From an uncultured Bacteroidia bacterium (GTDB lineage: Bacteria; Bacteroidota; Bacteroidia; Bacteroidales; UBA932), in assembly GCA_902788175.1 (NCBI GenBank), contig CADAJF010000011.1:1-61526 (forward strand): 61,526 bases of DNA, in the 5' to 3' direction. The notes below the pieces were generated by a model. The model saw only the letters and a program-made list of their open reading frames with translations. It was not told where the DNA came from and did no database searches. A program made the translations under genes and the position numbers. The first letter of the stretch is position 1. The number at the start of each line of letters is the position of its first letter. This document shows, piece after piece, positions 1 through 61,526 of the stretch.

Positions 1-988
1 CCACGTCACCGTTGATGCGGGTGTACATCCAGATAAGGAACGCGCATGCGAGGGCCACTACGCCGACGCCGATCCACTTGCCCTTCTGGGAAGTTTCCTT
101 GTCGAAGATGGAGAAGAGGGCATACACGATGACGATAATGGCCACCAGGTTCATTACGTTGAAGGGCATGGAGGCGATACCGGAGGCGCTGCGCTCGGTG
201 AATTCATCGGCGAAGTAGGTGAGGGTGAGACCGTTCTGGTGGAAGCTCATCCAGAAGAAGATAACCACGGCGAACACCAGGAAGAGGGCCACCATGCGCT
301 TTTTGGTCTGTTCCGGGGTGAGGGTGTCCACCACCTGGGCTTTCTCTCCCTTGGCGTGACCGCCTTCCACGTGCCTGAACCAGCTGCGGAAAGCGTAGTA
401 GATGGCGATGGAAACAATCAGGGACAGGCAGGCAACGGCGAAGGAGAAGTGGTATGCGTCGTTCCCGTTAAAGCCGATGGACATGGCCCAGTCACGGATC
501 TTGATGGCTGCGGTGGGGGCGAACAGGGCGCCGATATTGATAGCCATGTAGAAAAGGGAGAAGCCGGAGTCACGCTTGGCGGCGTACTGGGGCTCGTTGT
601 AAAGGTCTCCCACCATGACTTGCAGGTTCCCCTTGAAAAGGCCCGTGCCGAAGCCGATCAGCAGCAGGGCGGCCATCATTGCGACCAGGGCTACCGTTCC
701 GCCGCCAAGGGGAATGGATAGCAGCAAATAGCCGGAGAACATGACCAGGATGCCGGTGGTGACCATTTTTCCGAAGCCGAATTTATCGGCCAGGATACCG
801 CCGATCAGGGGGAAGAAGTACACCAGCATCAGGAAAGAGCTGTAAATGAGACCGGCGGTGCCGGCCTCCAGGCCGAAGTTTGCACGAAGGAAGAGGGCAA
901 ACACGGCAATCATGGTGTAGTAGCCAAAGCGTTCGCCGGTATTGGCGAGTGCCAGAGCAAATAAGCCTTTAGGTTGTCCTTTGAACAT
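1..988 (-). CDS. POT/PTR2 proton-dependent peptide transporter (C-terminus outside window)
   Basis: Inner-membrane major-facilitator protein that should import di- or tripeptides with protons. Translation from the ATG at 988 gives 329 codons before the left edge cuts the gene. It opens with MFKGQPKGLFALALANTGER, and residues 19-24 (ERFGYY) match the family signature near helix 1. The usual first glutamate of the ExxER motif is Asn16 here. Further hydrophobic helices follow, with a LADKFGFGK loop between helices 2 and 3, which is typical of the superfamily. The gene stands alone and diverges from the acyltransferase at 1146. No clear promoter was found upstream. Family assignment is firm; the substrate is inferred from the family. 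Confidence 0.85.
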   Translation of the reverse strand, partial: MFKGQPKGLFALALANTGERFGYYTMIAVFALFLRANFGLEAGTAGLIYSSFLMLVYFFPLIGGILADKFGFGKMVTTGILVMFSGYLLLSIPLGGGTVALVAMMAALLLIGFGTGLFKGNLQVMVGDLYNEPQYAAKRDSGFSLFYMAINIGALFAPTAAIKIRDWAMSIGFNGNDAYHFSFAVACLSLIVSIAIYYAFRSWFRHVEGGHAKGEKAQVVDTLTPEQTKKRMVALFLVFAVVIFFWMSFHQNGLTLTYFADEFTERSASGIASMPFNVMNLVAIIVIVYALFSIFDKETSQKGKWIGVGVVALACAFLIWMYTRINGDV

Positions 989-1090
989 AGTTAAGAATTA
1001 TTATGATTAGTTAGTTTGAATTGACTATATCCTTACAAAAATGGGGATAATTTCTGATTTTGCAAAATAAAATGTCAAATGGCCCCTCAG

Positions 1091-1122
1091 TTTGTTTATT
1101 TCTGCGTTTTTTTTTACTTTTG
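1091..1122 (+). promoter_or_regulatory. Bacteroidota-type promoter of the acyltransferase operon
   Basis: TTTG at 1091-1094, a 20-nt spacer, then TACTTTTG at 1115-1122 match the -33 and -7 elements (TTTG and TAnnTTTG) of the Bacteroidota major sigma factor. Transcription would begin near 1128. This makes the ATG at 1146, not the TTG at 1128, the likely start of the gene. Confidence 0.7.
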
Positions 1123-1145
1123 TCTGATTGGTTAAAACTGAAAGA

Positions 1146-1979
1146 ATGATTGCTTTTCTTGCCTGGCTGCTGCGCGCTGTTTTCCGTTATCGCTCGGATG
1201 TGGTAATGGTGAACCTCAGCCGTAGCTTCCCGGAGAAAAAATACGCGGAGCTGCAGGAAATCCACAAGAAGTTTTACCGGCATTTTGTCACCATCTTCGT
1301 GGAGATGCTCCGTTTCGGGAGGTATCGCGGGGAAAAAGGACGCCGGCGCCTTCATGAGAGCCACCTGGTGGAGTTTACCAATCCTCAGGAGTACAACCGC
1401 CTTGCCGCCGGGGCAACCCAGGTGATGCTGCTGCAGTCCCATGCGGGCAACTGGGAGCTTTCTATCGGCATTTTTTACTATTCCTACGGAGAGAAGCTGG
1501 ACATGGACCCTTCCCGCTATGCCGTCACTTACCTTCGCCTCAGCAGCGCCTGGGCAGACCGCTTCATGGCCCGCAACCGGACGGCCCCCGTCTCGGACCT
1601 GGACTTCAAGGGTTATGTGGAGTCCTTTGACATGAGGGCGTTTGCCAAGGAAAGGGAAGGCCAGAAGTTCTGCTACAGTTTCATTACGGACCAGTATCCT
1701 TATAACGGAAACCTGAATACCAGGGTGCGCTTCATGAACCAGGAAACCCCTACCATGAAAGGCGGCGCCTCGATGGCCGTAAAACAGGATATGGCGGTGG
1801 CCTACCTTCGCTTCCGCTGCCGGGAAGGCGGCGGCTACACCATGACGGTGGTGCCCATCTGTGACAGGGCCGCCGGCAAGGACCCCGCCTGGATTATGCA
1901 ACGCTACTACGAATTACTGGAGGAAGACCTCAGGGCCCAGCCCTGGAACTACCTCTGGACCCATAAAAGATGGAAATAA
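1146..1979 (+). CDS. lipid A biosynthesis (LpxL/HtrB-type) lysophospholipid acyltransferase
   Basis: Membrane-associated enzyme expected to transfer an acyl chain onto lipid A or a related lipid at the inner face of the inner membrane. The catalytic motif is SHAGNWE, with His99 and an acidic residue five positions later (the HX4D/E motif). The C-terminus ends in LWTHKRWK, typical of the family. The arginine-rich RYRSDVVMVNLSRSFPEK stretch near the start is also characteristic. ATG 1146 is chosen because a promoter at 1091-1122 places the transcript start near 1128 and an in-frame stop lies at 1125. The protein is 277 residues; its N-terminal membrane segment looks about 20-25 residues shorter than in usual homologues. 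Its stop overlaps the next start, so the two genes are coupled. Confidence 0.85.
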   Translation: MIAFLAWLLRAVFRYRSDVVMVNLSRSFPEKKYAELQEIHKKFYRHFVTIFVEMLRFGRYRGEKGRRRLHESHLVEFTNPQEYNRLAAGATQVMLLQSHAGNWELSIGIFYYSYGEKLDMDPSRYAVTYLRLSSAWADRFMARNRTAPVSDLDFKGYVESFDMRAFAKEREGQKFCYSFITDQYPYNGNLNTRVRFMNQETPTMKGGASMAVKQDMAVAYLRFRCREGGGYTMTVVPICDRAAGKDPAWIMQRYYELLEEDLRAQPWNYLWTHKRWK

Positions 1980-2971
1980 TGAAAAGAACAGGGACCCTTC
2001 TTCTTCTTCTATTCCTGCTGCTTGGCACCGCCCTGCGTGCACAGGAGATATCTTACGCCCTTCCTGCCACCTCCGTCACCGTGAAGGTGGAGGTTAGGCA
2101 GGAATCCTTCTTCGCCGGCCCTTATGCCGCCTATGCAAAGAGAATGCTCAATATCTCGGTGCAGGACAAAGACCAGGTATCGGCGGTGCTCACCGGGGTG
2201 GAACTGATACCCCACGTGGAGGCCGATACCCAGGCCTGGCACACCTGCGAAGGGGAAAGCGCAGCGCTTCTGTCCCTGAGCGCCCAGGGCCTGATTTCCC
2301 TGGGGAACCAGGCTCCCCGCGCGGACTGGCGCTTCCTGCCCGGCCTCTCGGGAGATTTCACCGGCAAGGGCCTGACCTCCCCCCAGCGGGAAGAAACCCG
2401 CATCGAGTACCGCAACGTACAGACGGATACCGCCATTGTGCGCGTCCCCGTGGAGCATAAGGTCCTGGTGGACAAAACCCTGGAAGAGAAAGCCCAGGCT
2501 GCCGCCAAGATGATTCTCTCCGTCCGGGAAGAGCGCCTGAACATAGCTACCGGCAACACGGACGCCAATTACTCCGGGGAGGCCCTCCAGGCTGCCCTGA
2601 AAGAGCTGGACCGGACAGAGCAGGAGTACATGGCCCTTTTCCGCGGCTATTCCGTAGTCCGCTATCTGACGGCTACCTATGAGGTGGTTCCCGCTTCCAC
2701 GGTCAATGAGCACCGCTACCTGGTGTTCCGCCTCACGGATGAAGGCCCCGTGGGCAGCGGCGTAAAAGGCGTTCCCTACTATCTGGAGCTCTATCCGGAG
2801 GGTACGCTCCCGGAAGAGAACCAGGACCGCCGCAAGGGAAGGGGCGCTGTCCGCTACCGGATTCCCCAGGTGTGCCGGACTGTCCTTACAGAAAACACTA
2901 CGCCCATCCTGCAAACCCGTATTCCCTTCTACCAGCTGGGCCGGGAAAGCACTTTGTTTCTGACCAAATAA
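1979..2971 (+). CDS. DUF4831 family exported protein
   Basis: Secreted or periplasmic protein of unknown function, 330 residues, restricted to Bacteroidota as far as is known. It starts with a signal peptide (MKRTGTLLLLLFLLLGTALR, then AQ). The next part resembles DUF4831 proteins: a YALPATSVTVKVEV strand followed by FFAGPYAAYAKRML. ATG 1979 overlaps the stop of the acyltransferase (TAATG), which makes it a better start than the in-frame ATG at 1970. pepD follows 23 nt downstream, so the three genes may be co-transcribed. No catalytic motif is visible. Confidence 0.75.
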   Translation: MKRTGTLLLLLFLLLGTALRAQEISYALPATSVTVKVEVRQESFFAGPYAAYAKRMLNISVQDKDQVSAVLTGVELIPHVEADTQAWHTCEGESAALLSLSAQGLISLGNQAPRADWRFLPGLSGDFTGKGLTSPQREETRIEYRNVQTDTAIVRVPVEHKVLVDKTLEEKAQAAAKMILSVREERLNIATGNTDANYSGEALQAALKELDRTEQEYMALFRGYSVVRYLTATYEVVPASTVNEHRYLVFRLTDEGPVGSGVKGVPYYLELYPEGTLPEENQDRRKGRGAVRYRIPQVCRTVLTENTTPILQTRIPFYQLGRESTLFLTK

Positions 2972-2994
2972 CTTCTAAAACCAATAATTGATTT

Positions 2995-4455
2995 ATGAGT
3001 ATCCAAAACTTAGAACCCAAGGTAATCTGGAAGAACTTTTATGCACTTACCCAGATTCCCCGCCCTTCCAAGCATGAGGGGAAAGTCATTGACTATCTGT
3101 ATAACTGGGGTATTTCCCATGGCTTCGAGACCATCAAGGACGAGGTAGGCAACATCATCATCCGCGTTCCTGCCACGCCAGGCATGGAAAACCGCAAGGG
3201 CGTGATCCTGCAGGGCCACATGGACATGGTGCCGCAGAAAACCTCCGACTCCCCGCACGACTTCCTCAAGGACCCCATCAACGCTTACGTAGATGGGGAA
3301 TGGGTAACGGCGGACCGCACCACCCTGGGCGCCGACAACGGCATCGGCGTGGCCTTCGGCATGGCTGTAGCAGAGGACAAGAGCGTCAAGCACGGCCCCA
3401 TCGAGCTCCTGATCACCATGGACGAGGAAACCGGCATGACGGGCGCCAATGGCCTGCAGCCCGGTGTCCTGAAAGGCGACATCCTTCTTAACCTGGACTC
3501 CGAGGACGAAGGAGAGCTTTGCGTGGGTTGCGCCGGCGGCCTGGATGTATCGGCCAGTTTCAAGTACCATAAGTACTGCACCCCGGAAGGCATGAAGGCC
3601 CTGCGTTTCAAGGTGAGCGGCTTGCAAGGCGGTCACTCCGGCATGGATATCTCCCTGTACCGGGCCAATGCCAACAAGGTGGTTGCCCGCATCCTGCTGC
3701 CCCTGATGGAAGACTACGGCGTAAAGGTGGTGGAATTCCACGGCGGTTCCCTCCGCAACGCCATCCCCTTCGAGGCCCAGGCAGAGATTCTTGTTCCCGA
3801 AGACAAATTCAAGGCAGCCCGGGAGCTCATCGTCTCCATCTTCGATACCGTGAAGGCAGAGTTCAAGGACAGCGATCCTTCGGCCCTCCTGACCATCGAG
3901 GACAAGATCCCGGTGCAGCCCAAGTTCATCCAGGGTTCCGTGATGCTTCGCGCCGTGAAGGCCATCATCGCCTCTCCTTCCGGTGTTATCCGCATGAGCC
4001 AGTCCATGCCCGGTCTCACGGAAACTTCCGTGAACCTGGCTATCGTACGTACGGAAAAGGGAAAGATCACCATCCACTCCCTCATGCGCAGCGCCGTGGA
4101 TTCCTCCAAGGCTTACCTTGCCCAGCGCATCCAGTGCATCTATGAGCTGGCCGGCGCAGACCAGATTACCTTCGCAGGCGGCTACTCCGGCTGGACACCC
4201 AAGCTGGACACCCCCATCAACAAGGTATGCATGGACCAGTTTGAGAAAGTGTACGGCCGTCCCATGAAGATCATGGCCACCCACGGCGGTCTGGAATGTG
4301 CCATCATGGGCGCCAAGTATCCCAACTGGGAGATGGTCTCCATAGGCCCCACCATCCGCTATCCCCACAGCCCCGACGAGAAAGTCCATATCGCCTCCGT
4401 CGCCCGCACCTGGGACTACCTCAAAGCCGTGCTGGAGAATATTCCGGTAAAGTAG
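2995..4455 (+). CDS. pepD: aminoacyl-histidine dipeptidase (cytosolic non-specific dipeptidase, M20C)
   Basis: Cytoplasmic zinc metallopeptidase that hydrolyses dipeptides, including Xaa-His; 486 residues, the usual PepD length. The metal-site motifs are present in order: GHMDMVPQK with His75, ADNGIGVA with Asp114, and the DEETGMTGA segment with Asp143, Glu144 and Glu145. The N-terminus (LEPKVIWKNFYALTQIPRPS) is characteristic of PepD. No signal peptide is present, in keeping with a cytosolic enzyme. It may complete degradation of peptides imported by the transporter at the left edge, although that gene is on the opposite strand. A strong terminator follows. Confidence 0.95.
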   Translation: MSIQNLEPKVIWKNFYALTQIPRPSKHEGKVIDYLYNWGISHGFETIKDEVGNIIIRVPATPGMENRKGVILQGHMDMVPQKTSDSPHDFLKDPINAYVDGEWVTADRTTLGADNGIGVAFGMAVAEDKSVKHGPIELLITMDEETGMTGANGLQPGVLKGDILLNLDSEDEGELCVGCAGGLDVSASFKYHKYCTPEGMKALRFKVSGLQGGHSGMDISLYRANANKVVARILLPLMEDYGVKVVEFHGGSLRNAIPFEAQAEILVPEDKFKAARELIVSIFDTVKAEFKDSDPSALLTIEDKIPVQPKFIQGSVMLRAVKAIIASPSGVIRMSQSMPGLTETSVNLAIVRTEKGKITIHSLMRSAVDSSKAYLAQRIQCIYELAGADQITFAGGYSGWTPKLDTPINKVCMDQFEKVYGRPMKIMATHGGLECAIMGAKYPNWEMVSIGPTIRYPHSPDEKVHIASVARTWDYLKAVLENIPVK

Positions 4456-4492
4456 CACTTCCTGCAATAGAAGCCGACAGTCGGCCCCCAAA

Positions 4493-4524
4493 AAAGCCCG
4501 GTCACATCAAAATGACCGGGCTTT
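4493..4524. terminator. bidirectional Rho-independent terminator between pepD and rplI
   Basis: A perfect 12-bp stem (AAAGCCCGGTCA at 4493-4504, TGACCGGGCTTT at 4513-4524) encloses an 8-nt loop and carries an A-tract on one side and a T-tract on the other. It can end both convergent units. A small hairpin (GCCGA-cag-TCGGC, 4473-4485) lies just upstream. Confidence 0.9.
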
Positions 4525-4550
4525 AAGTTGAATGGACTGTGGGGGAGTGG

Positions 4551-4997
4551 TTACTCTGCCACCACGTTGAATTTGAAGGTGCCCTTGATGGCCTTGTAGA
4601 TCTTGACGGCAGCCTCGTATTCACCGCATTCCTTCACCTCACCGGCGAGGATGGTGATGTCCTTCTTGTCAATGTTCAGGCCCTTGGCGTTCAGGGCTTC
4701 TGCGAGATCCATGGTGGTGACGCTGCCGTAGAGCTTGCCGCTCTCGGAGACTTTCACCTTCACTTCCACGGTCTGTGCGCCGAGGGTGGCGGCGAGGGCC
4801 TCTGCATCGGCCACAAGTTTGGCCTCTTTGTGGGCGCGCTGGCGGAGGGTCTCCGCGTGCTGCTTCTTGACACTCTCGGTGGCCACGGTGGCAAAGCCCT
4901 GGGGCACCAGGTAGTTCATGGCATAACCGGCCTTCACTTTCACAATCTCGCCGGCGTAACCCAGATTGGTTACATCTTTCTTAAGCAAAATTTCCAT
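4551..4997 (-). CDS. rplI: 50S ribosomal protein L9
   Basis: Large-subunit protein that binds 23S rRNA and spans two lobes joined by a long helix. The N-terminal signature MEILLKKDVTNLGYAGEIVK is intact, followed by GYAMNYLVPQGFA, which is diagnostic of L9. The 148-residue length is normal. It is the last gene of rpsF-rpsR-rplI, 8 nt after rpsR, and ends before the terminator at 4493-4524. Confidence 0.98.
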   Translation of the reverse strand: MEILLKKDVTNLGYAGEIVKVKAGYAMNYLVPQGFATVATESVKKQHAETLRQRAHKEAKLVADAEALAATLGAQTVEVKVKVSESGKLYGSVTTMDLAEALNAKGLNIDKKDITILAGEVKECGEYEAAVKIYKAIKGTFKFNVVAE

Positions 4998-5005
4998 AAG
5001 GCAGA

Positions 5006-5275
5006 TTATTTAAGGAGGTCAGTGACATACGGAAGCAGGGCGAGGGAGCGGGCACGCTTGATGGCCTGGGCAACCTTGCGCTGGAACTTGAGGGAAGTAC
5101 CGGTGATACGGCGGGGAAGGATCTTGCCCTGCTCGTTGAGGAACTTCTTGAGGAACTCGGGGTCCTTGTAATCTACATACTTGATACCGGCCTTCTTGAA
5201 ACGGCAGTATTTCTTCTTGCGAACCTCCACGGTAGGGGGATTCAGATAGCGGATTTCTTTATTTTCGTTTGCCAT
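5006..5275 (-). CDS. rpsR: 30S ribosomal protein S18
   Basis: Small-subunit protein that pairs with S6 on the platform of the 30S particle. The core reads [19 protein letters not shown], then [20 protein letters not shown], the classic S18 signature. Its 89 residues are normal for the phylum. The purine-rich AGGAGG just upstream on the coding strand is a strong ribosome binding site for this phylum, where such sites are often weak. It lies 17 nt downstream of rpsF. Confidence 0.98.
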
Positions 5276-5292
5276 AATGTTTTCCTCCTTAA

Positions 5293-5670
5293 TTATTCAG
5301 CTTCAGCCACGGGAGCCTCGGGTGCGGGAGCAGCCTTGGCGGCCTTGCCTGCGCGACGCTTTTCTGCGTATGCCACGGCATCCTTGTCAAGAGCGACAGT
5401 GAGGAAGCGGATGATACGCTCATCGCGGTGATACTGGGTTTCGAGGGTGGCAACGAACTGGCTGTTGGCCTTGAACTCGATCAGGTAATAAAAACCTGTA
5501 GTTTTGTGCTGGATGGGATAAGCGAGCTGGCGCAGGCCCCAATCCTCCTGGTACACAACCTCACCGCCATTGTCTTCGATGAGCTTGACGTACTTGGCAA
5601 CCGCTTCCTTCATCTGGGTGTCAGACAAAACGGGAGTTGCAATGAAAACGGTTTCGTACTGGTTAACCAT
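5293..5670 (-). CDS. rpsF: 30S ribosomal protein S6
   Basis: Small-subunit protein that forms a heterodimer with S18. It starts [17 protein letters not shown] and contains [19 protein letters not shown] and [13 protein letters not shown], all typical of S6. An alanine/proline/glutamate-rich tail ends the 125-residue protein, which is common in Bacteroidota S6. It is the first gene of the operon and is preceded by a well-formed promoter and a leader hairpin. Confidence 0.98.
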
Positions 5671-5701
5671 TGTTTGTTAATTAATTGTTTATAAATACTT
5701 T

Positions 5702-5737
5702 AGTCCTTTTTACGCCCATGCCGTGCCAAAAAGGACT
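5702..5737 (-). promoter_or_regulatory. 5' leader hairpin upstream of rpsF
   Basis: A perfect 10-bp inverted repeat (AGTCCTTTTT at 5702-5711, AAAAAGGACT at 5728-5737) encloses 16 nt, between the promoter and the rpsF start. It would lie in the 5' leader of the ribosomal protein mRNA. Many bacteria autoregulate rpsF through an S6:S18-binding leader structure. The CCG trinucleotide associated with that motif is not visible in the loop on the transcribed strand, so only a candidate leader element is claimed. Confidence 0.5.
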
Positions 5738-5738
5738 G

Positions 5739-5769
5739 CAAATATAGGCATTTTATGCGGAAAAACAAA
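5739..5769 (-). promoter_or_regulatory. promoter of rpsF-rpsR-rplI
   Basis: Read on the minus strand, TTTG (5769-5766), a 19-nt spacer and TATATTTG (5746-5739) match the Bacteroidota -33/-7 consensus exactly. The transcript would begin just before the leader hairpin. Confidence 0.8.
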
Positions 5770-5804
5770 ATTATTTCACCTCTTGAAAGCCAACGGGAGG
5801 CTGC

Positions 5805-5912
5805 GTACCTTTGTTTTTGCCCAAGGCGCCTGTCGCAGAGCGACTGATCGATCGCCGTCAGGTACTTGCGCCGATACCGGCAGGAAGGGACCCACCCCCG
5901 CCTGCCGGTATC
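5805..5912. repeat. structured non-coding element downstream of the sialidase gene
   Basis: The gap between the rpsF promoter and the sialidase stop contains several nested inverted repeats: GTACCT/AGGTAC (5805-5810 and 5860-5865), GTCGC-aga-GCGAC (5832-5844), and a perfect 12-bp stem GATACCGGCAGG/CCTGCCGGTATC (5873-5884 and 5901-5912). The 12-bp stem may help end sialidase transcription, but no T-tract follows it. The GTCGCnnnGCGAC mini-hairpin recurs inside the 45330-45440 element. Confidence 0.45.
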
Positions 5913-5929
5913 TGTGTAAAGGGCTGCTG

Positions 5930-7303
5930 TCAGCGGATGTCTTTCAGTTTTACGGCCTGGAAGGTCATGTGGGCCTGGGAACTCTCATAGAGGATACCCA
6001 CCGTGCTTTTGTCTATCATGGTGAGACAGGAGTAGCCCCAGCCGTCCTGCTGGTCCAGCAGGAGTTCCCGGCTCCAGGTGACGCCGCCGTCCAGGCTCAT
6101 GCGGATGGTCATGTTGCGCCGATGGTTGGGGTCCGAGGGATTGGAGAAAAGCAGGATGTCCTTTCCCAGGCTGTTCTCTGCCGCAGGAACGCGGATGAGG
6201 CTGGCCATGCACACGGGCTCTACCAACTGCCCGTCCGAGGCATGCGGCGTCCAGGTTCTGCCCATGTCGCGGGTGATGTAAACAGCGCGGCCTGTACGGC
6301 GGTTGTCCCGCATGTTGAGCATCAGCACGCCGGGCTCCACTTCCACCACCTGGCTTTCCGTGGTGTTCATCTTGGCCGGATTGTGCACCGTCCAGGTTTT
6401 GCCGCGGTCGTGGGAATGCATGATGCCGGCGGCGGGGGTGCGCTCCGGTTCCGGCTCCTGGTGCTGGAAGGGCACCACCAGGGTTCCGTCGGCCATGGTG
6501 ATGGCGCGGCCAGGGCCCTGGAAGGTGAAATTCCAGGCTTCCTGCTTGACCTGTCGCGTAAGGTTCTCAAGGGGGCTCCAGGTGAGACCGTCGTCGGTGG
6601 AGCGGCTCATCATGAGCTGGGGCGTGGTGGCTGGCTCGAAGCCGCTGCCGGCAGTGAACCAGGCGGCTTTCCCGGCCGTTCCTCCGTGCGCCCAGGCGGC
6701 AAAGAGGAGAATGTCTCCGCTTACCTCGTCCACCAGGATGCAGGGGTCCCCGATACCGTTAAGGTTCTGCGGCAGGCCGCCCCATTCTCCCAGGTCCATG
6801 GCAACAATCATGGGGCCCCAGGTGCGGCCGCCGTCCGTGGAGCGGCTGATACCCACGTCCACATCGTCCTGCAGGTCGCGGGAGTGGTTGTGGCGGATAT
6901 CGTAGGTGGCAATGAGGGTTCCTTTTTGGGAGGTAACTAGCCCGGGGATGCGGTAGGCGGTGACGCCGTCATCGCCGGCACTGCGCACGCGGCGGGCCAG
7001 GCGGTGCTCCAGCACGCCGCTTTCCTCCACCCGGAAGCCCTTGGCCTTTACCTTGATGCGGAAAGGTTTGTCCAGTTTGGAAGTACGGCTGCTGCTGATT
7101 CTTACATACAGCTGTCCGTCTTTTACGTAAGCCTCCTCCAGGGCCTTGCAGGGCTGGCCTTTCAAAGAGATTTTCCACTCCGGCCGGGCACCTTCGGGAA
7201 CGATGACTTTGGCAACGGCCACATCCTGGCCCGTTACCACCGGCACCTGGTAGTGCTGCACCTGGATAAGGGCGGCTGTCAAAAGGGCTAATAGAGCAAG
7301 CAT
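5930..7303 (-). CDS. nanH: exo-alpha-sialidase (GH33, BNR/Asp-box neuraminidase)
   Basis: Exported enzyme that releases terminal sialic acid from host glycans. A signal peptide occupies roughly the first 15 residues. An N-terminal beta domain of about 90 residues precedes the six-bladed propeller. The propeller begins at the YRIP motif (117-120), whose Arg118 is the first of the sialic-acid-binding arginine triad. Asp boxes (SxDxGxTW) stand at about 153-162, 233-242, 297-304, 344-351 and 409-417. A TES glutamate near 316 and MRDNR near 331-335 fit the remaining catalytic groups, and a YESS tyrosine lies near the C-terminus. The gene is the last of a leftward operon with the kinase and GH109 genes, 9 nt after the kinase. 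Confidence 0.93.
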   Translation of the reverse strand: MLALLALLTAALIQVQHYQVPVVTGQDVAVAKVIVPEGARPEWKISLKGQPCKALEEAYVKDGQLYVRISSSRTSKLDKPFRIKVKAKGFRVEESGVLEHRLARRVRSAGDDGVTAYRIPGLVTSQKGTLIATYDIRHNHSRDLQDDVDVGISRSTDGGRTWGPMIVAMDLGEWGGLPQNLNGIGDPCILVDEVSGDILLFAAWAHGGTAGKAAWFTAGSGFEPATTPQLMMSRSTDDGLTWSPLENLTRQVKQEAWNFTFQGPGRAITMADGTLVVPFQHQEPEPERTPAAGIMHSHDRGKTWTVHNPAKMNTTESQVVEVEPGVLMLNMRDNRRTGRAVYITRDMGRTWTPHASDGQLVEPVCMASLIRVPAAENSLGKDILLFSNPSDPNHRRNMTIRMSLDGGVTWSRELLLDQQDGWGYSCLTMIDKSTVGILYESSQAHMTFQAVKLKDIR

Positions 7304-7312
7304 GGCATGTCT

Positions 7313-8371
7313 TTACTGAATACCCGCAATCACTTCCTGCATCTGGGAGAGCTTGGCATAGGCAGCGTGGAAAAGGGCCACCTGATTGCGTGTGCGCACC
7401 AGATTGTGTTCCGGGTATTGGATTTTGTAATAGGTGTCGCCGTTGATGTAGTCTGCGAAAAAGCGCACGGCCTGCATGTAGGGGAAAAGGCAGGCGCCGT
7501 AGGGAAGGTTCTCCGTTTCGAGGGGGGTAAGGAAGCAGCGGGCGCTTTCCAGATAGCCTTTGGCGAAAGCCTGGAAGATATCCATCCGGAAATCCACCTT
7601 CTCCACCTCCGGGCTGTCCTCTGCCACGGTGTTGGCGGCGGTGCGCAGGAAATCCCCGAAGTCCGAGAACACGAAGGAAGGCATGAGGGTGTCCAGGTCA
7701 ATGACACATAGGATGTTGCCGTCCTTGTCAAAAAGCATGTTGTTCACCTTGGTGTCACAGTGGCAGATGCGTTTGGGCAGTTTCCCTTCGCGGAAAAGGC
7801 GCTCTGCCTTGCACATCTCCTCCTCGTAGGCAAGGAGGTCTTTCAGGATGTCCTGCACCTCCGGAAGGGCCATCCTGCCGGCGGCATCTGCCGATACGGC
7901 CTCGTGCAGCTGGCGGGCGCGAAGTTCCATGTTGTGAAAGTCCGGGATGCTCTCTCCCAGCTTTTCCGGGATGTCCGCCAGCATGGCCTCGAATTCCCCG
8001 AAGGCCTTGCCCGCACAGTAGGAATACTCCGGGTTCACCATCTCATAGGTGTAAGCATCCGGGATGAATTCCGAGACGCGCCAGTGGCTTTCCCCGTCTG
8101 TCCAGTAGGTTTTTCCCGTGGCCTTGCAGGGGAAAAAGCGCAGCGTCATGGCTCCCTTGCGGCGGATATGCTCCGTGGCGCACTCGATATTGTGCTGCAG
8201 CAGCTCCACGTCCTTGAAAATGGCGGTATTGATGCGCTGGAGCACATAGTCTTTGGGGCCGTCCGTATAGATGCGGAAGGTGTCGTTGATAAGGCCGTTG
8301 CCAAGGGGTTTTATCTCCTTGACGGCGCCTTCAATGGCAAATGCGGATGCAATGTTCTTGAGGTCTTTCAT
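7313..8371 (-). CDS. aminoglycoside-phosphotransferase-fold sugar kinase, N-acetylhexosamine 1-kinase (NahK)-like
   Basis: Cytoplasmic kinase likely to phosphorylate a HexNAc sugar released from glycans. It begins with a KEIKPLGNGLINDTF phosphate-binding segment. The catalytic loop HCDTKVNNML (around 204-213) provides the Asp and Asn of Brenner's motif, and IDLDT supplies the metal-binding Asp. The start at 8371 is preferred over the ATG at 8386, which lies inside the preceding gene; this leaves 4 nt after the GH109 stop. In other gut bacteria such kinases act on GlcNAc or GalNAc. The position between GH109 and sialidase genes fits mucin-type glycan use. Exact substrate is unproven. Confidence 0.75.
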   Translation of the reverse strand: MKDLKNIASAFAIEGAVKEIKPLGNGLINDTFRIYTDGPKDYVLQRINTAIFKDVELLQHNIECATEHIRRKGAMTLRFFPCKATGKTYWTDGESHWRVSEFIPDAYTYEMVNPEYSYCAGKAFGEFEAMLADIPEKLGESIPDFHNMELRARQLHEAVSADAAGRMALPEVQDILKDLLAYEEEMCKAERLFREGKLPKRICHCDTKVNNMLFDKDGNILCVIDLDTLMPSFVFSDFGDFLRTAANTVAEDSPEVEKVDFRMDIFQAFAKGYLESARCFLTPLETENLPYGACLFPYMQAVRFFADYINGDTYYKIQYPEHNLVRTRNQVALFHAAYAKLSQMQEVIAGIQ

Positions 8372-8375
8372 GGCA

Positions 8376-9764
8376 TTATTTGGCAAAGGCGTAAGAGAAA
8401 CCGTTCACTTTGTTCCAGGCGCCGCGGGTAAAGTCAGGCACCTCAACGGGCGCACAGCCGTTTTCCAGGGAAATGCGGGAGAGTTCCGTCAGGCAGCACC
8501 ATTCGGCCAGGTCGTACACGTCCATATCCAGCGGAAGGCCGTTGTTCAGGCAGTAGATGAGGCGGTAGTCCATGATAAAGTCCATGCCGCCGTGGCCGCC
8601 CACTTCCTTGGCCATGGTCTCCAGTTCCGGAGTAAGGATGGGGTTGCGGTACTGGGCCAGGATTTCCTTCAGGGCCTCTCCGCGGTACACTTTCTCGTAG
8701 CCCAGGTTCTGGTAATCAACGTTCTGGGCGCCTTCGGGCCGGAGGCAGATTTCCTGGATGGGATACTTGCCTGCATAGCCGTCCGTTCCTACCAGCTGGT
8801 ACATGCGGCTGTAGGGGCGGGGAGTCATTACGTCATGCTCGATGAGGATGGTCTTGCCCTTTTCCGTGCGCAGCATGGTCATGGTGACGTCTCCGTTGGC
8901 AAAAGGCTTGTCCTCCATGCCGGCGGCCTTGGCGTGCTTGGGACCGTTGAAAGGGTCCGTATCCATGGCTACCAGCGTGGTGAGGCGGTCTCCGCGGTGG
9001 ATATTCAGCGCCTGGCATACCGGGCCGAATCCATGCGTAGGGTAGAGGTCTCCGCGATGCTTGCTGTTGAAGTCCAGCCGCCAGTTGTTCCAGTAGGCTT
9101 TCCAATAAGGGTCCAGGTTGTGGTTGTAGGCGCCTTCCGCGTGGATGATTTCCCCGAAAACGCCCTGCTGGGCCATGGTAAGGGCCGTCATTTCAAAGAA
9201 GTCGTAGCAGCAGTTCTCCAGGATGAAGCAATGCTTGCGGGTGCGCTCAGAGGTGTTCACCAGGTCCCAGCAGGCCTGCAGGGTTTCGGCCGAGGGTACC
9301 TCGATGGCCACGTGCTTCCCCTGCTCCATGGCATAGAGCGCTACGGGAACGTGGTGCAGCCAGTCCGTGCAGATGTACACCAGGTCCACTGACGGGTCTT
9401 CGCACAGCGCCTTCCAGGACTCTTCCTCTCCGCTGTAGGAATTGGCCCACAAGCCCTTGCCCTGCAGATACTGGAGGCTGGCATCGGCCCGCTCCGGGAG
9501 AAGGTCACATACGGCGGCCACGTGGCAGCCGGGCACGAAGCTCAGGCGCTCCACGGCATCAGAGCCGCGCATGCCCAGGCCCACTACGCCAATGCCCACA
9601 TCCTCAATGGGGTCCGCGGCAAAAAGTATCATGTCCTCTACGCCGGCAGGGCGCGCAGGAATCTCCGTTTTAATAATGCCAGGGGCCGATTTTTGCTTGC
9701 AGCAAGTGAAGGAAAGCAAAGCCGCCGCCGCGGCAAGGGCCATAAGGATTCTTTTACTACTCAT
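8376..9764 (-). CDS. Gfo/Idh/MocA-fold glycosidase of GH109 type (alpha-N-acetylgalactosaminidase-like) lipoprotein
   Basis: NAD-dependent enzyme fold; characterised GH109 members cleave terminal alpha-GalNAc through an oxidation-elimination cycle. The lipoprotein signal ends at Cys21/Cys22 (LLSFTCC), so the protein should be anchored in a membrane outside the cytoplasm. The nucleotide-binding motif GVVGLGMRG lies at 59-67, AIEVPSA around 153-159, and GGHGGMDFIM in the C-terminal half, all typical of GH109. ATG 9764 is chosen because the promoter at 9807-9837 sits just upstream and the signal peptide starts there; the longer reading frame from 9809 begins inside the promoter. First gene of the leftward glycan operon. 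A simple oxidoreductase remains possible. Confidence 0.8.
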   Translation of the reverse strand: MSSKRILMALAAAAALLSFTCCKQKSAPGIIKTEIPARPAGVEDMILFAADPIEDVGIGVVGLGMRGSDAVERLSFVPGCHVAAVCDLLPERADASLQYLQGKGLWANSYSGEEESWKALCEDPSVDLVYICTDWLHHVPVALYAMEQGKHVAIEVPSAETLQACWDLVNTSERTRKHCFILENCCYDFFEMTALTMAQQGVFGEIIHAEGAYNHNLDPYWKAYWNNWRLDFNSKHRGDLYPTHGFGPVCQALNIHRGDRLTTLVAMDTDPFNGPKHAKAAGMEDKPFANGDVTMTMLRTEKGKTILIEHDVMTPRPYSRMYQLVGTDGYAGKYPIQEICLRPEGAQNVDYQNLGYEKVYRGEALKEILAQYRNPILTPELETMAKEVGGHGGMDFIMDYRLIYCLNNGLPLDMDVYDLAEWCCLTELSRISLENGCAPVEVPDFTRGAWNKVNGFSYAFAK

Positions 9765-9806
9765 ATTGACAATGTTTTGTTTGTTTGGCTTAGGGATTGT
9801 AACTAA

Positions 9807-9837
9807 CAAAAATACCTAAAAGAATCCTCATTTCAAA
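9807..9837 (-). promoter_or_regulatory. promoter of the GH109-kinase-sialidase operon
   Basis: On the minus strand, TTTG (9837-9834), a 19-nt spacer and TATTTTTG (9814-9807) match the -33/-7 consensus. It faces away from the esterase promoter at 9874-9905. The 36 bp between the two -33 boxes contain the 8-bp palindrome CCTGCAGG at 9858-9865. Confidence 0.75.
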
Positions 9838-9873
9838 ACGGGCCCCGGGATATCTTCCCTGCAGGCAGCTTTA

Positions 9874-9905
9874 TTTGCCTGAAAGCGGGATTCTTGCTAT
9901 CTTTG
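9874..9905 (+). promoter_or_regulatory. promoter of the O-acetylesterase-sugar porter unit
   Basis: TTTG (9874-9877), a 20-nt spacer and TATCTTTG (9898-9905) match the consensus. Transcription should start at about 9911, which excludes the TTG at 9894 as translation start and favours the ATG at 9930. Confidence 0.8.
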
Positions 9906-9929
9906 TTTTCCATGGAAAACGCAAGGTGC

Positions 9930-12029
9930 ATGAGATACTTTTTTTATAAGGCAGCCTTATTCTTTACTGTGGCCGGCCTCTCCCTGGGAGTGGCGGCATC
10001 GGCGCGCAATCCCAAAAAGCCGGCACCCCCTGTAAAGGTGGCGTGCGTGGGCAACAGCATCACTTACGGGATGATGCTTGAGAACAGGGTGGAGGAGTGC
10101 TATCCTGCGCAGCTGCAAGGTCTGCTGGGCCCCGCTTATAAGGTGGGGAATTTTGGCAAGAGCGGCGCCACGCTGCTTCGGCAGGGGCACAGGCCCTACA
10201 TGGAGCAGGAAGAATTCCGGCAGGCCATGGAGTTCGCCGGAGATATCGTGGTCATTCACCTGGGCGTCAACGACACCGATCCCCGTAACTGGCCCCACCT
10301 GCAGGATGCCTTCGCCCAGGACTACCTGGCCCTGATAGACAGCCTCCGGAGTGCCAACCCCAAAGCCCGCTTCCTGCTGGCCCGGATGACGCCTGTCGGC
10401 AGCGCGCACCGGCGCTTTATCTCCGGAACCAGAGACTGGCACGTAAAAATCCAGCGGGAAATAGAACGTGTGGCCCGTGCGGCGGGGGCGCAGCTCATTG
10501 ACTTCCATGAGCCCCTGTACCCCTATCCCTGGCTGCTTCCGGACGCGATTCATCCCAACGCGGAGGGTGCCGCCATTCTGGCCCGGACAGTCTATCAGGC
10601 CATCAGCGGGGATTTTGGCGGCCTGCAAATGAGCGCCTTGTATTCCGACAATATGGTGCTGCCCCGCGAGAAAGTTTTTCGTATAGGCGGTACGGCCGAT
10701 GCCGGCGAACGCATTACCGTTACCCTGGAAGGCCGTTCTTATGCGGCGCTCACCGGTACAGATGGCAGGTGGAGCGTTCAGGTGGGACCTTTCCCGGCAG
10801 GGGAGGGTGCAACGCTTGGTATCAGTTCTCCCGGCAAGTCCCTGGTTTACAAGAATGTGGCCTTTGGCGATATCTGGCTGTGCTCCGGCCAGTCCAATAT
10901 GGAGTTTGAGCTGCGGCAATCGGCGGATGCTGCCCCCCGCGCAGACGCGGCCCTTCGCCTTTACGACATGAAATGCCGCTGGCGCACGGACAATGTGGCC
11001 TGGCCGGCAGCGGCCCTGGATTCGGTGGCGCATTTGCAGTATTTCAAGTCGGCAGCCTGGGCACCGGCCACGGAGGCCTCGCTGGCGCGTTTCAGTGCCG
11101 TGGGATATGCCTTTGGGGCCATGCTCCGGGACAGTTTGCAGGTGCCTGTGGGGCTTATCTGCAATGCCGTGGGCGGCTCTACCGCAGAAAGCTGGATATC
11201 GCGGGAATACCTGGAAAGGGACTTCCCGGAGTTTTACAGGGACTGGCTCCACAATGACCTGATTATGGAGTGGGCCCGCGGCCGCGCAGAAAAGAATCTG
11301 TCGGAGCGGCCGGAAAAAGCCAACGGTTATGCCGTAGTGCCCACGCGTCACCCTTATGAACCTTCCTACCTTTTCGAGGCCGGCATACTGCCCATGGACC
11401 ATTTCCCCATTACGGGCGTTATCTGGTACCAGGGAGAGTCCAACGCAGAACGCATGGAAGTGCATGAGCAACTTTTCCCCCTCCTGGTAGATGCCTGGCG
11501 GGACTACTTTACAGCGCCCGCAATGCCTTTTTACTATGTGCAGCTTTCCTCTCTCAACCGCACCTGCTGGCCCGCATTCCGGGATTCCCAGCGAAGGCTG
11601 GTCAACTGCCGGGAAGGCCTGGGCATGGCGGTATCCTCGGATCTGGGAGACCCTCAGGACGTGCATCCGCGGAAAAAGAAGCCTGTAGGGGAGCGCCTGG
11701 CCTTGCAGGCGTTGGAAAAGCACTACGGCCATCCGCTTCGCGCAGACGGCCCCCGGCTGCAGGATATCCGCCTGGAAGAGGGTTCCCTGCTACTCCTTTT
11801 TGACCAGTTCCTTGCCAGCTCCGGGCCCTTGCAGGGATTTGAAGTGCTGGATGGGAGCACTGCGCTTTACAGGAGCGTTCCCGCCGCCATTGACGGGTGC
11901 TCTGTGCGCCTGGATGTGAGGGAGTTAGCCCAGCCGCTGGCCGTCCGCTACGGCTGGGAACCCTATTCGCTGGCCAATCTCACAGGCCTTGACGGCCTTC
12001 CAGCGTCCACCTTTAAACAAGAACTCTAA
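9930..12029 (+). CDS. two-domain sialate O-acetylesterase (SGNH hydrolase + SASA domain)
   Basis: Exported esterase expected to remove O-acetyl groups from sialic acids so that the sialidase can act. The signal peptide starts at ATG 9930. Domain 1 (about 33-225) is an SGNH hydrolase: VGNSITYG with Ser43, GVND, and DAIHP with Asp205 and His208. A beta-sandwich linker follows. Domain 2 (about 310-650) is a sialate O-acetylesterase (SASA) domain with LCSGQSNME and candidate nucleophile Ser322, followed by NAVGGSTAESW and WYQGESNA. Two catalytic domains in one chain are also known from Bacteroidota enzymes such as Tannerella NanS. It is divergent from the sialidase operon and 52 nt upstream of a sugar porter. 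Confidence 0.88.
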   Translation: MRYFFYKAALFFTVAGLSLGVAASARNPKKPAPPVKVACVGNSITYGMMLENRVEECYPAQLQGLLGPAYKVGNFGKSGATLLRQGHRPYMEQEEFRQAMEFAGDIVVIHLGVNDTDPRNWPHLQDAFAQDYLALIDSLRSANPKARFLLARMTPVGSAHRRFISGTRDWHVKIQREIERVARAAGAQLIDFHEPLYPYPWLLPDAIHPNAEGAAILARTVYQAISGDFGGLQMSALYSDNMVLPREKVFRIGGTADAGERITVTLEGRSYAALTGTDGRWSVQVGPFPAGEGATLGISSPGKSLVYKNVAFGDIWLCSGQSNMEFELRQSADAAPRADAALRLYDMKCRWRTDNVAWPAAALDSVAHLQYFKSAAWAPATEASLARFSAVGYAFGAMLRDSLQVPVGLICNAVGGSTAESWISREYLERDFPEFYRDWLHNDLIMEWARGRAEKNLSERPEKANGYAVVPTRHPYEPSYLFEAGILPMDHFPITGVIWYQGESNAERMEVHEQLFPLLVDAWRDYFTAPAMPFYYVQLSSLNRTCWPAFRDSQRRLVNCREGLGMAVSSDLGDPQDVHPRKKKPVGERLALQALEKHYGHPLRADGPRLQDIRLEEGSLLLLFDQFLASSGPLQGFEVLDGSTALYRSVPAAIDGCSVRLDVRELAQPLAVRYGWEPYSLANLTGLDGLPASTFKQEL

Positions 12030-12081
12030 GCTTGCATACCTCAAAGAAAAACCATATATTGCGAAACTAAGAAGAATTTCC

Positions 12082-13335
12082 ATGAGTGAGAAAGTAAATG
12101 CACGTGTAGTATTCCTGGCGGTTGTGGCCGCCATCGGCGGTATCCTTTTCGGCTACGATACAGCCGTTATTTCCGGCACCACGGAGGTGGTGAAGATGCA
12201 GTTCGGCCTGTCAACGGGCGGGGAGGGCTGGTATGTGGGCTGTGCCCTCATAGGCTCCATCCTGGGCGTACTGGTTGCCGGCATGCTCAGTGACTTCCTG
12301 GGCCGGAAAAAGACCATGCTCATATCGGCCGTCCTTTTCAGTATATCGGCCATAGGATGCGCTGCGAGCGGGAATTTTACCCAGCTGGTGATTTACCGCA
12401 TGATTGGCGGATTCGGGATAGGCATCGTTTCCATCGTCTCTCCCATCTATATCTCTGAGGTATCGCCCGCGCATGTGCGGGGAACCATGGTCAGTCTTTA
12501 TCAGCTGTTCATTACCATCGGCTTCCTGCTGGCTTATCTTGCCAACTACCTCATTCTCAAGGGAACAAGCATGGCGGAGTATTGGCGCCCCATGCTGGGA
12601 GCAGAGGCCATCCCGGACCTCCTTTTCCTGGTCCTGATCTTCTTTATCCCGGAAAGTCCGCGCTGGCTGGCTGTGAGGGGCCAGCGGCAGGAAAAAGGAG
12701 AGGAATGGAAGGCCCTGCGGGAAAAAGGCATCCTGCGGGCGGTGCTGATTGGCAGCGCCATTGCCATCCTGGGCCAGTTCATGGGCGTGAACGCCGTCCT
12801 CTACTACGGCCCCAAGATTTTTGCCGATGCAGGTTTCCAGGACCCCCTCTTCTCTACGGTACTGGTGGGCGTGGTGAATATGCTCACCACCGTGATTGCC
12901 CTGCTGATCATTGACAAGGTGGGCCGCAAGCAGCTGGTCTGGTGGGGCGTTGGCGGCATGATTTTCTGCCTGCTGATGATAGGCCTTTACTTCCTGCCCT
13001 CGACCAGCCTTCCCACCTGGTTCATGCTCACCTTTTTCCTGCTGTACGTGTTCTGCACGGCCATTTCCATCAGTGCGGTGGTCTTTGTGCTGCTCAGTGA
13101 GATGTATCCCAACCGGGTGCGGGGCCTTGCCATGTCCATCGCGGGTCTGGCGCTCTGGGTGGGCACTTACCTGATTGGCCAGCTGACGCCCTGGATGCTG
13201 GAAAACCTTACCCCTGCGGGTACTTTCTTCCTCTTTGCCTTCTGCTGCCTGCCGTATCTGTGGATCATGTGGCGGCACGTGCCGGACACCACAGGGAAGA
13301 CCCTGGAGGAAATAGAAGCTTACTGGCAGCGATAG
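12082..13335 (+). CDS. sugar porter family MFS transporter with a shortened central loop
   Basis: Inner-membrane sugar:proton symporter of the major facilitator superfamily, 417 residues with about 12 predicted helices. Signature motifs are GGILFGYDTAVISG in helix 1, DFLGRKK between helices 2 and 3, PESPRWL after helix 6, QFMGVNAVLYYGP in helix 7, and DKVGRKQ between helices 8 and 9. The loop after PESPRWL is only about 20 residues before helix 7, much shorter than in XylE-like porters. ATG 12082 (MSEKVNARVVF) is preferred; the longer frame begins inside the esterase gene. Its place after the esterase suggests import of a released sugar; the substrate is unknown. Confidence 0.87.
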   Translation: MSEKVNARVVFLAVVAAIGGILFGYDTAVISGTTEVVKMQFGLSTGGEGWYVGCALIGSILGVLVAGMLSDFLGRKKTMLISAVLFSISAIGCAASGNFTQLVIYRMIGGFGIGIVSIVSPIYISEVSPAHVRGTMVSLYQLFITIGFLLAYLANYLILKGTSMAEYWRPMLGAEAIPDLLFLVLIFFIPESPRWLAVRGQRQEKGEEWKALREKGILRAVLIGSAIAILGQFMGVNAVLYYGPKIFADAGFQDPLFSTVLVGVVNMLTTVIALLIIDKVGRKQLVWWGVGGMIFCLLMIGLYFLPSTSLPTWFMLTFFLLYVFCTAISISAVVFVLLSEMYPNRVRGLAMSIAGLALWVGTYLIGQLTPWMLENLTPAGTFFLFAFCCLPYLWIMWRHVPDTTGKTLEEIEAYWQR

Positions 13336-13341
13336 CGGCGG

Positions 13342-14544
13342 TTACGCCCACTCGCTTACCAGACGGGCTTTGGACAGGAGGCTGGCGCCAATGGCACCGG
13401 CCTCTTTCCCCAGGCGGGAGAGCTTGATGACGGTGTCGTTGTTCACCAGGTTCAGGGAATACTTGTTCACGGCGCTGCGAAGCGGCGGCATCAGATAGCG
13501 CTCAGTGCTGCTTAGCCGCCCGCCGATAATCACCATGTCCGGATTGAAGAGATTGATAAGGCCGGCGATGGCCCGCCCCAGCGTACTGCCTATCTCCTCT
13601 ATGCACTCGATGGCGGCGACATCCTCCTGCTGCGTGGCGTCCAGGATGTTCTCCAGGGTGAGCTCCTTCCCTTCCTTGAAGGCGGCCGAAAGGATGGACG
13701 GACGGCCTTCCTTGAGCTTTTCCATCATCAGGCGCTGCAGGGCACTGCCGGAGGCGCCGGTTTCCAGGCAGCCGATTTTCCCGCATCGGCAGTACTGATT
13801 GTTGTCAAGCAGGGGGAAATGGCCTATCTCTCCGGAAAAGCCGGATTTGCCGGTGAAGAGCTTGCCGTCCAGGATCATGCCCATGCCAAGGCCCCAGCCC
13901 ACATTGAGGAAGAGGATGGTGCCTTCTTCGTTGGTGAGGCCGTTCATGTATTCGCCGTAGGCCATGGCGCGGGAGTCGTTTTCTACGGATACGCTTTTCC
14001 CTAAACACTCTTCCAGGACATTCCGGATGGGCTTTTCCTCGCTGATAAAGTAGGAGTAGCTGTAACCGGTACTGTGGTTGACGCGCCCGGTGAAATTGAC
14101 GCCGTATGCCCTCACTTTATCCTGGTCTATATCTTCCGAGGACAGGTGTTGCAGCACCAGCTGGCACATCTGTTTGACGGACTCTTCCTGGTTCTTGAGC
14201 TGGAAAGGGATGACATCTGCAAAATGGACCAGCCGGCCGGGGAAGTCCGTGACGGCGATGGAGATGCTGTGGTGACCTACGTCTATGCCCACAAAGTAAC
14301 CGGCATCCGGATTTAGGCCGTAAAGGCTGGGCCGGCGCCCGGTGGCCGACTCCTGCTTGCCGATTTCTGTCAGGTAGCCCTCATGGATCATCTCGTTTAC
14401 AATACGGGTGACCTTGGGGATGCTGGTGTCCAGGTGCTGGGTAAAGTCCGCTACGCTGTAGCCGGCTCCGTCCATGCACAGGGCAAGAATCTTTTTCTTT
14501 TCCCCGGCATAACGTCCATGGATATGTTGCAGGAAGTGTCCCAT
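13342..14544 (-). CDS. ROK family transcriptional regulator (NagC/XylR-like)
   Basis: DNA-binding regulator that senses a sugar or sugar phosphate. The N-terminal 80 residues form a winged helix with an HLDTSIPKVTRIVNEMIHEG recognition segment. The ROK fold follows: GIDVGHHSISIAV, then GYSGE-like GKSGFSGEIGHFP, and the zinc motif CRCGKIGCLE near 250-258. Its 400 residues are normal for regulator-type ROK proteins, as opposed to shorter ROK kinases. It is 3 nt downstream of the DUF4434 gene and convergent with the sugar porter. It probably controls one or both of the neighbouring glycan units; the operator is not known. Confidence 0.88.
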   Translation of the reverse strand: MGHFLQHIHGRYAGEKKKILALCMDGAGYSVADFTQHLDTSIPKVTRIVNEMIHEGYLTEIGKQESATGRRPSLYGLNPDAGYFVGIDVGHHSISIAVTDFPGRLVHFADVIPFQLKNQEESVKQMCQLVLQHLSSEDIDQDKVRAYGVNFTGRVNHSTGYSYSYFISEEKPIRNVLEECLGKSVSVENDSRAMAYGEYMNGLTNEEGTILFLNVGWGLGMGMILDGKLFTGKSGFSGEIGHFPLLDNNQYCRCGKIGCLETGASGSALQRLMMEKLKEGRPSILSAAFKEGKELTLENILDATQQEDVAAIECIEEIGSTLGRAIAGLINLFNPDMVIIGGRLSSTERYLMPPLRSAVNKYSLNLVNNDTVIKLSRLGKEAGAIGASLLSKARLVSEWA

Positions 14545-14547
14545 GTC

Positions 14548-15636
14548 TTAAAGGCCGAAGTATTCCTTATAACGGTCGTACAGATGACCCGCCTGCAGGT
14601 ATGCGCTTTGCGGGCTCATGAAGTGGCTGAACTCGAAGGTGATGGCTTTGTCGTAGCCGCAACGTGCCGCAGCTTCCAGTTTCATGCGCAGTTTGTCGAA
14701 TTTGATGGGGAGGAAGCGGATGGGCATGTCCCGGTCGAAGCTTTCTGCATTGGTCCAGCACTGCATGCCGTAGCGGTCTGCCAGTTTCTTGTTCACGGTG
14801 AAGAAGGCGTCCAGTTCATCGTAGTCTATATGGCCGTCCTGGAAGGCGCAGGCATCTACGTATTCATGGATGCCGTCAAAAATCTCGTTCCATTCCCGCT
14901 CATGCTGCTCTACGGATACGGCCTGTTCCTTGGTAAGGTTGCCTCCGGCGGCGTCCACGGCCTTCTTGCCGTCTATCCAGGGCGATATGAAGGTGGGCAG
15001 GCCGCCGCTTACTTCCTTGCACTGGCGTCCCAGGGTGCGGAAGCTCTCGATGGCGCCGCGGGTGGCACGGGAAATCTCTCCGGAAATATACCAGCCGCCA
15101 AAGCTGCTGTACTTCTTTCCGTAGCGCTCCCAGACCTCCTCGATCACGTATTTGTTGGCTTCTACCTCATAGGTCATGTCGCCGGTGTCCCAGTACTTGC
15201 CGCTGTCATAGAGGCCCAGCCAGAAGGACATGCCATACTTCTGGGCCAGGCGGCAGAACATGTCTATAAGGTCCACCGAGGGCATGTAGCAGCCTTTGCC
15301 CAGCAGATAGGGACTGGGATAGGTGATGAACTTGCGGTAGCCGCAGCGGATGTCTATGACGGTGTCTATTCCTATGGCCTTCATGTAGCGGAACTCCCGG
15401 TCCCATTCCCTCTCTCCCCAGTTCTGGTGGGGAATGTCGTGGGAAATCTCGTCCAGGAAGGTGCCGGTGATAGGAAGGCCGGCGGCCTTGGGAACTATGA
15501 GGGTGCTTTCTACTGAAAGGTCTGCCTCTATCCCGTATTTGTCTTTGGAGGGAGAGGGCTTGCAGCCAGTGGCCAGCAGGGGAGCGGCGGCAGAAGCCAA
15601 GGCCGCTTTTTTAAGGAAAGAGCGTCTGTTTTCCAT
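14548..15636 (-). CDS. DUF4434 domain TIM-barrel protein, exported
   Basis: Predicted glycoside-hydrolase-like barrel protein, 362 residues. The N-terminus has a twin-arginine-like signal (MENRRSFLKKAALASAAAPL) and a possible lipobox ending in LATGC. The mature part contains ITGTFLDEI and HQNWGEREWDREFRYMKAIG, which fit DUF4434. YISGE (with a conserved Glu) and a later FEFSHF segment could carry acid residues of a barrel active site. It is co-transcribed with the ROK regulator from the promoter at 15661-15692. No activity is established for the family; a role in glycan breakdown is inferred from context. Confidence 0.72.
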   Translation of the reverse strand: MENRRSFLKKAALASAAAPLLATGCKPSPSKDKYGIEADLSVESTLIVPKAAGLPITGTFLDEISHDIPHQNWGEREWDREFRYMKAIGIDTVIDIRCGYRKFITYPSPYLLGKGCYMPSVDLIDMFCRLAQKYGMSFWLGLYDSGKYWDTGDMTYEVEANKYVIEEVWERYGKKYSSFGGWYISGEISRATRGAIESFRTLGRQCKEVSGGLPTFISPWIDGKKAVDAAGGNLTKEQAVSVEQHEREWNEIFDGIHEYVDACAFQDGHIDYDELDAFFTVNKKLADRYGMQCWTNAESFDRDMPIRFLPIKFDKLRMKLEAAARCGYDKAITFEFSHFMSPQSAYLQAGHLYDRYKEYFGL

Positions 15637-15660
15637 GTCTTGGTTTGTCTAATAACTCCA

Positions 15661-15692
15661 CAAATATATAAAATTAATTTCTATATGGCAAA
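15661..15692 (-). promoter_or_regulatory. promoter of the DUF4434-ROK unit
   Basis: On the minus strand, TTTG (15692-15689), a 20-nt spacer and TATATTTG (15668-15661) match the consensus. It is divergent from the promoter at 15752-15782. The AT-rich 59 bp between the -33 boxes contain overlapping inverted repeats, GATAA-cttt-TTATC (15723-15736) and TTTTTA/TAAAAA (15729-15749), which could serve as operators. Confidence 0.8.
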
Positions 15693-15751
15693 ACTATTCA
15701 TGGCTACAAGTGAAAAATCTTCGATAACTTTTTATCATTTCGTTAAAAATA

Positions 15752-15782
15752 TTTGCATAGTTTAATATTATTTGTAATTTTG
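15752..15782 (+). promoter_or_regulatory. promoter of the epimerase-SusCD PUL
   Basis: TTTG (15752-15755), a 19-nt spacer and TAATTTTG (15775-15782) match the consensus. The transcript would begin near 15789, about 25 nt before the epimerase ATG. Confidence 0.8.
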
Positions 15783-15813
15783 TAACGTTGACTAAAACCA
15801 TAAAACATAAATA

Positions 15814-17010
15814 ATGGAAGCAAATTTATTTGAAACCATGGCCGCCCGCTACCGGAAGGAGCTCTACAGCAATGTTTTGCCCTTCTGGCTGGAATGCTCC
15901 CAGGACAAGGAGTACGGTGGGTATTTCACCTGCCTGAACAGGGACGGCAGCGTTTTTGACACGGATAAATTCGTATGGCTGCAGGGCAGGGAAGTGTGGA
16001 TGTTCGCGATGCTGTATAATAAGGTGGAAAAAAAACCTGCCTGGCTCGCATGTGCAGCGCAGGGCGCGGCTTTTCTGGAAAAGTTCGGCCATGACGGCAA
16101 TTATGACTTCTACTTCTCGCTCACCCGTGAGGGGAAGCCCATCATCCAGCCGTACAACATCTTCTCCAATACCTTCGCCTGCATGGCATTTGCCCAGATG
16201 GCCGTAGCAACGGGAGACGAGCATTACGCAGAGATTGCGCGCAAAACCTTCCAGCGCATCCTGGACCGCCGCTCCAACCCCAAGGGGCAGTGGGCCAAAG
16301 GCTATCCGGGTACGCGTCCCATGAAGGATTTCGCCCTGCCCATGATCATCTGCAACATGGCCCTGGAGGTAGAGCCCATCATCAAGGACAAGTCCCTGCT
16401 GGACAAAACCATCGATGTGGCCCTCCATGAGGTGTTCGACGTCTTCTACCAGCCGGATCTTGGCGTAATGGTGGAAAACCTGGCACCGGACGGCAGCCTG
16501 ATAGACTGCTTCGAAGGCCGCAAGGTGAACCCCGGCCATGACCTGGAATCCCTCTGGTTCATGATGAACCTGGGCCTGCGCCTGGACAGGCAGGACATCA
16601 TAGACAAAAGCATGGAGATTGCCCTTCGCGTGATAGAATATGGCTGGGACAAGGAGTACGGCGGCATCTTCTATTTCATGGATCGCAAAGGCTATCCCAC
16701 CCAGGAACTGGAGTGGGACCAGAAGCTCTGGTGGGTGCACCTGGAAAGTGCTATCGCCATGATCAAAGGCTACCAGCTCACGGGCAACGAAAAAGCCCTG
16801 GAATGGTTCCTGAAGCTGGACGAGTATATGTGGTCCCGTTTCAAGGACCCGGAGTATCCGGAGTGGTACGGGTATCTTAACCGCAGGGGAGAGGTCCTGC
16901 TTCCCCTCAAGGGCGGCAAGTGGAAGGGCTGCTTCCACGTGCCCCGCGGCCTGTACCAGATTGGTACCATCCTACAGGAAATCGCAGACAAAAAGAAACA
17001 ATCTGTATAA
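15814..17010 (+). CDS. AGE family epimerase (N-acylglucosamine 2-epimerase)
   Basis: Cytoplasmic enzyme of the (alpha/alpha)6-barrel AGE family, which interconverts N-acetylmannosamine and N-acetylglucosamine; in Bacteroides fragilis such an enzyme replaces NanE in sialic acid use. The N-terminal GGYFTCLNRDGSVFDTDKF followed by VWLQGREVW is the characteristic AGE signature. GHDLES and a late CFHVPRGLY segment match the active-site region. At 398 residues it has the usual length, with no signal peptide. It is the first gene of the rightward PUL and only 3 nt before susC. No ManNAc-6-P epimerase or lyase is in the window. A related AGE-family epimerase of other specificity is possible. Confidence 0.88.
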   Translation: MEANLFETMAARYRKELYSNVLPFWLECSQDKEYGGYFTCLNRDGSVFDTDKFVWLQGREVWMFAMLYNKVEKKPAWLACAAQGAAFLEKFGHDGNYDFYFSLTREGKPIIQPYNIFSNTFACMAFAQMAVATGDEHYAEIARKTFQRILDRRSNPKGQWAKGYPGTRPMKDFALPMIICNMALEVEPIIKDKSLLDKTIDVALHEVFDVFYQPDLGVMVENLAPDGSLIDCFEGRKVNPGHDLESLWFMMNLGLRLDRQDIIDKSMEIALRVIEYGWDKEYGGIFYFMDRKGYPTQELEWDQKLWWVHLESAIAMIKGYQLTGNEKALEWFLKLDEYMWSRFKDPEYPEWYGYLNRRGEVLLPLKGGKWKGCFHVPRGLYQIGTILQEIADKKKQSV

Positions 17011-17013
17011 CGT

Positions 17014-20000
17014 ATGAAATCCTTTTCCCGTCTCATTGTTGCCCTGCTGGCCGGATGCCTCCTGTTCCAGCAGGCGGCTTTTGCCCAGACGCAGGTGCGC
17101 GGTAAGGTCACGGACGCCGATGGCGCTCCCCTTGCCGGCGTCACCGTGCTGGTGAAAGGCAGCACCAACGGCACCATGACAGCCGCGGACGGAAGCTATT
17201 CCCTCCGTGTTTCCCAAGGGGACGTCCTGGAATTCTCTTGTTTGGGTCTTGCCACGCAGGAGCATCGTTGGAATGGACAGTCCAGCCTCAATGTCACCCT
17301 GCAGGAAGATGCCCTCTACCTGGAAGATGTGGTGGTGGTGGGTTACGGTACCGCCAAAAAGGAAACCCTGACGGCGGCCGTATCGGCCATCAAGGGCGAT
17401 GAACTTCTGAAGGCCCCTTCTACCAATGTGTCGCAGGTGCTGGCAGGTAAACTTTCCGGCATTTCCTCCGTCCAGGAATCCGGTGAGCCCGGCCTGGACC
17501 AGGCCTCGCTGCGCATCCGCGGCTCCGTCTATGGCGTAGCGTATGTGGTGGACGGTTTTCCCGTCAGTGACATCAACGACATTGACCCCGCGGACATCGA
17601 GAGCATCTCCGTGCTCAAGGATGGTGCATCGGCGGCGGTGTATGGCCTGAAAGCTGCCGGAGGCGTGATCATCATCACTACCAAGAAAGGAGAGAAGGGG
17701 GATGCCCGCATCACCTACAACGGCTCTGTGGGTGCTTCCATGAACGCCAATTTCCCGCGTTTTATGAACGGCCCCCAGTTTGCGTATTACTACAACCTGG
17801 CGCAGATGATGGACCAGCTCTCCAGCGGTGCCATCGGCGCGGAAGAGGAATATGTGCCCTATTTCACGCGGGATAACGTAGAGGCTATGCTCAACGGAGA
17901 TCCCACGGACGGCTGGGACAACGTGGACTACACCAAGCGCGTTTTTGGCACCGGTATCACCCAGAAGCACAACATCACCGTGCAGGGCGGCAACGACAAG
18001 ACGCGTTACTTCGTCTCCGGCGGTTACCTGGGCCAGAAGGGTAATATCGACGGTTACAATTACAGGCGCTACAATGTGCGCACCAACCTGGAATCCCGCA
18101 TTGCCAAACACTTGGTATTCAATGCCGGACTCAGCGGCGTGGTGGGCCGGCGGGAAACTCCGCGCTTCCTCTCCGGCGGCTCGGACAGTGATTCAGGCTA
18201 TGAGGTGGGCTGGTTCTCCATCGCGCACCAGGTAATCGGCATGTACCCTTTCCTGCCGGAAACCTACGAAGGCTACTACACCGGTGCCATCGCGGACAAC
18301 CAGGCCTTCCCCAACAGCCCCCTGGCAGCCCTTTACCAGTCCGGCACCAAGAACCACCGCAGCTTCCAGGGAACGCTCAACGCGTCCCTCACCTGGGAGA
18401 TTCCCTGGGTGAAGGGCCTGCAGGCCAAGGTGAGCGGATCGTATGACAACCAGAATACCTACAGCAAGAATATCGACACTCCTTATTATGTGGTGGTACG
18501 GCGTCGCATGGAGGACGGCACCTGGGGCTGGACGGCTCCCATGGTGGACGTGAACGGCGCGTCGGACGGCAACAAGGTAGGGGAGGGCTCCTATTATCAG
18601 CAAAGCATCACCGGCCAGGCCAGCCTGGGCTTCGCCCGGCGTTTCGGGAAGCATGACGTGGATGCCCTTCTCCTGGCAGAACTACGTGATTACCAGACCA
18701 ATAACCTTAGCGGTTACGTCAAGAACGTCCCCTTTGCGCTGCTGGCGGAACTCAACAACGGAACCCCTACGGCCAGCCCTGTCATCGGCTCCAGCAACGC
18801 TTCCCGCAGTGCGGGTTACGTGGGCCGTATCCGTTACAACTACGATGAACGTTACCTGGCGGAATTCACCGGCCGCTACGACGGCTCCTACAAGTTCGCC
18901 GGCATGACCAGCACCCGCTGGGGCTTCTTCCCCTCGGCCTCCGTGGGCTGGAACGTTTCCAAGGAGTCCTTCATGGAAGGGACAACTTCGTTCCTGGACA
19001 ACCTGAAGCTGCGGGCCTCCGTGGGCCTTCTGGGCAACGACGGCGTGAGCGCCTTCATGTTCCTGAGTAAATACGCCCTGGGCGGCAAGGTGGTATATCC
19101 CGGCGGCGCGGCCCTTCCGTCCTACTACACCTCCGGCATCCCCAACAAGGACCTTACCTGGGAAAAGACCCTCTCCTACAACGTGGGAACGGATTTCTCC
19201 CTGTGGGGCGGCCTGCTGCGGAGAGATTGACGTCTTCTACAACTATACCTACGACATCCTCACCTGGAACGGCGGCGGCCATCCCAGCTCCATGGGCGGC
19301 TACTATCCCACCTACGTGAACGGGAACGCCATAGACAGCAAGGGTGTGGACATCCTCCTTACGCACAGGAACCGTTTCCAGCTGGGCGGTAAGCCTTTCT
19401 ACTATGAGCTGGGCGCTACGCTCACTTATTCCAAGACCCGCTGGCTCAAGTACCTGGACGAGCCTAATGTCCCCGAATGGCAGAAGGTGACCGGTACCAC
19501 TTACGGCTCCCACTGGGGCTGGCTCTCAGAAGGCCTTTACCGCAGCGAAGAGGAGATTGACAACAGCGCCTGGTACGGGACCCGTCCCAATGTGGGCGAC
19601 ATCAAGTACAAGGACCTCAACGGCGACGGCCAGATTGACTGGCAGGACCGCGGCATCTTTGGCAAGAGCAACCGCCCGGAGCTCACCTACGGCCTGAACC
19701 TGAACCTGGGTTGGAACGGCTTTGACATGAACCTCCAGTTTACCGGCGGCGCCCTTTTCCAGGTATCCATGACCGGTACCTATTTCAACGACAACGACGA
19801 CGACACCATCTGGACCAAGACCTTCAAGGAGGGCGGCAACTCCCCGCTCTTCCTGGTAGAGAACGCCTACAGCCTGGACAACCCGGACGGCACTTTCCCG
19901 CGCCTGACGCTGGGTACTGCCGGCCACGGCGGCGACAACGGACTCTCCTCCAGTTTCTGGTGGCGGGACGGCAAGTATGTGCGCCTCAAGACGGCCCAGC

Positions 20001-20191
20001 TGGGCTACACCCTTCCCCAGAACTTTACCCGCCGATTCGGCGTGGAGAGCCTCCGCATCTTCGTGGAAGGCAACAACCTCTTTACCCTGGACGGGCTGCC
20101 GGAAGGGATAGACCCCGAGTCTCCCGGCGTGAACAACGGCTATTATCCGCAGCAGCGTAACATCCTGGGCGGTATTACCATAACCCTTTAA
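17014..20191 (+). pseudogene. SusC/RagA TonB-dependent outer-membrane transporter, frameshifted
   Basis: Outer-membrane receptor that with SusD should import a glycan. It has a signal peptide ending in FAQ, a carboxypeptidase-regulatory-like domain (about 25-105), VVVVGYGTAKKETLTAAVS at the TonB-linked plug junction, and a long barrel. The first frame stops at TGA 19228-19230, after 738 codons. Homology continues without loss in the +1 frame from about 19220 (GEIDVFYNYTYDIL) to the stop at 20191, for a total near 1,058 residues. The break lies at ctgctgcggagagatt; loss of a CG from CGCGGA would explain it. No slippery sequence is obvious. Either the gene is broken or the assembly has an indel. 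SusD and the rest of the operon are intact. Confidence 0.88.
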
Positions 20192-20204
20192 ATGCGGATG
20201 CCTT

Positions 20205-21863
20205 ATGAAAAAGTTTTTCTGTATCCTCCCTGCACTGGGTATCCTCGCCGCCTGTAACTCCTACCTGGACATGACCCCCAGGGACAGCATCTCCGACAAA
20301 GTGATGTGGGCCAGCGTAGAGAGCGCCGAATATGCGGTCAACAGCATCTACTCCTATTCCTATGATATCTATGCCAGCTGGCCCAGTTCCGTTGGCATGA
20401 CCGAAGCCTTTACGGACCAGTTCAAATACGGTTCCTACGTAAACTTCGCCTATTGCCTCATCCCCAGCCAGGTGGCCTACGGCGGCACCAACCTCACCAA
20501 CAGTTTCGTGAGCGTGTATCTGGGCTGTTGGGAAAGCCTTTATGGTGCCATCCGCCGCACCAACGAGGCCATCTCCAACCTCCATACGCTGGGTACCGGC
20601 CTCCCCGAGGCCGATCAAGCCCGCCTGGAGGGTGAACTCCGCCTCATGCGGGGCTGGCTGTACTTCGAGCTGGTCAAGCGCTATAAGGATGTCATCCTCT
20701 ACGACGAAGACCTCACTCAGATTGCCGTGGACAAGGCCCTTTCCCCGGAAGACCAGGCCTGGAACTTTATCTGGGAAGACCTGAACCATGCGGCGGAAGT
20801 CCTGCCCGAAAAAGCATCGGCCCGCGGAAGGCTGGACAAGGGCGTTGCCCTGGCGCTTATTACCCGCGCCATGCTCTATGCCGGCCAGTACGACAGGGTG
20901 ATTGCCGCAGCGGACCAGCTGAAGGGGCTGGGTTATTCCCTGATGTCCAGCTACGCCGATGTCTTCACCACCCCCATCCAGTCCGGCAACACGGAAAGCA
21001 TCCTGCAGTACAGCTTCTCCTACGCAGACAATGTAACCCACAGCTTTGACTACTACTATGCCCCCGGCGGGGATTACAAGCTGGTGGGTCAGCAGGGCGG
21101 CGGCTTCGGCACGCCCACCCAGGAAATGGTGGAAAGCTACGAACTGGCCTCGGGCGGCTTCCCGGATTGGAGCCCCTGGCATGGCGCTACCACCGCGGAA
21201 CCCCCGTACAAGCAGCTGGAACCCCGTTTCCATGCCACCATCCTCTATAACGGCGCCCCCTGGAAAGACCGCACCATAGAGCCTTTCGTGGGCGGCATCG
21301 ACGGCTGGTGCACCTGGAACAAGGAGCCGCAGCCCCAGGGCCGTACCACCACCGGCTACTACCTCCGCAAAGGCGTGGACGAGGCACATGACCTCTCCCA
21401 GCGCTCCCAGAGTACCCAGCATTTTGTCCTACTGCGTTACGGCGAGGCCCTCCTGAACAAGGCCGAGGCCTGCTTCAGGTCCAACGATGGCACCGGCGCC
21501 AATGCCGCCATCCGGGAAATCCGCCGACGTGTGGGCCTTCCCTACAGTGACAAGAGCGGCGATGCCCTCTGGCAGGCCATCCGTCAGGAGCGCCGCGTGG
21601 AGCTGGCTTTCGAAGGCCAGTGGTACTGGGACCTTCGCCGCTGGGGCGATGCCGTGGAAAACTATCCCAAGGGCCTGAACAACTACCAGGTACACGGTCT
21701 CAAGATAGAGGCCACCTCCGTGGCGGGCCAGTTCCTCTACACTTATGTATCCGTGGATGACAAGGACCGCAACTTCCCCCAGAAGATGCTCAAGCGTTTC
21801 CCCATTCCGGACGGAGAACTCAATTCGAATGCGCTCGTGGACCAGTACCCTGAATGGAATTAG
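20205..21863 (+). CDS. SusD/RagB family nutrient-binding outer-membrane lipoprotein
   Basis: Surface lipoprotein that forms the lid over the SusC channel and binds the glycan. The lipobox is LAAC followed by NSYLDMTPRDSIS, a typical SusD start. Helical TPR-like regions (RLEGELRLMRGWLYFELVKR) and the C-terminal RRVELAFEGQWYWDLRRWGD motif are characteristic. Its 552 residues are normal. It follows susC by 13 nt and precedes the DUF5018 gene by 5 nt. Since susC is frameshifted, its partner may be missing. Confidence 0.93.
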   Translation: MKKFFCILPALGILAACNSYLDMTPRDSISDKVMWASVESAEYAVNSIYSYSYDIYASWPSSVGMTEAFTDQFKYGSYVNFAYCLIPSQVAYGGTNLTNSFVSVYLGCWESLYGAIRRTNEAISNLHTLGTGLPEADQARLEGELRLMRGWLYFELVKRYKDVILYDEDLTQIAVDKALSPEDQAWNFIWEDLNHAAEVLPEKASARGRLDKGVALALITRAMLYAGQYDRVIAAADQLKGLGYSLMSSYADVFTTPIQSGNTESILQYSFSYADNVTHSFDYYYAPGGDYKLVGQQGGGFGTPTQEMVESYELASGGFPDWSPWHGATTAEPPYKQLEPRFHATILYNGAPWKDRTIEPFVGGIDGWCTWNKEPQPQGRTTTGYYLRKGVDEAHDLSQRSQSTQHFVLLRYGEALLNKAEACFRSNDGTGANAAIREIRRRVGLPYSDKSGDALWQAIRQERRVELAFEGQWYWDLRRWGDAVENYPKGLNNYQVHGLKIEATSVAGQFLYTYVSVDDKDRNFPQKMLKRFPIPDGELNSNALVDQYPEWN

Positions 21864-21868
21864 TCATT

Positions 21869-23605
21869 ATGAAAAAGATTAGCATACTATTGGCCCTTGT
21901 GGTGGCGCTGCAAGCCTGCCACCAGCCCGAATACGTACAGCCCACCGCAGCGCGGCAGGGGATTACCTCGCTGGCCGCCTATTTCTCCTTCGGCCCCTTC
22001 GAGGGACAGGAGGTGGGCCGCCTGGAAATCTCGGACCCGGAGACGGACCGTTACGTCATCCCCATTCCCTGGTATTTCCCGGAAACCTCCGATGACATCA
22101 CCACCCCGTATATGACGCGCATGCGGATCCGGGCCTCGCTGCAGGCCAACTGCAAGCTGGAGCCTGCGCTCAGCGTGCTGGACCTGACGGAAGAGAACCA
22201 TTTCCGCTACACGGACGCCACCGGCGCCACCCGGGACATCATCATCACCGGCGAGCGCGTGAAGTCCTCCAAATGCGAGCTAATAAGCTTTTCGCTCAAG
22301 CGCCCCATGCTCAACGGCGTGATAGACAAAGCCAACCGCCAGGTTTCCCTGATTACCGCAAACGACCTTTCCGTGGCAGAGGCCAGCGTAACGCTGTCGG
22401 CCCACGCCACCATCTCGCCGGACCCCGGCCAGCCCCACAACTACAACGAGGGCTTCACCTTCACGGTAACGGCCGATGACGGCGTAACCAAGGCAGAGTA
22501 CTTTGTAGTGAAGAACGTGCCGCAGAAGATCGACTACGGCGTGAACAGCACCAGCGCAGAGAAACTCTTCAACCTGGATCCCTCCAGCGGCCTGGGCCTG
22601 CCGGCCTTCAGCACGCAGGCCAACGTTTCCCTGGCCGTGCTGGATTCCTGGCTCGTTGTGAACATGGGTGACGGGACAGCCCCGCGCTACTTCAACAAGA
22701 TTGTGGCAACGGCGGGCGGCACCCTTCCTCTTGGCAGTGCTGTTCCCACCGGGGCCATCGCATCCGACGAGCAGGATCACCTCCTCCTATGCAACCTGGC
22801 AGAGCCCGGCCAGACCTTCAGCATCTGGACAACCTCCTCCGTAAGCAAGGCTCCTGAGCTCCTGCTCTCCTTCCAGAACGAGCAAGACCTCCAGCTGGGA
22901 CAGGAGATGAAGGTGATTGGGAATATCGCCGATGAAGCCGTGATAACTGTCACCTATCCGGGTCTTGCCGGAGTCACCAGTTCGGGCCGCTTCCATGCCA
23001 TCCATATCAAGGGCGGCGAGGTGGTTTCCAGCGAAGTGATTGACCTTTACGCAGCTACCGGCTTCTTCTGGGGCGCCGGCCCGGCAGCCAGCACCTGCGT
23101 GGTGTCCGGTTCGCCTGCCATGGATGCCGGCTGGTACAGCAGCGCCTATTCTGAGAATACCCTCTGGTGGTTCAAGCCGGACCTGAGCATAGGCAGCGGC
23201 CTGCCTGGCGAAGGCCAGGGAGAGGATGATGCCCCCGGCGGCGGTTACTACGTAAATGGCAACGTGGATCCTAACAACCTGGATACCAAGTGCTTCAATA
23301 ACGCCCGCTACCTGCTGCTCTTCGTCTCCAACCACTTCCCCAAGTGGTGGCCGGGCCCGCAGCTGTACGTATATGACATCACGGGCGGCTCCCTGAGCGA
23401 CCGTATCTACAACAGCCCGCAGCTGGCCTTCTCCGTACCGTTCATGTACGACCTCCAGTACCAGACCGGTACCAATGACGGCTTCGGCGCCTGCGGCGAT
23501 GCCATCCTGGCCCCTTCGGCCGACGGCTACATGCTCTATATCTACTATTATGATCACCTGTCCGGCATGATTGGCGGATACAGTCTGGATTGCATCAAGC
23601 GATGA
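21869..23605 (+). CDS. DUF5018-type surface lipoprotein, probable glycan-binding protein
   Basis: Predicted lipoprotein (lipobox VVALQAC), 578 residues. The N-terminal half consists of Ig-like beta domains: ITSLAAYFSFGPFEGQEVG, then a VTLSAHATISPDPGQPHNY segment with a FTFTVTADDG strand, as in DUF5018. The C-terminal half looks like a beta-propeller. The gene occupies the SusE/SusF position directly after SusD and probably serves as an accessory surface binder. ATG 21869 is chosen for its signal peptide and its position 5 nt after the SusD stop. No catalytic motif is seen. Domain name moderately certain; ligand unknown. Confidence 0.7.
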   Translation: MKKISILLALVVALQACHQPEYVQPTAARQGITSLAAYFSFGPFEGQEVGRLEISDPETDRYVIPIPWYFPETSDDITTPYMTRMRIRASLQANCKLEPALSVLDLTEENHFRYTDATGATRDIIITGERVKSSKCELISFSLKRPMLNGVIDKANRQVSLITANDLSVAEASVTLSAHATISPDPGQPHNYNEGFTFTVTADDGVTKAEYFVVKNVPQKIDYGVNSTSAEKLFNLDPSSGLGLPAFSTQANVSLAVLDSWLVVNMGDGTAPRYFNKIVATAGGTLPLGSAVPTGAIASDEQDHLLLCNLAEPGQTFSIWTTSSVSKAPELLLSFQNEQDLQLGQEMKVIGNIADEAVITVTYPGLAGVTSSGRFHAIHIKGGEVVSSEVIDLYAATGFFWGAGPAASTCVVSGSPAMDAGWYSSAYSENTLWWFKPDLSIGSGLPGEGQGEDDAPGGGYYVNGNVDPNNLDTKCFNNARYLLLFVSNHFPKWWPGPQLYVYDITGGSLSDRIYNSPQLAFSVPFMYDLQYQTGTNDGFGACGDAILAPSADGYMLYIYYYDHLSGMIGGYSLDCIKR

Positions 23606-24648
23606 GTAAACTATTACTGGCAGTTTTCCTATGCGTGGCGGCCTCCTGTACGAAGGCCGCCTCCACAGACATGCCGCCGTGGCGCTGGGATGACCCTGTG
23701 GCCCCCGAAGGCCCGGAGGAGCAGCACCCCGCCATTGTAGCGCTGGGCTGGACCAATGTGACGGATGTTTACCCGGCCGTCCCTGAAGGGATTGCCGTTT
23801 ACCGCAGCCCGGAGCAGCTGGGCGGCCAGAAGGTAGTGGCTTACATTGCGGTGGCGGATCTCTCCAAGATCAGTTGGGATGTCCGCGCCATCAACGACCC
23901 CGGTATTCAAGGCACCACCGAGCAGCTCCAAACCCCTTCGCAGTGGTTTGCCGCTGCTGGGGCGCCCATAGTGCTGAACGGCGGCTATTTCTTCTCTGAG
24001 GGCGGCAAGCGCTACAATGCCAGCGTGGCAGTAAGTGAGGGCCGCACCTACGGGGTGAATATCAATTACGCCTCGCTGGACTGGGTTACCATGTACTATC
24101 CCACCCGCGGCGTCTTCCATGAGACCGGCGGCCTTCTGCAAACCGGCTGGACCTATTGGAGCGGTGGCGCGAATCATTACCTCTATGAAGAGCCTGCGGC
24201 CAATTCCTGGGAGGCCAGCCCGCTGCCCACCCCGGATGCCAACTTCCCCTCCAGGGCAAGTACATTTGCACCCAAAACGGCTATTGGCGGTGGCCCAGTG
24301 CTCCTGAAAGGCGGTCAAGTGGTGAATTCCTGGAAAGCGGAGATGTTCTACGGCAGCGGCTCCGATGACAAGATGCCTCAGGCCCGTCATCCCCGCACGG
24401 CCATCGGCGCAACGCCGGACGGCCTGCTCATCCTCTTTGTCTGTGAAGGGCGGGGGATGACCGAAGGCGTTGCCGGCATGACCTTCGCCGAAGAGGCCGA
24501 GGTACTCAAGAGCCTTGGCTGCACGGAAGCCCTGAACCTGGACGGCGGCGGATCGTCTTGTCTACTGGTCCAGGGGGTAGAAACCATCAAGGTGTCGGAC
24601 GGTGCCCAGCGCCCCGTCGCATCCGTCATAATCCTGAAAAGCAAATGA
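23602..24648 (+). CDS. phosphodiester glycosidase family (NAGPA domain) lipoprotein
   Basis: Lipoprotein (lipobox VAASC) of 348 residues with a NAGPA domain. In animals the domain removes GlcNAc from GlcNAc-1-phosphodiesters, and bacterial relatives are predicted to cleave sugar phosphodiesters. Family motifs: APIVLNGGYFF near the N-terminal half, KTAIGGGPVLLKGG, PRTAIGATPDGLLILFVCEG, and ALNLDGGGSSCL with Asp314. The start overlaps the stop of the DUF5018 gene by 4 nt (ATGA), and its own stop overlaps the next start in the same way, so the three are translationally coupled. Substrate not established. Confidence 0.88.
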   Translation: MSKLLLAVFLCVAASCTKAASTDMPPWRWDDPVAPEGPEEQHPAIVALGWTNVTDVYPAVPEGIAVYRSPEQLGGQKVVAYIAVADLSKISWDVRAINDPGIQGTTEQLQTPSQWFAAAGAPIVLNGGYFFSEGGKRYNASVAVSEGRTYGVNINYASLDWVTMYYPTRGVFHETGGLLQTGWTYWSGGANHYLYEEPAANSWEASPLPTPDANFPSRASTFAPKTAIGGGPVLLKGGQVVNSWKAEMFYGSGSDDKMPQARHPRTAIGATPDGLLILFVCEGRGMTEGVAGMTFAEEAEVLKSLGCTEALNLDGGGSSCLLVQGVETIKVSDGAQRPVASVIILKSK

Positions 24649-26027
24649 GTAAGATTGCATTTATATCGGCCATTCTCTCCTGCGTCCTGTCCTGCACGGT
24701 GGAGGACCCTTCCCAGTACAAGTGGCGTGAGGCCTGGGACAGCGGGGAAACGGATCCCGTCGTGGATCCCGTCATCCCCGAAACAAAAGGGAAGCCCCGC
24801 TATGTGTGGGTGGATGCCGCCGCCAATTACCAGTACTACGCCAACGACGCCAACTACATTGCCGCCGATTGCCAGCGTATTGCCCAGATGGGCTTTACCG
24901 ACATAGTAGTGGACGTGCGTCCGGGCAGCGGCGATGTGCTTTTCGCATCTTCCGTAGCACCCGCCTGCCGGAAAGTGGCCGCGTGGGTGAACGGGCGTTA
25001 CAGATGGGTAGAGCGCACTGCCAACTTTGACTACTTGGCTACGTTTATTGCCGCCGGCCATGCTGAGGGGCTCCGCGTACACGCGGCCATCAATACCATG
25101 GTTGGCGCATACCACACTTCTATCGGGGACGTGGGCATGCTCTACGACCATCCGGAACGCAAGGACTGGTGCACGGTAGACAACCTTCCCGGCGGTCTTA
25201 CCAATGCCATGGAAGACCCCGATACCGGCCCCCGCTTCCTGGATCCTGCCAATCCTGCGGTACAGGATTTTCTCCTGACACTGCTGGGAGAACTTGCCGC
25301 CTACGAAGGCCTGGACGGCATTGTGCTGGACCGTTGCCGTTACGGCGACAACAACCTGGATGCCGGCTACACGGAAGCTGCCAAGGCTGCTTTTACCACT
25401 TACAGGGGAGACGCCCCCTCCAAGTGGCCGGTCATACCCCAGGGACAGACCTATGTTTCTTCCACGCCCAGCCAGCTGGAAAAAGACTGGCTCACCTTCC
25501 GCTGCAAGGTCATCCACGACTTCATGGCCCAGGCAGTGGAGAAAGTGCATGGGGTGAATCCGGAGGTGAAATTCGGCGTTTACGTGGGTGCCTGGTTCAG
25601 CGATTACTACCGCAGCGGGGTTAACTGGAGCAGTTCCCGCTACAACCTGAAGGCCAATGAGAGCAGCTACAAGTGGGTTCCGTCCAATTACCAGAAAACC
25701 GGATTCGGGGATATGCTGGACTTCATTTTCCTGGGCGCTTATGCCGGAACAAACGGCATTCATGGGTCTACGGAGTGGACGATGGAGGGCTTTGCCAAGC
25801 TGGGCGCCAAGCGCCTGTGCGGGGACGTCCCCTTTGCCGCCGGACCGGATATCGGCAATGGTTCAGGCTTTGAAAACGGTCACCAGGAAAAGCTGATTCC
25901 GGATATCGTGAATACGATTATGGGCTGCTCGGACGGCCTGTTCATCTTTGACCTTTGCCACATCCGTATGTTCGACTACTGGGATGCCTTCAAGACAAGT
26001 ATCGACAACTATCTGAAAACACTATAA
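24645..26027 (+). CDS. family 10-like glycosyl hydrolase (GHL10, DUF187-type) lipoprotein
   Basis: Lipoprotein (lipobox VLSC) of 460 residues with a TIM-barrel hydrolase-like domain. YVWVDAAANYQYYANDANYI and the strand MGFTDIVVDVRPGSGD open the barrel. LDGIVLDRCRYGDN and a late LDFIFLGAYAG strand carry candidate acidic catalytic residues. The N-terminal extension is short and proline-rich. ATG 24645 overlaps the NAGPA stop by 4 nt. GHL10 proteins are often annotated as glycosyl hydrolases although activities are known for few. Its coupling with a NAGPA protein suggests joint action on one polymer. Confidence 0.82.
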   Translation: MSKIAFISAILSCVLSCTVEDPSQYKWREAWDSGETDPVVDPVIPETKGKPRYVWVDAAANYQYYANDANYIAADCQRIAQMGFTDIVVDVRPGSGDVLFASSVAPACRKVAAWVNGRYRWVERTANFDYLATFIAAGHAEGLRVHAAINTMVGAYHTSIGDVGMLYDHPERKDWCTVDNLPGGLTNAMEDPDTGPRFLDPANPAVQDFLLTLLGELAAYEGLDGIVLDRCRYGDNNLDAGYTEAAKAAFTTYRGDAPSKWPVIPQGQTYVSSTPSQLEKDWLTFRCKVIHDFMAQAVEKVHGVNPEVKFGVYVGAWFSDYYRSGVNWSSSRYNLKANESSYKWVPSNYQKTGFGDMLDFIFLGAYAGTNGIHGSTEWTMEGFAKLGAKRLCGDVPFAAGPDIGNGSGFENGHQEKLIPDIVNTIMGCSDGLFIFDLCHIRMFDYWDAFKTSIDNYLKTL

Positions 26028-26049
26028 TCACTTTTTAACCTGTTTATTT

Positions 26050-27996
26050 ATGAAAAAAGTCCTTTTAATTGCTTCCGTTTTGCTGGCGGCCTGCATGGTC
26101 TCCTGCAAAAAAGATCCGAAGGTGGAGGATGCCGTAACCATCAAGACCGCAGACGCTACGGTGCCGGTAGAGGGTGGTGTGGTTTCCATTTCCATCAATG
26201 CCTCCGTGCCGTGGACTGCCAAGTCATCGGCAGACTGGCTGAGTATCTCTCCTACCAGCGGCGAAGCCGGTGATGCTACCATCAAGGCTTCTGTGCTGAA
26301 AAATGAGAACCTGGACGACCGTACGGCCGAAGTTACCGTTACTGCAGGTACCAAGAGCGCCAAATTCACGGTCACCCAGAGCCAGAAAGACGCCATGGAG
26401 ATTGACAAGGTAGATTATGTGGTGGAAGCCGATGGCGGCAATGTCGAGATTCCCGTCTCTGCCAATGTAGACTATACCGTTACCGTCCCCGAGGCAGTGG
26501 ACTGGATTCACGTCGTTTCTACCAAGGGAATGGTGGACAGCAAGATCACCCTTACCGTTGACGCCACCAAGGAGTTTGTCTCAGGTGAGGACGGCATCAA
26601 CCCCGAATCCATTGTCCGTTCGGCCAAGGTGACCGTTTCCTCCGGATCCATCTCCAAGGAAGTGACCGTGGGTCAGAAGACCTTCGTCCCTTACTTCGAT
26701 TTTGATGGGGAGTATTCCTCCATCCAGTATGGCGGACGCATGACGGTCCCTCAGGAGGGTGGTACTTTCACCGTCTCCGTCGTTACCAATCTGCAGTGGC
26801 GCGTGCACTACGATGAGGAGTGGCCGCCGGAAGACACCAGCTGGCTGGATTTCAAGCAGGAAGAGAACGGTATCGTCATCACGGTCAAACCCAATGATGC
26901 TTATATCGCCCGGGACAACTGGATTTATGTCAATGCTGCCGAGGATCTTTACGGCGATAAGTTCGGCGGCTATTTCCAGGTCTATCAGGAGCCGATCGCA
27001 GCCCCTGTTACTCCGCAGCTTGTCTGGAACGCCTACGTTCCCGAGCAAGTTACGCTGGGCTACAACCGTCTAGCCTATTCCCAGAGCGGCGCTTTGCTGA
27101 TTTCTGACGGAGAGAAGGTCCATGCCATCAACCCGGCTGACGGTGCATACTGGAAGTCGCTTTCCTGGCCCGGCATCACCCCGACTTCCATCGACGTGGA
27201 TGATGCAGGCCATGTCATCATCGCCAGCAATGTCGTGGCGGATATGGATTGGGAAACCGGTACGCTGCTCAGTGGTACGGAACTGAAGGTGTACTATGCT
27301 ACCGACGTGAACGAGACCCCGAAGGAAATCGACCTTCCTAACGAAATCTATGGTACTGTCGGCGGTTTCCGTGCCCGTGGCGATCTCGCCACCAAGGGGG
27401 CGATCACAGGTGTGGTCGGCGGCGCCAGTTATTGGTTCGGCTATGACATCGCGGAATTCAAAGCAAAGGCGAACTACTATGGTACGCAGAACAGAGGTCC
27501 CGGTCCCGGTGTCAATACGTTCTGGACTCCGGAAACGGGCGCAGCTGTTTCCGTGGGACCTGATCTCCACGATGGTGTCCTGTTCCGTGCCTATGACGGC
27601 AAAGAGAGCGTCTATTACCGGAAGGATGCTTATACGCCTTCAGGGGTTGATGCGTATGAGCCGTGGACGCTGGTGACTACCGCCGGTTCCGGTGGCAATG
27701 AGAACCAGAATAATATGGACATCATTGATTTCGAGGGCAAGAAGATCATAGCTTTCACCCAGGGATACCACTTCACATGGGCTGGTTTCAACGCCGACAT
27801 CTATGTGGTGGATGTGACGGATCCCAAGGCTCCGCAGGTTCTGGCTACGGTCAAAACGGCAGATTGGATCCTGAGCGAGTGGCCGAATGGACAGAACAGC
27901 GCCGATGTCCTTCTTCGTGAAGGCAACGGAGTCATAGAACTCTATGCCATCCATTCCGGTCTGGGAACCCTGGCAAAATTCATCTTTAAGCCGTAG
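26050..27996 (+). CDS. BACON-repeat lipoprotein with C-terminal propeller-like domain
   Basis: Surface lipoprotein of 648 residues. Its signal ends at MVSC, followed by an acidic/lysine-rich KKDPKVED that resembles Bacteroidota surface-export signals. Three BACON-like Ig domains follow, at about 30-115, 118-215 and 222-318. They contain the usual SADWLSISPTSG, VDWIHVVSTKG and TSWLDFKQEENG segments and FTVTQS-type ends. The remaining 320 residues have repeated beta-strands and AINPADGAYW, suggesting a propeller. It is the last gene of the PUL, 22 nt after the GHL10 gene and just before a terminator. A glycan or mucin anchoring role is inferred from the BACON domains. Confidence 0.8.
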   Translation: MKKVLLIASVLLAACMVSCKKDPKVEDAVTIKTADATVPVEGGVVSISINASVPWTAKSSADWLSISPTSGEAGDATIKASVLKNENLDDRTAEVTVTAGTKSAKFTVTQSQKDAMEIDKVDYVVEADGGNVEIPVSANVDYTVTVPEAVDWIHVVSTKGMVDSKITLTVDATKEFVSGEDGINPESIVRSAKVTVSSGSISKEVTVGQKTFVPYFDFDGEYSSIQYGGRMTVPQEGGTFTVSVVTNLQWRVHYDEEWPPEDTSWLDFKQEENGIVITVKPNDAYIARDNWIYVNAAEDLYGDKFGGYFQVYQEPIAAPVTPQLVWNAYVPEQVTLGYNRLAYSQSGALLISDGEKVHAINPADGAYWKSLSWPGITPTSIDVDDAGHVIIASNVVADMDWETGTLLSGTELKVYYATDVNETPKEIDLPNEIYGTVGGFRARGDLATKGAITGVVGGASYWFGYDIAEFKAKANYYGTQNRGPGPGVNTFWTPETGAAVSVGPDLHDGVLFRAYDGKESVYYRKDAYTPSGVDAYEPWTLVTTAGSGGNENQNNMDIIDFEGKKIIAFTQGYHFTWAGFNADIYVVDVTDPKAPQVLATVKTADWILSEWPNGQNSADVLLREGNGVIELYAIHSGLGTLAKFIFKP

Positions 27997-28024
27997 GGTG
28001 CCTGCTGGTAAATAATTGTTACAA

Positions 28025-28055
28025 GGAGCGCTGGCAGTGCCGGCGCTCCCGCTGT
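28025..28055. terminator. terminator after the first PUL
   Basis: An 11-bp stem (GGAGCGCTGGC at 28025-28035, GCCGGCGCTCC at 28039-28049, one T-G wobble) with an AGT loop is followed by a T-rich run. It lies between the BACON gene and the convergent acyltransferase gene ending at 28076. Confidence 0.82.
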
Positions 28056-28075
28056 TTTATTCTCCAGTTCAAACG

Positions 28076-29242
28076 TCAGATTTTCAGTTGGATACCTGCT
28101 TTGGTAAGGCCCCAGGCGCAGGCTATGTACACGGCGGCCATCAGGGCGCATTTCCCTACGCCCACCCAGCCTGTCAGCCAGGGTGTGATGGTAGGATTCA
28201 CCACCAGCCACATAACAATGAAAAGGTAGGGGACCATGTACACCGTAAGGGTGGCGGTTCCGGCAGGGGTAAGGGGTTTGAACCAGCCGGTCCAGCCTTT
28301 CTTTTCCAGGCAGCGCAGCAGGGTGTACAGCGCTACGGAGATGGCACTGACAAAGAGGCACCATGGCAGTGTCCCCAGGTTTTTAGAGACTATCCAGTCC
28401 ACATGGAAAGCCATGCCCATCACCAGCAGTACGGCGGCTGCGGCAAGGCCAATTCCTATCCGCTGTGCGATAGAGCGGCTGCTGAGGCGCCAGTCCGTGA
28501 CGGTGAGCATAACCCCGCCAAGGCCCATGATGGCCCCATAGCCGTTACCCAGCTGCAGGGCTTGGGATAAATCGGCCACCACCTGGGGGCCTATCCACTG
28601 GGCGCCGTCCCGCATGGGGACGACGGAAAGGTTTACGGCGCAAAGGGCACCCCACAGCAGCGGTAGCACCCACAGGCGCTCCCGGCAAAGGAGGTATGCC
28701 ACGGCGCAGAACAGGTACATCCAGCCAATCTGGCCCAGAATGCCCCACCAAAGGCCCTGGAAAAGCTCTCCATCGGCGGAACGATAAGAGATGGCCAGCC
28801 CCGCAAGCAGCGCAATGCCGGCAGTTTTTAGCCAGCGGGCAGCTTTCCAGTCTTTGGGATAGCGGTTCCAGATAAGGAAGAAGCCCAGGATCATCAGCAG
28901 CACCCATAGGGGGCGGTTACCGGCCATCTGGCGGGATTCCTGGTTGCAGATGAAAGCGCCCATCACCAGCAGGGCCAGGGTGCGGCCCAGGATGTGCTGC
29001 AGCGTACTGCCCGTGCTGTATCCCTTAGCCTGGCGGCGTTCCAGCGCATAAGGGATGGACATGCCCATGGCAAAGAGGAACATGGGGAAAACGATGTCGG
29101 AGAGTCCCATGCCGTCCTCAAAGGTGGCAAAGTGTTCCAGCCAGTGGGGGACATTCAGCACTTTCCAAAACTCGTTCACAAAGACCATCAGGAGCATGGT
29201 GATGCCCCGGAACATGTCAATGGAGAGGTTCCTCTCACGCAT
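28076..29242 (-). CDS. NagX/HGSNAT-like membrane acyltransferase (DUF5009 type)
   Basis: Polytopic inner-membrane protein of 388 residues with about 10-11 hydrophobic helices. The N-terminus RNLSIDMFRGITMLLMVFVN and the following GLSDIVFPMFLFAMGMSIP match the COG4299 acyltransferase group, which includes human heparan-alpha-glucosaminide N-acetyltransferase and bacterial NagX. Such proteins are thought to pass an acetyl group across the membrane to an amino sugar. The start at 29242 overlaps the stop of the upstream ligase gene. The reading frame extends upstream to 29335, but that part lies inside the ligase gene and has no membrane character. Specific substrate unknown. Confidence 0.75.
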   Translation of the reverse strand: MRERNLSIDMFRGITMLLMVFVNEFWKVLNVPHWLEHFATFEDGMGLSDIVFPMFLFAMGMSIPYALERRQAKGYSTGSTLQHILGRTLALLVMGAFICNQESRQMAGNRPLWVLLMILGFFLIWNRYPKDWKAARWLKTAGIALLAGLAISYRSADGELFQGLWWGILGQIGWMYLFCAVAYLLCRERLWVLPLLWGALCAVNLSVVPMRDGAQWIGPQVVADLSQALQLGNGYGAIMGLGGVMLTVTDWRLSSRSIAQRIGIGLAAAAVLLVMGMAFHVDWIVSKNLGTLPWCLFVSAISVALYTLLRCLEKKGWTGWFKPLTPAGTATLTVYMVPYLFIVMWLVVNPTITPWLTGWVGVGKCALMAAVYIACAWGLTKAGIQLKI

Positions 29243-30950
29243 CGGGCTTGTTGTCATGGGCTTTCTTCTTGGGTTCGTCGCCGTGGGAATCCTTGTACTT
29301 GAAGCGGCGTATCTTCTGGGTGGCGGTTTTCTCAAAGGGCTCCTTCATGGCATCTACCTCGCCGATCTTGGAGTTCTTGCCCACCTTCTTGTTCACCCAT
29401 TCTATAATGGCTTTCTTGCGGGCTTCCAGTTCCTCGAACCATTTGTCCTCGTTGGCCTGGTTCCAGTCTATGGCGTTGTCCTGGAACTTGACCAGGGCCA
29501 CCAGCTTGCCGTCGCGCTCCATCACCAGGGACTCTTCCACGCCTTCGAAGTTGTTGATAACCTGCTCAATTTCTTCCGGGTAGATATTCTCTCCGGAAGG
29601 GCCCAGGATGGTGTTGTTAAGGCGGCCCTTGATGTAGTAGATGCCGTTCTCGTCCACGGTGGCTATGTCGTTGGTGTGGAACCAGCCTTCGTCGTCCAGC
29701 ACCTGGAGGGTGCGCTCCGGGTCCTTGTAGTAGCCCAGCATCACGTTGTTGCCGCGCACCACTATCTCTCCTTCTCCGTTGGCGGGATTCACGTTGTCCA
29801 GGCGCACTTCCACTTTGTAGGAAACCGGGCCGATGGAACCCAGGTGCTTTTTCTTGTTTACCATCACGTTGCAAACCAGCGGGGAAGTCTCCGTGAGACC
29901 GTAGCCTACGGCGTAAGGGAACTTGCAGTCAATGAGGAACTTCTCGACGGCAGGGTCCAGCTTGGCGCCGCCTATCCCGAAGAAGGTGAGCTTCCCGCCG
30001 AAGGAACTGACCATTCGACGGCCGATGAACCAGTGCAGGACAGCCGGAATGTGTTTATCGGCCCAGGAGAGGACGCGGCTTTTCTGGATGGTGGGCCAGA
30101 CGCTGTTTTTGACCACTTTCTCGATGATCAGGGGAACAGAGCACACGATGGTGGGCCTGATCGATTTCATGGCCGCCAGCAGGATGGTGGGGGTGGGCGG
30201 TTTCTGCAGCGTATAGCAAGTGGCGCCCACGTAGAAGGAATAGAGTGTGGAAAGCCCCATTTCATAAGCGTGCGCGGCCGGCAGGATGCTCAGGAAACGG
30301 TCTGTCTTGAACGCCGGCTTGGCCTTGAAGGCCGATGCCAGGTTGGCGCAGAGATTCCGGTGACTGAGCATCACGCCCTTGGCTTTTCCGGTGGTGCCGG
30401 AGGTGTAGATGATACAGGCAAGGTCGTCGGGCTGGGGATCTTTAACCCAGCCGTTGCACTTGAAGTCCTCCTTGTCCTTCTTGAGGAATTCGAAGGTCTC
30501 GATGTCAATGACCAGGGTGAGCTTTTTGCGGCATTCCTCCGTCAGCTTTCCTATCAGGCGCTGGGAGACAAAAAGGACCTTGGACTCCGAGTGGGTGAGG
30601 ATGTTGGTGACCTCGTTTTCCGAACTGTCCGGCAGCAGGGGAACGGCGATGCGGCCATAGGTGGTGGCGGCGAAAAAGGCCACCGCCCAGTTGGGCATGT
30701 TCTGCGACAGGATGGCCACCCGGTCTCCGTGCTTGATTCCGAAGCGTGTCATGCGAAGGGACAGCTGCTCGGTTTTGCGGCGGAAATCCTCATAGGTATA
30801 TTGCTGGCCGCCGTCCACATACTGGTAGGCGACCCTTTTGGCGTAATTGGTGGTGGCGTAGTCAAAGACCTTGTGCAGCGTGGAGCAGGTATTCTCGCGG
30901 TGACGGTACTTGCGCCAGGCCTTGTAGGGACTCTTGATTTTTTTTGCCAT
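29235..30950 (-). CDS. AMP-dependent acyl-CoA synthetase/ligase (long-chain fatty acid type)
   Basis: Adenylating enzyme of 571 residues that activates a carboxylic acid, most likely a fatty acid, to its CoA or similar thioester. ANL-family motifs are complete: IIYTSGTTGKAKGVMLSHRN (about 180-200), YGLTETSP, GWFHTNDIATVD, and GRLNNTILGPSGENIYPEEI near the C-terminal domain. No signal peptide is seen. The gene is the third of a leftward unit (parE, plsC-like, ligase, NagX-like), 14 nt after the plsC-like gene. The neighbouring lysophosphatidate acyltransferase-like gene supports a lipid role. The lysine-rich C-terminal tail is unusual but not diagnostic. Confidence 0.88.
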   Translation of the reverse strand: MAKKIKSPYKAWRKYRHRENTCSTLHKVFDYATTNYAKRVAYQYVDGGQQYTYEDFRRKTEQLSLRMTRFGIKHGDRVAILSQNMPNWAVAFFAATTYGRIAVPLLPDSSENEVTNILTHSESKVLFVSQRLIGKLTEECRKKLTLVIDIETFEFLKKDKEDFKCNGWVKDPQPDDLACIIYTSGTTGKAKGVMLSHRNLCANLASAFKAKPAFKTDRFLSILPAAHAYEMGLSTLYSFYVGATCYTLQKPPTPTILLAAMKSIRPTIVCSVPLIIEKVVKNSVWPTIQKSRVLSWADKHIPAVLHWFIGRRMVSSFGGKLTFFGIGGAKLDPAVEKFLIDCKFPYAVGYGLTETSPLVCNVMVNKKKHLGSIGPVSYKVEVRLDNVNPANGEGEIVVRGNNVMLGYYKDPERTLQVLDDEGWFHTNDIATVDENGIYYIKGRLNNTILGPSGENIYPEEIEQVINNFEGVEESLVMERDGKLVALVKFQDNAIDWNQANEDKWFEELEARKKAIIEWVNKKVGKNSKIGEVDAMKEPFEKTATQKIRRFKYKDSHGDEPKKKAHDNKPDA

Positions 30951-30964
30951 AAATAGAGACTGGA

Positions 30965-31552
30965 TTAGGGAACAATGAATTTGTCTTTGTGAAAGCCCTG
31001 GATACCCATGGGGCGGTAATGGTCATAGATGCGCTGCATATCCGCCTTGGGGTCATCGGTCAGTTCCATGGGTTCGCCTACGCTGATGCGCTTGCGGCCC
31101 CAGTCGTAGTAACCCAGGTACACCGTGGCGCCGGTTTCCTTGGCAATGAGGTGGTAGCCGCTTTTCCAGCGCTTGGTAAGGGAACGGGTGCCCTCAGGGG
31201 CAATGGCCAGGTGGAATTCCGGCACGTCTTCCATGAGGGATATCAGGCTTTTAACCGTGGTGGAGGCAGTTTTCTGGTTCACGGGAACAGCACCGCATGC
31301 GCGGAGGATGGGGCCCAGGGGCCAGAAGAAAAAGCTCTCTTTGATCATGATGTGGGCTACCTTTCCATACTGGGTATAGAAGAGGTAGCTGACCAGGAAA
31401 TCCCATACGGTGGTATGGGGAACGCCCAGCACGATGGCCTTGGCTTCCTTCATGGGGCCGCCTACGCTTTCCCAGCCCATTTTCCGCAGCAACCAGCCGC
31501 AGAAGCGGGCCCAGCGGGGCCCTACCTTGGTTTTAATCTTGGTCTTTGCCAT
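30965..31552 (-). CDS. 1-acyl-glycerol-3-phosphate acyltransferase-like protein (PlsC family)
   Basis: Small acyltransferase of 195 residues. The catalytic HX4D motif is HTTVWD at 46-51 and the glycerol-phosphate-binding motif is PEGTRS around 119-124. It belongs to the short PlsC-like proteins rather than the full-length enzyme of about 240 residues, so it may act on another acyl acceptor. It probably works at the inner membrane. It lies 6 nt after parE and 14 nt before the acyl-CoA ligase, suggesting that acyl activation and transfer are co-expressed. Confidence 0.85.
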   Translation of the reverse strand: MAKTKIKTKVGPRWARFCGWLLRKMGWESVGGPMKEAKAIVLGVPHTTVWDFLVSYLFYTQYGKVAHIMIKESFFFWPLGPILRACGAVPVNQKTASTTVKSLISLMEDVPEFHLAIAPEGTRSLTKRWKSGYHLIAKETGATVYLGYYDWGRKRISVGEPMELTDDPKADMQRIYDHYRPMGIQGFHKDKFIVP

Positions 31553-31558
31553 AGTTGT

Positions 31559-33469
31559 CTAGATGTTTACGTCTTCCAGTTCCTTTTCACTGCGGAGGTT
31601 GTCCATGATAAAGTGCTGGCGCTCGTAGGTGTTGTCTCCCATGTAGAATTCCATGAGAATCTGGATGGATTCTTCGTCGGCGATCTTGACGGCGTCCAGG
31701 CGCATGTTTTCGCCGATAAAATCCACAAACTCGTGCGAGGATATTTCTCCCAGGCCCTTGAATCGGGTGATCTCCACGCCGCTCTTGAGGGCTGCCACCG
31801 CTTTGTCGCGCTCCTCGATGGAGTAGCAGTAGCGGGTTTCCTTTTTGTTGTGGACGCGGAAAAGGGGCGTTTGCAGGATGTACACATGCCCGCGGCGGAT
31901 CAGTTCCGGGTAGTACTTCATGATAAAGGTCAGTACCAGCAGGCGGATGTGCATGCCGTCGTCGTCGGCGTCAGTGGCTACGATGATGTTGTTGTAGCGG
32001 AGGTTGGCTACGTCCTCCTCCACGCCCAGGGCGTTGATCAGGAGGTTCAGTTCCTCGTTTTCTGCGAATTTCTTGCGGCTGTCCTTGAAGCAGTTCAGGG
32101 GCTTTCCCCTGAGGCTGAAAACGGCCTGGTTGTTGGCATCCCGCACCTTGGTGATGGTACCGCTTGCGGAGTCTCCCTCGGTGATGAAGATGGAGGACTT
32201 TTCCCGCTGGTCTTCCATGCCCTTGGGGAACTTGGTATCGCTGAAATGGAACTTGCAGTCCCTCAGTTTCTTGTTGTAAACGGCGGCCTTTTTGGAACGC
32301 TCGCGGGTTTTTTTCTGCACGCCGGCAATCTCTTCCCGTTCTGCCTGGGAGGCCTTGATCTTGTCCTCGATCACCGGCACAATGTCCATGTGGCGGTGCA
32401 GGTAGTCGTTCAGGTTCTTGGTGACAAAGTCGTTGACAAAACTGCGGATGGTGGGGCCGCGGTCCACGGAGGCGGAGCCGTCTTTCCCCTTTACCTGCTT
32501 TTCCCACATGTAGGTGCTGCCCAGTTTGGTCTTGGTCTGGCCCTCGAAGATGGGCTCCTGAATCTGGATGGAGATGGCGCCCACGATACCCTGGCGGATG
32601 TCTTCCGGCCTATAGTCCTTCTTGAAAAAGTCCTTGAATGTTTTGGCGATAGCTTCACGGTAAGCGGCCAGGTGGGTGCCGCCGTCCCGGGTGTTCTGGC
32701 CGTTGACGAAGGTGGCGATGTTTTCTCCGTAGCTGTTGCCGTGGGTGAGGACAATCTCAATGTCTTCGCCTTCCAGGTGTACCAGGGGATAAAGCGGCGT
32801 TTCGTTCATGTTCTCCGTCACCAGGTCCAGCAGGCCGTTTTCGCTTTTGTAGGGGGTCCCGTTCAGGTTCAGGGTAAGGCCTTTCTTGAGGTAGGAGTAA
32901 TTCTTGACCATGCTTTCCACGATTTCCATGTGGAAGGCGAAGCCGTTGAACATCTCCTCGTCGGGGAGGAAGCGGATCAGGGTGCCGTTTTTCTCCGTTG
33001 TGGGGACGATGGCGTTTTCCAGCAGCTTTCCCCGGCTGAACAGGGCATAGGAGCACTGTCCTTCGCGGAAGGAGGCGACATAGAAATCCTCCGACATGGC
33101 ATTCACGGCCTTGGTACCCACGCCGTTCATACCTACGCTCTTTTTGAAGTTCGTGTCGTCGAACTTGCCGCCGGTATTCAGCTTGGAGGTGGCATCCACC
33201 ACCTTGTTCAGGGGGATGCCGCGGCCAAAGTCCCTGACGGTGACCGTGCGTTCCTCGATGGAGATGTCTATCCGTTTGCCGAAGCCCATGGAAAACTCGT
33301 CCACTGAATTGTCGATGATTTCCTTGAGCAGCACGTAGATGCCGTCTCCCTGCCGTTCACCGTTTCCCAGGCGGCCGATATACATGCCGGCGCGCCGGCG
33401 GATGTGCTCGTTCCATTCCAGGGTTTGGATGGCGTCGTCGTTGTAAGTATGGTTGATGGGTTCTGCCAT
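31559..33469 (-). CDS. parE: DNA topoisomerase IV subunit B (type IIA topoisomerase)
   Basis: ATPase subunit of topoisomerase IV, which unlinks replicated chromosomes. The GHKL ATPase domain contains RRRAGMYIGRL, EIIDNSVDEF, DFGRGIP and VGMNGVGTKAVNAMS. The TOPRIM domain shows EGDSASG near residue 427, RGKPLN, and DADDDGMHIR. The 636-residue length fits Bacteroidota ParE rather than GyrB, and the C-terminus lacks a GyrB-type extension. It starts the leftward unit with the lipid genes and has its own promoter at 33493-33523. parC is not in the window. Confidence 0.92.
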   Translation of the reverse strand: MAEPINHTYNDDAIQTLEWNEHIRRRAGMYIGRLGNGERQGDGIYVLLKEIIDNSVDEFSMGFGKRIDISIEERTVTVRDFGRGIPLNKVVDATSKLNTGGKFDDTNFKKSVGMNGVGTKAVNAMSEDFYVASFREGQCSYALFSRGKLLENAIVPTTEKNGTLIRFLPDEEMFNGFAFHMEIVESMVKNYSYLKKGLTLNLNGTPYKSENGLLDLVTENMNETPLYPLVHLEGEDIEIVLTHGNSYGENIATFVNGQNTRDGGTHLAAYREAIAKTFKDFFKKDYRPEDIRQGIVGAISIQIQEPIFEGQTKTKLGSTYMWEKQVKGKDGSASVDRGPTIRSFVNDFVTKNLNDYLHRHMDIVPVIEDKIKASQAEREEIAGVQKKTRERSKKAAVYNKKLRDCKFHFSDTKFPKGMEDQREKSSIFITEGDSASGTITKVRDANNQAVFSLRGKPLNCFKDSRKKFAENEELNLLINALGVEEDVANLRYNNIIVATDADDDGMHIRLLVLTFIMKYYPELIRRGHVYILQTPLFRVHNKKETRYCYSIEERDKAVAALKSGVEITRFKGLGEISSHEFVDFIGENMRLDAVKIADEESIQILMEFYMGDNTYERQHFIMDNLRSEKELEDVNI

Positions 33470-33492
33470 GTTTAAGCGTTTACTCTATCCTA

Positions 33493-33523
33493 CAAAAGTA
33501 GTCATTTTTGGACAAATAAGCAA
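33493..33523 (-). promoter_or_regulatory. promoter of parE
   Basis: On the minus strand, TACTTTTG (33500-33493) matches the -7 element. TTG (33523-33521) lies 20 nt upstream as a partial -33 element. Confidence 0.6.
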
Positions 33524-33553
33524 TAATAAATGGGAAGGCAAGAAATAAATACG

Positions 33554-33561
33554 TATCTTTG
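33554..33561 (+). promoter_or_regulatory. -7 element upstream of the 33598 lipoprotein gene
   Basis: TATCTTTG matches the -7 consensus; no TTTG stands at the expected -33 position. If used, transcription begins near 33567 and the start codon must be at 33595 or 33598. Confidence 0.5.
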
Positions 33562-33597
33562 CACGCTGCCTGGAAAGCCCCAGGCGCCCTGAACATG

Positions 33598-34521
33598 ATG
33601 AAGAGAGTTTTTTTTGTCGCAGCTTCGCTGCTCATGATTATTTCCTGTGGCAAGAATGGCCCGGACCTCAAGCCCTCTGTAAAGTGGGAATCCAATCCCA
33701 AGTTTTCTGAGACGGAGATTTTGGAGAATATGGACGCCAAGGTGGACTTCGCCGTCCCTGAGGGCGTGGCAGCCTTTACCGTAACGGTGGACGTGCCCAG
33801 CCAGTTCCTCATTCCCGTGAACAATATGGTGGGTATCAGCAGCAACCGCGGTACCTCAAGCAAGAAGGCCGTACTGGATCTGGTAGGGGACGCTACGGCC
33901 GTTCAGGCGCTTCGTTCCATCGGCTTCCTCTCAGTGGCGGGCTCTTCCCTCAAAGATGCACAAAACCTGAGCCTGGATTTCTCCAAGCTGGTTTTCGCTA
34001 TTATCGGCACGCACGCAGACTTGCTGTCCAATGCCACCAAATTCGGCTTCAAGGTGGATTTGAAGGACGGCAAGGACAATCCGCTCAGCTCCCAGCTGCG
34101 TTTTAACTGGACCTCCATTCCGCTCATCAGCCTGGAGAGTGGCAACATTCCCTTCAGCCTGGCCAAAGGCACTGCGGAAAAACTCTCGCTAAAACTGGAA
34201 GCCAACGGAAAGATAGGCGGCGTGCAGCTGTATTTTGAAGGCTCCGCCGACGAAGGCATCCTCTCCTGGATCAAGAAGCGCAACAACGGTTCCCAGATCA
34301 TCGACCTGATAGAGACGGACGCTTCCAAGGCTTTCAACCTGCCGGCACCCAGCTATTTCAAGGGAAAAACGGCTGTGACCCTGGACCTTACCAAGCTGAT
34401 GACGGATTTCAGCTACGAGGTAAGCCCCGGTGCCTCCATGCTATTCTGCGTGAAGGTGACGGACCAGCTGGAACGTCCCTGCGAGTTTAGCTTTATCTTA
34501 ACCGCGCCAGTGAATCCCTAA
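33598..34521 (+). CDS. hypothetical lipoprotein
   Basis: Predicted lipoprotein of 307 residues. The signal peptide MKRVFFVAASLLMIIS leads into a lipobox ending at the Cys of ISCG. The mature part is rich in beta-strands and contains no cysteine motif or catalytic signature that I recognise. Ig-like architecture is possible: FTVTVDVPSQFLIPV early, FCVKVTDQLERPCEFSFIL at the end. The ATG at 33595 is an equally good start. Its 3' end overlaps the convergent DUF1573 gene by 4 nt. Function unknown. Confidence 0.7.
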   Translation: MKRVFFVAASLLMIISCGKNGPDLKPSVKWESNPKFSETEILENMDAKVDFAVPEGVAAFTVTVDVPSQFLIPVNNMVGISSNRGTSSKKAVLDLVGDATAVQALRSIGFLSVAGSSLKDAQNLSLDFSKLVFAIIGTHADLLSNATKFGFKVDLKDGKDNPLSSQLRFNWTSIPLISLESGNIPFSLAKGTAEKLSLKLEANGKIGGVQLYFEGSADEGILSWIKKRNNGSQIIDLIETDASKAFNLPAPSYFKGKTAVTLDLTKLMTDFSYEVSPGASMLFCVKVTDQLERPCEFSFILTAPVNP

Positions 34522-35681
34522 CGGATTTCTCCGGCCACAAAGAGGTTGACCAGCGGCCTTAGCGGGGAATTGGTGGTGAGACTCACCATCACAACGTTTT
34601 CCCCTTTATCCAGCGAGGAAGTGTCCAGCGTAAAACGGACGCTTCCTTTTTGCTGTGCGGCAATGGGACGCGGCATTTCCGCCAGCGTGAGGGCAGGGGA
34701 TTCGGTGTCTGCCTTGTAGATATGGAAGGGCGCCTGGCCTTTGTTGGTGCACAGGAAGAGGACCTCCACTTTTTCCCCTTTGTTTTTAATGCCGAAGTTG
34801 AAGGTGCTGTTCTCGAAGAAAGGAAGGGCGGCTTTGTCCCGCTCTGCCTGGCTCAGGTCCGAGAAATTCTCCTGCGTCCAGGCGGTGATTTCCAGGGGTT
34901 TTTCTGCCGTTTGGCCGTTCAGCACCGGCGTGGCGCGGTAGATGTTCCTGCCGTACAGGTCCGGGTTGGAGCTTACTGTGCAGGTGAGGGTAGCGGTGCT
35001 GCCCGCAGGGATGGGATTGGGCTCCACTTTCAGGCTCAGGTTGCCCGAAACTTTGCTCCAGCTAACTTGCAGGGGCGTTTTTCCCAGGTTGGCCACCGTG
35101 ACGGATTCGCTGGCGCTGAGGCCCTGCTTGAGGTTGCCGGTTTTGAGCTGACGGGACTTCAGCCCCAGGGCTCCCAGTTTCTGTGCGCCGTAAAGCTGGT
35201 TCAGGGACTTTTTCTTCTCATGGACCACCCCGCGAAGCCGCAGGACTACAGGGCGCTTGACACCGGATATATAGACGGTGAGGGTTTTGTCGAAGGGCAT
35301 GGGGCCGTCCTCGTTCTTGTAGGTGGCGGCGATGCGACCGCTCTTGCCGCTGAGGATGGGCTCCCGTGTCCACTGTACATCCGTGCAGCCGCAGGAGGAG
35401 ACCACCTCGAAGATGGCGATGGGCTCCTTGCCGTTGTTGGTGAGGGTGAAAGAGCAGGCGAGGGGACCGTCCGCTACGGAGACATCTCCAAAATCGTGTA
35501 TGGTTTTGTCCCAGGAAATCACCTCCTGGGCCTCCTCTGCGGGCGATTCTGCTTCTATGGCGGCGGCCATTTCCTCTACGGGGGCTGTAAATATTTCGTT
35601 TGGTCCGCTATTTGCTACACTCCGGTTGCCGCAGGTCAAGAGGGCCCCGGCAAAAAAGAAAGGAAGAAAGAATAGTTTCAT
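34518..35681 (-). CDS. DUF1573 domain-containing exported protein
   Basis: Exported, probably lipid-anchored protein of 387 residues (signal MKLFFLPFFFAGALLTCG). DUF1573 is an Ig-like beta-sandwich domain common in Bacteroidota. The first copy (about 58-145) has HDFGDVSVADGP, FTLTNNGKEPIAIFEV and SSCGCT, the hallmark of the family. The second copy (about 280-385) has FNFGIKNKGEKVEVLFLCTN. ATG 35681 follows directly from the promoter at 35688-35718; the upstream extension to 35717 overlaps that promoter and is rejected. Function unknown. Confidence 0.85.
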   Translation of the reverse strand: MKLFFLPFFFAGALLTCGNRSVANSGPNEIFTAPVEEMAAAIEAESPAEEAQEVISWDKTIHDFGDVSVADGPLACSFTLTNNGKEPIAIFEVVSSCGCTDVQWTREPILSGKSGRIAATYKNEDGPMPFDKTLTVYISGVKRPVVLRLRGVVHEKKKSLNQLYGAQKLGALGLKSRQLKTGNLKQGLSASESVTVANLGKTPLQVSWSKVSGNLSLKVEPNPIPAGSTATLTCTVSSNPDLYGRNIYRATPVLNGQTAEKPLEITAWTQENFSDLSQAERDKAALPFFENSTFNFGIKNKGEKVEVLFLCTNKGQAPFHIYKADTESPALTLAEMPRPIAAQQKGSVRFTLDTSSLDKGENVVMVSLTTNSPLRPLVNLFVAGEIR

Positions 35682-35687
35682 AACGCA

Positions 35688-35718
35688 CAAAGTTAGTACA
35701 GTTCTTTTCAAAATCAAA
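35688..35718 (-). promoter_or_regulatory. promoter of the DUF1573 gene
   Basis: On the minus strand, TTTG (35718-35715), a 19-nt spacer and TAACTTTG (35695-35688) match the consensus. The transcript would have almost no leader before ATG 35681. Confidence 0.7.
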
Positions 35719-35727
35719 TATAATGCC

Positions 35728-35735
35728 TATCTTCG
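35728..35735 (+). promoter_or_regulatory. probable -7 element of the ferredoxin gene
   Basis: TATCTTCG differs from TAnnTTTG by one base. A TTTT run at 35705-35708 lies 19 nt upstream as a weak -33 element. Confidence 0.4.
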
Positions 35736-35777
35736 CAGCCTGGAATACAACACAACAACAATAAAACTTTTTAAACC

Positions 35778-35951
35778 ATGCCTAGAATTATCAATCCCGA
35801 CCTTTGCGTCTCCTGCGGTTCCTGCGCAGGTGTCTGCCCTGTGGGCGCCATCACCGAGGGTGAGGCCTCCTATGTCATCAACGCCGAAGAATGCATCGAC
35901 TGCGGCGCCTGCGAAGGCACCTGCCCCAGCGAAGCCATCACCGAAGCCTAA
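35778..35951 (+). CDS. 2[4Fe-4S] ferredoxin, 57 residues
   Basis: Small electron carrier. Translation from ATG 35778 gives MPRIINPDLC and continues to the stop at 35949-35951. Two cluster motifs are complete: Cys10, 13, 16 and 20, then Cys39, 42, 45 and 49 (CxxCxxCxxxCP twice). The pseudo-symmetry and length match clostridial-type ferredoxins. The gene is easily missed because a longer, meaningless frame overlaps it. A terminator follows. Maturases HydG and HydE lie just beyond on the other strand, so hydrogenase or pyruvate:ferredoxin oxidoreductase partners are plausible, but none is encoded here. Confidence 0.95.
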   Translation: MPRIINPDLCVSCGSCAGVCPVGAITEGEASYVINAEECIDCGACEGTCPSEAITEA

Positions 35952-35975
35952 GCTTCAGCGACAATACAAGAGATT

Positions 35976-36015
35976 GGAACAGAGCCTGGTACTGCACCGG
36001 GCTCTGTCCTTTTTG
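35976..36015 (+). terminator. terminator of the ferredoxin gene
   Basis: An 8-bp stem (ACAGAGCC at 35979-35986, GGCTCTGT at 36000-36007), extended inside by GGT/ACC, is followed by CCTTTTTGT. It begins 24 nt after the stop codon. Confidence 0.85.
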
Positions 36016-36106
36016 TCTATATACTGGCACTTGGCTAACTCCCAATCACAGAATCAAAACTGATCAGTCCCTTTGGCTCTTCAAAGGATCAATCATAACC
36101 GGGCCC

Positions 36107-36374
36107 TTTTTGCGCACCGGCTGCCGATTTTCGCCGTCCCGTGCTCAAATTCGGTCGTTTTTGCTCACCGTCTGCCGATTTTCGCCGTCCCGTGCTCAAA
36201 TTCGGTCGTTTTTGCGCACCGCCGGCCGATTTTTGCCGTTCCGTGCGCAATATCGGCCCCTTTTGCGCACCGGCTGCCGATTTTTGCCGTTCCGTGCTCA
36301 AATTCGGCCCTATTTGCGCACCGTCTGCCGTTTTTCGCCGTTCCGTGCGCAATATCGGCCCCTTTTGCGCACCG
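36107..36374. repeat. five 51-bp tandem repeats plus a partial sixth unit
   Basis: Units begin at 36107, 36158, 36209, 36260 and 36311, each exactly 51 bp, and a 13-bp partial unit starts at 36362. The consensus opens with TTTTTGCGCACCG, passes through CTGCCGATTTTTGCCGTTCC and ends with GTGCGCAA (or GTGCTCAA) and TCGGCCC. TTGCGCAC and GTGCGCAA are inverted within units 3 and 5, and CGGC/GCCG can pair inside them, so each unit could form a hairpin. Since 51 is a multiple of three and a unit has few stops, long frames run through on both strands; none has a convincing start. The array fills the gap between the ferredoxin terminator and the hydG stop. Confidence 0.93.
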
Positions 36375-36383
36375 AATGATTTT

Positions 36384-37799
36384 TTAGAACCTGAAGTCGT
36401 GCGCTCCGTGGCCGATTTCGTCCAGATGCTGGATGGTGAGTTCGCGGATGCGGCCTTCGGGGATGTCGGAGAGTGAGCGGGCTATTAGGCGTTCGCCTGC
36501 CTCGCGGGTGGCAGGGGAGGCGTAGTCCACCAGATACTCCTTGAGCGTCATGAGGGCGTTGGGCGTGCAGCAGAGGCTGATTTTGCCGCTCTTGCAAAGG
36601 CTCATGAAACGGTCTCCTGTGCGACCTTCCCGGTAGCAGGCTGTGCAGAAGGAGGGGATGTGGTCGTTTTCCAGCAGCCAGCGCACTACCTCGTCCAGGG
36701 GACGGGTGTCGGAGACGTCAAACTGGGCGGTCTCGTCGTGGCGCTCGGTGGTGGTGTAGCCGCCCACGCTGGTGCGCGAGCCGCCGCTGATCTGGGAGAT
36801 GCCGCAGTGCAGCAGCTGCTCCCGCATACGGGCGCTTTCGCGGGTAGAAACGATCATGCCGGTGTAGGGGACTGCCACCCTTAAAACGGCCACCAGCTTG
36901 CGGAAAACCTGGTCCGGCAGGGCATCTTTGAAGTCCTCTACGGAGATGTCGTCGGCGGGGCAGATGCGCGGGACGGAGATGGTGTGCGGCCCCACGCCAA
37001 AACGGGCCTCCAGGTGCTCGGCGTGCATCAGCAGGCCCACCAGTTCGTACTTGTAACCCGCCAGCCCGAAGAGCACGCCTATGCCAACATCGTCGCAGCC
37101 GCCTTCCTGGGCGCGGTCCATGGCTTCCGTGTGCCAGCAGTAATTGCTCTTGGGGCCGGTAGGGTGCAGCCGCTGGTACTGCTCCTTGTTGTAGGTTTCC
37201 TGGAAAAGGATATAGGTGCCTATCCCGGCCGCCTTGAGTTTGCGGTAGCTCTCCACGTCCGTGGCGGCGATATTGATGTTCACGCGCCGGATGGAGTTGC
37301 CGCCCTCGTTAACCGAGTAGATGGTTTTGATGGAATCCAGGATGTATTCCAGGGGGTTATGGACGGGGTCTTCGCCGGCTTCCACCGCCAGGCGCTTGTG
37401 TCCGGTGCGGATAAGGGCGCGGACTTCTGATGCTATCTCCTCCTGGGAGAGTTTGCGGCGGGGAATGGTCTTGTTCTTGGCGTGGTAAGGGCAATAGACA
37501 CAGCCGTTTACGCAGTAATTGGAGAGGTACAGCGGTGCAAAGAGCACTATGCGGTTGCCGTAAAAACGCTGCTTGATGTCGGCGGCAAGGGAGAAGATGC
37601 GCTCCTGGGTGGCCGGGTCCGTACATTCCATCAGGATGGCGGCCTCCCGGTGCGAAAGGCCCTTGAGGAGAGCGGCTTTTTCAAGGATTTCAGCCACCCG
37701 GGCGGGGTTGCGGCTTTCACGTTCTGCGTCGGCGAGGGTATCCAGGATTTCCTGGTGGGAGATAAATTCGTCGGCGTATGGGGAAGAAGGCTTATACAT
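36384..37799 (-). CDS. hydG: [FeFe]-hydrogenase H-cluster maturase HydG (radical SAM)
   Basis: Radical SAM tyrosine lyase that makes the CO and cyanide ligands of the hydrogenase H-cluster. The SAM-cluster motif CVNGCVYCPYH has Cys96, Cys100 and Cys103. The C-terminal cluster site is FCTACYREGRTGDRFMSLCK, matching the CX2CX22C motif of HydG and separating it from ThiH. SGGSRTSVGGY also fits the family. Its 471 residues are normal. The start overlaps the end of hydE by 8 nt, so the two are coupled. HydF and the hydrogenase HydA are not in the window. Confidence 0.95.
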   Translation of the reverse strand: MYKPSSPYADEFISHQEILDTLADAERESRNPARVAEILEKAALLKGLSHREAAILMECTDPATQERIFSLAADIKQRFYGNRIVLFAPLYLSNYCVNGCVYCPYHAKNKTIPRRKLSQEEIASEVRALIRTGHKRLAVEAGEDPVHNPLEYILDSIKTIYSVNEGGNSIRRVNINIAATDVESYRKLKAAGIGTYILFQETYNKEQYQRLHPTGPKSNYCWHTEAMDRAQEGGCDDVGIGVLFGLAGYKYELVGLLMHAEHLEARFGVGPHTISVPRICPADDISVEDFKDALPDQVFRKLVAVLRVAVPYTGMIVSTRESARMREQLLHCGISQISGGSRTSVGGYTTTERHDETAQFDVSDTRPLDEVVRWLLENDHIPSFCTACYREGRTGDRFMSLCKSGKISLCCTPNALMTLKEYLVDYASPATREAGERLIARSLSDIPEGRIRELTIQHLDEIGHGAHDFRF

Positions 37800-38727
37800 G
37801 GTATTTCCCTTTATAAAGGTCGTATTTAATCTTTTCTGTTTCAGGCGTAAAGACCGGCATCACCACGTTGGCTCCGGCCTCCAGTCCTGCCTGCTTGCTG
37901 CCGGTCAGGACGGCCAGCGCCGTGGTGGAAGGGATGTTGGCCTGCGGAAGGATGAGCCGCATGATGGCCAGTAGCCGAAGGGTGGTTTCCGCGCTGCCGG
38001 CGGGATGGTGCTCGAAGGGGGTATCGGCCTGCGGAATAAAGGGGCCTATCCCTATCATCTCCGGGCCGAAGCTTTGCATAAGGCGGATATCCTCCAGCAG
38101 GTGCTGCCTGCTTTGGCCGGGGCTTCCCACCATCATGCCCATGCCCACCTCGAAGCCCAGGCGTCGGAGCTCATGAAGGCACTCCAGGCGGCTTTCCAGG
38201 CGCATGGGGGCCGGGTGCAGCTGCCGGTAATGCTCCGGATTGGCGGTTTCGTGCCGAAGAAGGAAACGGTTGGCGCCGGCCTCCTTAAGCAGGGCGTAGG
38301 TTTCGAAGGGGAGTTCCCCCAGCGAGAGGGTGATGGCGGTGCTGGGCCAGCGCTCCCGCATGGTGCGGACAATAGGGACCAGTTCCAGCGCACCGGCAGG
38401 ATTTTCGCCGCCCTGCAGCACAAACGTGCCGATCCCTGCCGCATGGATTCTTTCACAGCAGGAGAGGATCTGTTCCCTGGAAAGGGTATAGCGCGCAACG
38501 CCCTGGCGGGAGCGGCGGATACCGCAGTAGAGGCAGTCGTTCCGGCAAACATTGCTCCATTCGATGAGCCCCCGGCGAAGAACCTCTTCTCCTTTCACTG
38601 CAAGCTTGACTTCCAGGGCAGCGGCCTTCAGCTGCCGGATAAGGGCTTCATCGGCCGTTTCCAGCAGCTCCAGCAGCTCCGCATCCGGTAAGTTGTGCGT
38701 GCTTTTGAGCGTTTCTATCGTTCGCAT
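37792..38727 (-). CDS. hydE: [FeFe]-hydrogenase H-cluster maturase HydE (radical SAM)
   Basis: Radical SAM enzyme that works with HydG and HydF to build the H-cluster dithiomethylamine-bridged subcluster. The motif CRNDCLYCGIR supplies Cys61, Cys65 and Cys68, and VLQGGENP resembles the SAM-binding GGE region. LGELPFETYALLKEAGANRF and GMMVGSPGQS are typical. Length is 311 residues, a little short of many HydE proteins. ATG 38727 is chosen because the -7 element at 38740-38747 places the transcript start near it, excluding the ATG at 38742. Confidence 0.92.
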   Translation of the reverse strand: MRTIETLKSTHNLPDAELLELLETADEALIRQLKAAALEVKLAVKGEEVLRRGLIEWSNVCRNDCLYCGIRRSRQGVARYTLSREQILSCCERIHAAGIGTFVLQGGENPAGALELVPIVRTMRERWPSTAITLSLGELPFETYALLKEAGANRFLLRHETANPEHYRQLHPAPMRLESRLECLHELRRLGFEVGMGMMVGSPGQSRQHLLEDIRLMQSFGPEMIGIGPFIPQADTPFEHHPAGSAETTLRLLAIMRLILPQANIPSTTALAVLTGSKQAGLEAGANVVMPVFTPETEKIKYDLYKGKYHV

Positions 38728-38739
38728 AGAATGGGAAAG

Positions 38740-38747
38740 CAAAGGTA
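38740..38747 (-). promoter_or_regulatory. -7 element of hydE-hydG
   Basis: On the minus strand TACCTTTG matches TAnnTTTG. No TTTG is seen at the -33 distance, so use of this promoter is uncertain. Confidence 0.5.
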
Positions 38748-38772
38748 GCCAATTTTTTGCTTCGTTGTACTC

Positions 38773-39690
38773 CTAAGTGCGGGAGGAAGCTTTGCGCGGA
38801 ACGAAATTCACCAGGCCCACCCCCACAAAGACCAGCAGCGATGCCAGCACTTTCAGGGGAGTAAGGCGGTCCATGCCAAGGGCCAGGGCAATCACCATCC
38901 CGATCACGGGCTGCACATAGGTGTACATGCACACCACCACCGGCCGCAGGACTTTCTGGCCGAATGGAATGAGGAAATAGGCAATGAAAGTGGCGCCAAC
39001 TACCACATAAATAACCTGCCAGACCACGGACATGGGAACGGCCTGCAGGTTGGATGCACCAAAGGCCCCGAAGGCAAAGGGAAGGGCCATGAGCGAGGAA
39101 AAGAGGAACATCCACTTCATGAAGGTGACCACCGAATAGCGCTGGATCAGGGGCTTGAAAATGCCTACGTAGGAAGCGAAGCAGAAGGTGTTGGCAATCA
39201 TGCCCAGGATGCCCCAGAGGGTGGTCCTGTCCGCTCCGCTGCGGATGGAAACGCAGTTGAAAATGAGGATGAAAACGCCCAGAAGGCTAAGTGCGATGCC
39301 CGCGATGCCGCTCCAGGTGACCCGCTCCTTGATAAAGATGGCCGATATGACCAGCGTCATGATAGGGCTGAGCGTGCTCATGATGGAGGCGTCGATGGCC
39401 GTAGTTTGCGTGATGGCGTAAAGAAAGGTAATCTGCGTCATGAAAAGGCCCAGAAACGAGGCCAGCGCCACCTTCCACAGGTCTGCCTTGGCCACATGCT
39501 CCCGGGGTGCCGTAAAAAGCGACCAGAGCCAGAAAAGCGCGGTGGCCCCGAAGGAGCGCAGGCAAAAGAGCGCCATGGGCGTAATGTTCCCGTCCAGGGC
39601 GATTCCCTTGCAGCTGATGATGTTGAAACCAAAGAGGGCGTAAGCCGTAAAGCACGCCAGGTTTCCGATTAGCAGACGATTCTTTTCCAT
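38773..39690 (-). CDS. DMT superfamily transporter (EamA type)
   Basis: Inner-membrane permease of 305 residues with about ten helices arranged as two EamA repeats. Repeat 1 starts at LIGNLACFTAYALFGFNIIS and contains DASIMSTLSPIMTLVISAIF; repeat 2 begins near LWGILGMIANTFCFASYVGI and includes TYVQPVIGMVIALALG. A short basic tail (RKASSRT) ends the protein. ATG 39690 is favoured since the promoter lies at 39699-39727. EamA transporters export amino acids, nucleobases or other metabolites; no substrate can be named. Confidence 0.88.
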   Translation of the reverse strand: MEKNRLLIGNLACFTAYALFGFNIISCKGIALDGNITPMALFCLRSFGATALFWLWSLFTAPREHVAKADLWKVALASFLGLFMTQITFLYAITQTTAIDASIMSTLSPIMTLVISAIFIKERVTWSGIAGIALSLLGVFILIFNCVSIRSGADRTTLWGILGMIANTFCFASYVGIFKPLIQRYSVVTFMKWMFLFSSLMALPFAFGAFGASNLQAVPMSVVWQVIYVVVGATFIAYFLIPFGQKVLRPVVVCMYTYVQPVIGMVIALALGMDRLTPLKVLASLLVFVGVGLVNFVPRKASSRT

Positions 39691-39698
39691 TGCGGCCG

Positions 39699-39727
39699 CA
39701 AAGATACGCAATCTGGCCGAATTACAA
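39699..39727 (-). promoter_or_regulatory. promoter of the DMT transporter gene
   Basis: On the minus strand TATCTTTG (39706-39699) is a full -7 match; TTG (39727-39725) lies 18 nt upstream as a slightly close -33 element. Confidence 0.55.
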
Positions 39728-39731
39728 TCAC

Positions 39732-40310
39732 TTACTCTGCTTTTTCTTGGGGCAGTACCAGGCGGCGGACATTACAGCCTACGTAGTTGCCCAGGACGAT
39801 GAGGGGATAGTACCACAGAAGGGCTGGACTCCACTTCCAGGCGGCCACCATGTACACCACGTCTGCGATGGAATGGTAGAAGCCGCACACGATGAAAAGG
39901 GGCACGCCAAACAGCACCGGTATGATGGATTTTTTTGTCCGGTACAGCCACACCACGGAGTCTATGATGATCCCGCAGCCAACGGCCCTTAAGAAACTGC
40001 GCCAGGGTCCCTGGGCGATGCGGCCTTCCATGAGCGACTGTGCTTTCTGGACGCTTTCGCCGCCAAGGGACCAGACCAGAAGGCCCAGCAAAGCGCAGCC
40101 CAGTGCATTGAAAAACCAGATTTTGGTGAGGTCCAGCCACTGATGGGGGGGCATGACGCCAGCCCGGCCGGTATAAAGCGGCGTGCCGTAAAGGACGACG
40201 CCCACAAGGCCGAAGGTGAACATCACGGCGCCGCTGAGCCCGCCAAGGGCCAGGAAACCGCAGGCTCCCAGTCCGATCAGGATGCCAGAATAAAGGGATT
40301 GTCTGTTCAT
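39732..40310 (-). CDS. short formate/nitrite transporter (FNT) family protein
   Basis: Inner-membrane channel-like protein of 192 residues with about six helices. The segment FGVPLFIVCGFYHSIADVVY matches the conserved FNT helix region around the GFxHSxAN motif, and CGIIIDSVVWLYRTKKS resembles the preceding half-helix. FocA and NirC are about 270-285 residues, so loops between helices are much reduced. Its start overlaps the stop of the namZ-like gene by 4 nt, which links the two. The substrate is uncertain; formate or another small anion is only a family-based guess. Confidence 0.7.
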   Translation of the reverse strand: MNRQSLYSGILIGLGACGFLALGGLSGAVMFTFGLVGVVLYGTPLYTGRAGVMPPHQWLDLTKIWFFNALGCALLGLLVWSLGGESVQKAQSLMEGRIAQGPWRSFLRAVGCGIIIDSVVWLYRTKKSIIPVLFGVPLFIVCGFYHSIADVVYMVAAWKWSPALLWYYPLIVLGNYVGCNVRRLVLPQEKAE

Positions 40311-41482
40311 GGATATAGCAAGTATTTCTTTCTGAGCTGTTTGAAGGCTTCTACTTCCGGCGCCCAGCGGGCACTGAGCTGCTCCTGTGTGCAGCCTTCC
40401 TGTATCATTTCCCGTACCCAGCTTACCCCCAGTAGCTTGTCAAAGAAGGGGGTGAAGAAGCCTTCTTCCAGGCCTTGCTCCTGCAGGCAGGTGTAGGCGT
40501 CTATTACGTAGGAGAGGTCCAGCCCCACTTTGTCCGCCCCGGGAAGAGCTGATAAATCCACGCCATAGCACACTTGGCCTTTGAGCGGGGGATTCTGGGC
40601 GCCCGGGCGGCTTTCCGGGGTGAAGGAGTAGCTGTAGCGCGCCTCCATGGCCGGGTGGCCGTACTGCTGGAAAGGTTTGTCCGTACCGCGTCCCAGGCTT
40701 ACCACGGTGCCCTCGAAAGGGCAGAGGGAAGGATAGAGGTACACCGCCTGCATGTTGGGAAGATTGGGGCTTGGAGCTACCGGAAGTTCATAGGCCTTGC
40801 TGTGCCGATAATGCCGGCAGGGGACCACCGTAAGCTTGCAGGCGCTGCCTTCCTCGCTGAGCCAGCCTTCCCCTTGGGCCATGCGGGCCAGCTCTCCCAG
40901 CGTAAGGCCGTGCACCACGGGAATGGGCAGGTGCCCCACACCGCTTTTGAGGGAATCCGCCAGGATGGGACCGTCTACGTAATGGCCGTTGGGATTGGGC
41001 CTGTCCAGGATAAGCACTTCTTTCCCGTATTTGCCGCAGGCGTCCAGCAAGTGGCAAAGGGTGATGTAATAAGTATAGAAACGAAGCCCTACGTCCTGGA
41101 TATCCACTACCAGGATGTCGAAGCGGGCCATGGCGTCTGCCGAGGGGTGAACATCCCCGCCGGGGCCGTAGAGGGAGAGGATGGGAACGCCGGTGGAAGG
41201 GTCCAGGCTGTCGCTTACGCCTTCTCCTGCATCGGCTTTACCACGGAAGCCGTGCTCCGGGGAGAAGATGGCCGTGACGGTTACGCCGCCATCCAGGAGG
41301 ATATCCACCAGGTGCTTTTCTCCCACCATGCCGCTGTGGTTGCTGAAAACGGCCGTGCGCTGCCCTCTGAGAAGGGGCAGGTAATCTTTGGGGCGGGTGT
41401 CCGCCGGGGCGGGGCGGGCGCAGCTCAAAAGGCAGGAAAAGCCTGTCAGCAGGGCTGCTGCCCATAGAGGGAAAGACTTCAT
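40307..41482 (-). CDS. namZ: exo-beta-N-acetylmuramidase NamZ-like lipoprotein (GH171, DUF1343)
   Basis: Exported lipoprotein (lipobox ending LLSC) of 391 residues. GH171 enzymes remove terminal MurNAc from peptidoglycan fragments. Family motifs are AVFSNHSGMVG, AIFSPEHGFRGKADAGE, VVDIQDVGLRFYTYY, LDRPNPNGHYVDGPIL and LYPSLCPFEGTVVSLGRGTD. It probably acts in the periplasm or at the surface during recycling or scavenging of cell-wall sugars. The upstream CGAAGATA (41502-41509) is close to a -7 element on the minus strand but has no clear -33 partner. Confidence 0.88.
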   Translation of the reverse strand: MKSFPLWAAALLTGFSCLLSCARPAPADTRPKDYLPLLRGQRTAVFSNHSGMVGEKHLVDILLDGGVTVTAIFSPEHGFRGKADAGEGVSDSLDPSTGVPILSLYGPGGDVHPSADAMARFDILVVDIQDVGLRFYTYYITLCHLLDACGKYGKEVLILDRPNPNGHYVDGPILADSLKSGVGHLPIPVVHGLTLGELARMAQGEGWLSEEGSACKLTVVPCRHYRHSKAYELPVAPSPNLPNMQAVYLYPSLCPFEGTVVSLGRGTDKPFQQYGHPAMEARYSYSFTPESRPGAQNPPLKGQVCYGVDLSALPGADKVGLDLSYVIDAYTCLQEQGLEEGFFTPFFDKLLGVSWVREMIQEGCTQEQLSARWAPEVEAFKQLRKKYLLYP

Positions 41483-41532
41483 AAAGGTTCAAGCTTCTGC
41501 ACGAAGATAAGCATTATTTCGGATTATTTTGT

Positions 41533-41540
41533 TAAATTTG
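41533..41540 (+). promoter_or_regulatory. -7 element upstream of the Omp85-like gene
   Basis: TAAATTTG matches TAnnTTTG; a -33 TTTG is not evident. It would give a leader of roughly 40 nt before ATG 41585. Confidence 0.5.
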
Positions 41541-41584
41541 TGAAATGATACGAAACTAAACCAATTTTTATCGACTATCGTTCC

Positions 41585-42877
41585 ATGAAAAAAATTTTTA
41601 TTGCAGCTGCGCTGCTGGCCTTAAGCTTCCCGGCCCGGGCCCAGAAAGAAATAGTGAAAACCGGCCTTAACTTTGGCCCGCTTCCTGCTGTGGGGTATTC
41701 CTCGGACCTTGGCTGGCACTATGGTGCCCTTACGGATATCTTTTGGTACGGAGACGGCTCCAAGTACCCGGAATACATCTGGAAAGCCAATGTAGAGGCT
41801 TCCTGGTATTCCAAGGGCAATTCCGTCTATCATGCCTTCTTTGACAGCAAGTACCTGATTCCGGGTATTCGCGTCTCCGCAGACCTTACTTATCTGGGTA
41901 ACAAAACCACCAATTTCTATGGTTTCAACGGTGCCGCCTCCGTCTTTAATCCGGACCTGAACAAGATTACGGAGGACGGCCTGGGCTTCTACCTCATGCG
42001 CCGGGACAACTTCCGTATAGAGCTCACGGCCCAGGGCACACTGGGGGAGAGCAACTGGGGCTGGGTGGCCGGAACGGCCTACAACAGTTACAGGCTGGGC
42101 CACGCGGAGAACAAAGGCCTCAAGCCGGAGAATGACCGTTCCCTCTACGATATCTACGTAGATAACGGCGTAATCCCGGAAATAGAGAAAAACGGCGGCC
42201 GTCACCTGGAATTCAAGGCCGGCGTGGTCTATGACACCAGGGACCATGAGAACAACCCCAGCCACGGCTCCAACCTTGAGGCCTTCGTCTATGGCTCGCC
42301 GGATATCCTCAACGGCCGCAGCGGAGCAGACCCCAGAAACCATTACCTCAAATTCGCCGTCCACTACAAGCAGTTCTTTACGCTGGTGCAGGACCGCCTG
42401 GTATTCGGCGGACACTTGGCCTGCCAGGGCCTCATTGCCGGCAGTGCACCGTTCTATACGCTGCAAACCATCCAGCCCATCAACCGCAAGAATATCATCA
42501 CGGACGGTCTGGGCTCCACCAACACCATCCGCGGTACCGTGGCCAACCGCCTGCAGGGCAACGGCTATGCCTGGGGTAACTTCGAGCTCCGCTGGAGTTT
42601 TGCACGCTTCCGCCTCTTCAACCAGAACTTCATCCTGGCCACCAATCCTTTCTTCGACCTGGGCATGGTCATCCAGCCCTACAACCTGGAGGCCCTCAAG
42701 AAGCTGGACAAGACAATTTACAGCGGCAACGCAGAGAAACTGCACATGGGCGCCGGCGCCGGCCTGCACATTATCATGAACCAGAACTTCAACATCAACT
42801 TCGAGCTGGGCAAGTGCCTGGACAGCAACGACGGCACCGGACTGGGCATCAACGTAGGCCTTAATTATATCTTCTAG
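41585..42877 (+). CDS. Omp85/BamA-TamA-like outer-membrane beta-barrel protein
   Basis: Outer-membrane protein of 430 residues with a signal peptide ending ARAQ. The mature sequence alternates like beta-strands throughout: LPAVGYSSDLGWHYGALTDI, then AGVVYDTRDHENNPSHGSNL, typical of the D15 surface-antigen barrel. IRGTVANRLQGNGYAWGNFE resembles the barrel region carrying the (V/I)RG(F/Y) motif. The protein ends in NYIF with a C-terminal aromatic residue as expected. There is no visible POTRA domain, so it is not BamA itself. It is followed 3 nt later by the hydrolase lipoprotein. Confidence 0.78.
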   Translation: MKKIFIAAALLALSFPARAQKEIVKTGLNFGPLPAVGYSSDLGWHYGALTDIFWYGDGSKYPEYIWKANVEASWYSKGNSVYHAFFDSKYLIPGIRVSADLTYLGNKTTNFYGFNGAASVFNPDLNKITEDGLGFYLMRRDNFRIELTAQGTLGESNWGWVAGTAYNSYRLGHAENKGLKPENDRSLYDIYVDNGVIPEIEKNGGRHLEFKAGVVYDTRDHENNPSHGSNLEAFVYGSPDILNGRSGADPRNHYLKFAVHYKQFFTLVQDRLVFGGHLACQGLIAGSAPFYTLQTIQPINRKNIITDGLGSTNTIRGTVANRLQGNGYAWGNFELRWSFARFRLFNQNFILATNPFFDLGMVIQPYNLEALKKLDKTIYSGNAEKLHMGAGAGLHIIMNQNFNINFELGKCLDSNDGTGLGINVGLNYIF

Positions 42878-42880
42878 CGC

Positions 42881-43855
42881 ATGAAACGGATTCTGAACTT
42901 TTTGCTTCTGGGCCTTTGCCTGTCCAGCTGCCTGGGCGGCAAATACATGGCCAATTATGCCCTCAGGCCTCCTGTGCACGGCATCGCTGACATAGAGCGC
43001 ACCCGCGCCAAAGCAGATTCCCTGCTGCCGGGCAGCACCGCCTGGTACGATGACCTTAAGGCGCAGGGCGTGATGCGGGACACCTTCATCGTAGGGCACA
43101 ATGACTATCGTGTCCATGCCGTCTATGCCCCGGCCAAGCATCCCTGCAAGGCGCAGGGCACGGCGCTCATCATCCACGGCTACGGAGACAACCACCTGGT
43201 GTTCCTCTACCTTGCGCGCATGTACCGGGACCAGCTCAATTACAATATCCTCATGCCGGACCTTCAGTACCACGGTTACTCGGAAGGGGATTCCATCCAG
43301 ATGGGCTGGCTGGACCGCATAGATGTCCTTAACTGGATCAACGTGGCTTATGGCCTGTATCCCAATGACTTCATGGTCCTGCATGGCGTCTCCATGGGCG
43401 GTGCCACGGTCATGATGACCAGCGGCGAACACCTGCCGGACTATGTCCGCTGTTTCGTGGAAGACTGCGGCTATAACTCTGTCCGTGGCCAGTTTGCCAA
43501 GGACCTGAAGGAAACCTTTCCCTTCATACCCAAGGACTTGCTCAACAGTGCCAGTATCGTGACCAAGAGAAGGCACGGCTGGTATTTCTCGGAGGCAGAC
43601 TGTTCCAAGGCGCTTGCCAAGTGTGAAAAGCCCATGCTCTTTATCCACGGAGACGCCGATGATTTTGTCCCCTTCGACAATCTCCAGAAGAATTATGACG
43701 CCAAAAAACGCGGTTACAAGGAAATGTGGGTGGCCGAAGGTGCCGTTCACGCCAATTCTTACGCCAAACATCCGGAGGAATATACCCGCCGCGTGTCCAA
43801 CTTCCTAAAAACCGTACATAACATGATAGAAGATGGCAGTATCTATGACAAATAA
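42881..43855 (+). CDS. alpha/beta hydrolase lipoprotein
   Basis: Predicted lipoprotein (lipobox LSSC, Cys17) of 324 residues. The hydrolase fold is clear: IIHGYGDNH for the oxyanion region, HGVSMGGAT with nucleophile Ser171, HGDADDFVP for the acid Asp, and AVHANSY for the catalytic His. Such proteins are esterases, lipases or acyl hydrolases. The neighbouring glycerol kinase start lies inside its final codons (11-nt overlap), so translation is probably coupled. A lipase that frees glycerol or glycerol derivatives would fit that context, but this is inference. Confidence 0.85.
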
Positions 43856-45326
43856 GTATATCCTTGCCTTGGACCAGGGAACCAGTTCCTCCCGGGCCAT
43901 AGTTTTCGACCACAGCGGCAATTGCTGTTCGGTGGCGCAGATGGAGTTTACCCAGCATTTTCCCCAGCCGGGATGGGTAGAGCACAATCCCATGGAAATC
44001 TGGTCCTCGGAGGCCGCTGTCATCGCAGAGGCCATTTCGCTGATCGGTATCGGCGGGAAGGACATCGCTGCCATCGGCATCACCAACCAGCGGGAAACCA
44101 CCATAGTCTGGGACGCAGAGACCGGCGTGCCGGTGTACAATGCCATTGTGTGGCAGGACAGGCGTACATCGGCCTACTGTGACCAGTTAAAGGCCCAGGG
44201 GCTTGTAGAACGCATTCGCGAAAAGACGGGCCTTATTGTGGACGCCTATTTCTCCGGCACCAAGATCAAGTGGATCCTGGACAATGTCCCGGGGGCGCGT
44301 GAGAAGGCGCAGCAGGGGAAACTTCGCTTCGGAACCGTGGACAGCTGGCTGGTCTGGCAGCTTACCCGCGGGGAGGTGCACGTGACGGACGTTTCCAACG
44401 CTTCCCGCACCATGGTGTTCAATATCCATACGCTGGAATGGGACCGGGAACTGCTGGAGCTGCTGGATATTCCGCTCAGCATGATGCCGGCCGTCAAGTC
44501 TTCTTCAGAGGTGTACGGCCATACCAAAACCACCATCTTTGCCCATGAGGTTCCCATCGCCGGTATGGCCGGGGACCAGCAGGCGGCTCTTTTCGGCCAG
44601 ATGTGTACGGAGCCCGGTGCCGTGAAAAATACCTATGGAACAGGCTGTTTCCTCCTGATGAATACCGGAGAGAAGCCCATCCTCTCGCGCAACAACCTCC
44701 TTACCACCATTGCCTGGAAGATAGGGGAGAAGGTGCAGTATGCCCTGGAGGGTTCCATCTTTGTGGGCGGTTCCGTGGTACAGTGGCTGCGGGATGGCCT
44801 GGGAGTCATCCGCTCCTCCTCGGAGGTGGAAGCCCTGGCGGCCTCCGTCCCGGATAACGGGGGCGTGTATTTTGTGCCGGCCCTCACCGGCATGGGTGCG
44901 CCTTATTGGGACCAGTACGCCCAGGGGCTCATCTGCGGCATTACCCGCGGCACCACGGCGGCGCACATTGCCCGTGCGGCCCTGGAGGGCATCGCTTTCC
45001 AGACCATGGACATAGTGCAGGCCATGGAAAAGGATGCCGGCGTTCCGTTAGCAGAGCTTAAAGTGGACGGCGGCGCCTCCCGCAACAACCTCCTGATGCA
45101 GTTCCAGGCCGATGTCCTGGGTACTTCCGTTGTCCGTCCCGTAGTGACGGAAACCACCGCCCTGGGCGCCTGCTACCTGGCCGGCCTTGCCGTGGGCTAC
45201 TGGTCTTCGCTGGACCAGATCAAAGCCCAATGGCAGGCCGAACGCTGCTTTACCCCCTCCGGCCAGGACGTCACCTCCGCCAAAAACGGCTGGGCAGACG
45301 CCATCCGTAGAACCATTAAGAGTTAG
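43845..45326 (+). CDS. glpK: glycerol kinase
   Basis: Cytoplasmic FGGY kinase that converts glycerol to glycerol 3-phosphate; 493 residues. The N-terminus reads [20 protein letters not shown], the phosphate-binding region. [35 protein letters not shown] and [12 protein letters not shown] are GlpK signatures, and [19 protein letters not shown] is the second FGGY signature. ATG 43845 is preferred over the in-frame ATG at 43833. It overlaps the hydrolase gene by 11 nt. The facilitator gene glpF follows after an inserted inverted-repeat element. Confidence 0.97.
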
Positions 45327-45329
45327 ACA

Positions 45330-45440
45330 ATGCTGGATATTGTTTCCTGAACCGTCGCTGCGCGACCCCTCCCACTCCGTGGGCCCCTCCCTCTTATGCG
45401 GCCGAGGGTGGCCACAGGTTCAGGAAACAATATCCAGCAT
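45330..45440. repeat. 111-bp element with perfect 24-bp inverted ends (MITE-like) between glpK and glpF
   Basis: ATGCTGGATATTGTTTCCTG and four further bases (45330-45353) are perfectly inverted at 45417-45440. The 63-nt interior has three mini-hairpins: GTCGC-tgc-GCGAC (45354-45366), CCCAC-tcc-GTGGG (45371-45383) and GGCC/GGCC (45400-45413). The trinucleotide ACA flanks both ends (45327-45329 and 45441-45443), which could be a short target duplication. No protein is encoded. It could equally act as an RNA hairpin that controls glpF expression. Confidence 0.85.
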
Positions 45441-45456
45441 ACAAAAGTATTAAACG

Positions 45457-46197
45457 ATGAATCCAGTTTATTTGTTTGAGTTTCTGGGCACTTTGGTGCT
45501 GGTGCTTTTTGGTGACGGCGTCTGTGCCGCCTGTTCTTTGAACAAGTCCAAGGCCAAAGGGGCTGGCTGGGTGGTCATTGCCCTTGCGTGGGGCTTGGCG
45601 GTGATGATGGGCGTCCTTGTGGCAGGTCCAGTTTCCGGTGCTCACTTAAACCCTGCGGTAACGCTGGGGCTGGCGGCTGCCGGCAAGTTTGCCTGGAATC
45701 TGGTGGCCGGGTACATGCTGGCCCAGATGCTGGGCGGTTTTGCGGGAGCCGTGCTGGTGTGGATTTTCTATAAAGACCACTACAAAGCTACCGCCGATGA
45801 ACCGGATACCATGCTGGGCACCTTCTGCACCATGCCAGCCATCTGGAATCCCTGGCGCAATTTCCTCAGTGAGCTGATCGCTACCTGCGTGCTGGTGTTC
45901 GTGATCCTGGCTATCGGCACCCAGGGGAATGCTTTCATGGTAGGCCCTGTCAGTGCACAGACGGGTGCTATCGGCGCCTGGCCGGTCACCTGCCTTATCA
46001 TGGCCCTGGGTATGTCCCTTGGCGGCACCACCGGCTACGCCATGAATCCGGCCCGTGACCTGTCGCCACGCCTGGCCCACGCTCTCCTTCCCATCCAGGG
46101 AAAACGCGACAGCGGCTGGAACTACAGCTGGGTGCCCGTCGCCGGCCCCATGCTGGGCGCCTGCCTTGCCGCGGGACTTTTCCTGCTGGTGTTTTAA
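45457..46197 (+). CDS. glpF: glycerol uptake facilitator (MIP/aquaglyceroporin)
   Basis: Inner-membrane channel for glycerol, 246 residues. The two half-helix motifs are GAHLNPAVT (Asn65) and GYAMNPARD (Asn197); the Asp after the second NPAR is typical of glycerol facilitators rather than water channels. Six hydrophobic helices are evident and the length is normal. It is 130 nt after glpK, with the inverted-repeat element between them. Its stop overlaps the convergent GDPD-fusion gene by 4 nt. Confidence 0.95.
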   Translation: MNPVYLFEFLGTLVLVLFGDGVCAACSLNKSKAKGAGWVVIALAWGLAVMMGVLVAGPVSGAHLNPAVTLGLAAAGKFAWNLVAGYMLAQMLGGFAGAVLVWIFYKDHYKATADEPDTMLGTFCTMPAIWNPWRNFLSELIATCVLVFVILAIGTQGNAFMVGPVSAQTGAIGAWPVTCLIMALGMSLGGTTGYAMNPARDLSPRLAHALLPIQGKRDSGWNYSWVPVAGPMLGACLAAGLFLLVF

Positions 46198-48461
46198 AAG
46201 CTATATTTGCGGACTACTTTTATAAGGCGGTCGGGGTAATTGGAGATGATGGCATCGACTCCGCAGGAAACCATGCGGGCGATGTCATTTTCTTCATCCA
46301 CCGTCCAGGGAACTACCTTGATGCCCAGAGCGTGGCAGTAAGCTACGTTCTCCCGGGTGACCTTGCTGAAGTGGGGAGACCACCAGCGCGGACGGAAGCT
46401 GAGGGAAGCCAGAATCTGGGAAATCTCCTCTTCATCCTCCGTGAGGAAGGACAGTTCCACCTCCGGATAATGCTGATGGATATACTCGAGGGAACGGATG
46501 TCAAAGCTCTGTACCACCAGACGGTCTCCCAGGTTCTTTGAAAGCAGTAGCGGAATGCAGGTGTCGCAGAATTCCTGGTAAGTGGGCCAAAGCGTTCCTT
46601 CTCCCTTGCCTGTGCGAGATTTGATCTCGATATTGTAGCGGAAAGGGGAGAGGTGGTTTTCCCGGGCGTAATGCTCTGTGAAATCGATAAGGTCCGAAGC
46701 CAGGGGCACATGTTCTGCTACCTTCTTCTGTTCCGGCCAGCGGTCCACGAAGCGAAGCCCCACGTCATATTTGACCAAGCTGTCATACGGCATGGTGTAC
46801 AAGTATTCCTTGGGCTCTTCCTTTAGGACCAGAGAGCTGTCCGGGCGCATGGCATTGCGGGAATGGAAGTAATTGTCGTGGGCTACGAGCACCTTTTTGT
46901 CGGCGCTTAGCTGAAGGTCGAATTCCAGGGTGTTGACGTGCAGGTCCATGGCCTTTTTCATGGCAGATATGGTATTCTCCGGCATCAGGCCGGCACCGCC
47001 ACGGTGCGCCTGCAGGTCAATGTAACTGTCCCTGAGGTCAAAGCTATGGCTCCAGCTTCTTCCGTCCGGGGCCGACACGCTGATGGACACCTCTGAAGCA
47101 TACTGGGAAGGGGTGGCCACAAAGAAATGGCGCTGCGCAGCGGGCCGTTTGTAGCCGGGAATCTTGGAGAAATCCCCGTTGTACACATCCAGTATCTCCT
47201 GTCCGTAGCTGGTGGAAAAGTCGGTTTCACGCTCCAGGGTCCCCATCTCGACGCCATCCTGCGTCCAGGTGCAAGTCCAGTTTTCATCGGCGCTCCAGGC
47301 ATTGGCCAGCACGCTGTTGGGATGCCGCCAGGTCCTGTCCATGCCCACAAACTGTACCTGGAAATCATCCGGATAATCCAGGTTGTGCCAGCGCCAGGAA
47401 ATATCCCCGTTGACGGAAGAGATAATCTCGTAGCCGCGGGGAGAGCCGTCCCGGCACCAGTTGGTGGCCCACCAGGCGCCGCCGATGGCAGCTGCATTGT
47501 TGTCCACCACATAGTCGTTCACGCGCACTTTGTTCATGACGTGCGTGTGGCCGGAAAGGATGTCCACAGTGTATCCTTCCAGCAGGGCGAGCATCTGGGC
47601 GGCTCCTTCAATGTCGTTGTTTTTGTCCTCGTGGACAAAGCGGATGGGGCTGTGCTGGGCCATATAGATGTGCGTGCCCTTGGGAACATACTTCAGAAGC
47701 CCGGCCACAAAGCCCAGCGTCTCTTCAGAATAGCCTTCCTTGTAGTTGTTGGAACTCTTCTCCGGGTCCTCCGTTCCATTCCCCTTGAACAGGATACTGT
47801 TAACGCCGATGACCAGGTCTTTGCCCAGCCAGAAGGCATAGTTGTAAGGGCCGAAAGCTTGCTCATATCCTGCTCCTGCGGCGATGCCTTCCAGGTTCTG
47901 GATAAAATCATGGTTGCCGATAACTGCATAAAAAGGGATGCCGGTAGTAGCGATGGCCTTCTTGTAAGGCTCGAAGACCCAGTGCCTGTTCCAGGCGATG
48001 TCTCCCAGGGCTATGCCCACGGTCTGGCGCTGCTCCCCATAGGCTTTGGCCATTCCGCGAAGGTCTCCCAGCGGGCGGCCCAAAAAGCGCTTCAGGTGCT
48101 TCTGGTTCTGCATCTGAGGGTCGGAAACGGAAAAGAGGGTATAGTCATCACTTTCTGACAGCCTGTCCAGCTGGAAGTCAAAGGATTTTGTCCCCTTGAC
48201 GGGCAAGTAGAACTGCGGAGCGCCGGTGGAGTAATCGGCCACAAAACCGGAGGGGGTAATCACAAACACAAAACGGGCGTCCTTGTGCGTGTTCAGGGAG
48301 AAGGAACCGTCGGCTCCGGTGGAGGTGAACCGGTATCCGTCCGAGACCGTTACACCCGCCAGGGGTTTCCCTTCCGCGGAAACGCTTCCGCGTACTTTTC
48401 TGGCCTGTGCCGGAAGGCCGATAAGACAGGCAGCAATGGCAGCGAGGAGTATCTTTTTCAT
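46194..48461 (-). CDS. calcineurin-like phosphoesterase fused to a glycerophosphodiester phosphodiesterase
   Basis: Exported 755-residue protein. After a signal peptide (MKKILLAAIAACLIGLPAQA) come an N-terminal beta domain (about 22-100), a calcineurin-like phosphoesterase (about 105-335), its beta C-terminal domain (about 340-475), and a GDPD TIM barrel (about 480-755). The phosphoesterase shows SVSDPQ, GDIAWN, GNHDF near 182-186 and SGHTHVM. The GDPD part shows QAHRGGAGLMPENT (from residue 485), EFDLQLSADKKVLVAHD and a late VVPWTVDEENDIARM. GDPDs split glycerophosphodiesters into glycerol 3-phosphate and an alcohol. Adjacent glpF and glpK could use the products after dephosphorylation. The gene follows the SGNH gene by 9 nt. 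Confidence 0.92.
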   Translation of the reverse strand: MKKILLAAIAACLIGLPAQARKVRGSVSAEGKPLAGVTVSDGYRFTSTGADGSFSLNTHKDARFVFVITPSGFVADYSTGAPQFYLPVKGTKSFDFQLDRLSESDDYTLFSVSDPQMQNQKHLKRFLGRPLGDLRGMAKAYGEQRQTVGIALGDIAWNRHWVFEPYKKAIATTGIPFYAVIGNHDFIQNLEGIAAGAGYEQAFGPYNYAFWLGKDLVIGVNSILFKGNGTEDPEKSSNNYKEGYSEETLGFVAGLLKYVPKGTHIYMAQHSPIRFVHEDKNNDIEGAAQMLALLEGYTVDILSGHTHVMNKVRVNDYVVDNNAAAIGGAWWATNWCRDGSPRGYEIISSVNGDISWRWHNLDYPDDFQVQFVGMDRTWRHPNSVLANAWSADENWTCTWTQDGVEMGTLERETDFSTSYGQEILDVYNGDFSKIPGYKRPAAQRHFFVATPSQYASEVSISVSAPDGRSWSHSFDLRDSYIDLQAHRGGAGLMPENTISAMKKAMDLHVNTLEFDLQLSADKKVLVAHDNYFHSRNAMRPDSSLVLKEEPKEYLYTMPYDSLVKYDVGLRFVDRWPEQKKVAEHVPLASDLIDFTEHYARENHLSPFRYNIEIKSRTGKGEGTLWPTYQEFCDTCIPLLLSKNLGDRLVVQSFDIRSLEYIHQHYPEVELSFLTEDEEEISQILASLSFRPRWWSPHFSKVTRENVAYCHALGIKVVPWTVDEENDIARMVSCGVDAIISNYPDRLIKVVRKYSF

Positions 48462-48470
48462 AAAACAGTA

Positions 48471-49547
48471 TTATTGTATTCCGTACTTGAAGAGGATGGC
48501 CATGACGGCTTTCTCGATGGAGTGGGCCCAAAGGCCGTAACCGTGGTCTGAGGGGTGGATGCCGTCCACGGAGGTTTCATGGTCCGGGGCTGTGGCATCC
48601 GGGAAGACATAATAGACATCGGGATACCGGGCGCAGGCAATGGACATGAGGCTGTCTACCAGATGGATACGGGATTCCTCCTTCTTGGCGGAGGCTTGGT
48701 TGAAATTCCTGTTCTCCCGGTAAATGGTTCTCTGGAAGATCAAGGGTTTGCCGGGATGTGCGCTGCTGAGCTTTTCGATAAAAGGGAAAAGCCGCTCAAG
48801 AATCTGCTCCTCCGTAGGATTGGAGAAGGAGTCGAAGATAAAGCCGTCCACTGGGGCATCCACTAAAGCATCGGCAAAATAGGGCTGCATTTTGCAGTTG
48901 CCGCTGCAGCCCAGGCTCAGGAGCTGGATGCCGGTGCTGCGGGAGAACTGGGCGGGGTAGGTCATGCCGCTTCTGGAGGTGCTGATACCATGGGTGAAAC
49001 TGGAGCCGAAGATGCCTATCCGGTGGCGGAAAGGATTGGGGAGTGCCTGGATGGCGGAGCCCTTCCGGACGCCAATTTGAACGGAGTACTCTTCGCTGAG
49101 GATAGGAAAGTACACGAGGCATTCTTTCATTTCATCGTTCATGGAGGCGGCAAGGGTAACTTCGGCTGTTTGCTTGTTCTGGGCTGCGGCACCGGCCCAG
49201 AGCCACCGGCCCTCCTGGCGGATATACAGATCGTAGCCGTAAGCGCTGACTCCCATGGTGTTGACGGGTGTTTCCTTTTCCCCAAATACCGTTTTTACCC
49301 GGATCTCCGGGCTGTTGGTGCAGAACGCGACCGCTATTCCGGAGGATTCGCGCACCTGGCGGTTTTCTGATTTGGTGAAGCCTTTGTATTTCACCGTGTC
49401 CACCCTGTGGTAAGGGTTGGGGGTATCCGGGAAGAGTTTTCCCGTAAGGGTGAGGGAAGATGCTTCCGTGTAAACATACTCTTGGGCATGAAGGCAGAGT
49501 GAACTGGCAAGAGCCAAAAATAGAAAGAAAAATACCCTTTTTGACAT
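48471..49547 (-). CDS. SGNH/GDSL hydrolase with N-terminal GxDLY domain
   Basis: Exported hydrolase of 358 residues (signal ends SLCLHAQ). The N-terminal beta domain contains YGYDLYI, the GxDLY motif, and precedes an SGNH domain. Catalytic blocks are IGIFGSSFTHG, with the Ser of GSS as nucleophile, and DGIHPSDHGY with the Asp-His pair. Such proteins are esterases or deacylases on glycans or lipids. It is the first gene of a leftward unit with the phosphoesterase-GDPD fusion and may remove acyl or acetyl groups from the same substrate. Exact activity unknown. Confidence 0.85.
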   Translation of the reverse strand: MSKRVFFFLFLALASSLCLHAQEYVYTEASSLTLTGKLFPDTPNPYHRVDTVKYKGFTKSENRQVRESSGIAVAFCTNSPEIRVKTVFGEKETPVNTMGVSAYGYDLYIRQEGRWLWAGAAAQNKQTAEVTLAASMNDEMKECLVYFPILSEEYSVQIGVRKGSAIQALPNPFRHRIGIFGSSFTHGISTSRSGMTYPAQFSRSTGIQLLSLGCSGNCKMQPYFADALVDAPVDGFIFDSFSNPTEEQILERLFPFIEKLSSAHPGKPLIFQRTIYRENRNFNQASAKKEESRIHLVDSLMSIACARYPDVYYVFPDATAPDHETSVDGIHPSDHGYGLWAHSIEKAVMAILFKYGIQ

Positions 49548-49566
49548 AATTAATGTTCTTATTGAA

Positions 49567-49574
49567 CAAAGTTA
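49567..49574 (-). promoter_or_regulatory. -7 element of the SGNH-GDPD fusion unit
   Basis: On the minus strand TAACTTTG matches the -7 consensus 20 nt before ATG 49547; no TTTG is apparent at -33 in the AT-rich stretch upstream. Confidence 0.5.
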
Positions 49575-49638
49575 GTATTTTTTATTTATTTTTACGTAAA
49601 TAATGCTTATTTTTAACACCGGGAAAAAAACCACTGCT

Positions 49639-51600
49639 ATGAAACTTAACTTATATCGCATTATTTGCTGGCTCTCCGTCTTGATCACCGCAGCTTTGAT
49701 CGTGGGTTCCTGTGGGCAGAAGGAGAATAATCCCGAAGAAGGTGGCCCATCTTTGGAGGGCGTCCAGTTCGCAGTTCCCGATAAGATGGAAATAGAATAC
49801 GGTGCTTCTGGCATTTCCTTCCGCGTCCAGTTCTCCAAATCTCCCTCGGCGGGGGACTTGCTTGTTCTTGGCAGTTTTTCGCCCTGTCCTATAAAGAATA
49901 TTTCCGCCACCTCCTTTGATGTGGACATTTCAGGCCTCTGGGATCAATCCTTCGGCAACGGAGAATATACGGTGAACATCCGCCGCGGCCAGCAGTCCAG
50001 GAAGATGGGACAGATGCAGGTGGTGGTGAAAGCCAAGGAGGAAGAGGGCTTGAAACCCGCCGCCGGCAGTACGGTATATGGCAAAGTGATCTGCGAAGGG
50101 GAAGGCGTGCCGAATGCAGTGGTTTCGGACGGCGTGAAGGTGGTCAAGACGGACAAGGACGGCGTTTACCAGCTGGCCTCGGCCAAATACCACAAATATG
50201 TGTTCGTCAGCGTTCCCTCCGGCTATGAGCCTCTGCGCAGCGGCATCCTTCCGGTCATCCACAGCCAGCTTAGCCAGTCTTCCAGCGTGCCCGAAAGGGT
50301 AGATTTCCAGCTCAAGAAGGTATCCGGACAGGATAATCACACCATGCTGCTGCTGGGAGACATCCACCTGGCCAACCGGACCAACGACCGCAAGCAGTTC
50401 AAGTCTTTTGTAGATGATGTCAACGCCTATACTGCATCTGTGTCGGGGCCGGTCTATGGACTCACCTTGGGAGACATGACCTGGGACCTGTACTGGGAAA
50501 CCAACAATTACGGCTACAAGGATTACCTGGCCGATGCACAGGCCATCACCGGTCTCACGGTGTACCAGACTATCGGCAACCATGACCACAGCATGTATCA
50601 GATAGGGGATTACAACACCGTGGAGGAATACAAGAAGATAGTGGGGCCCACATACTATTCCTTCAATCTGGGCCAGGTTCACTATGTGGTGCTGGACAAT
50701 GTGGAATGCACCAACAGCGAGCCCGCCAAGGATGACAACGGCAAGGCCTGCTATGTCCGCGCCTACAAAGACCACCTGGTGGACCAGCAGTTGGACTGGC
50801 TCCAGAAAGACCTCTCTTTTGTGCCCGTTTCCACGCCGCTTGTAATTGCCATGCACATTCCCATGTACAAGCCCGGCGGTTCTGTCCGGATGGACGGCGC
50901 TGCCAAGCTTGCTTCCCTGGTAAGCCAATACCCTCAGGTTCATGTGTTTACGGCCCATACGCATACCATTTACAACGTGGATAAATCTGCGGAGAATCAC
51001 ATCTTCGAACACAATGCCGGCTCTGTCTGCGGCACCTGGTGGTGGACCAACCAGGAAACCCCGGGCGTGCATATAGGCCAGGACGGTTCTCCCGGCGGAT
51101 ATACCCTTTTAAAAGTGAACGGCACAGACTTCCAGTGGCAGTACAAGGCTACCGGTAGTTCCGTGGACAAGCAGTTCCGTACCTATGACCGCAACTCCAT
51201 CTTCCTATCGCCGGGAAAATACATTCCAAGCGCTACCAATGAGAGTTATAAGGCAGATTTCAAGCCCGGCCTTTGGGCATCGCCGGATGCATCCAATGAG
51301 GTTTATATCAATGTCTGGAACTGGGACCCTTCCTGGAAACTGGAAGTGAGCGAGAACGGAACGGCCCTTTTGCCCTCCCAGGTAACGGTACCGGACCCCC
51401 TCCACCTGATTGCATATACGGCCAAGCGCATCAACAAGAACACCAAGGCCACTTTTGCTACAACGGACAATTCCCATACCTTCAAGGTGAAGGCCTCGTC
51501 GGCCAATTCCACCCTGGAAATCAAAGTGACGGACCGTTTTGGAAACGTTTACACGGAGTCCATGGCCCGTCCCAAAGCCTTCAATACCGACACCTATTAA
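49639..51600 (+). CDS. calcineurin-like phosphoesterase lipoprotein with N- and C-terminal beta domains
   Basis: Lipoprotein (lipobox VGSC, then GQKENNPEE, an acidic stretch like surface-export signals) of 653 residues. An Ig-like domain and a SpaA-like beta domain with VYGKVICEGEGVPNAVVSDG lead into the phosphoesterase. Metal motifs are LLGDIHLAN (Asp241, His243), LTLGDMTWD, GNHDHS (His315), MHIPMY and FTAHTHTIY. A C-terminal beta domain ends the protein. It resembles the phosphoesterase half of the fusion at 46194 but lacks a GDPD domain. ATG 49639 gives the signal peptide. It is 17 nt upstream of SusC, so this PUL appears to start with a phosphoesterase. Confidence 0.88.
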   Translation: MKLNLYRIICWLSVLITAALIVGSCGQKENNPEEGGPSLEGVQFAVPDKMEIEYGASGISFRVQFSKSPSAGDLLVLGSFSPCPIKNISATSFDVDISGLWDQSFGNGEYTVNIRRGQQSRKMGQMQVVVKAKEEEGLKPAAGSTVYGKVICEGEGVPNAVVSDGVKVVKTDKDGVYQLASAKYHKYVFVSVPSGYEPLRSGILPVIHSQLSQSSSVPERVDFQLKKVSGQDNHTMLLLGDIHLANRTNDRKQFKSFVDDVNAYTASVSGPVYGLTLGDMTWDLYWETNNYGYKDYLADAQAITGLTVYQTIGNHDHSMYQIGDYNTVEEYKKIVGPTYYSFNLGQVHYVVLDNVECTNSEPAKDDNGKACYVRAYKDHLVDQQLDWLQKDLSFVPVSTPLVIAMHIPMYKPGGSVRMDGAAKLASLVSQYPQVHVFTAHTHTIYNVDKSAENHIFEHNAGSVCGTWWWTNQETPGVHIGQDGSPGGYTLLKVNGTDFQWQYKATGSSVDKQFRTYDRNSIFLSPGKYIPSATNESYKADFKPGLWASPDASNEVYINVWNWDPSWKLEVSENGTALLPSQVTVPDPLHLIAYTAKRINKNTKATFATTDNSHTFKVKASSANSTLEIKVTDRFGNVYTESMARPKAFNTDTY

Positions 51601-51617
51601 ACAATCAACGATAGCCT

Positions 51618-54600
51618 ATGAGACAGATTAAACGAATTGCTGTTTCCCTGGTTCTGGCACTGGGAGCCCTCTGGTCCCTCGGCGCCCAGAACCGGGTAAT
51701 CACCGGCGTCGTCCAGGAAGCGGACGGCGCGCCGGTGGTAGGCGCTGTAGTCATGGTCCCCGGCACCAACAACGCCGAGGTGACCGGACTGGACGGTGCC
51801 TTCTCTCTCCGCGTGACCGGGGAACAGGTTACCCTTGAGGTCTCCTGCCTGGGTTATGTGACCGCACGAGTAACCGTGCCTGCCTCCCAATCCCGTGTCA
51901 GCGTGGTCCTGCAAGAGGACAACATGATGCTGGAAGAGACCGTAGTGGTGGGTTACGGTGTCCAGAAAAAGGTGAATCTCACCGGCGCCGTTACTGCCGT
52001 TGACACCAAGGAACTGACAGACCGTACCTCGCACAACCTCACCAACATGTTGCAGGGTGCCGTCCCCGGTCTCAACATTTCCACCTCTTCCGGTAACCCC
52101 GGCAGTGCGGGATCGCTGAACATCCGCGGTATCACCTCCATCAATGCCGCCGATCCTCTGGTGCTCATCGACGGCACCGAAGGCGATCTTTCCCGGGTGA
52201 ATGCCGCCGATGTGGAGAACATCTCCGTCATTAAGGATGCATCGGCCGCCGCCATCTATGGCGCCCGCGCCGCATACGGTGTTATCCTGGTAACCACGAA
52301 AACCGGTACGGACAAAGGCGGCAATGCCAAAGTGCGCTACAGCGGACGCTGGGGCTGGGAAGAACCCACCGTTTCTACGGACTTCGAAACCCGCGGTTAC
52401 TGGAGCGTCTATACCGTGGATAAGTTCTGGGCCACCGACGGCGGTAAGAATTACACCAACTACACGGCCCACGACATGGCCGAACTACTGGCCCGCGTGA
52501 ACGACGTAACCGAGAATCCGGCCCGCCCCTGGGTGGTGGAAGAAGTGCGCAACGGCCGCAAGCAGTGGATTTACTATGCCAATACGGACTGGTACCACGA
52601 GCTCTACAATGACCGGCATCCCGTAACCCAGCAGAGTGTCTCCGTTACCGGTGGCAACAAGGATGTAAAGTACTATCTGTCAGGAGCCTATGACCTCCAG
52701 AGCGGTATCATCAAGGTGAATCCGGACGTGTTCCAGAAGTTCAACCTGAGAGCCAAGATCGATGCCCGCATCAACAAGTATGCCCGCATTTCCAACAATA
52801 CGTCCTTCTACAGTTCCACCTATAATTATCCGGGCGGAAGCAGCGTGCAGGATTCCTTCGCTTATGCCTCCCGGCATGCCCTGGCTTCCTTCCCGCTCAA
52901 GAACCCGGATGGCAGCTGGCTGTACGGCACGCCGCTGATCGGCTACAACGTGGCCAATGGCCGCCACCTGGTGTTCGGAGAAGGAAAGGCACGCAACCAG
53001 CAAAGCCGCAGCGACTTCTCCAACACCACGGAGCTCAAGATTTCTCCGGTGAAGCAGTTCACCCTCACGGCCAACTATACTTATCGGCTGTATCAGAACC
53101 GCAACCAGTACCGCAGCGTGAACTTCGAATTCCGCCGTTATCCGGACGCTCCCTATGAGTATTATACCACCGGCGCCGGCGAAGACGCCCTTACGGAGAA
53201 TACCGCCACCTACCAGCGCCACACGGCCAATGTGTTCGGTACCTACGAAGATACTTTCGGCGGACATCATTTCACTGCTACCGCCGGTATGAACATGGAG
53301 CACTGGGCATCCAAGAGCGTGGGCGCCACAGGCAAGAACCTGCTTTCCGAAACCCTGAACGACCTTGACCTGGTGGGTCCGGACGCTACCGGCGCCGTTA
53401 TCATGGAAGTTTCCGGCGGCCAGAACGAGTACGCCATCATGGGTTTCTTCGGCCGTCTGAATTACGACTACAAGGAGCGCTATCTGCTGGAACTTTCCGG
53501 CCGATATGACGGAACTTCCCGTTTCCAGAAGGGCCATCAGTGGGGCTTTTTCCCTTCGGCTTCCGTGGGTTGGAGATTGTCCGAGGAACCTTTCTTCCAG
53601 CCCGCGCGATCGCATGTGGACAACCTGAAACTCCGTGTCTCTTACGGTAACCTTGGCAACCAGGTGGTCCGCGGTTCCGGCGGCGGACAGAACTATTACG
53701 CCTATCTTCGAAAGATTTCCATCAATGATTTTGCCGGATATACCTTCGGTGAAAGCACAACCATGAGCAAATATGCAACACTGGGTGCTCCCGTAGATGC
53801 CAATCTGACCTGGGAAACCGCAGAGCAATGGAATGCCGGTCTGGATTTCGCCGCCCTCAAAAATCGGCTCACCTTTACCGGTGAGATCTATCGCCGCAAT
53901 ACCCTGAACATGCTCACGGCCGGACCGGACCTTCCCGCCGTCTATGGCGCGGCTTCCCCGCAAACCAACGCAGCGGACCTTAAAACCACGGGCTTTGAGC
54001 TCTCCTTGGGCTGGAGAGACCAGTTCAAGCTCTTCGGTCAGCCTTTCGGCTATGGCATCCGTGCCACCCTGAGTGACTTCCGCTCCTACATCACCCGTTA
54101 CAACAATCCCACCAAGTCCCTGTCCATGGCCTACTATGAGGGTATGCGCATCGGCGAAATCTGGGGTTACGAAGTGGATGGCCTCTTTGCCTCCGACGAA
54201 GAAGCCCGGAAATACACCGCGGAAGTATTGGACGCCACCACCCTGGTGACGGGCCGTATGACCGGAGGTTTCCTGGCCGGCGACCTTCGCTTCGTGGACC
54301 AGGATAATGACGGACATTACCAGATTGACGCCAACGGCAAGTATGTGCTGGATGCCAACGGCAACCGCATACTCCTCCCGGAGGACCAGTGGCGTGTGAA
54401 CACCCTTAGCAACGGTAGCAATACAGTGGACGACCCCGGCGACCGCAAGATTCTTGGCAACGCCCTGCCCAGCCTGCAGTATGGTATCACCCTTACGGCA
54501 GATTACATGGGCTTTGACGTGCAGGCCTTCTTCCAGGGCACCGGTGACCACTACTGGTACCCGGCCGGCATGAACTATATGTTCTGGGGCCCCTACAGTT

Positions 54601-55004
54601 ATCCTTACGTTTCCTTCCTGCAGCGCGATTTCATTGACCGCGTATGGTCAGAGGAGAACCCCGACACCTACTTCCCCCGTCCGCGCGCATACTCTTCCAC
54701 AGGCGGTGAGCTTTCCAAAGTGAACAGCCGATACCTGCAGAACATCCGTTACCTGCGTTTCAAGAACCTGACGGTGGGGTACACGCTTCCTTCCAAGCTT
54801 ACCGGCAAGATCGGCCTTGACAAGGTGAGGGTCTATTTCTCCGGTGAGAACCTGGCTTACTGGTCTCCGCTCAAGAAATACACCAAGTACCTGGATCCCG
54901 AAAGCGCCTATACCCGTGACGGGAACGGAAATTCTGCCGCCCAGGACCATATGAGCTATCCTTGGCAGAAGACCTATATGTTTGGCATTGACATTTCATT
55001 CTAA
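51618..55004 (+). CDS. SusC/RagA TonB-dependent outer-membrane transporter
   Basis: Complete outer-membrane importer of 1,128 residues. A signal peptide ends at LGAQ. The carboxypeptidase-regulatory-like domain (about 25-110) precedes VVVGYGVQKKVNLTGAV at the plug junction. LNIRGITSINAADPLVLIDG and ISVIKDASAAAIYGARAAYG are SusC-family plug motifs. The barrel ends with an aromatic final residue (MFGIDISF). It lies 17 nt after the phosphoesterase and 17 nt before SusD. Together with SusD it should import an oligomer over about 1 kDa; the substrate is unknown, though the neighbours suggest a phosphodiester-containing one. Confidence 0.95.
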   Translation: MRQIKRIAVSLVLALGALWSLGAQNRVITGVVQEADGAPVVGAVVMVPGTNNAEVTGLDGAFSLRVTGEQVTLEVSCLGYVTARVTVPASQSRVSVVLQEDNMMLEETVVVGYGVQKKVNLTGAVTAVDTKELTDRTSHNLTNMLQGAVPGLNISTSSGNPGSAGSLNIRGITSINAADPLVLIDGTEGDLSRVNAADVENISVIKDASAAAIYGARAAYGVILVTTKTGTDKGGNAKVRYSGRWGWEEPTVSTDFETRGYWSVYTVDKFWATDGGKNYTNYTAHDMAELLARVNDVTENPARPWVVEEVRNGRKQWIYYANTDWYHELYNDRHPVTQQSVSVTGGNKDVKYYLSGAYDLQSGIIKVNPDVFQKFNLRAKIDARINKYARISNNTSFYSSTYNYPGGSSVQDSFAYASRHALASFPLKNPDGSWLYGTPLIGYNVANGRHLVFGEGKARNQQSRSDFSNTTELKISPVKQFTLTANYTYRLYQNRNQYRSVNFEFRRYPDAPYEYYTTGAGEDALTENTATYQRHTANVFGTYEDTFGGHHFTATAGMNMEHWASKSVGATGKNLLSETLNDLDLVGPDATGAVIMEVSGGQNEYAIMGFFGRLNYDYKERYLLELSGRYDGTSRFQKGHQWGFFPSASVGWRLSEEPFFQPARSHVDNLKLRVSYGNLGNQVVRGSGGGQNYYAYLRKISINDFAGYTFGESTTMSKYATLGAPVDANLTWETAEQWNAGLDFAALKNRLTFTGEIYRRNTLNMLTAGPDLPAVYGAASPQTNAADLKTTGFELSLGWRDQFKLFGQPFGYGIRATLSDFRSYITRYNNPTKSLSMAYYEGMRIGEIWGYEVDGLFASDEEARKYTAEVLDATTLVTGRMTGGFLAGDLRFVDQDNDGHYQIDANGKYVLDANGNRILLPEDQWRVNTLSNGSNTVDDPGDRKILGNALPSLQYGITLTADYMGFDVQAFFQGTGDHYWYPAGMNYMFWGPYSYPYVSFLQRDFIDRVWSEENPDTYFPRPRAYSSTGGELSKVNSRYLQNIRYLRFKNLTVGYTLPSKLTGKIGLDKVRVYFSGENLAYWSPLKKYTKYLDPESAYTRDGNGNSAAQDHMSYPWQKTYMFGIDISF

Positions 55005-55021
55005 AGAAGGAGGAAAAGAAA

Positions 55022-56851
55022 ATGAAAAGACAGTTTATCGCCCTTGCGGCATCTATCCTTTGCCTCGCTTCCTGCAACAGTTTCCTGGAGCGGACCCCCA
55101 AATCTACCATGGCTCCGGAGAACTACTTCCGCGACGAGACGGACCTTCAGCTGTTCTCCAACTCTTTCTATAACAACCTGCTGGACAAGACTCCTTACAA
55201 CGAGCAGAGTGACCAGCTGGTCTATCTGAACCTGAGTGCCGTGATGCGCGGCGGAAACAACCGCACGGTGCCCAATTCCGGCGGCGGCTGGGGCAACGGC
55301 TCCGGTGCCTGGGGAGACCTCAGGAAGATGAACACCCTGCTGGAGTACATAGACCGCTGCGAAGATGAGGCGGCCGTCCTGCAATATACGGCGCTTACCC
55401 GTTTCTTCCGCGCCTATCTGTATTTCACTATGGTTCAGCGTTTCGGCGACGTGCCCTGGATCGACGAGCAGTTGCAAAGCGATTCAGAGAATCTTTACCG
55501 TCCCCGCGACAGCAGGGAAGTAGTGATGGGCCACATGCTGGAAGACATTGACTATGCCATCCAGCACCTGCCTTCCGCTGTAAGCACCTACCGGGTGAAC
55601 CGCTGGACGGCCCTGGCCCTCAAAGCCCGCTTCTGCCTGTTCGAAGGTACTTTCCGCAAGTACCATTCCCCGGACCAGTATCCCAAGATGTATGTAGAGC
55701 CCCTGCCCACAGGCGGCCGCACGTCCCAGGACTACCTGAAGCTGGCGGCCGATGCTGCCCGGGAACTCATCGACAACGGTCCCTACAAGCTGGCAAAGGT
55801 GTCCGATTACAGGCTTCTGTTTGCCAATGTGGATGCTTCCAAGGATGAATTTATCCTTGCCATCAAGAACGACCAGAGTCTCCAGGTTTGCCACAACGCT
55901 ACGGCCTTTGCCATGATGCCTTCCCAGAACAAACCCGGCTTTACGCGTAAATTCATTGCCGGCGTCCTGATGAACGACGGCTCCCGCTTCACGGATCAGC
56001 CCGGCTGGGAGACGATGGCCTTTGTTCAGGAAATGCAAAGCCGTGACCCCCGCCTGAAAGCCATCACCGTGGGTGACGGCCATGTGTGGCTGGGAGACGA
56101 GACTGTGTCGGCACCGGACCTGGTGTGTGCAACCACCGGTTACCAGGTTTCCAAATATGTGATGGACAAGACCCTGCCGGAATGGGGCCGCGTGGACAAG
56201 AGCTATAACGATATGCCCGTGTTCCGCTATGCAGAAGTTCTTCTGAATTACGCAGAGGCCAAAGCCGAACTGGGCACCCTGACGCAGGATGATCTGGATC
56301 TCACCGTGAATGCCCTGCGCTCTCGCGTCGGGATGACGGGCCTTCTGAGTCTGGATGAAGCCAACGCCAGCCCGGATCCGTATCTCGCATCCGCCGAAAC
56401 AGGTTATCCCAACGTGAGCGGGGCCAACCAGGGTGTCATCCTGGAAATCCGTCGTGAACGTGCCATCGAACTGGTGATGGAGGGATTCCGTCTCTCTGAC
56501 CTTATCCGCTGGAGAAGCGGAAAATGCCTGGAGCAACCCATCTGGGGCGCTTATTTCCCGGGAATCGGCAAGTATGACCTGACCGGTGACGGCTTGCCGG
56601 ATATCCATATCTGGACCGGCGTAGATCCCAAGGATAAGGACATGGCCGATTTCGAGCTGGGCACTTCCACCGGCATCATCCTCTCTGACGGTGTCTCCGG
56701 TTATATTGACAGGCACCAGAATATCGAGCGTAACTTTAACGAAGACCGCGACTACTATTATCCCATCCCTACCAAGGAACGTCAGCTCTACCATGACAAA
56801 GGGGTAGATCTGAAACAGAACCCCGGCTGGGTAGATGGTCTTAGCTACTAA
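55022..56851 (+). CDS. SusD/RagB family nutrient-binding outer-membrane lipoprotein
   Basis: Surface lipoprotein (lipobox LASC, followed by NSFLERTPKST) of 609 residues, partner of the SusC just upstream. LTRFFRAYLYFTMVQRFGDV is the conserved first TPR-like region, and EIRRERAIELVMEGFRLSDL, followed by IRWRSGK, is the typical C-terminal signature. It should bind the substrate and close the transporter. The next gene starts 20 nt downstream. Confidence 0.94.
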   Translation: MKRQFIALAASILCLASCNSFLERTPKSTMAPENYFRDETDLQLFSNSFYNNLLDKTPYNEQSDQLVYLNLSAVMRGGNNRTVPNSGGGWGNGSGAWGDLRKMNTLLEYIDRCEDEAAVLQYTALTRFFRAYLYFTMVQRFGDVPWIDEQLQSDSENLYRPRDSREVVMGHMLEDIDYAIQHLPSAVSTYRVNRWTALALKARFCLFEGTFRKYHSPDQYPKMYVEPLPTGGRTSQDYLKLAADAARELIDNGPYKLAKVSDYRLLFANVDASKDEFILAIKNDQSLQVCHNATAFAMMPSQNKPGFTRKFIAGVLMNDGSRFTDQPGWETMAFVQEMQSRDPRLKAITVGDGHVWLGDETVSAPDLVCATTGYQVSKYVMDKTLPEWGRVDKSYNDMPVFRYAEVLLNYAEAKAELGTLTQDDLDLTVNALRSRVGMTGLLSLDEANASPDPYLASAETGYPNVSGANQGVILEIRRERAIELVMEGFRLSDLIRWRSGKCLEQPIWGAYFPGIGKYDLTGDGLPDIHIWTGVDPKDKDMADFELGTSTGIILSDGVSGYIDRHQNIERNFNEDRDYYYPIPTKERQLYHDKGVDLKQNPGWVDGLSY

Positions 56852-56871
56852 TTTCTAATTCCATGCAAGTT

Positions 56872-59800
56872 ATGAAACTCAGTAACATATTGAAGACACT
56901 CGCCGTCGCAGCGGCCGGCGCCCTCCTCTGGAGCTGCCAGCAGAAAGAGCTGGAAACCGAGGCACGGGCCGTTGCCTCCAGCGAGACCTATGTGACTTTT
57001 GCTTCTACCGGTGCCCAGGCCCAGGTTCTGAGCGTTTACGCCGATGGCGTCTGGAACGTGGATGTGGATGCCGACTGGATTTCCGTAACCCCCATGACAG
57101 GAAACGGTCATGGGGAGATCACCATCTCTGTGAGGGACAATTCCACCGGGGGCACCATCGACCGTCCGCGCGACGGAAAGATTACCATCCAGGGCAAGTA
57201 TGCCTCCCGCCAGAGTATAGTGTCGGTCCACCAGGACGGTGATACCTACTACGGCGTGACCACTTACCAACTCTCCCAGATTGCTTCCCTGGAGGACGGG
57301 GCAGTGGGTAAGGTTCACGGCGCCCAGGTCATTGCGCTCACCGGGAGCGGTTTTGTGCTGCAGGACGAGAGCGGCTGTCTCTACGCCACCGGAGAAAACG
57401 TGAAGCTGGGCGATGTCCTGTCCTTTAACGGCTCCAAGACCACGCTCTTTGGCGGCCCTGCCTTTGAAACGGATGAGGTGACCGTTCTTTCAAACAGCGA
57501 AGTGAAATACGCCGATGCACCTGACATGACTTCCCAGATAGGGGAGTACAAGGGCGGCGTGGTCTATGCTCTTCTGAAGGGCTCTTTGGTGAACGGTGTG
57601 CTCAAGGTGGGAAAAGCCAACGTGCAGTTGCTCGACCCGGTGGAATCCTTGGAATTGGGAGCTGTAGACCTTCATAAAGTATCTGTGACCGGCTTTGTAG
57701 TGGGTATTTCTGGTGCGACCGGTTATATGGTGGCAACCAAGGTGGAGGACGAAGGGGCCGATGAGACCCTGGTGCCTTATCCGCTCCGCTGGGCGATGGG
57801 TAAGGACCTGAACTACAGCAACGCTACCTGGAATAATGACAGCCCCCGTGCGGAACCTATCCAGGGTATCGGCTATATTGAATATGTGCCTTACGATCTG
57901 GAAGGAACCAACAGCGGCGGCAACTTCAAACTGGACGTTCAAGCCAATAACCTCCGTGTTACCGGTCCTTATGTGAATGACTACTGGCTCTTCTACGGCA
58001 ATGGCGCCATCCCGGCCAATACGGAGGTGCAGATTGCCTTCGAGATGCGTTCATCGGCCTGGGGCCAGAAATTCTGGGTCCTGGAGTATCTGGATGGCGA
58101 AGAGTGGCTCACGGCTCCCAATGTGAAATATTCGGACGAGCCAGGCGTGGAGGTCCCCTATCATATCGCCACCAACCCCGACGGTGCCACCAACTCCCAG
58201 CTTATGGAGGTGATCAAGTTCCGCAAGAACAATGAACACCTGCAGATCCGCATGCGCTGCTCCGTGAACTGGCGTGGCGGCGGACAGCCCATGGCCAATC
58301 CCCGTACAACGGCCTCCAGCCGTCTTACCGTTACCAATGTGGATGATGACACCTATAAACCCAACATCCAGATAATCAAGGAAGGTAACGGTGTGGAAAA
58401 AGATCCCGTGTACGCGAATATCGAAACTTCCACCGATCTCCTTACCTTCAATGGTACACCCGGAGATCCCAAGGAACTGACCATCACTTCTGACTATGAC
58501 TTCACCGTGTCTACATCTGCCGACTGGCTTTCCCTGGACCCGACCGAAGGTGTGGCCGGCGAGCCGCTGGTGGTAAAGGTTACCTGCGAAGAAAGCCAGC
58601 TTGCAGAACTTCGGCAGGGAGTAATCCGCATCGTTTCCGAAGATTCCGAGAAAGTGGTGAACGTGGTGCAGAGCGCCGCCGGCCAGATACTGGATCCGTT
58701 CATCTCCATCAGCGGCGGCAATGCCATTACTGTGGGCAGTGACGCCGGCAAGACCATCGTGAAGGTGCAGACCAACACGGAGTTCGACTTTGTCTCCAAC
58801 GACTCCTGGATCAGCATTGCCCCGCTCCAGACCAAGTCTTTGGTAGACTGGTTCGAGTATGAGCTGACCTACGAGGAAAACACCGCCGAACAAACTCCCC
58901 GCAGCGGTTCCGTCCGCTTCTTCAACACGGAGAAGAAACTGGAAACCATTCTCACGGTAACCCAGGAAGGCGCCCCCGCCTCCGACGTCTATTTCCAGGA
59001 CGACTTTGAATGGCTGGCTCCCTGGTCAGATTCTGCTCCCGATGATGTCTCCGACAACAAGGTGGGCACTGCCCAGAACATGTTCACTACGGCTGCGCTG
59101 GCTCCTGCCCTGGAGGAATTCCAGAGGCGCGGCTATGGTTATGTCTGGGGCTGGAAGGATCAGGACTGGTCTGACGGTCTTCCCGACAACGGTAACAAGC
59201 AGACGCTCTATCTGATGAAGAACTACCTAAAATTCGGCAAGACTTCCTACAACTCCGGAATTATCCTTCCTCCGCTTGCCAAGATGGCCGGAACGGACAA
59301 TGTGGACCTCACCTTTGACTGGGCCTGGTGCATGACAGGTGCTTCTAAGCCGGATGTGATGACCCTCACTGTAACCGTGACCGGCGGAGGCTATCTGGCC
59401 GATACCAAGACGGAGACCAGCGGCGAGATTACCTCTTCCCAACCTACGGAAGGCGATCTTACCGTCCTTGAATGGCAGCACGCGAAGGTGACCATCGTGG
59501 GCGCAACCCCTGCCACCCGCATCACCATCCGTCCCACCAACGCGGATCCCGGCATCAGCTCTTCCCGCAAGCAGAACCGCTGGTATCTGGACAACATCAA
59601 GGTAGAGAAGTCCGATTACCAGGAAAGCAAGCGTGAATTCTATGCCGATGACTTCGAGTGGCTGGCCCCCTGGTCCGAGTCTGCCCCTGATGATGTCACC
59701 GACAACAAGGTGGGCACTGCCCAGAACATGTTCACTACGGCTGCCCTGGCTCCTGCCCTGGAGGAATTCCAGAAGCGCGGCTATGGCTATGTCTGGGGCT

Positions 59801-60261
59801 GGAAGGATCAGGACTGGTCTGACGGTCTTCCCGACAACGGCAACAAGCAGACGCTCTATCTGATGAAGAACTACCTCAAATTCGGCAAGACTTCCTACAA
59901 CTCCGGAATCATCCTTCCCAAGATCCCCGGCATCACCGCTGCCACCGACGTGGAACTCAGCTTTGACTGGTGCTGGTGCATGACGGGGGCTTCCAAGCCG
60001 GATATGATGACCCTCACTGTCACGGTGGAAGGCGGCGGTACCATCCAGGCTACGGGCACCACCGTAAGCGGAGAAATCACCTCCTCGCAGCCTACGGAAG
60101 GAGATCTGACCGTTCTAGAATGGCAGCACGCCTCCGTCAAGATTGTAGGTGCTACGGCCGATACCCGCATCACTATCCGTCCCACCAACGCGGATCCCAG
60201 TATCACCTCTTCCCGCAAGCAGAACAGATGGTACCTGGATAATATCAAGGTGACGGAGTAA
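56872..60261 (+). CDS. large BACON-domain lipoprotein with a duplicated C-terminal module
   Basis: Surface lipoprotein of 1,129 residues (lipobox LLWSC, then QQKELETEA). A BACON-like domain with DADWISVTPMTGNG lies near 35-115. An OB-fold-like segment follows (TTYQLSQIASLEDGAVG, then GSGFVLQDESGCLYATGEN). The middle carries a carbohydrate-binding-like beta domain and two more BACON-like domains with SADWLSLDPTEG and NDSWISIAPLQT. The C-terminus holds two almost identical modules of about 205 residues spaced by 216 residues (about 708-917 and 924-1129). It ends the PUL operon before a strong terminator. ATG 56863 is an alternative start. It probably binds the substrate; no catalytic motif is seen. 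Confidence 0.8.
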   Translation: MKLSNILKTLAVAAAGALLWSCQQKELETEARAVASSETYVTFASTGAQAQVLSVYADGVWNVDVDADWISVTPMTGNGHGEITISVRDNSTGGTIDRPRDGKITIQGKYASRQSIVSVHQDGDTYYGVTTYQLSQIASLEDGAVGKVHGAQVIALTGSGFVLQDESGCLYATGENVKLGDVLSFNGSKTTLFGGPAFETDEVTVLSNSEVKYADAPDMTSQIGEYKGGVVYALLKGSLVNGVLKVGKANVQLLDPVESLELGAVDLHKVSVTGFVVGISGATGYMVATKVEDEGADETLVPYPLRWAMGKDLNYSNATWNNDSPRAEPIQGIGYIEYVPYDLEGTNSGGNFKLDVQANNLRVTGPYVNDYWLFYGNGAIPANTEVQIAFEMRSSAWGQKFWVLEYLDGEEWLTAPNVKYSDEPGVEVPYHIATNPDGATNSQLMEVIKFRKNNEHLQIRMRCSVNWRGGGQPMANPRTTASSRLTVTNVDDDTYKPNIQIIKEGNGVEKDPVYANIETSTDLLTFNGTPGDPKELTITSDYDFTVSTSADWLSLDPTEGVAGEPLVVKVTCEESQLAELRQGVIRIVSEDSEKVVNVVQSAAGQILDPFISISGGNAITVGSDAGKTIVKVQTNTEFDFVSNDSWISIAPLQTKSLVDWFEYELTYEENTAEQTPRSGSVRFFNTEKKLETILTVTQEGAPASDVYFQDDFEWLAPWSDSAPDDVSDNKVGTAQNMFTTAALAPALEEFQRRGYGYVWGWKDQDWSDGLPDNGNKQTLYLMKNYLKFGKTSYNSGIILPPLAKMAGTDNVDLTFDWAWCMTGASKPDVMTLTVTVTGGGYLADTKTETSGEITSSQPTEGDLTVLEWQHAKVTIVGATPATRITIRPTNADPGISSSRKQNRWYLDNIKVEKSDYQESKREFYADDFEWLAPWSESAPDDVTDNKVGTAQNMFTTAALAPALEEFQKRGYGYVWGWKDQDWSDGLPDNGNKQTLYLMKNYLKFGKTSYNSGIILPKIPGITAATDVELSFDWCWCMTGASKPDMMTLTVTVEGGGTIQATGTTVSGEITSSQPTEGDLTVLEWQHASVKIVGATADTRITIRPTNADPSITSSRKQNRWYLDNIKVTE
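58993..60258 (+). repeat. 648-bp in-frame tandem duplication inside the BACON lipoprotein gene
   Basis: FEWLAPWS begins at 59005 in copy 1 and at 59653 in copy 2, a period of 648 bp or 216 residues. Long stretches of nucleotide sequence are identical, for example around 59060-59260 and 59710-59910. The copies diverge mainly near their middles (LPPLAKMAGTDNVDLTF against LPKIPGITAATDVELSF). Confidence 0.92.
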
Positions 60262-60279
60262 CAATCCCTATTCTAAAGC

Positions 60280-60314
60280 AAAAATCCTCTGTGTGAAATA
60301 CGCAGAGGATTTTT
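60280..60314. terminator. bidirectional terminator between the second PUL and glpT
   Basis: A 12-bp perfect stem (AAAAATCCTCTG at 60280-60291, CAGAGGATTTTT at 60303-60314) with an 11-nt loop has A- and T-tracts on the two sides. It can serve both convergent units. Confidence 0.9.
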
Positions 60315-60331
60315 ACTTATGTATGAGCTTT

Positions 60332-61526
60332 TCAGGCGCTGCGCCTTTCTTCCTTGAGCGTGAGCCCCATGAAGAGGATAGACAGGATGCAGGCGGCTAT
60401 CAGGAGCAGGAAAGTCCAGCTCCAGCCAAACTGCTGCGCCACCCAGCCGATAACCGTATTGGCCAGGATAAAGGTTCCCAGGAAATAGCCGAAGAAACCG
60501 GTAAGGCCGGCAGCGGTACCCGCAGCGTTCTTGGGAGCAAGGTCAAGTGCCTGTACGCCGATGAGCATCACAGGGCCGTAGATAAAGAAGCCTATGCCAA
60601 TCAGGCTGATAATGACTACGGTGAGGTAGTCGATATAGGCCCAGTAAAGGATGATGAAAACCAGCACCAGGGCCATAAAGAGGATGGTGGGCAGGGCGCG
60701 TCTTCCGTGGAAGAGTTTGTCTGAAAGCCAGCCGCAAAGGAGGGTTCCGGGGATGGCTGCGAATTCATAGGCAAAATAGGCCCAACCGGCACTCTTGAGG
60801 TCAATTCCCTTTTCCGTGAGGATGGTAGGGGCCCAGTCCAGGCAGCCGTATCGAACCATATACACAAAGGCGTTGGCCAGGGCAATGTACCACAGGAATT
60901 TGTTGTTGAGCACATATTGGAAGAAAATTTCCTTGGCAGTGAGGGTTTGCTCGTGTTTTTCCGAGTAGTTTTTGGGGTAGTCGTTGCGCCAGGCTTCTAC
61001 GGACTGCAAGCCACAGGACTGCGGCGTATCACGCAGTAACATCCAGGCCAGCAGGGCAATAAACAGCGCCACGGCAGCCGGGAAAGCAAAAGTGCCGATC
61101 AAAAAGTACAGCTCCGTATGCGACCCATAGAACCAGCTGCCGAACCAGACAGCACCGTAAGTGGCCATCGGCCCCACCAGCGCACCGCCTACGTTGTGCG
61201 CGCAGTTCCAGATGCTCATCATGGTGCCCCGTTCGCCGGGGGAGAACCAGTGCGTCATGACACGCCCGCAAGGAGGCCAGCCCATGCCGTTGAACCAGCC
61301 AACCAGGAAGTTCAGCACGCCCATTGCCAGGATGGCCAGGGCCTTGTGCTCCGCTCCTATAAACTGGATGGGCACGATCATAAAGCACATGGAAATGGCC
61401 GTAAGGACCAGGCCTATGGGCAGGAAGAGCCGCGCATTGGAGCGGTCCGAGACGCTTCCCATCAGGAATTTGGACAGGGCGTAAGCCGCCGCATTCAGAC
61501 CCAGGACAAAGCCCAGTTCCGTTTTG
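60332..61526 (-). CDS. glpT: glycerol-3-phosphate transporter GlpT (MFS, OPA family), N-terminus outside window
   Basis: Inner-membrane antiporter that takes up glycerol 3-phosphate in exchange for phosphate. The frame runs from the right edge (398 codons visible) to the stop at 60332-60334. The diagnostic stretch WFNGMGWPPCGRVMTHWFSP is followed by ERGTMMSIWNCAHNVGGALV, both typical of GlpT and its organophosphate:phosphate antiporter relatives. YGCLDWAPTILTEKG matches GlpT more closely than UhpT. The ATG at 61462 is internal, because the frame continues upstream with KFLMGSVSDRSN as part of the first helix pair. It is convergent with the second PUL and fits its glycerol-phosphate theme. Confidence 0.87.
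   Translation of the reverse strand, partial: KTELGFVLGLNAAAYALSKFLMGSVSDRSNARLFLPIGLVLTAISMCFMIVPIQFIGAEHKALAILAMGVLNFLVGWFNGMGWPPCGRVMTHWFSPGERGTMMSIWNCAHNVGGALVGPMATYGAVWFGSWFYGSHTELYFLIGTFAFPAAVALFIALLAWMLLRDTPQSCGLQSVEAWRNDYPKNYSEKHEQTLTAKEIFFQYVLNNKFLWYIALANAFVYMVRYGCLDWAPTILTEKGIDLKSAGWAYFAYEFAAIPGTLLCGWLSDKLFHGRRALPTILFMALVLVFIILYWAYIDYLTVVIISLIGIGFFIYGPVMLIGVQALDLAPKNAAGTAAGLTGFFGYFLGTFILANTVIGWVAQQFGWSWTFLLLIAACILSILFMGLTLKEERRSA

Follow-up and report, generated by a model that had tools for sequence, protein, structure and literature searches.

SusCD importers are almost automatically read as polysaccharide importers, and in a canonical polysaccharide utilisation locus, adjacent operons encode hydrolases and surface lipoproteins along with SusC and SusD. 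In Escherichia coli, GlpQ-GlpT, GlpABC, and GlpFK of the glp regulon form 1 pathway, as they would here, and this regulon is not known to include an outer-membrane importer of the SusCD kind dedicated to it or a phosphoesterase at the surface. The nearest published system, going by the main text of PMC8115612, is the Pi-induced PusCD of Flavobacterium; PUSI of Flavobacterium johnsoniae contains SusCD together with a pf00149 phosphoesterase; the other predicted phosphodiesterase of PUSI is a pf16670 protein and not a GDPD (pf03009), and its authors contrast PUSI with CAZyme-bearing loci. The same main text makes no mention of glycerol, GlpK, GDPD, GlpT, or GlpQ. Bacillus subtilis, as described in PMC7086022, pairs an exo-acting GDPD that frees sn-glycerol-3-phosphate (GlpQ) with a second, endo-acting phosphodiesterase (PhoD), both directed at the own wall of this Gram-positive bacterium and without SusCD. 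Besides the PusCD paper, no title or abstract opening among the literature matches listed, in which subscription journals and preprints are thinly covered, described a SusCD locus in connection with GlpT, GDPD, or teichoic acid.

The window analyzed, a stretch of 61,526 nucleotides, is an entire contig of a 2.09-Mb assembly that is 84.5% complete and belongs to a gut or rumen bacterium. We identified 9 named genes as open frames at 43833-61525, each with Pfam or NCBIfam backing, which bears out the gene inventory given by the sequence-only reading; they are listed here together with 1 hairpin:

43833..45326, + strand, glpK, glycerol kinase (TIGR01311 741 bits, cut-off 590)
45457..46197, + strand, glpF-type MIP channel (PF00230 3.4e-45; TIGR00861 188 bits, cut-off 171, a model unable to tell glycerol channels from the rest of the MIP family)
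46194..48461, - strand, metallophosphoesterase-GDPD fusion of 755 aa (MetallophosN, Metallophos, MetallophosC, and GDPD: PF16371, PF00149, PF16370, PF03009)
48471..49547, - strand, SGNH esterase (GxDLY and Lipase_GDSL_3; signal peptide by eye)
49603..51600, + strand, metallophosphoesterase lipoprotein, MPE (MetallophosN/Metallophos/MetallophosC: PF16371, PF00149, PF16370)
51618..55004, + strand, SusC-type TonB-dependent transporter (TIGR04056 865 bits, cut-off 368)
55022..56851, + strand, SusD-type lipoprotein (PF07980, PF14322)
56863..60261, + strand, BACON-domain lipoprotein of 1132 aa (PF13004, 3 stretches)
60280..60314, no strand assigned, terminator-like hairpin between the convergent BACON and glpT genes (stem of 16 pairs, identified by pattern alone)
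60332..61525, - strand, glpT, cut by the contig end (TIGR00712 best model)

With these gene identities, their tight spacing, and their recurrent linkage in relatives, the locus is quite probably, judged from sequence, a SusCD uptake and degradation locus for substrates containing sn-glycerol-3-phosphate, whose glycerol backbone would enter catabolism. SusC and SusD genes are adjacent (TIGR04056, PF07980), the intergenic gaps along MPE-SusC-SusD-BACON measure 11-17 bp, and SusCD stands beside phosphomono- or diesterases, as in PusCD systems. Compared with PUSI as its main text describes it, the present locus type additionally has GDPD, GlpT, GlpK, GlpF, and, for the dehydrogenase, GlpABC or a GlpD-like protein. 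Compared with a canonical polysaccharide utilisation locus, 43833-61525 has phosphoesterases in place of glycosidase or lyase families: no glycoside hydrolase or polysaccharide lyase Pfam family was identified in the 10 proteins of 41585-60258, and NCBIfam gave none for the truncated GlpT. Enzymes, inner-membrane transporter, and catabolic dehydrogenase alike point to glycerol phosphate. No adjacent dedicated regulator gene was found in 41585-61525, where the contig ends inside glpT. The 60280-60314 hairpin is treated as a mere pattern match because the stretch has 29 terminator-like sites against 18.3 (SD 5.3) in shuffles. An alpha/beta hydrolase gene lies upstream of glpK.

The active-site residues are intact in both phosphoesterases. 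In the fusion, D114, D154, N183, H184, H270, H305, and H307, together with the GDPD residues H486, R487, E513, D515, and H528, are invariant among 18 distinct fusions. Its GDPD domain (PF03009 1.2e-30) carries the catalytic set His-Arg, Glu-x-Asp, and His, which we paired by motif with the numbering of B. subtilis GlpQ (His-43, Arg-44, Glu-70, Asp-72, and His-85; PMC7086022), and matches among solved GDPDs include 3ch0 (1.1e-58) and B. subtilis GlpQ, 5t91 (5.3e-17). The fusion has a signal peptide and is predicted to be periplasmic, with an uncertain site, since Cys12 also fits a crude lipobox pattern. The closest solved structure to the SGNH esterase is 4lhs, an uncharacterised protein (1.1e-64). 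In MPE, which may perhaps start at the second ATG (49639), residues D253, H255, D291, N326, H327, D328, H418, H452, and H454 are invariant in the window and 48 of 80 related loci. By a crude pattern, a lipobox-like Cys is found in the window MPE and in 43 of 77 MPE frames. The AlphaFold2 model of MPE (pLDDT 90.5) has a core resembling purple acid phosphatases and Rv0805, a likeness that covers both phosphomonoesterases and phosphodiesterases; a PDB sequence search with MPE alone gave no match at 0.01, and a search with the MPE profile led to purple acid phosphatases. Unlike B. subtilis PhoD, MPE is a MetallophosN/C protein, with PF16370, PF16371, and PF00149 as its only matches at E up to 0.001 and no PhoD family domain among them. 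The BACON protein, presumed to be a surface binding protein, has by eye a Cys after WS in the start SC-QQKELE.

The window glpT is approximately 61 residues short and scored 494 bits with TIGR00712 over model positions 62-440 (cut-off 632.55), against 391 with TIGR00881 (PgtP) and 214 with UhpT, making GlpT the best among the OPA models. An uncut relative 92% identical to it (554 bits) and the GlpT of a locus of the window's own kind (562 bits) also lie below the curated cut-off with GlpT as best model, as do those of L073 and L139; the GlpT proteins of L099, L110, L131, and L132 exceed it, at 708-745 bits. The sole GlpT match in the genome at 1e-40 adjoins this SusC, 1 of approximately 18 SusC genes. 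In 2 close relatives, glpC-glpB-glpA form the next unit past glpT, and in the window's genome, glpABC lie at the end of another contig.

We infer the order of steps, the endo or exo action, the cellular sites, and the substrate from these gene contents. The surface BACON and MPE lipoproteins would bind and cut the substrate outside the cell, with MPE probably acting as the internal cutter of phosphodiesters, and SusC/SusD would import the resulting fragments. In the periplasm, the SGNH esterase may strip ester groups, and the fusion would free terminal glycerol-3-phosphate, some of which it may also dephosphorylate. GlpT would then import glycerol-3-phosphate, GlpF would import glycerol for phosphorylation by GlpK, and GlpABC, found beside GlpT in relatives, would convert glycerol-3-phosphate to dihydroxyacetone phosphate.

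The sequence-only reading had been staked beforehand on linkage of SusCD with the glp genes in relatives, and this linkage turned up in close relatives, elsewhere in the Bacteroidales, and in another order. GlpT subtypes and gene orders differ among these loci, and 2 distantly related SusCD types occur. The linkage is not universal; the interpretation as a whole is supported. Among 80 loci picked by MPE alone, a GlpT/OPA transporter was found near MPE in 36 (GlpT-type transporters counted within 10.5 kb), GDPD in 20, glycerol-3-phosphate dehydrogenase genes in 11, and any glp gene or GDPD in 47. In the other 33 loci, neither a glp gene nor GDPD lay within reach; for 16 of these, the flanks extend 8 kb or more in both directions. 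At a threshold of 1e-60, GlpA was missing in 4 of the 16 MPE-bearing genomes tested (G681, G682, G684, and G688). A quick-method MPE tree of 86 tips shows 18 changes of GlpT linkage, with contig-cut loci scored as unlinked, no shuffled control, and gain indistinguishable from loss.

The loci nearest the window come from metagenome assemblies, and named strains with such a cluster include Mariniphaga anaerophila DSM 26910, Maribellus luteus XSD2, and Proteiniphilum sp. X52. L073 encodes GlpA-GlpB-GlpC-GlpT-MPE-SusC-SusD-BACON on a single strand with abutting or overlapping frames, with GlpA, GlpB, and GlpC above their NCBIfam cut-offs. A Muribaculum locus (L083) encodes GlpABC-OPA transporter-GDPD-MPE-SusCD-BACON, with GlpA above its cut-off and the transporter below all cut-offs. 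The order GlpD-like-GlpT-HAD-GDPD-MPE-SusCD-BACON occurs in Mariniphaga anaerophila (L110) and Maribellus (L100, L102), and a Proteiniphilum locus (L099) has GlpD-like, GlpT, MPE-SusCD-BACON, GlpF, and GlpK. In L131, from another order, GlpD-like-GlpK-GlpF-GDPD-SusC-SusD-MPE-GDPD-GlpT form an unbroken run on a single strand, with GlpK above its cut-off and an SGNH gene after GlpT. The GlpD-like proteins of L099 and L132 are below their cut-offs. SusD is of the PF12771 type in L131, L132, and L139 and of the PF07980 type in the window and L073.

The existence of similar clusters in distant relatives suggests a little-studied diet of glycerol-phosphate material from bacterial cell walls or membranes. 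The substrate may well be poly(glycerol-3-phosphate) wall teichoic acid or another phosphoglycerol polymer, our leading though tentative candidate; otherwise, phospholipid-derived glycerophosphodiesters are possible. Intact lipoteichoic acid is less likely, as GlpQ could not degrade the unsubstituted polymer unless it was precleaved, according to PMC7086022. Lipoteichoic acid consists of sn-glycerol-1-phosphate, and because of the stereochemistry of GlpQ as described there (PMC7086022), wall teichoic acid and phospholipid diesters are favored over the intact polymer, which corrects the sequence-only reading on this point. Lipoteichoic acid would become usable if MPE were endo-acting or if dephosphorylation released glycerol. 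Teichoic acid as the substrate would show Bacteroidota feeding on Gram-positive walls, and phospholipid diesters would show the use of lipid head groups by gut and rumen Bacteroidota. A broader proposal, offered with considerable doubt, is that a dedicated class of Bacteroidota SusCD loci, assembled repeatedly with at least 2 distantly related SusCD types, may eat the poly(sn-glycerol-3-phosphate) wall teichoic acid of other bacteria as a source of carbon and phosphate, with Gram-positive walls as a rumen and gut nutrient niche. The NamZ muramidase gene (40307-41482) hinted at feeding on cell walls, but this peptidoglycan link was dropped, as the related loci examined gave only 1 distant match (26%, L058).

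In a narrower form of the preferred reading, which we consider less likely than not and whose odds overlap those of that reading, SGNH and alpha/beta hydrolases would deacylate membrane phospholipid, and SusCD would import small glycerophosphodiesters. It draws on the SGNH esterase in the locus, the SGNH gene of L131, the alpha/beta hydrolase gene near glpK, and the action of GlpQ-type enzymes on such diesters (PMC7086022). However, small diesters should need neither a SusCD importer nor an 1132-aa surface protein, and alpha/beta hydrolase and Omp85 genes also lie near the glp genes of L124-L126, without SusCD.

PusCD-like scavenging, in which phosphate would be taken from phosphodiesters under phosphate limitation with glycerol use secondary, appears improbable. 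F. johnsoniae PUSI, induced by Pi depletion, joins SusCD with pf00149 and pf16670 proteins in the main text of PMC8115612, and a search of 19 kb in L133 and L134, which have SusC-SusD-MPE-GDPD, showed no glp gene; in L133, SusD and MPE are separated by a DUF5689 gene. Yet glycerol kinase, the glycerol channel, and glycerol-3-phosphate dehydrogenase are functions of carbon use and not of phosphate use; the dehydrogenase genes lie within the runs of L073, L076, L083, L131, and L132, GlpK and GlpF lie inside the run of L131 and near by in L132, and in 8 of the 80 loci (2 of them, L060 and L061, near-identical), GlpT-MPE-SusCD is headed by a LacI-type gene. Carbon use is thus more likely than phosphate scavenging alone because glycerol-3-phosphate dehydrogenase genes occur in many clusters and GlpABC or GlpD-like, GlpK, and GlpF genes stand in the runs, a further correction to the earlier interpretation.

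Chance proximity of a glycerol regulon to a SusCD locus that serves some unrelated phosphorylated glycan is very improbable: 33 of the 80 MPE loci have no glp neighbors, and 3 congeners (L124-L126) have GlpABC-GDPD-GlpT without SusCD or MPE nearby and no genome MPE at 1e-60, but the linkage recurs across orders, in loci that vary in their arrangement of genes, in GlpT subtype, and in SusCD type, and of the 27 MPE places in 61 genomes, 6 have GlpT no more than 15 kb away, against 0.70 expected (Poisson p 9e-5, or approximately 8e-4 with 1 fewer, a rough figure as relatives are not independent).

One match to a -33/-7-like promoter motif lies on the SGNH side of the divergent SGNH/MPE gap and is given little weight. 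Further, glpK adjoins glpF in the window and in L032, L038, L053, L124, and L125.

Gene and family calls across 43833-61526 bore out the locus described in the sequence-only reading, a SusCD operon predicted to serve glycerophosphodiesters or glycerol-phosphate polymers, and its coordinates. The window is the entire contig C11 of a 2.09-Mb assembly (58 contigs, estimated 84.5% complete), and the locus comprises the following genes:

43833-45326, glpK
45457-46197, glpF-type channel gene
46194-48461, minus strand, metallophosphoesterase-GDPD fusion
48471-49547, minus strand, SGNH esterase
49603-51600, plus strand, metallophosphoesterase lipoprotein (MPE)
51618-55004, plus strand, susC
55022-56851, plus strand, susD
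56863-60261, plus strand, BACON lipoprotein
60332-61525, minus strand, glpT, last in the window, convergent to the BACON gene, truncated by the contig end

Intergenic gaps in MPE-SusC-SusD-BACON were 11-17 bp. A pattern scan placed a hairpin resembling a terminator, its stem 16 pairs long (60280-60314), between the BACON gene and glpT, one of 29 sites of this kind vs 18.3 (sd 5.3) in shuffles. The genome has 20 SusC stretches, representing approximately 18 genes, and a single GlpT match at 1e-40, adjoining the SusC of this locus. Its glpC (cut), glpB, and glpA occupy the extreme end of contig C25 (L138), as expected if C25 followed C11.

The link between MPE-SusCD and glp genes in relatives is frequent, not fixed. 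Scanning genome contigs with MPE only, we identified 160 related stretches and kept the best 80 as loci; neighbors were called by BLAST with proteins of the window and its relatives, with matches below 60 bits and genes outside the fetched stretch uncounted. Among these best 80 of 160, a SusC ortholog (identity 45% or higher) lay within 4 kb of MPE in 64, a second SusC type in 6, and a weaker match in 1. The co-location anticipated for relatives was recovered, with GlpT or another OPA-family transporter within 10.5 kb of MPE in 36 of the 80 (21 of them within 400 bp), a GDPD nearby in 20, a glycerol-3-phosphate (G3P) dehydrogenase gene in 11, glpK or glpF in 4, and a LacI-type gene in 8. At least 1 glp gene or GDPD was near MPE in 47 and none in 33; for the 46 loci flanked by at least 8 kb on each side, these counts were 30 and 16. 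MPE was identified at 1e-60 in 18 of 61 genomes (the window's own and 60 relatives), in 27 places, 6 of which had GlpT (1e-40) within 15 kb vs 0.70 expected from copy number and rounded genome size (Poisson p 9e-5, or 8e-4 with one link fewer), an estimate made rough by the relatedness of the genomes. Even sampling across the order identified MPE (1e-80) in 4 of 246 other genomes, with GlpT adjacent in 1, on another contig in 1, and not found at 1e-40 in 2; across the phylum, MPE (1e-50) was identified in 5 of 391 others, with GlpT within 2 kb in 2 and not found at 1e-30 in 3. The glpABC-GDPD-glpT genes of 3 congeners (L124-L126) had neither SusCD nor MPE nearby, and GlpA (1e-60) was absent from 4 of 16 checked genomes bearing an MPE locus. 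Thus, with MPE loci lacking glp genes and glp loci lacking MPE and SusCD, the MPE-SusCD-BACON core and the glp genes each occur apart. The MPE tree had 18 changes of the GlpT link over 86 tips, partly an effect of cut loci.

The gene order of the window was retained in 2 relatives' loci (L032 and L038), whose adjoining regions (L146 and L147) carried glpA-glpB-glpC-glpT beside BACON. In L073, which L076 resembles, glpA-glpB-glpC-glpT-MPE-susC-susD-BACON lie on a single strand with abutting frames; GlpA, GlpB, and GlpC scored above curated cutoffs and GlpT (449 bits) below, though its best model was GlpT. The Muribaculum locus (L083) encoded glpABC-OPA transporter-GDPD-MPE-susCD-BACON, the transporter matching the PgtP subfamily model best, above no cutoff. 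The order glpD-like-glpT-HAD-GDPD-MPE-susCD-BACON was found in L100 and L102 (Maribellus) and L110 (Mariniphaga anaerophila), and Proteiniphilum sp. X52 (L099) had glpD-like-glpT-porin-unknown-MPE-susCD-BACON, then glpF and glpK. L131, from another order, carried, all on the same strand, glpD-like (truncated at the edge of the fetched stretch)-glpK-glpF-GDPD-susC-susD-MPE-GDPD-glpT-SGNH. GlpT of L099, L110, L131, and L132 and GlpK of L131 exceeded curated cutoffs; the L099 and L132 GlpD-like proteins fell below, as did GlpT of the window's own kind (L112, 554 bits, and L041, 562 bits, vs 632). SusD was of the PF12771 type in L131, L132, and L139 and of the PF07980 type in the window and L073.

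The fusion contains MetallophosN, Metallophos, MetallophosC, and GDPD domains. Its phosphoesterase residues D114, D154, N183, H184, H270, H305, and H307 and GDPD residues H486, R487, E513, D515, and H528 were invariant in 18 distinct fusion proteins, and among solved GDPDs, the GDPD half matched 3ch0 best (1.1e-58), with B. subtilis GlpQ (5t91) at 5.3e-17. MPE has the same 3 phosphoesterase domains without GDPD; D253, H255, D291, N326, H327, D328, H418, H452, and H454 were invariant in an alignment of the window with 48 of the 80 loci. The core of its AlphaFold2 model (pLDDT 90.5) resembles purple acid phosphatases and Rv0805, a phosphodiesterase, so the fold would fit either a mono- or a diesterase. 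The N-terminus of MPE is lipoprotein-like. The fusion and SGNH esterase start with sequences resembling standard signal peptides, but when frames were screened with a crude lipobox pattern, matches occurred in 43 of 77 MPE, 46 of 72 BACON, 3 of 22 fusion-type (including the window's, at Cys12), and 0 of 7 SGNH frames.

We infer a division of the locus proteins between surface and periplasm. The route probably runs from surface BACON and MPE, which would bind and cleave the substrate, through SusCD, importing the fragments, to the SGNH esterase, removing esters, and the fusion, releasing G3P and perhaps glycerol too; uptake would proceed via GlpT, GlpF, and GlpK and oxidation via GlpABC. The stereoisomer handled by GlpT and GlpABC is sn-glycerol-3-phosphate. 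In a published study, GlpQ requires an unmodified C2 hydroxyl and liberates glycerol phosphate from wall teichoic acid at its free end, intact lipoteichoic acid (sn-glycerol-1-phosphate) is not degradable by GlpQ, and endo-acting PhoD is implicated alongside it (PMC7086022). By analogy, a D-alanine-clearing esterase, a phosphoesterase acting endo, and a GDPD acting exo would form a consistent set, and GlpQ stereochemistry, taken with the isomer used by GlpT and GlpABC, would make wall teichoic acid or diesters derived from phospholipids likelier substrates than lipoteichoic acid. The nearest published system is the Pi-induced PusCD of Flavobacterium, with SusCD beside phosphodiesterases and with lipid head groups and nucleic acids as proposed substrates; its expression is evidence that organic phosphorus can be handled by SusCD pairs, and "glycerol" is absent from the main text of that paper (PMC8115612). 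Unlike PusCD, the present locus type has GDPD and glycerol catabolic genes, a combination with SusCD for which our literature search gave no report among the matches listed.

A second SusCD locus (9894-27996) encodes a GDSL/SASA esterase, Sugar_tr transporter, GlcNAc 2-epimerase, SusC, SusD, DUF5018, NAGPA phosphodiester glycosidase, GHL10, and BACON. Going by the epimerase and esterase, it is presumably sialic-acid-like, and the NAGPA gene suggests a phosphodiester substrate there too; its SusC is split over 2 frames (17014-19230, onward to 20191), reflecting either gene disruption or misassembly. L142 (genome G612, 6361-18000) encodes GlpD-like-GlpT-SusC-SusD-unknown-NAGPA phosphodiester glycosidase with no MPE next to them and may represent a third type of SusCD locus for glycerol phosphate. 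A NamZ-type exo-N-acetylmuramidase gene (40307-41482, minus strand) adjoins the glycerol-phosphate locus; conserved NamZ linkage was not seen in relatives' loci, with one distant match in L058. Two radical SAM genes (36384-38742, minus strand), one with a BATS domain, lie near EamA and formate/nitrite transporter genes, and hydrogenase maturation would be a guess at their role. In L060, a 410-aa protein 3' of BACON (19356-20585), with kin in L059, L061, L080, and L122, had no hit in a Pfam search and carries, by eye, a metallo-beta-lactamase-like HxHxDH motif; in L059-L061 and L122, its gene lies upstream of a second phosphoesterase gene.
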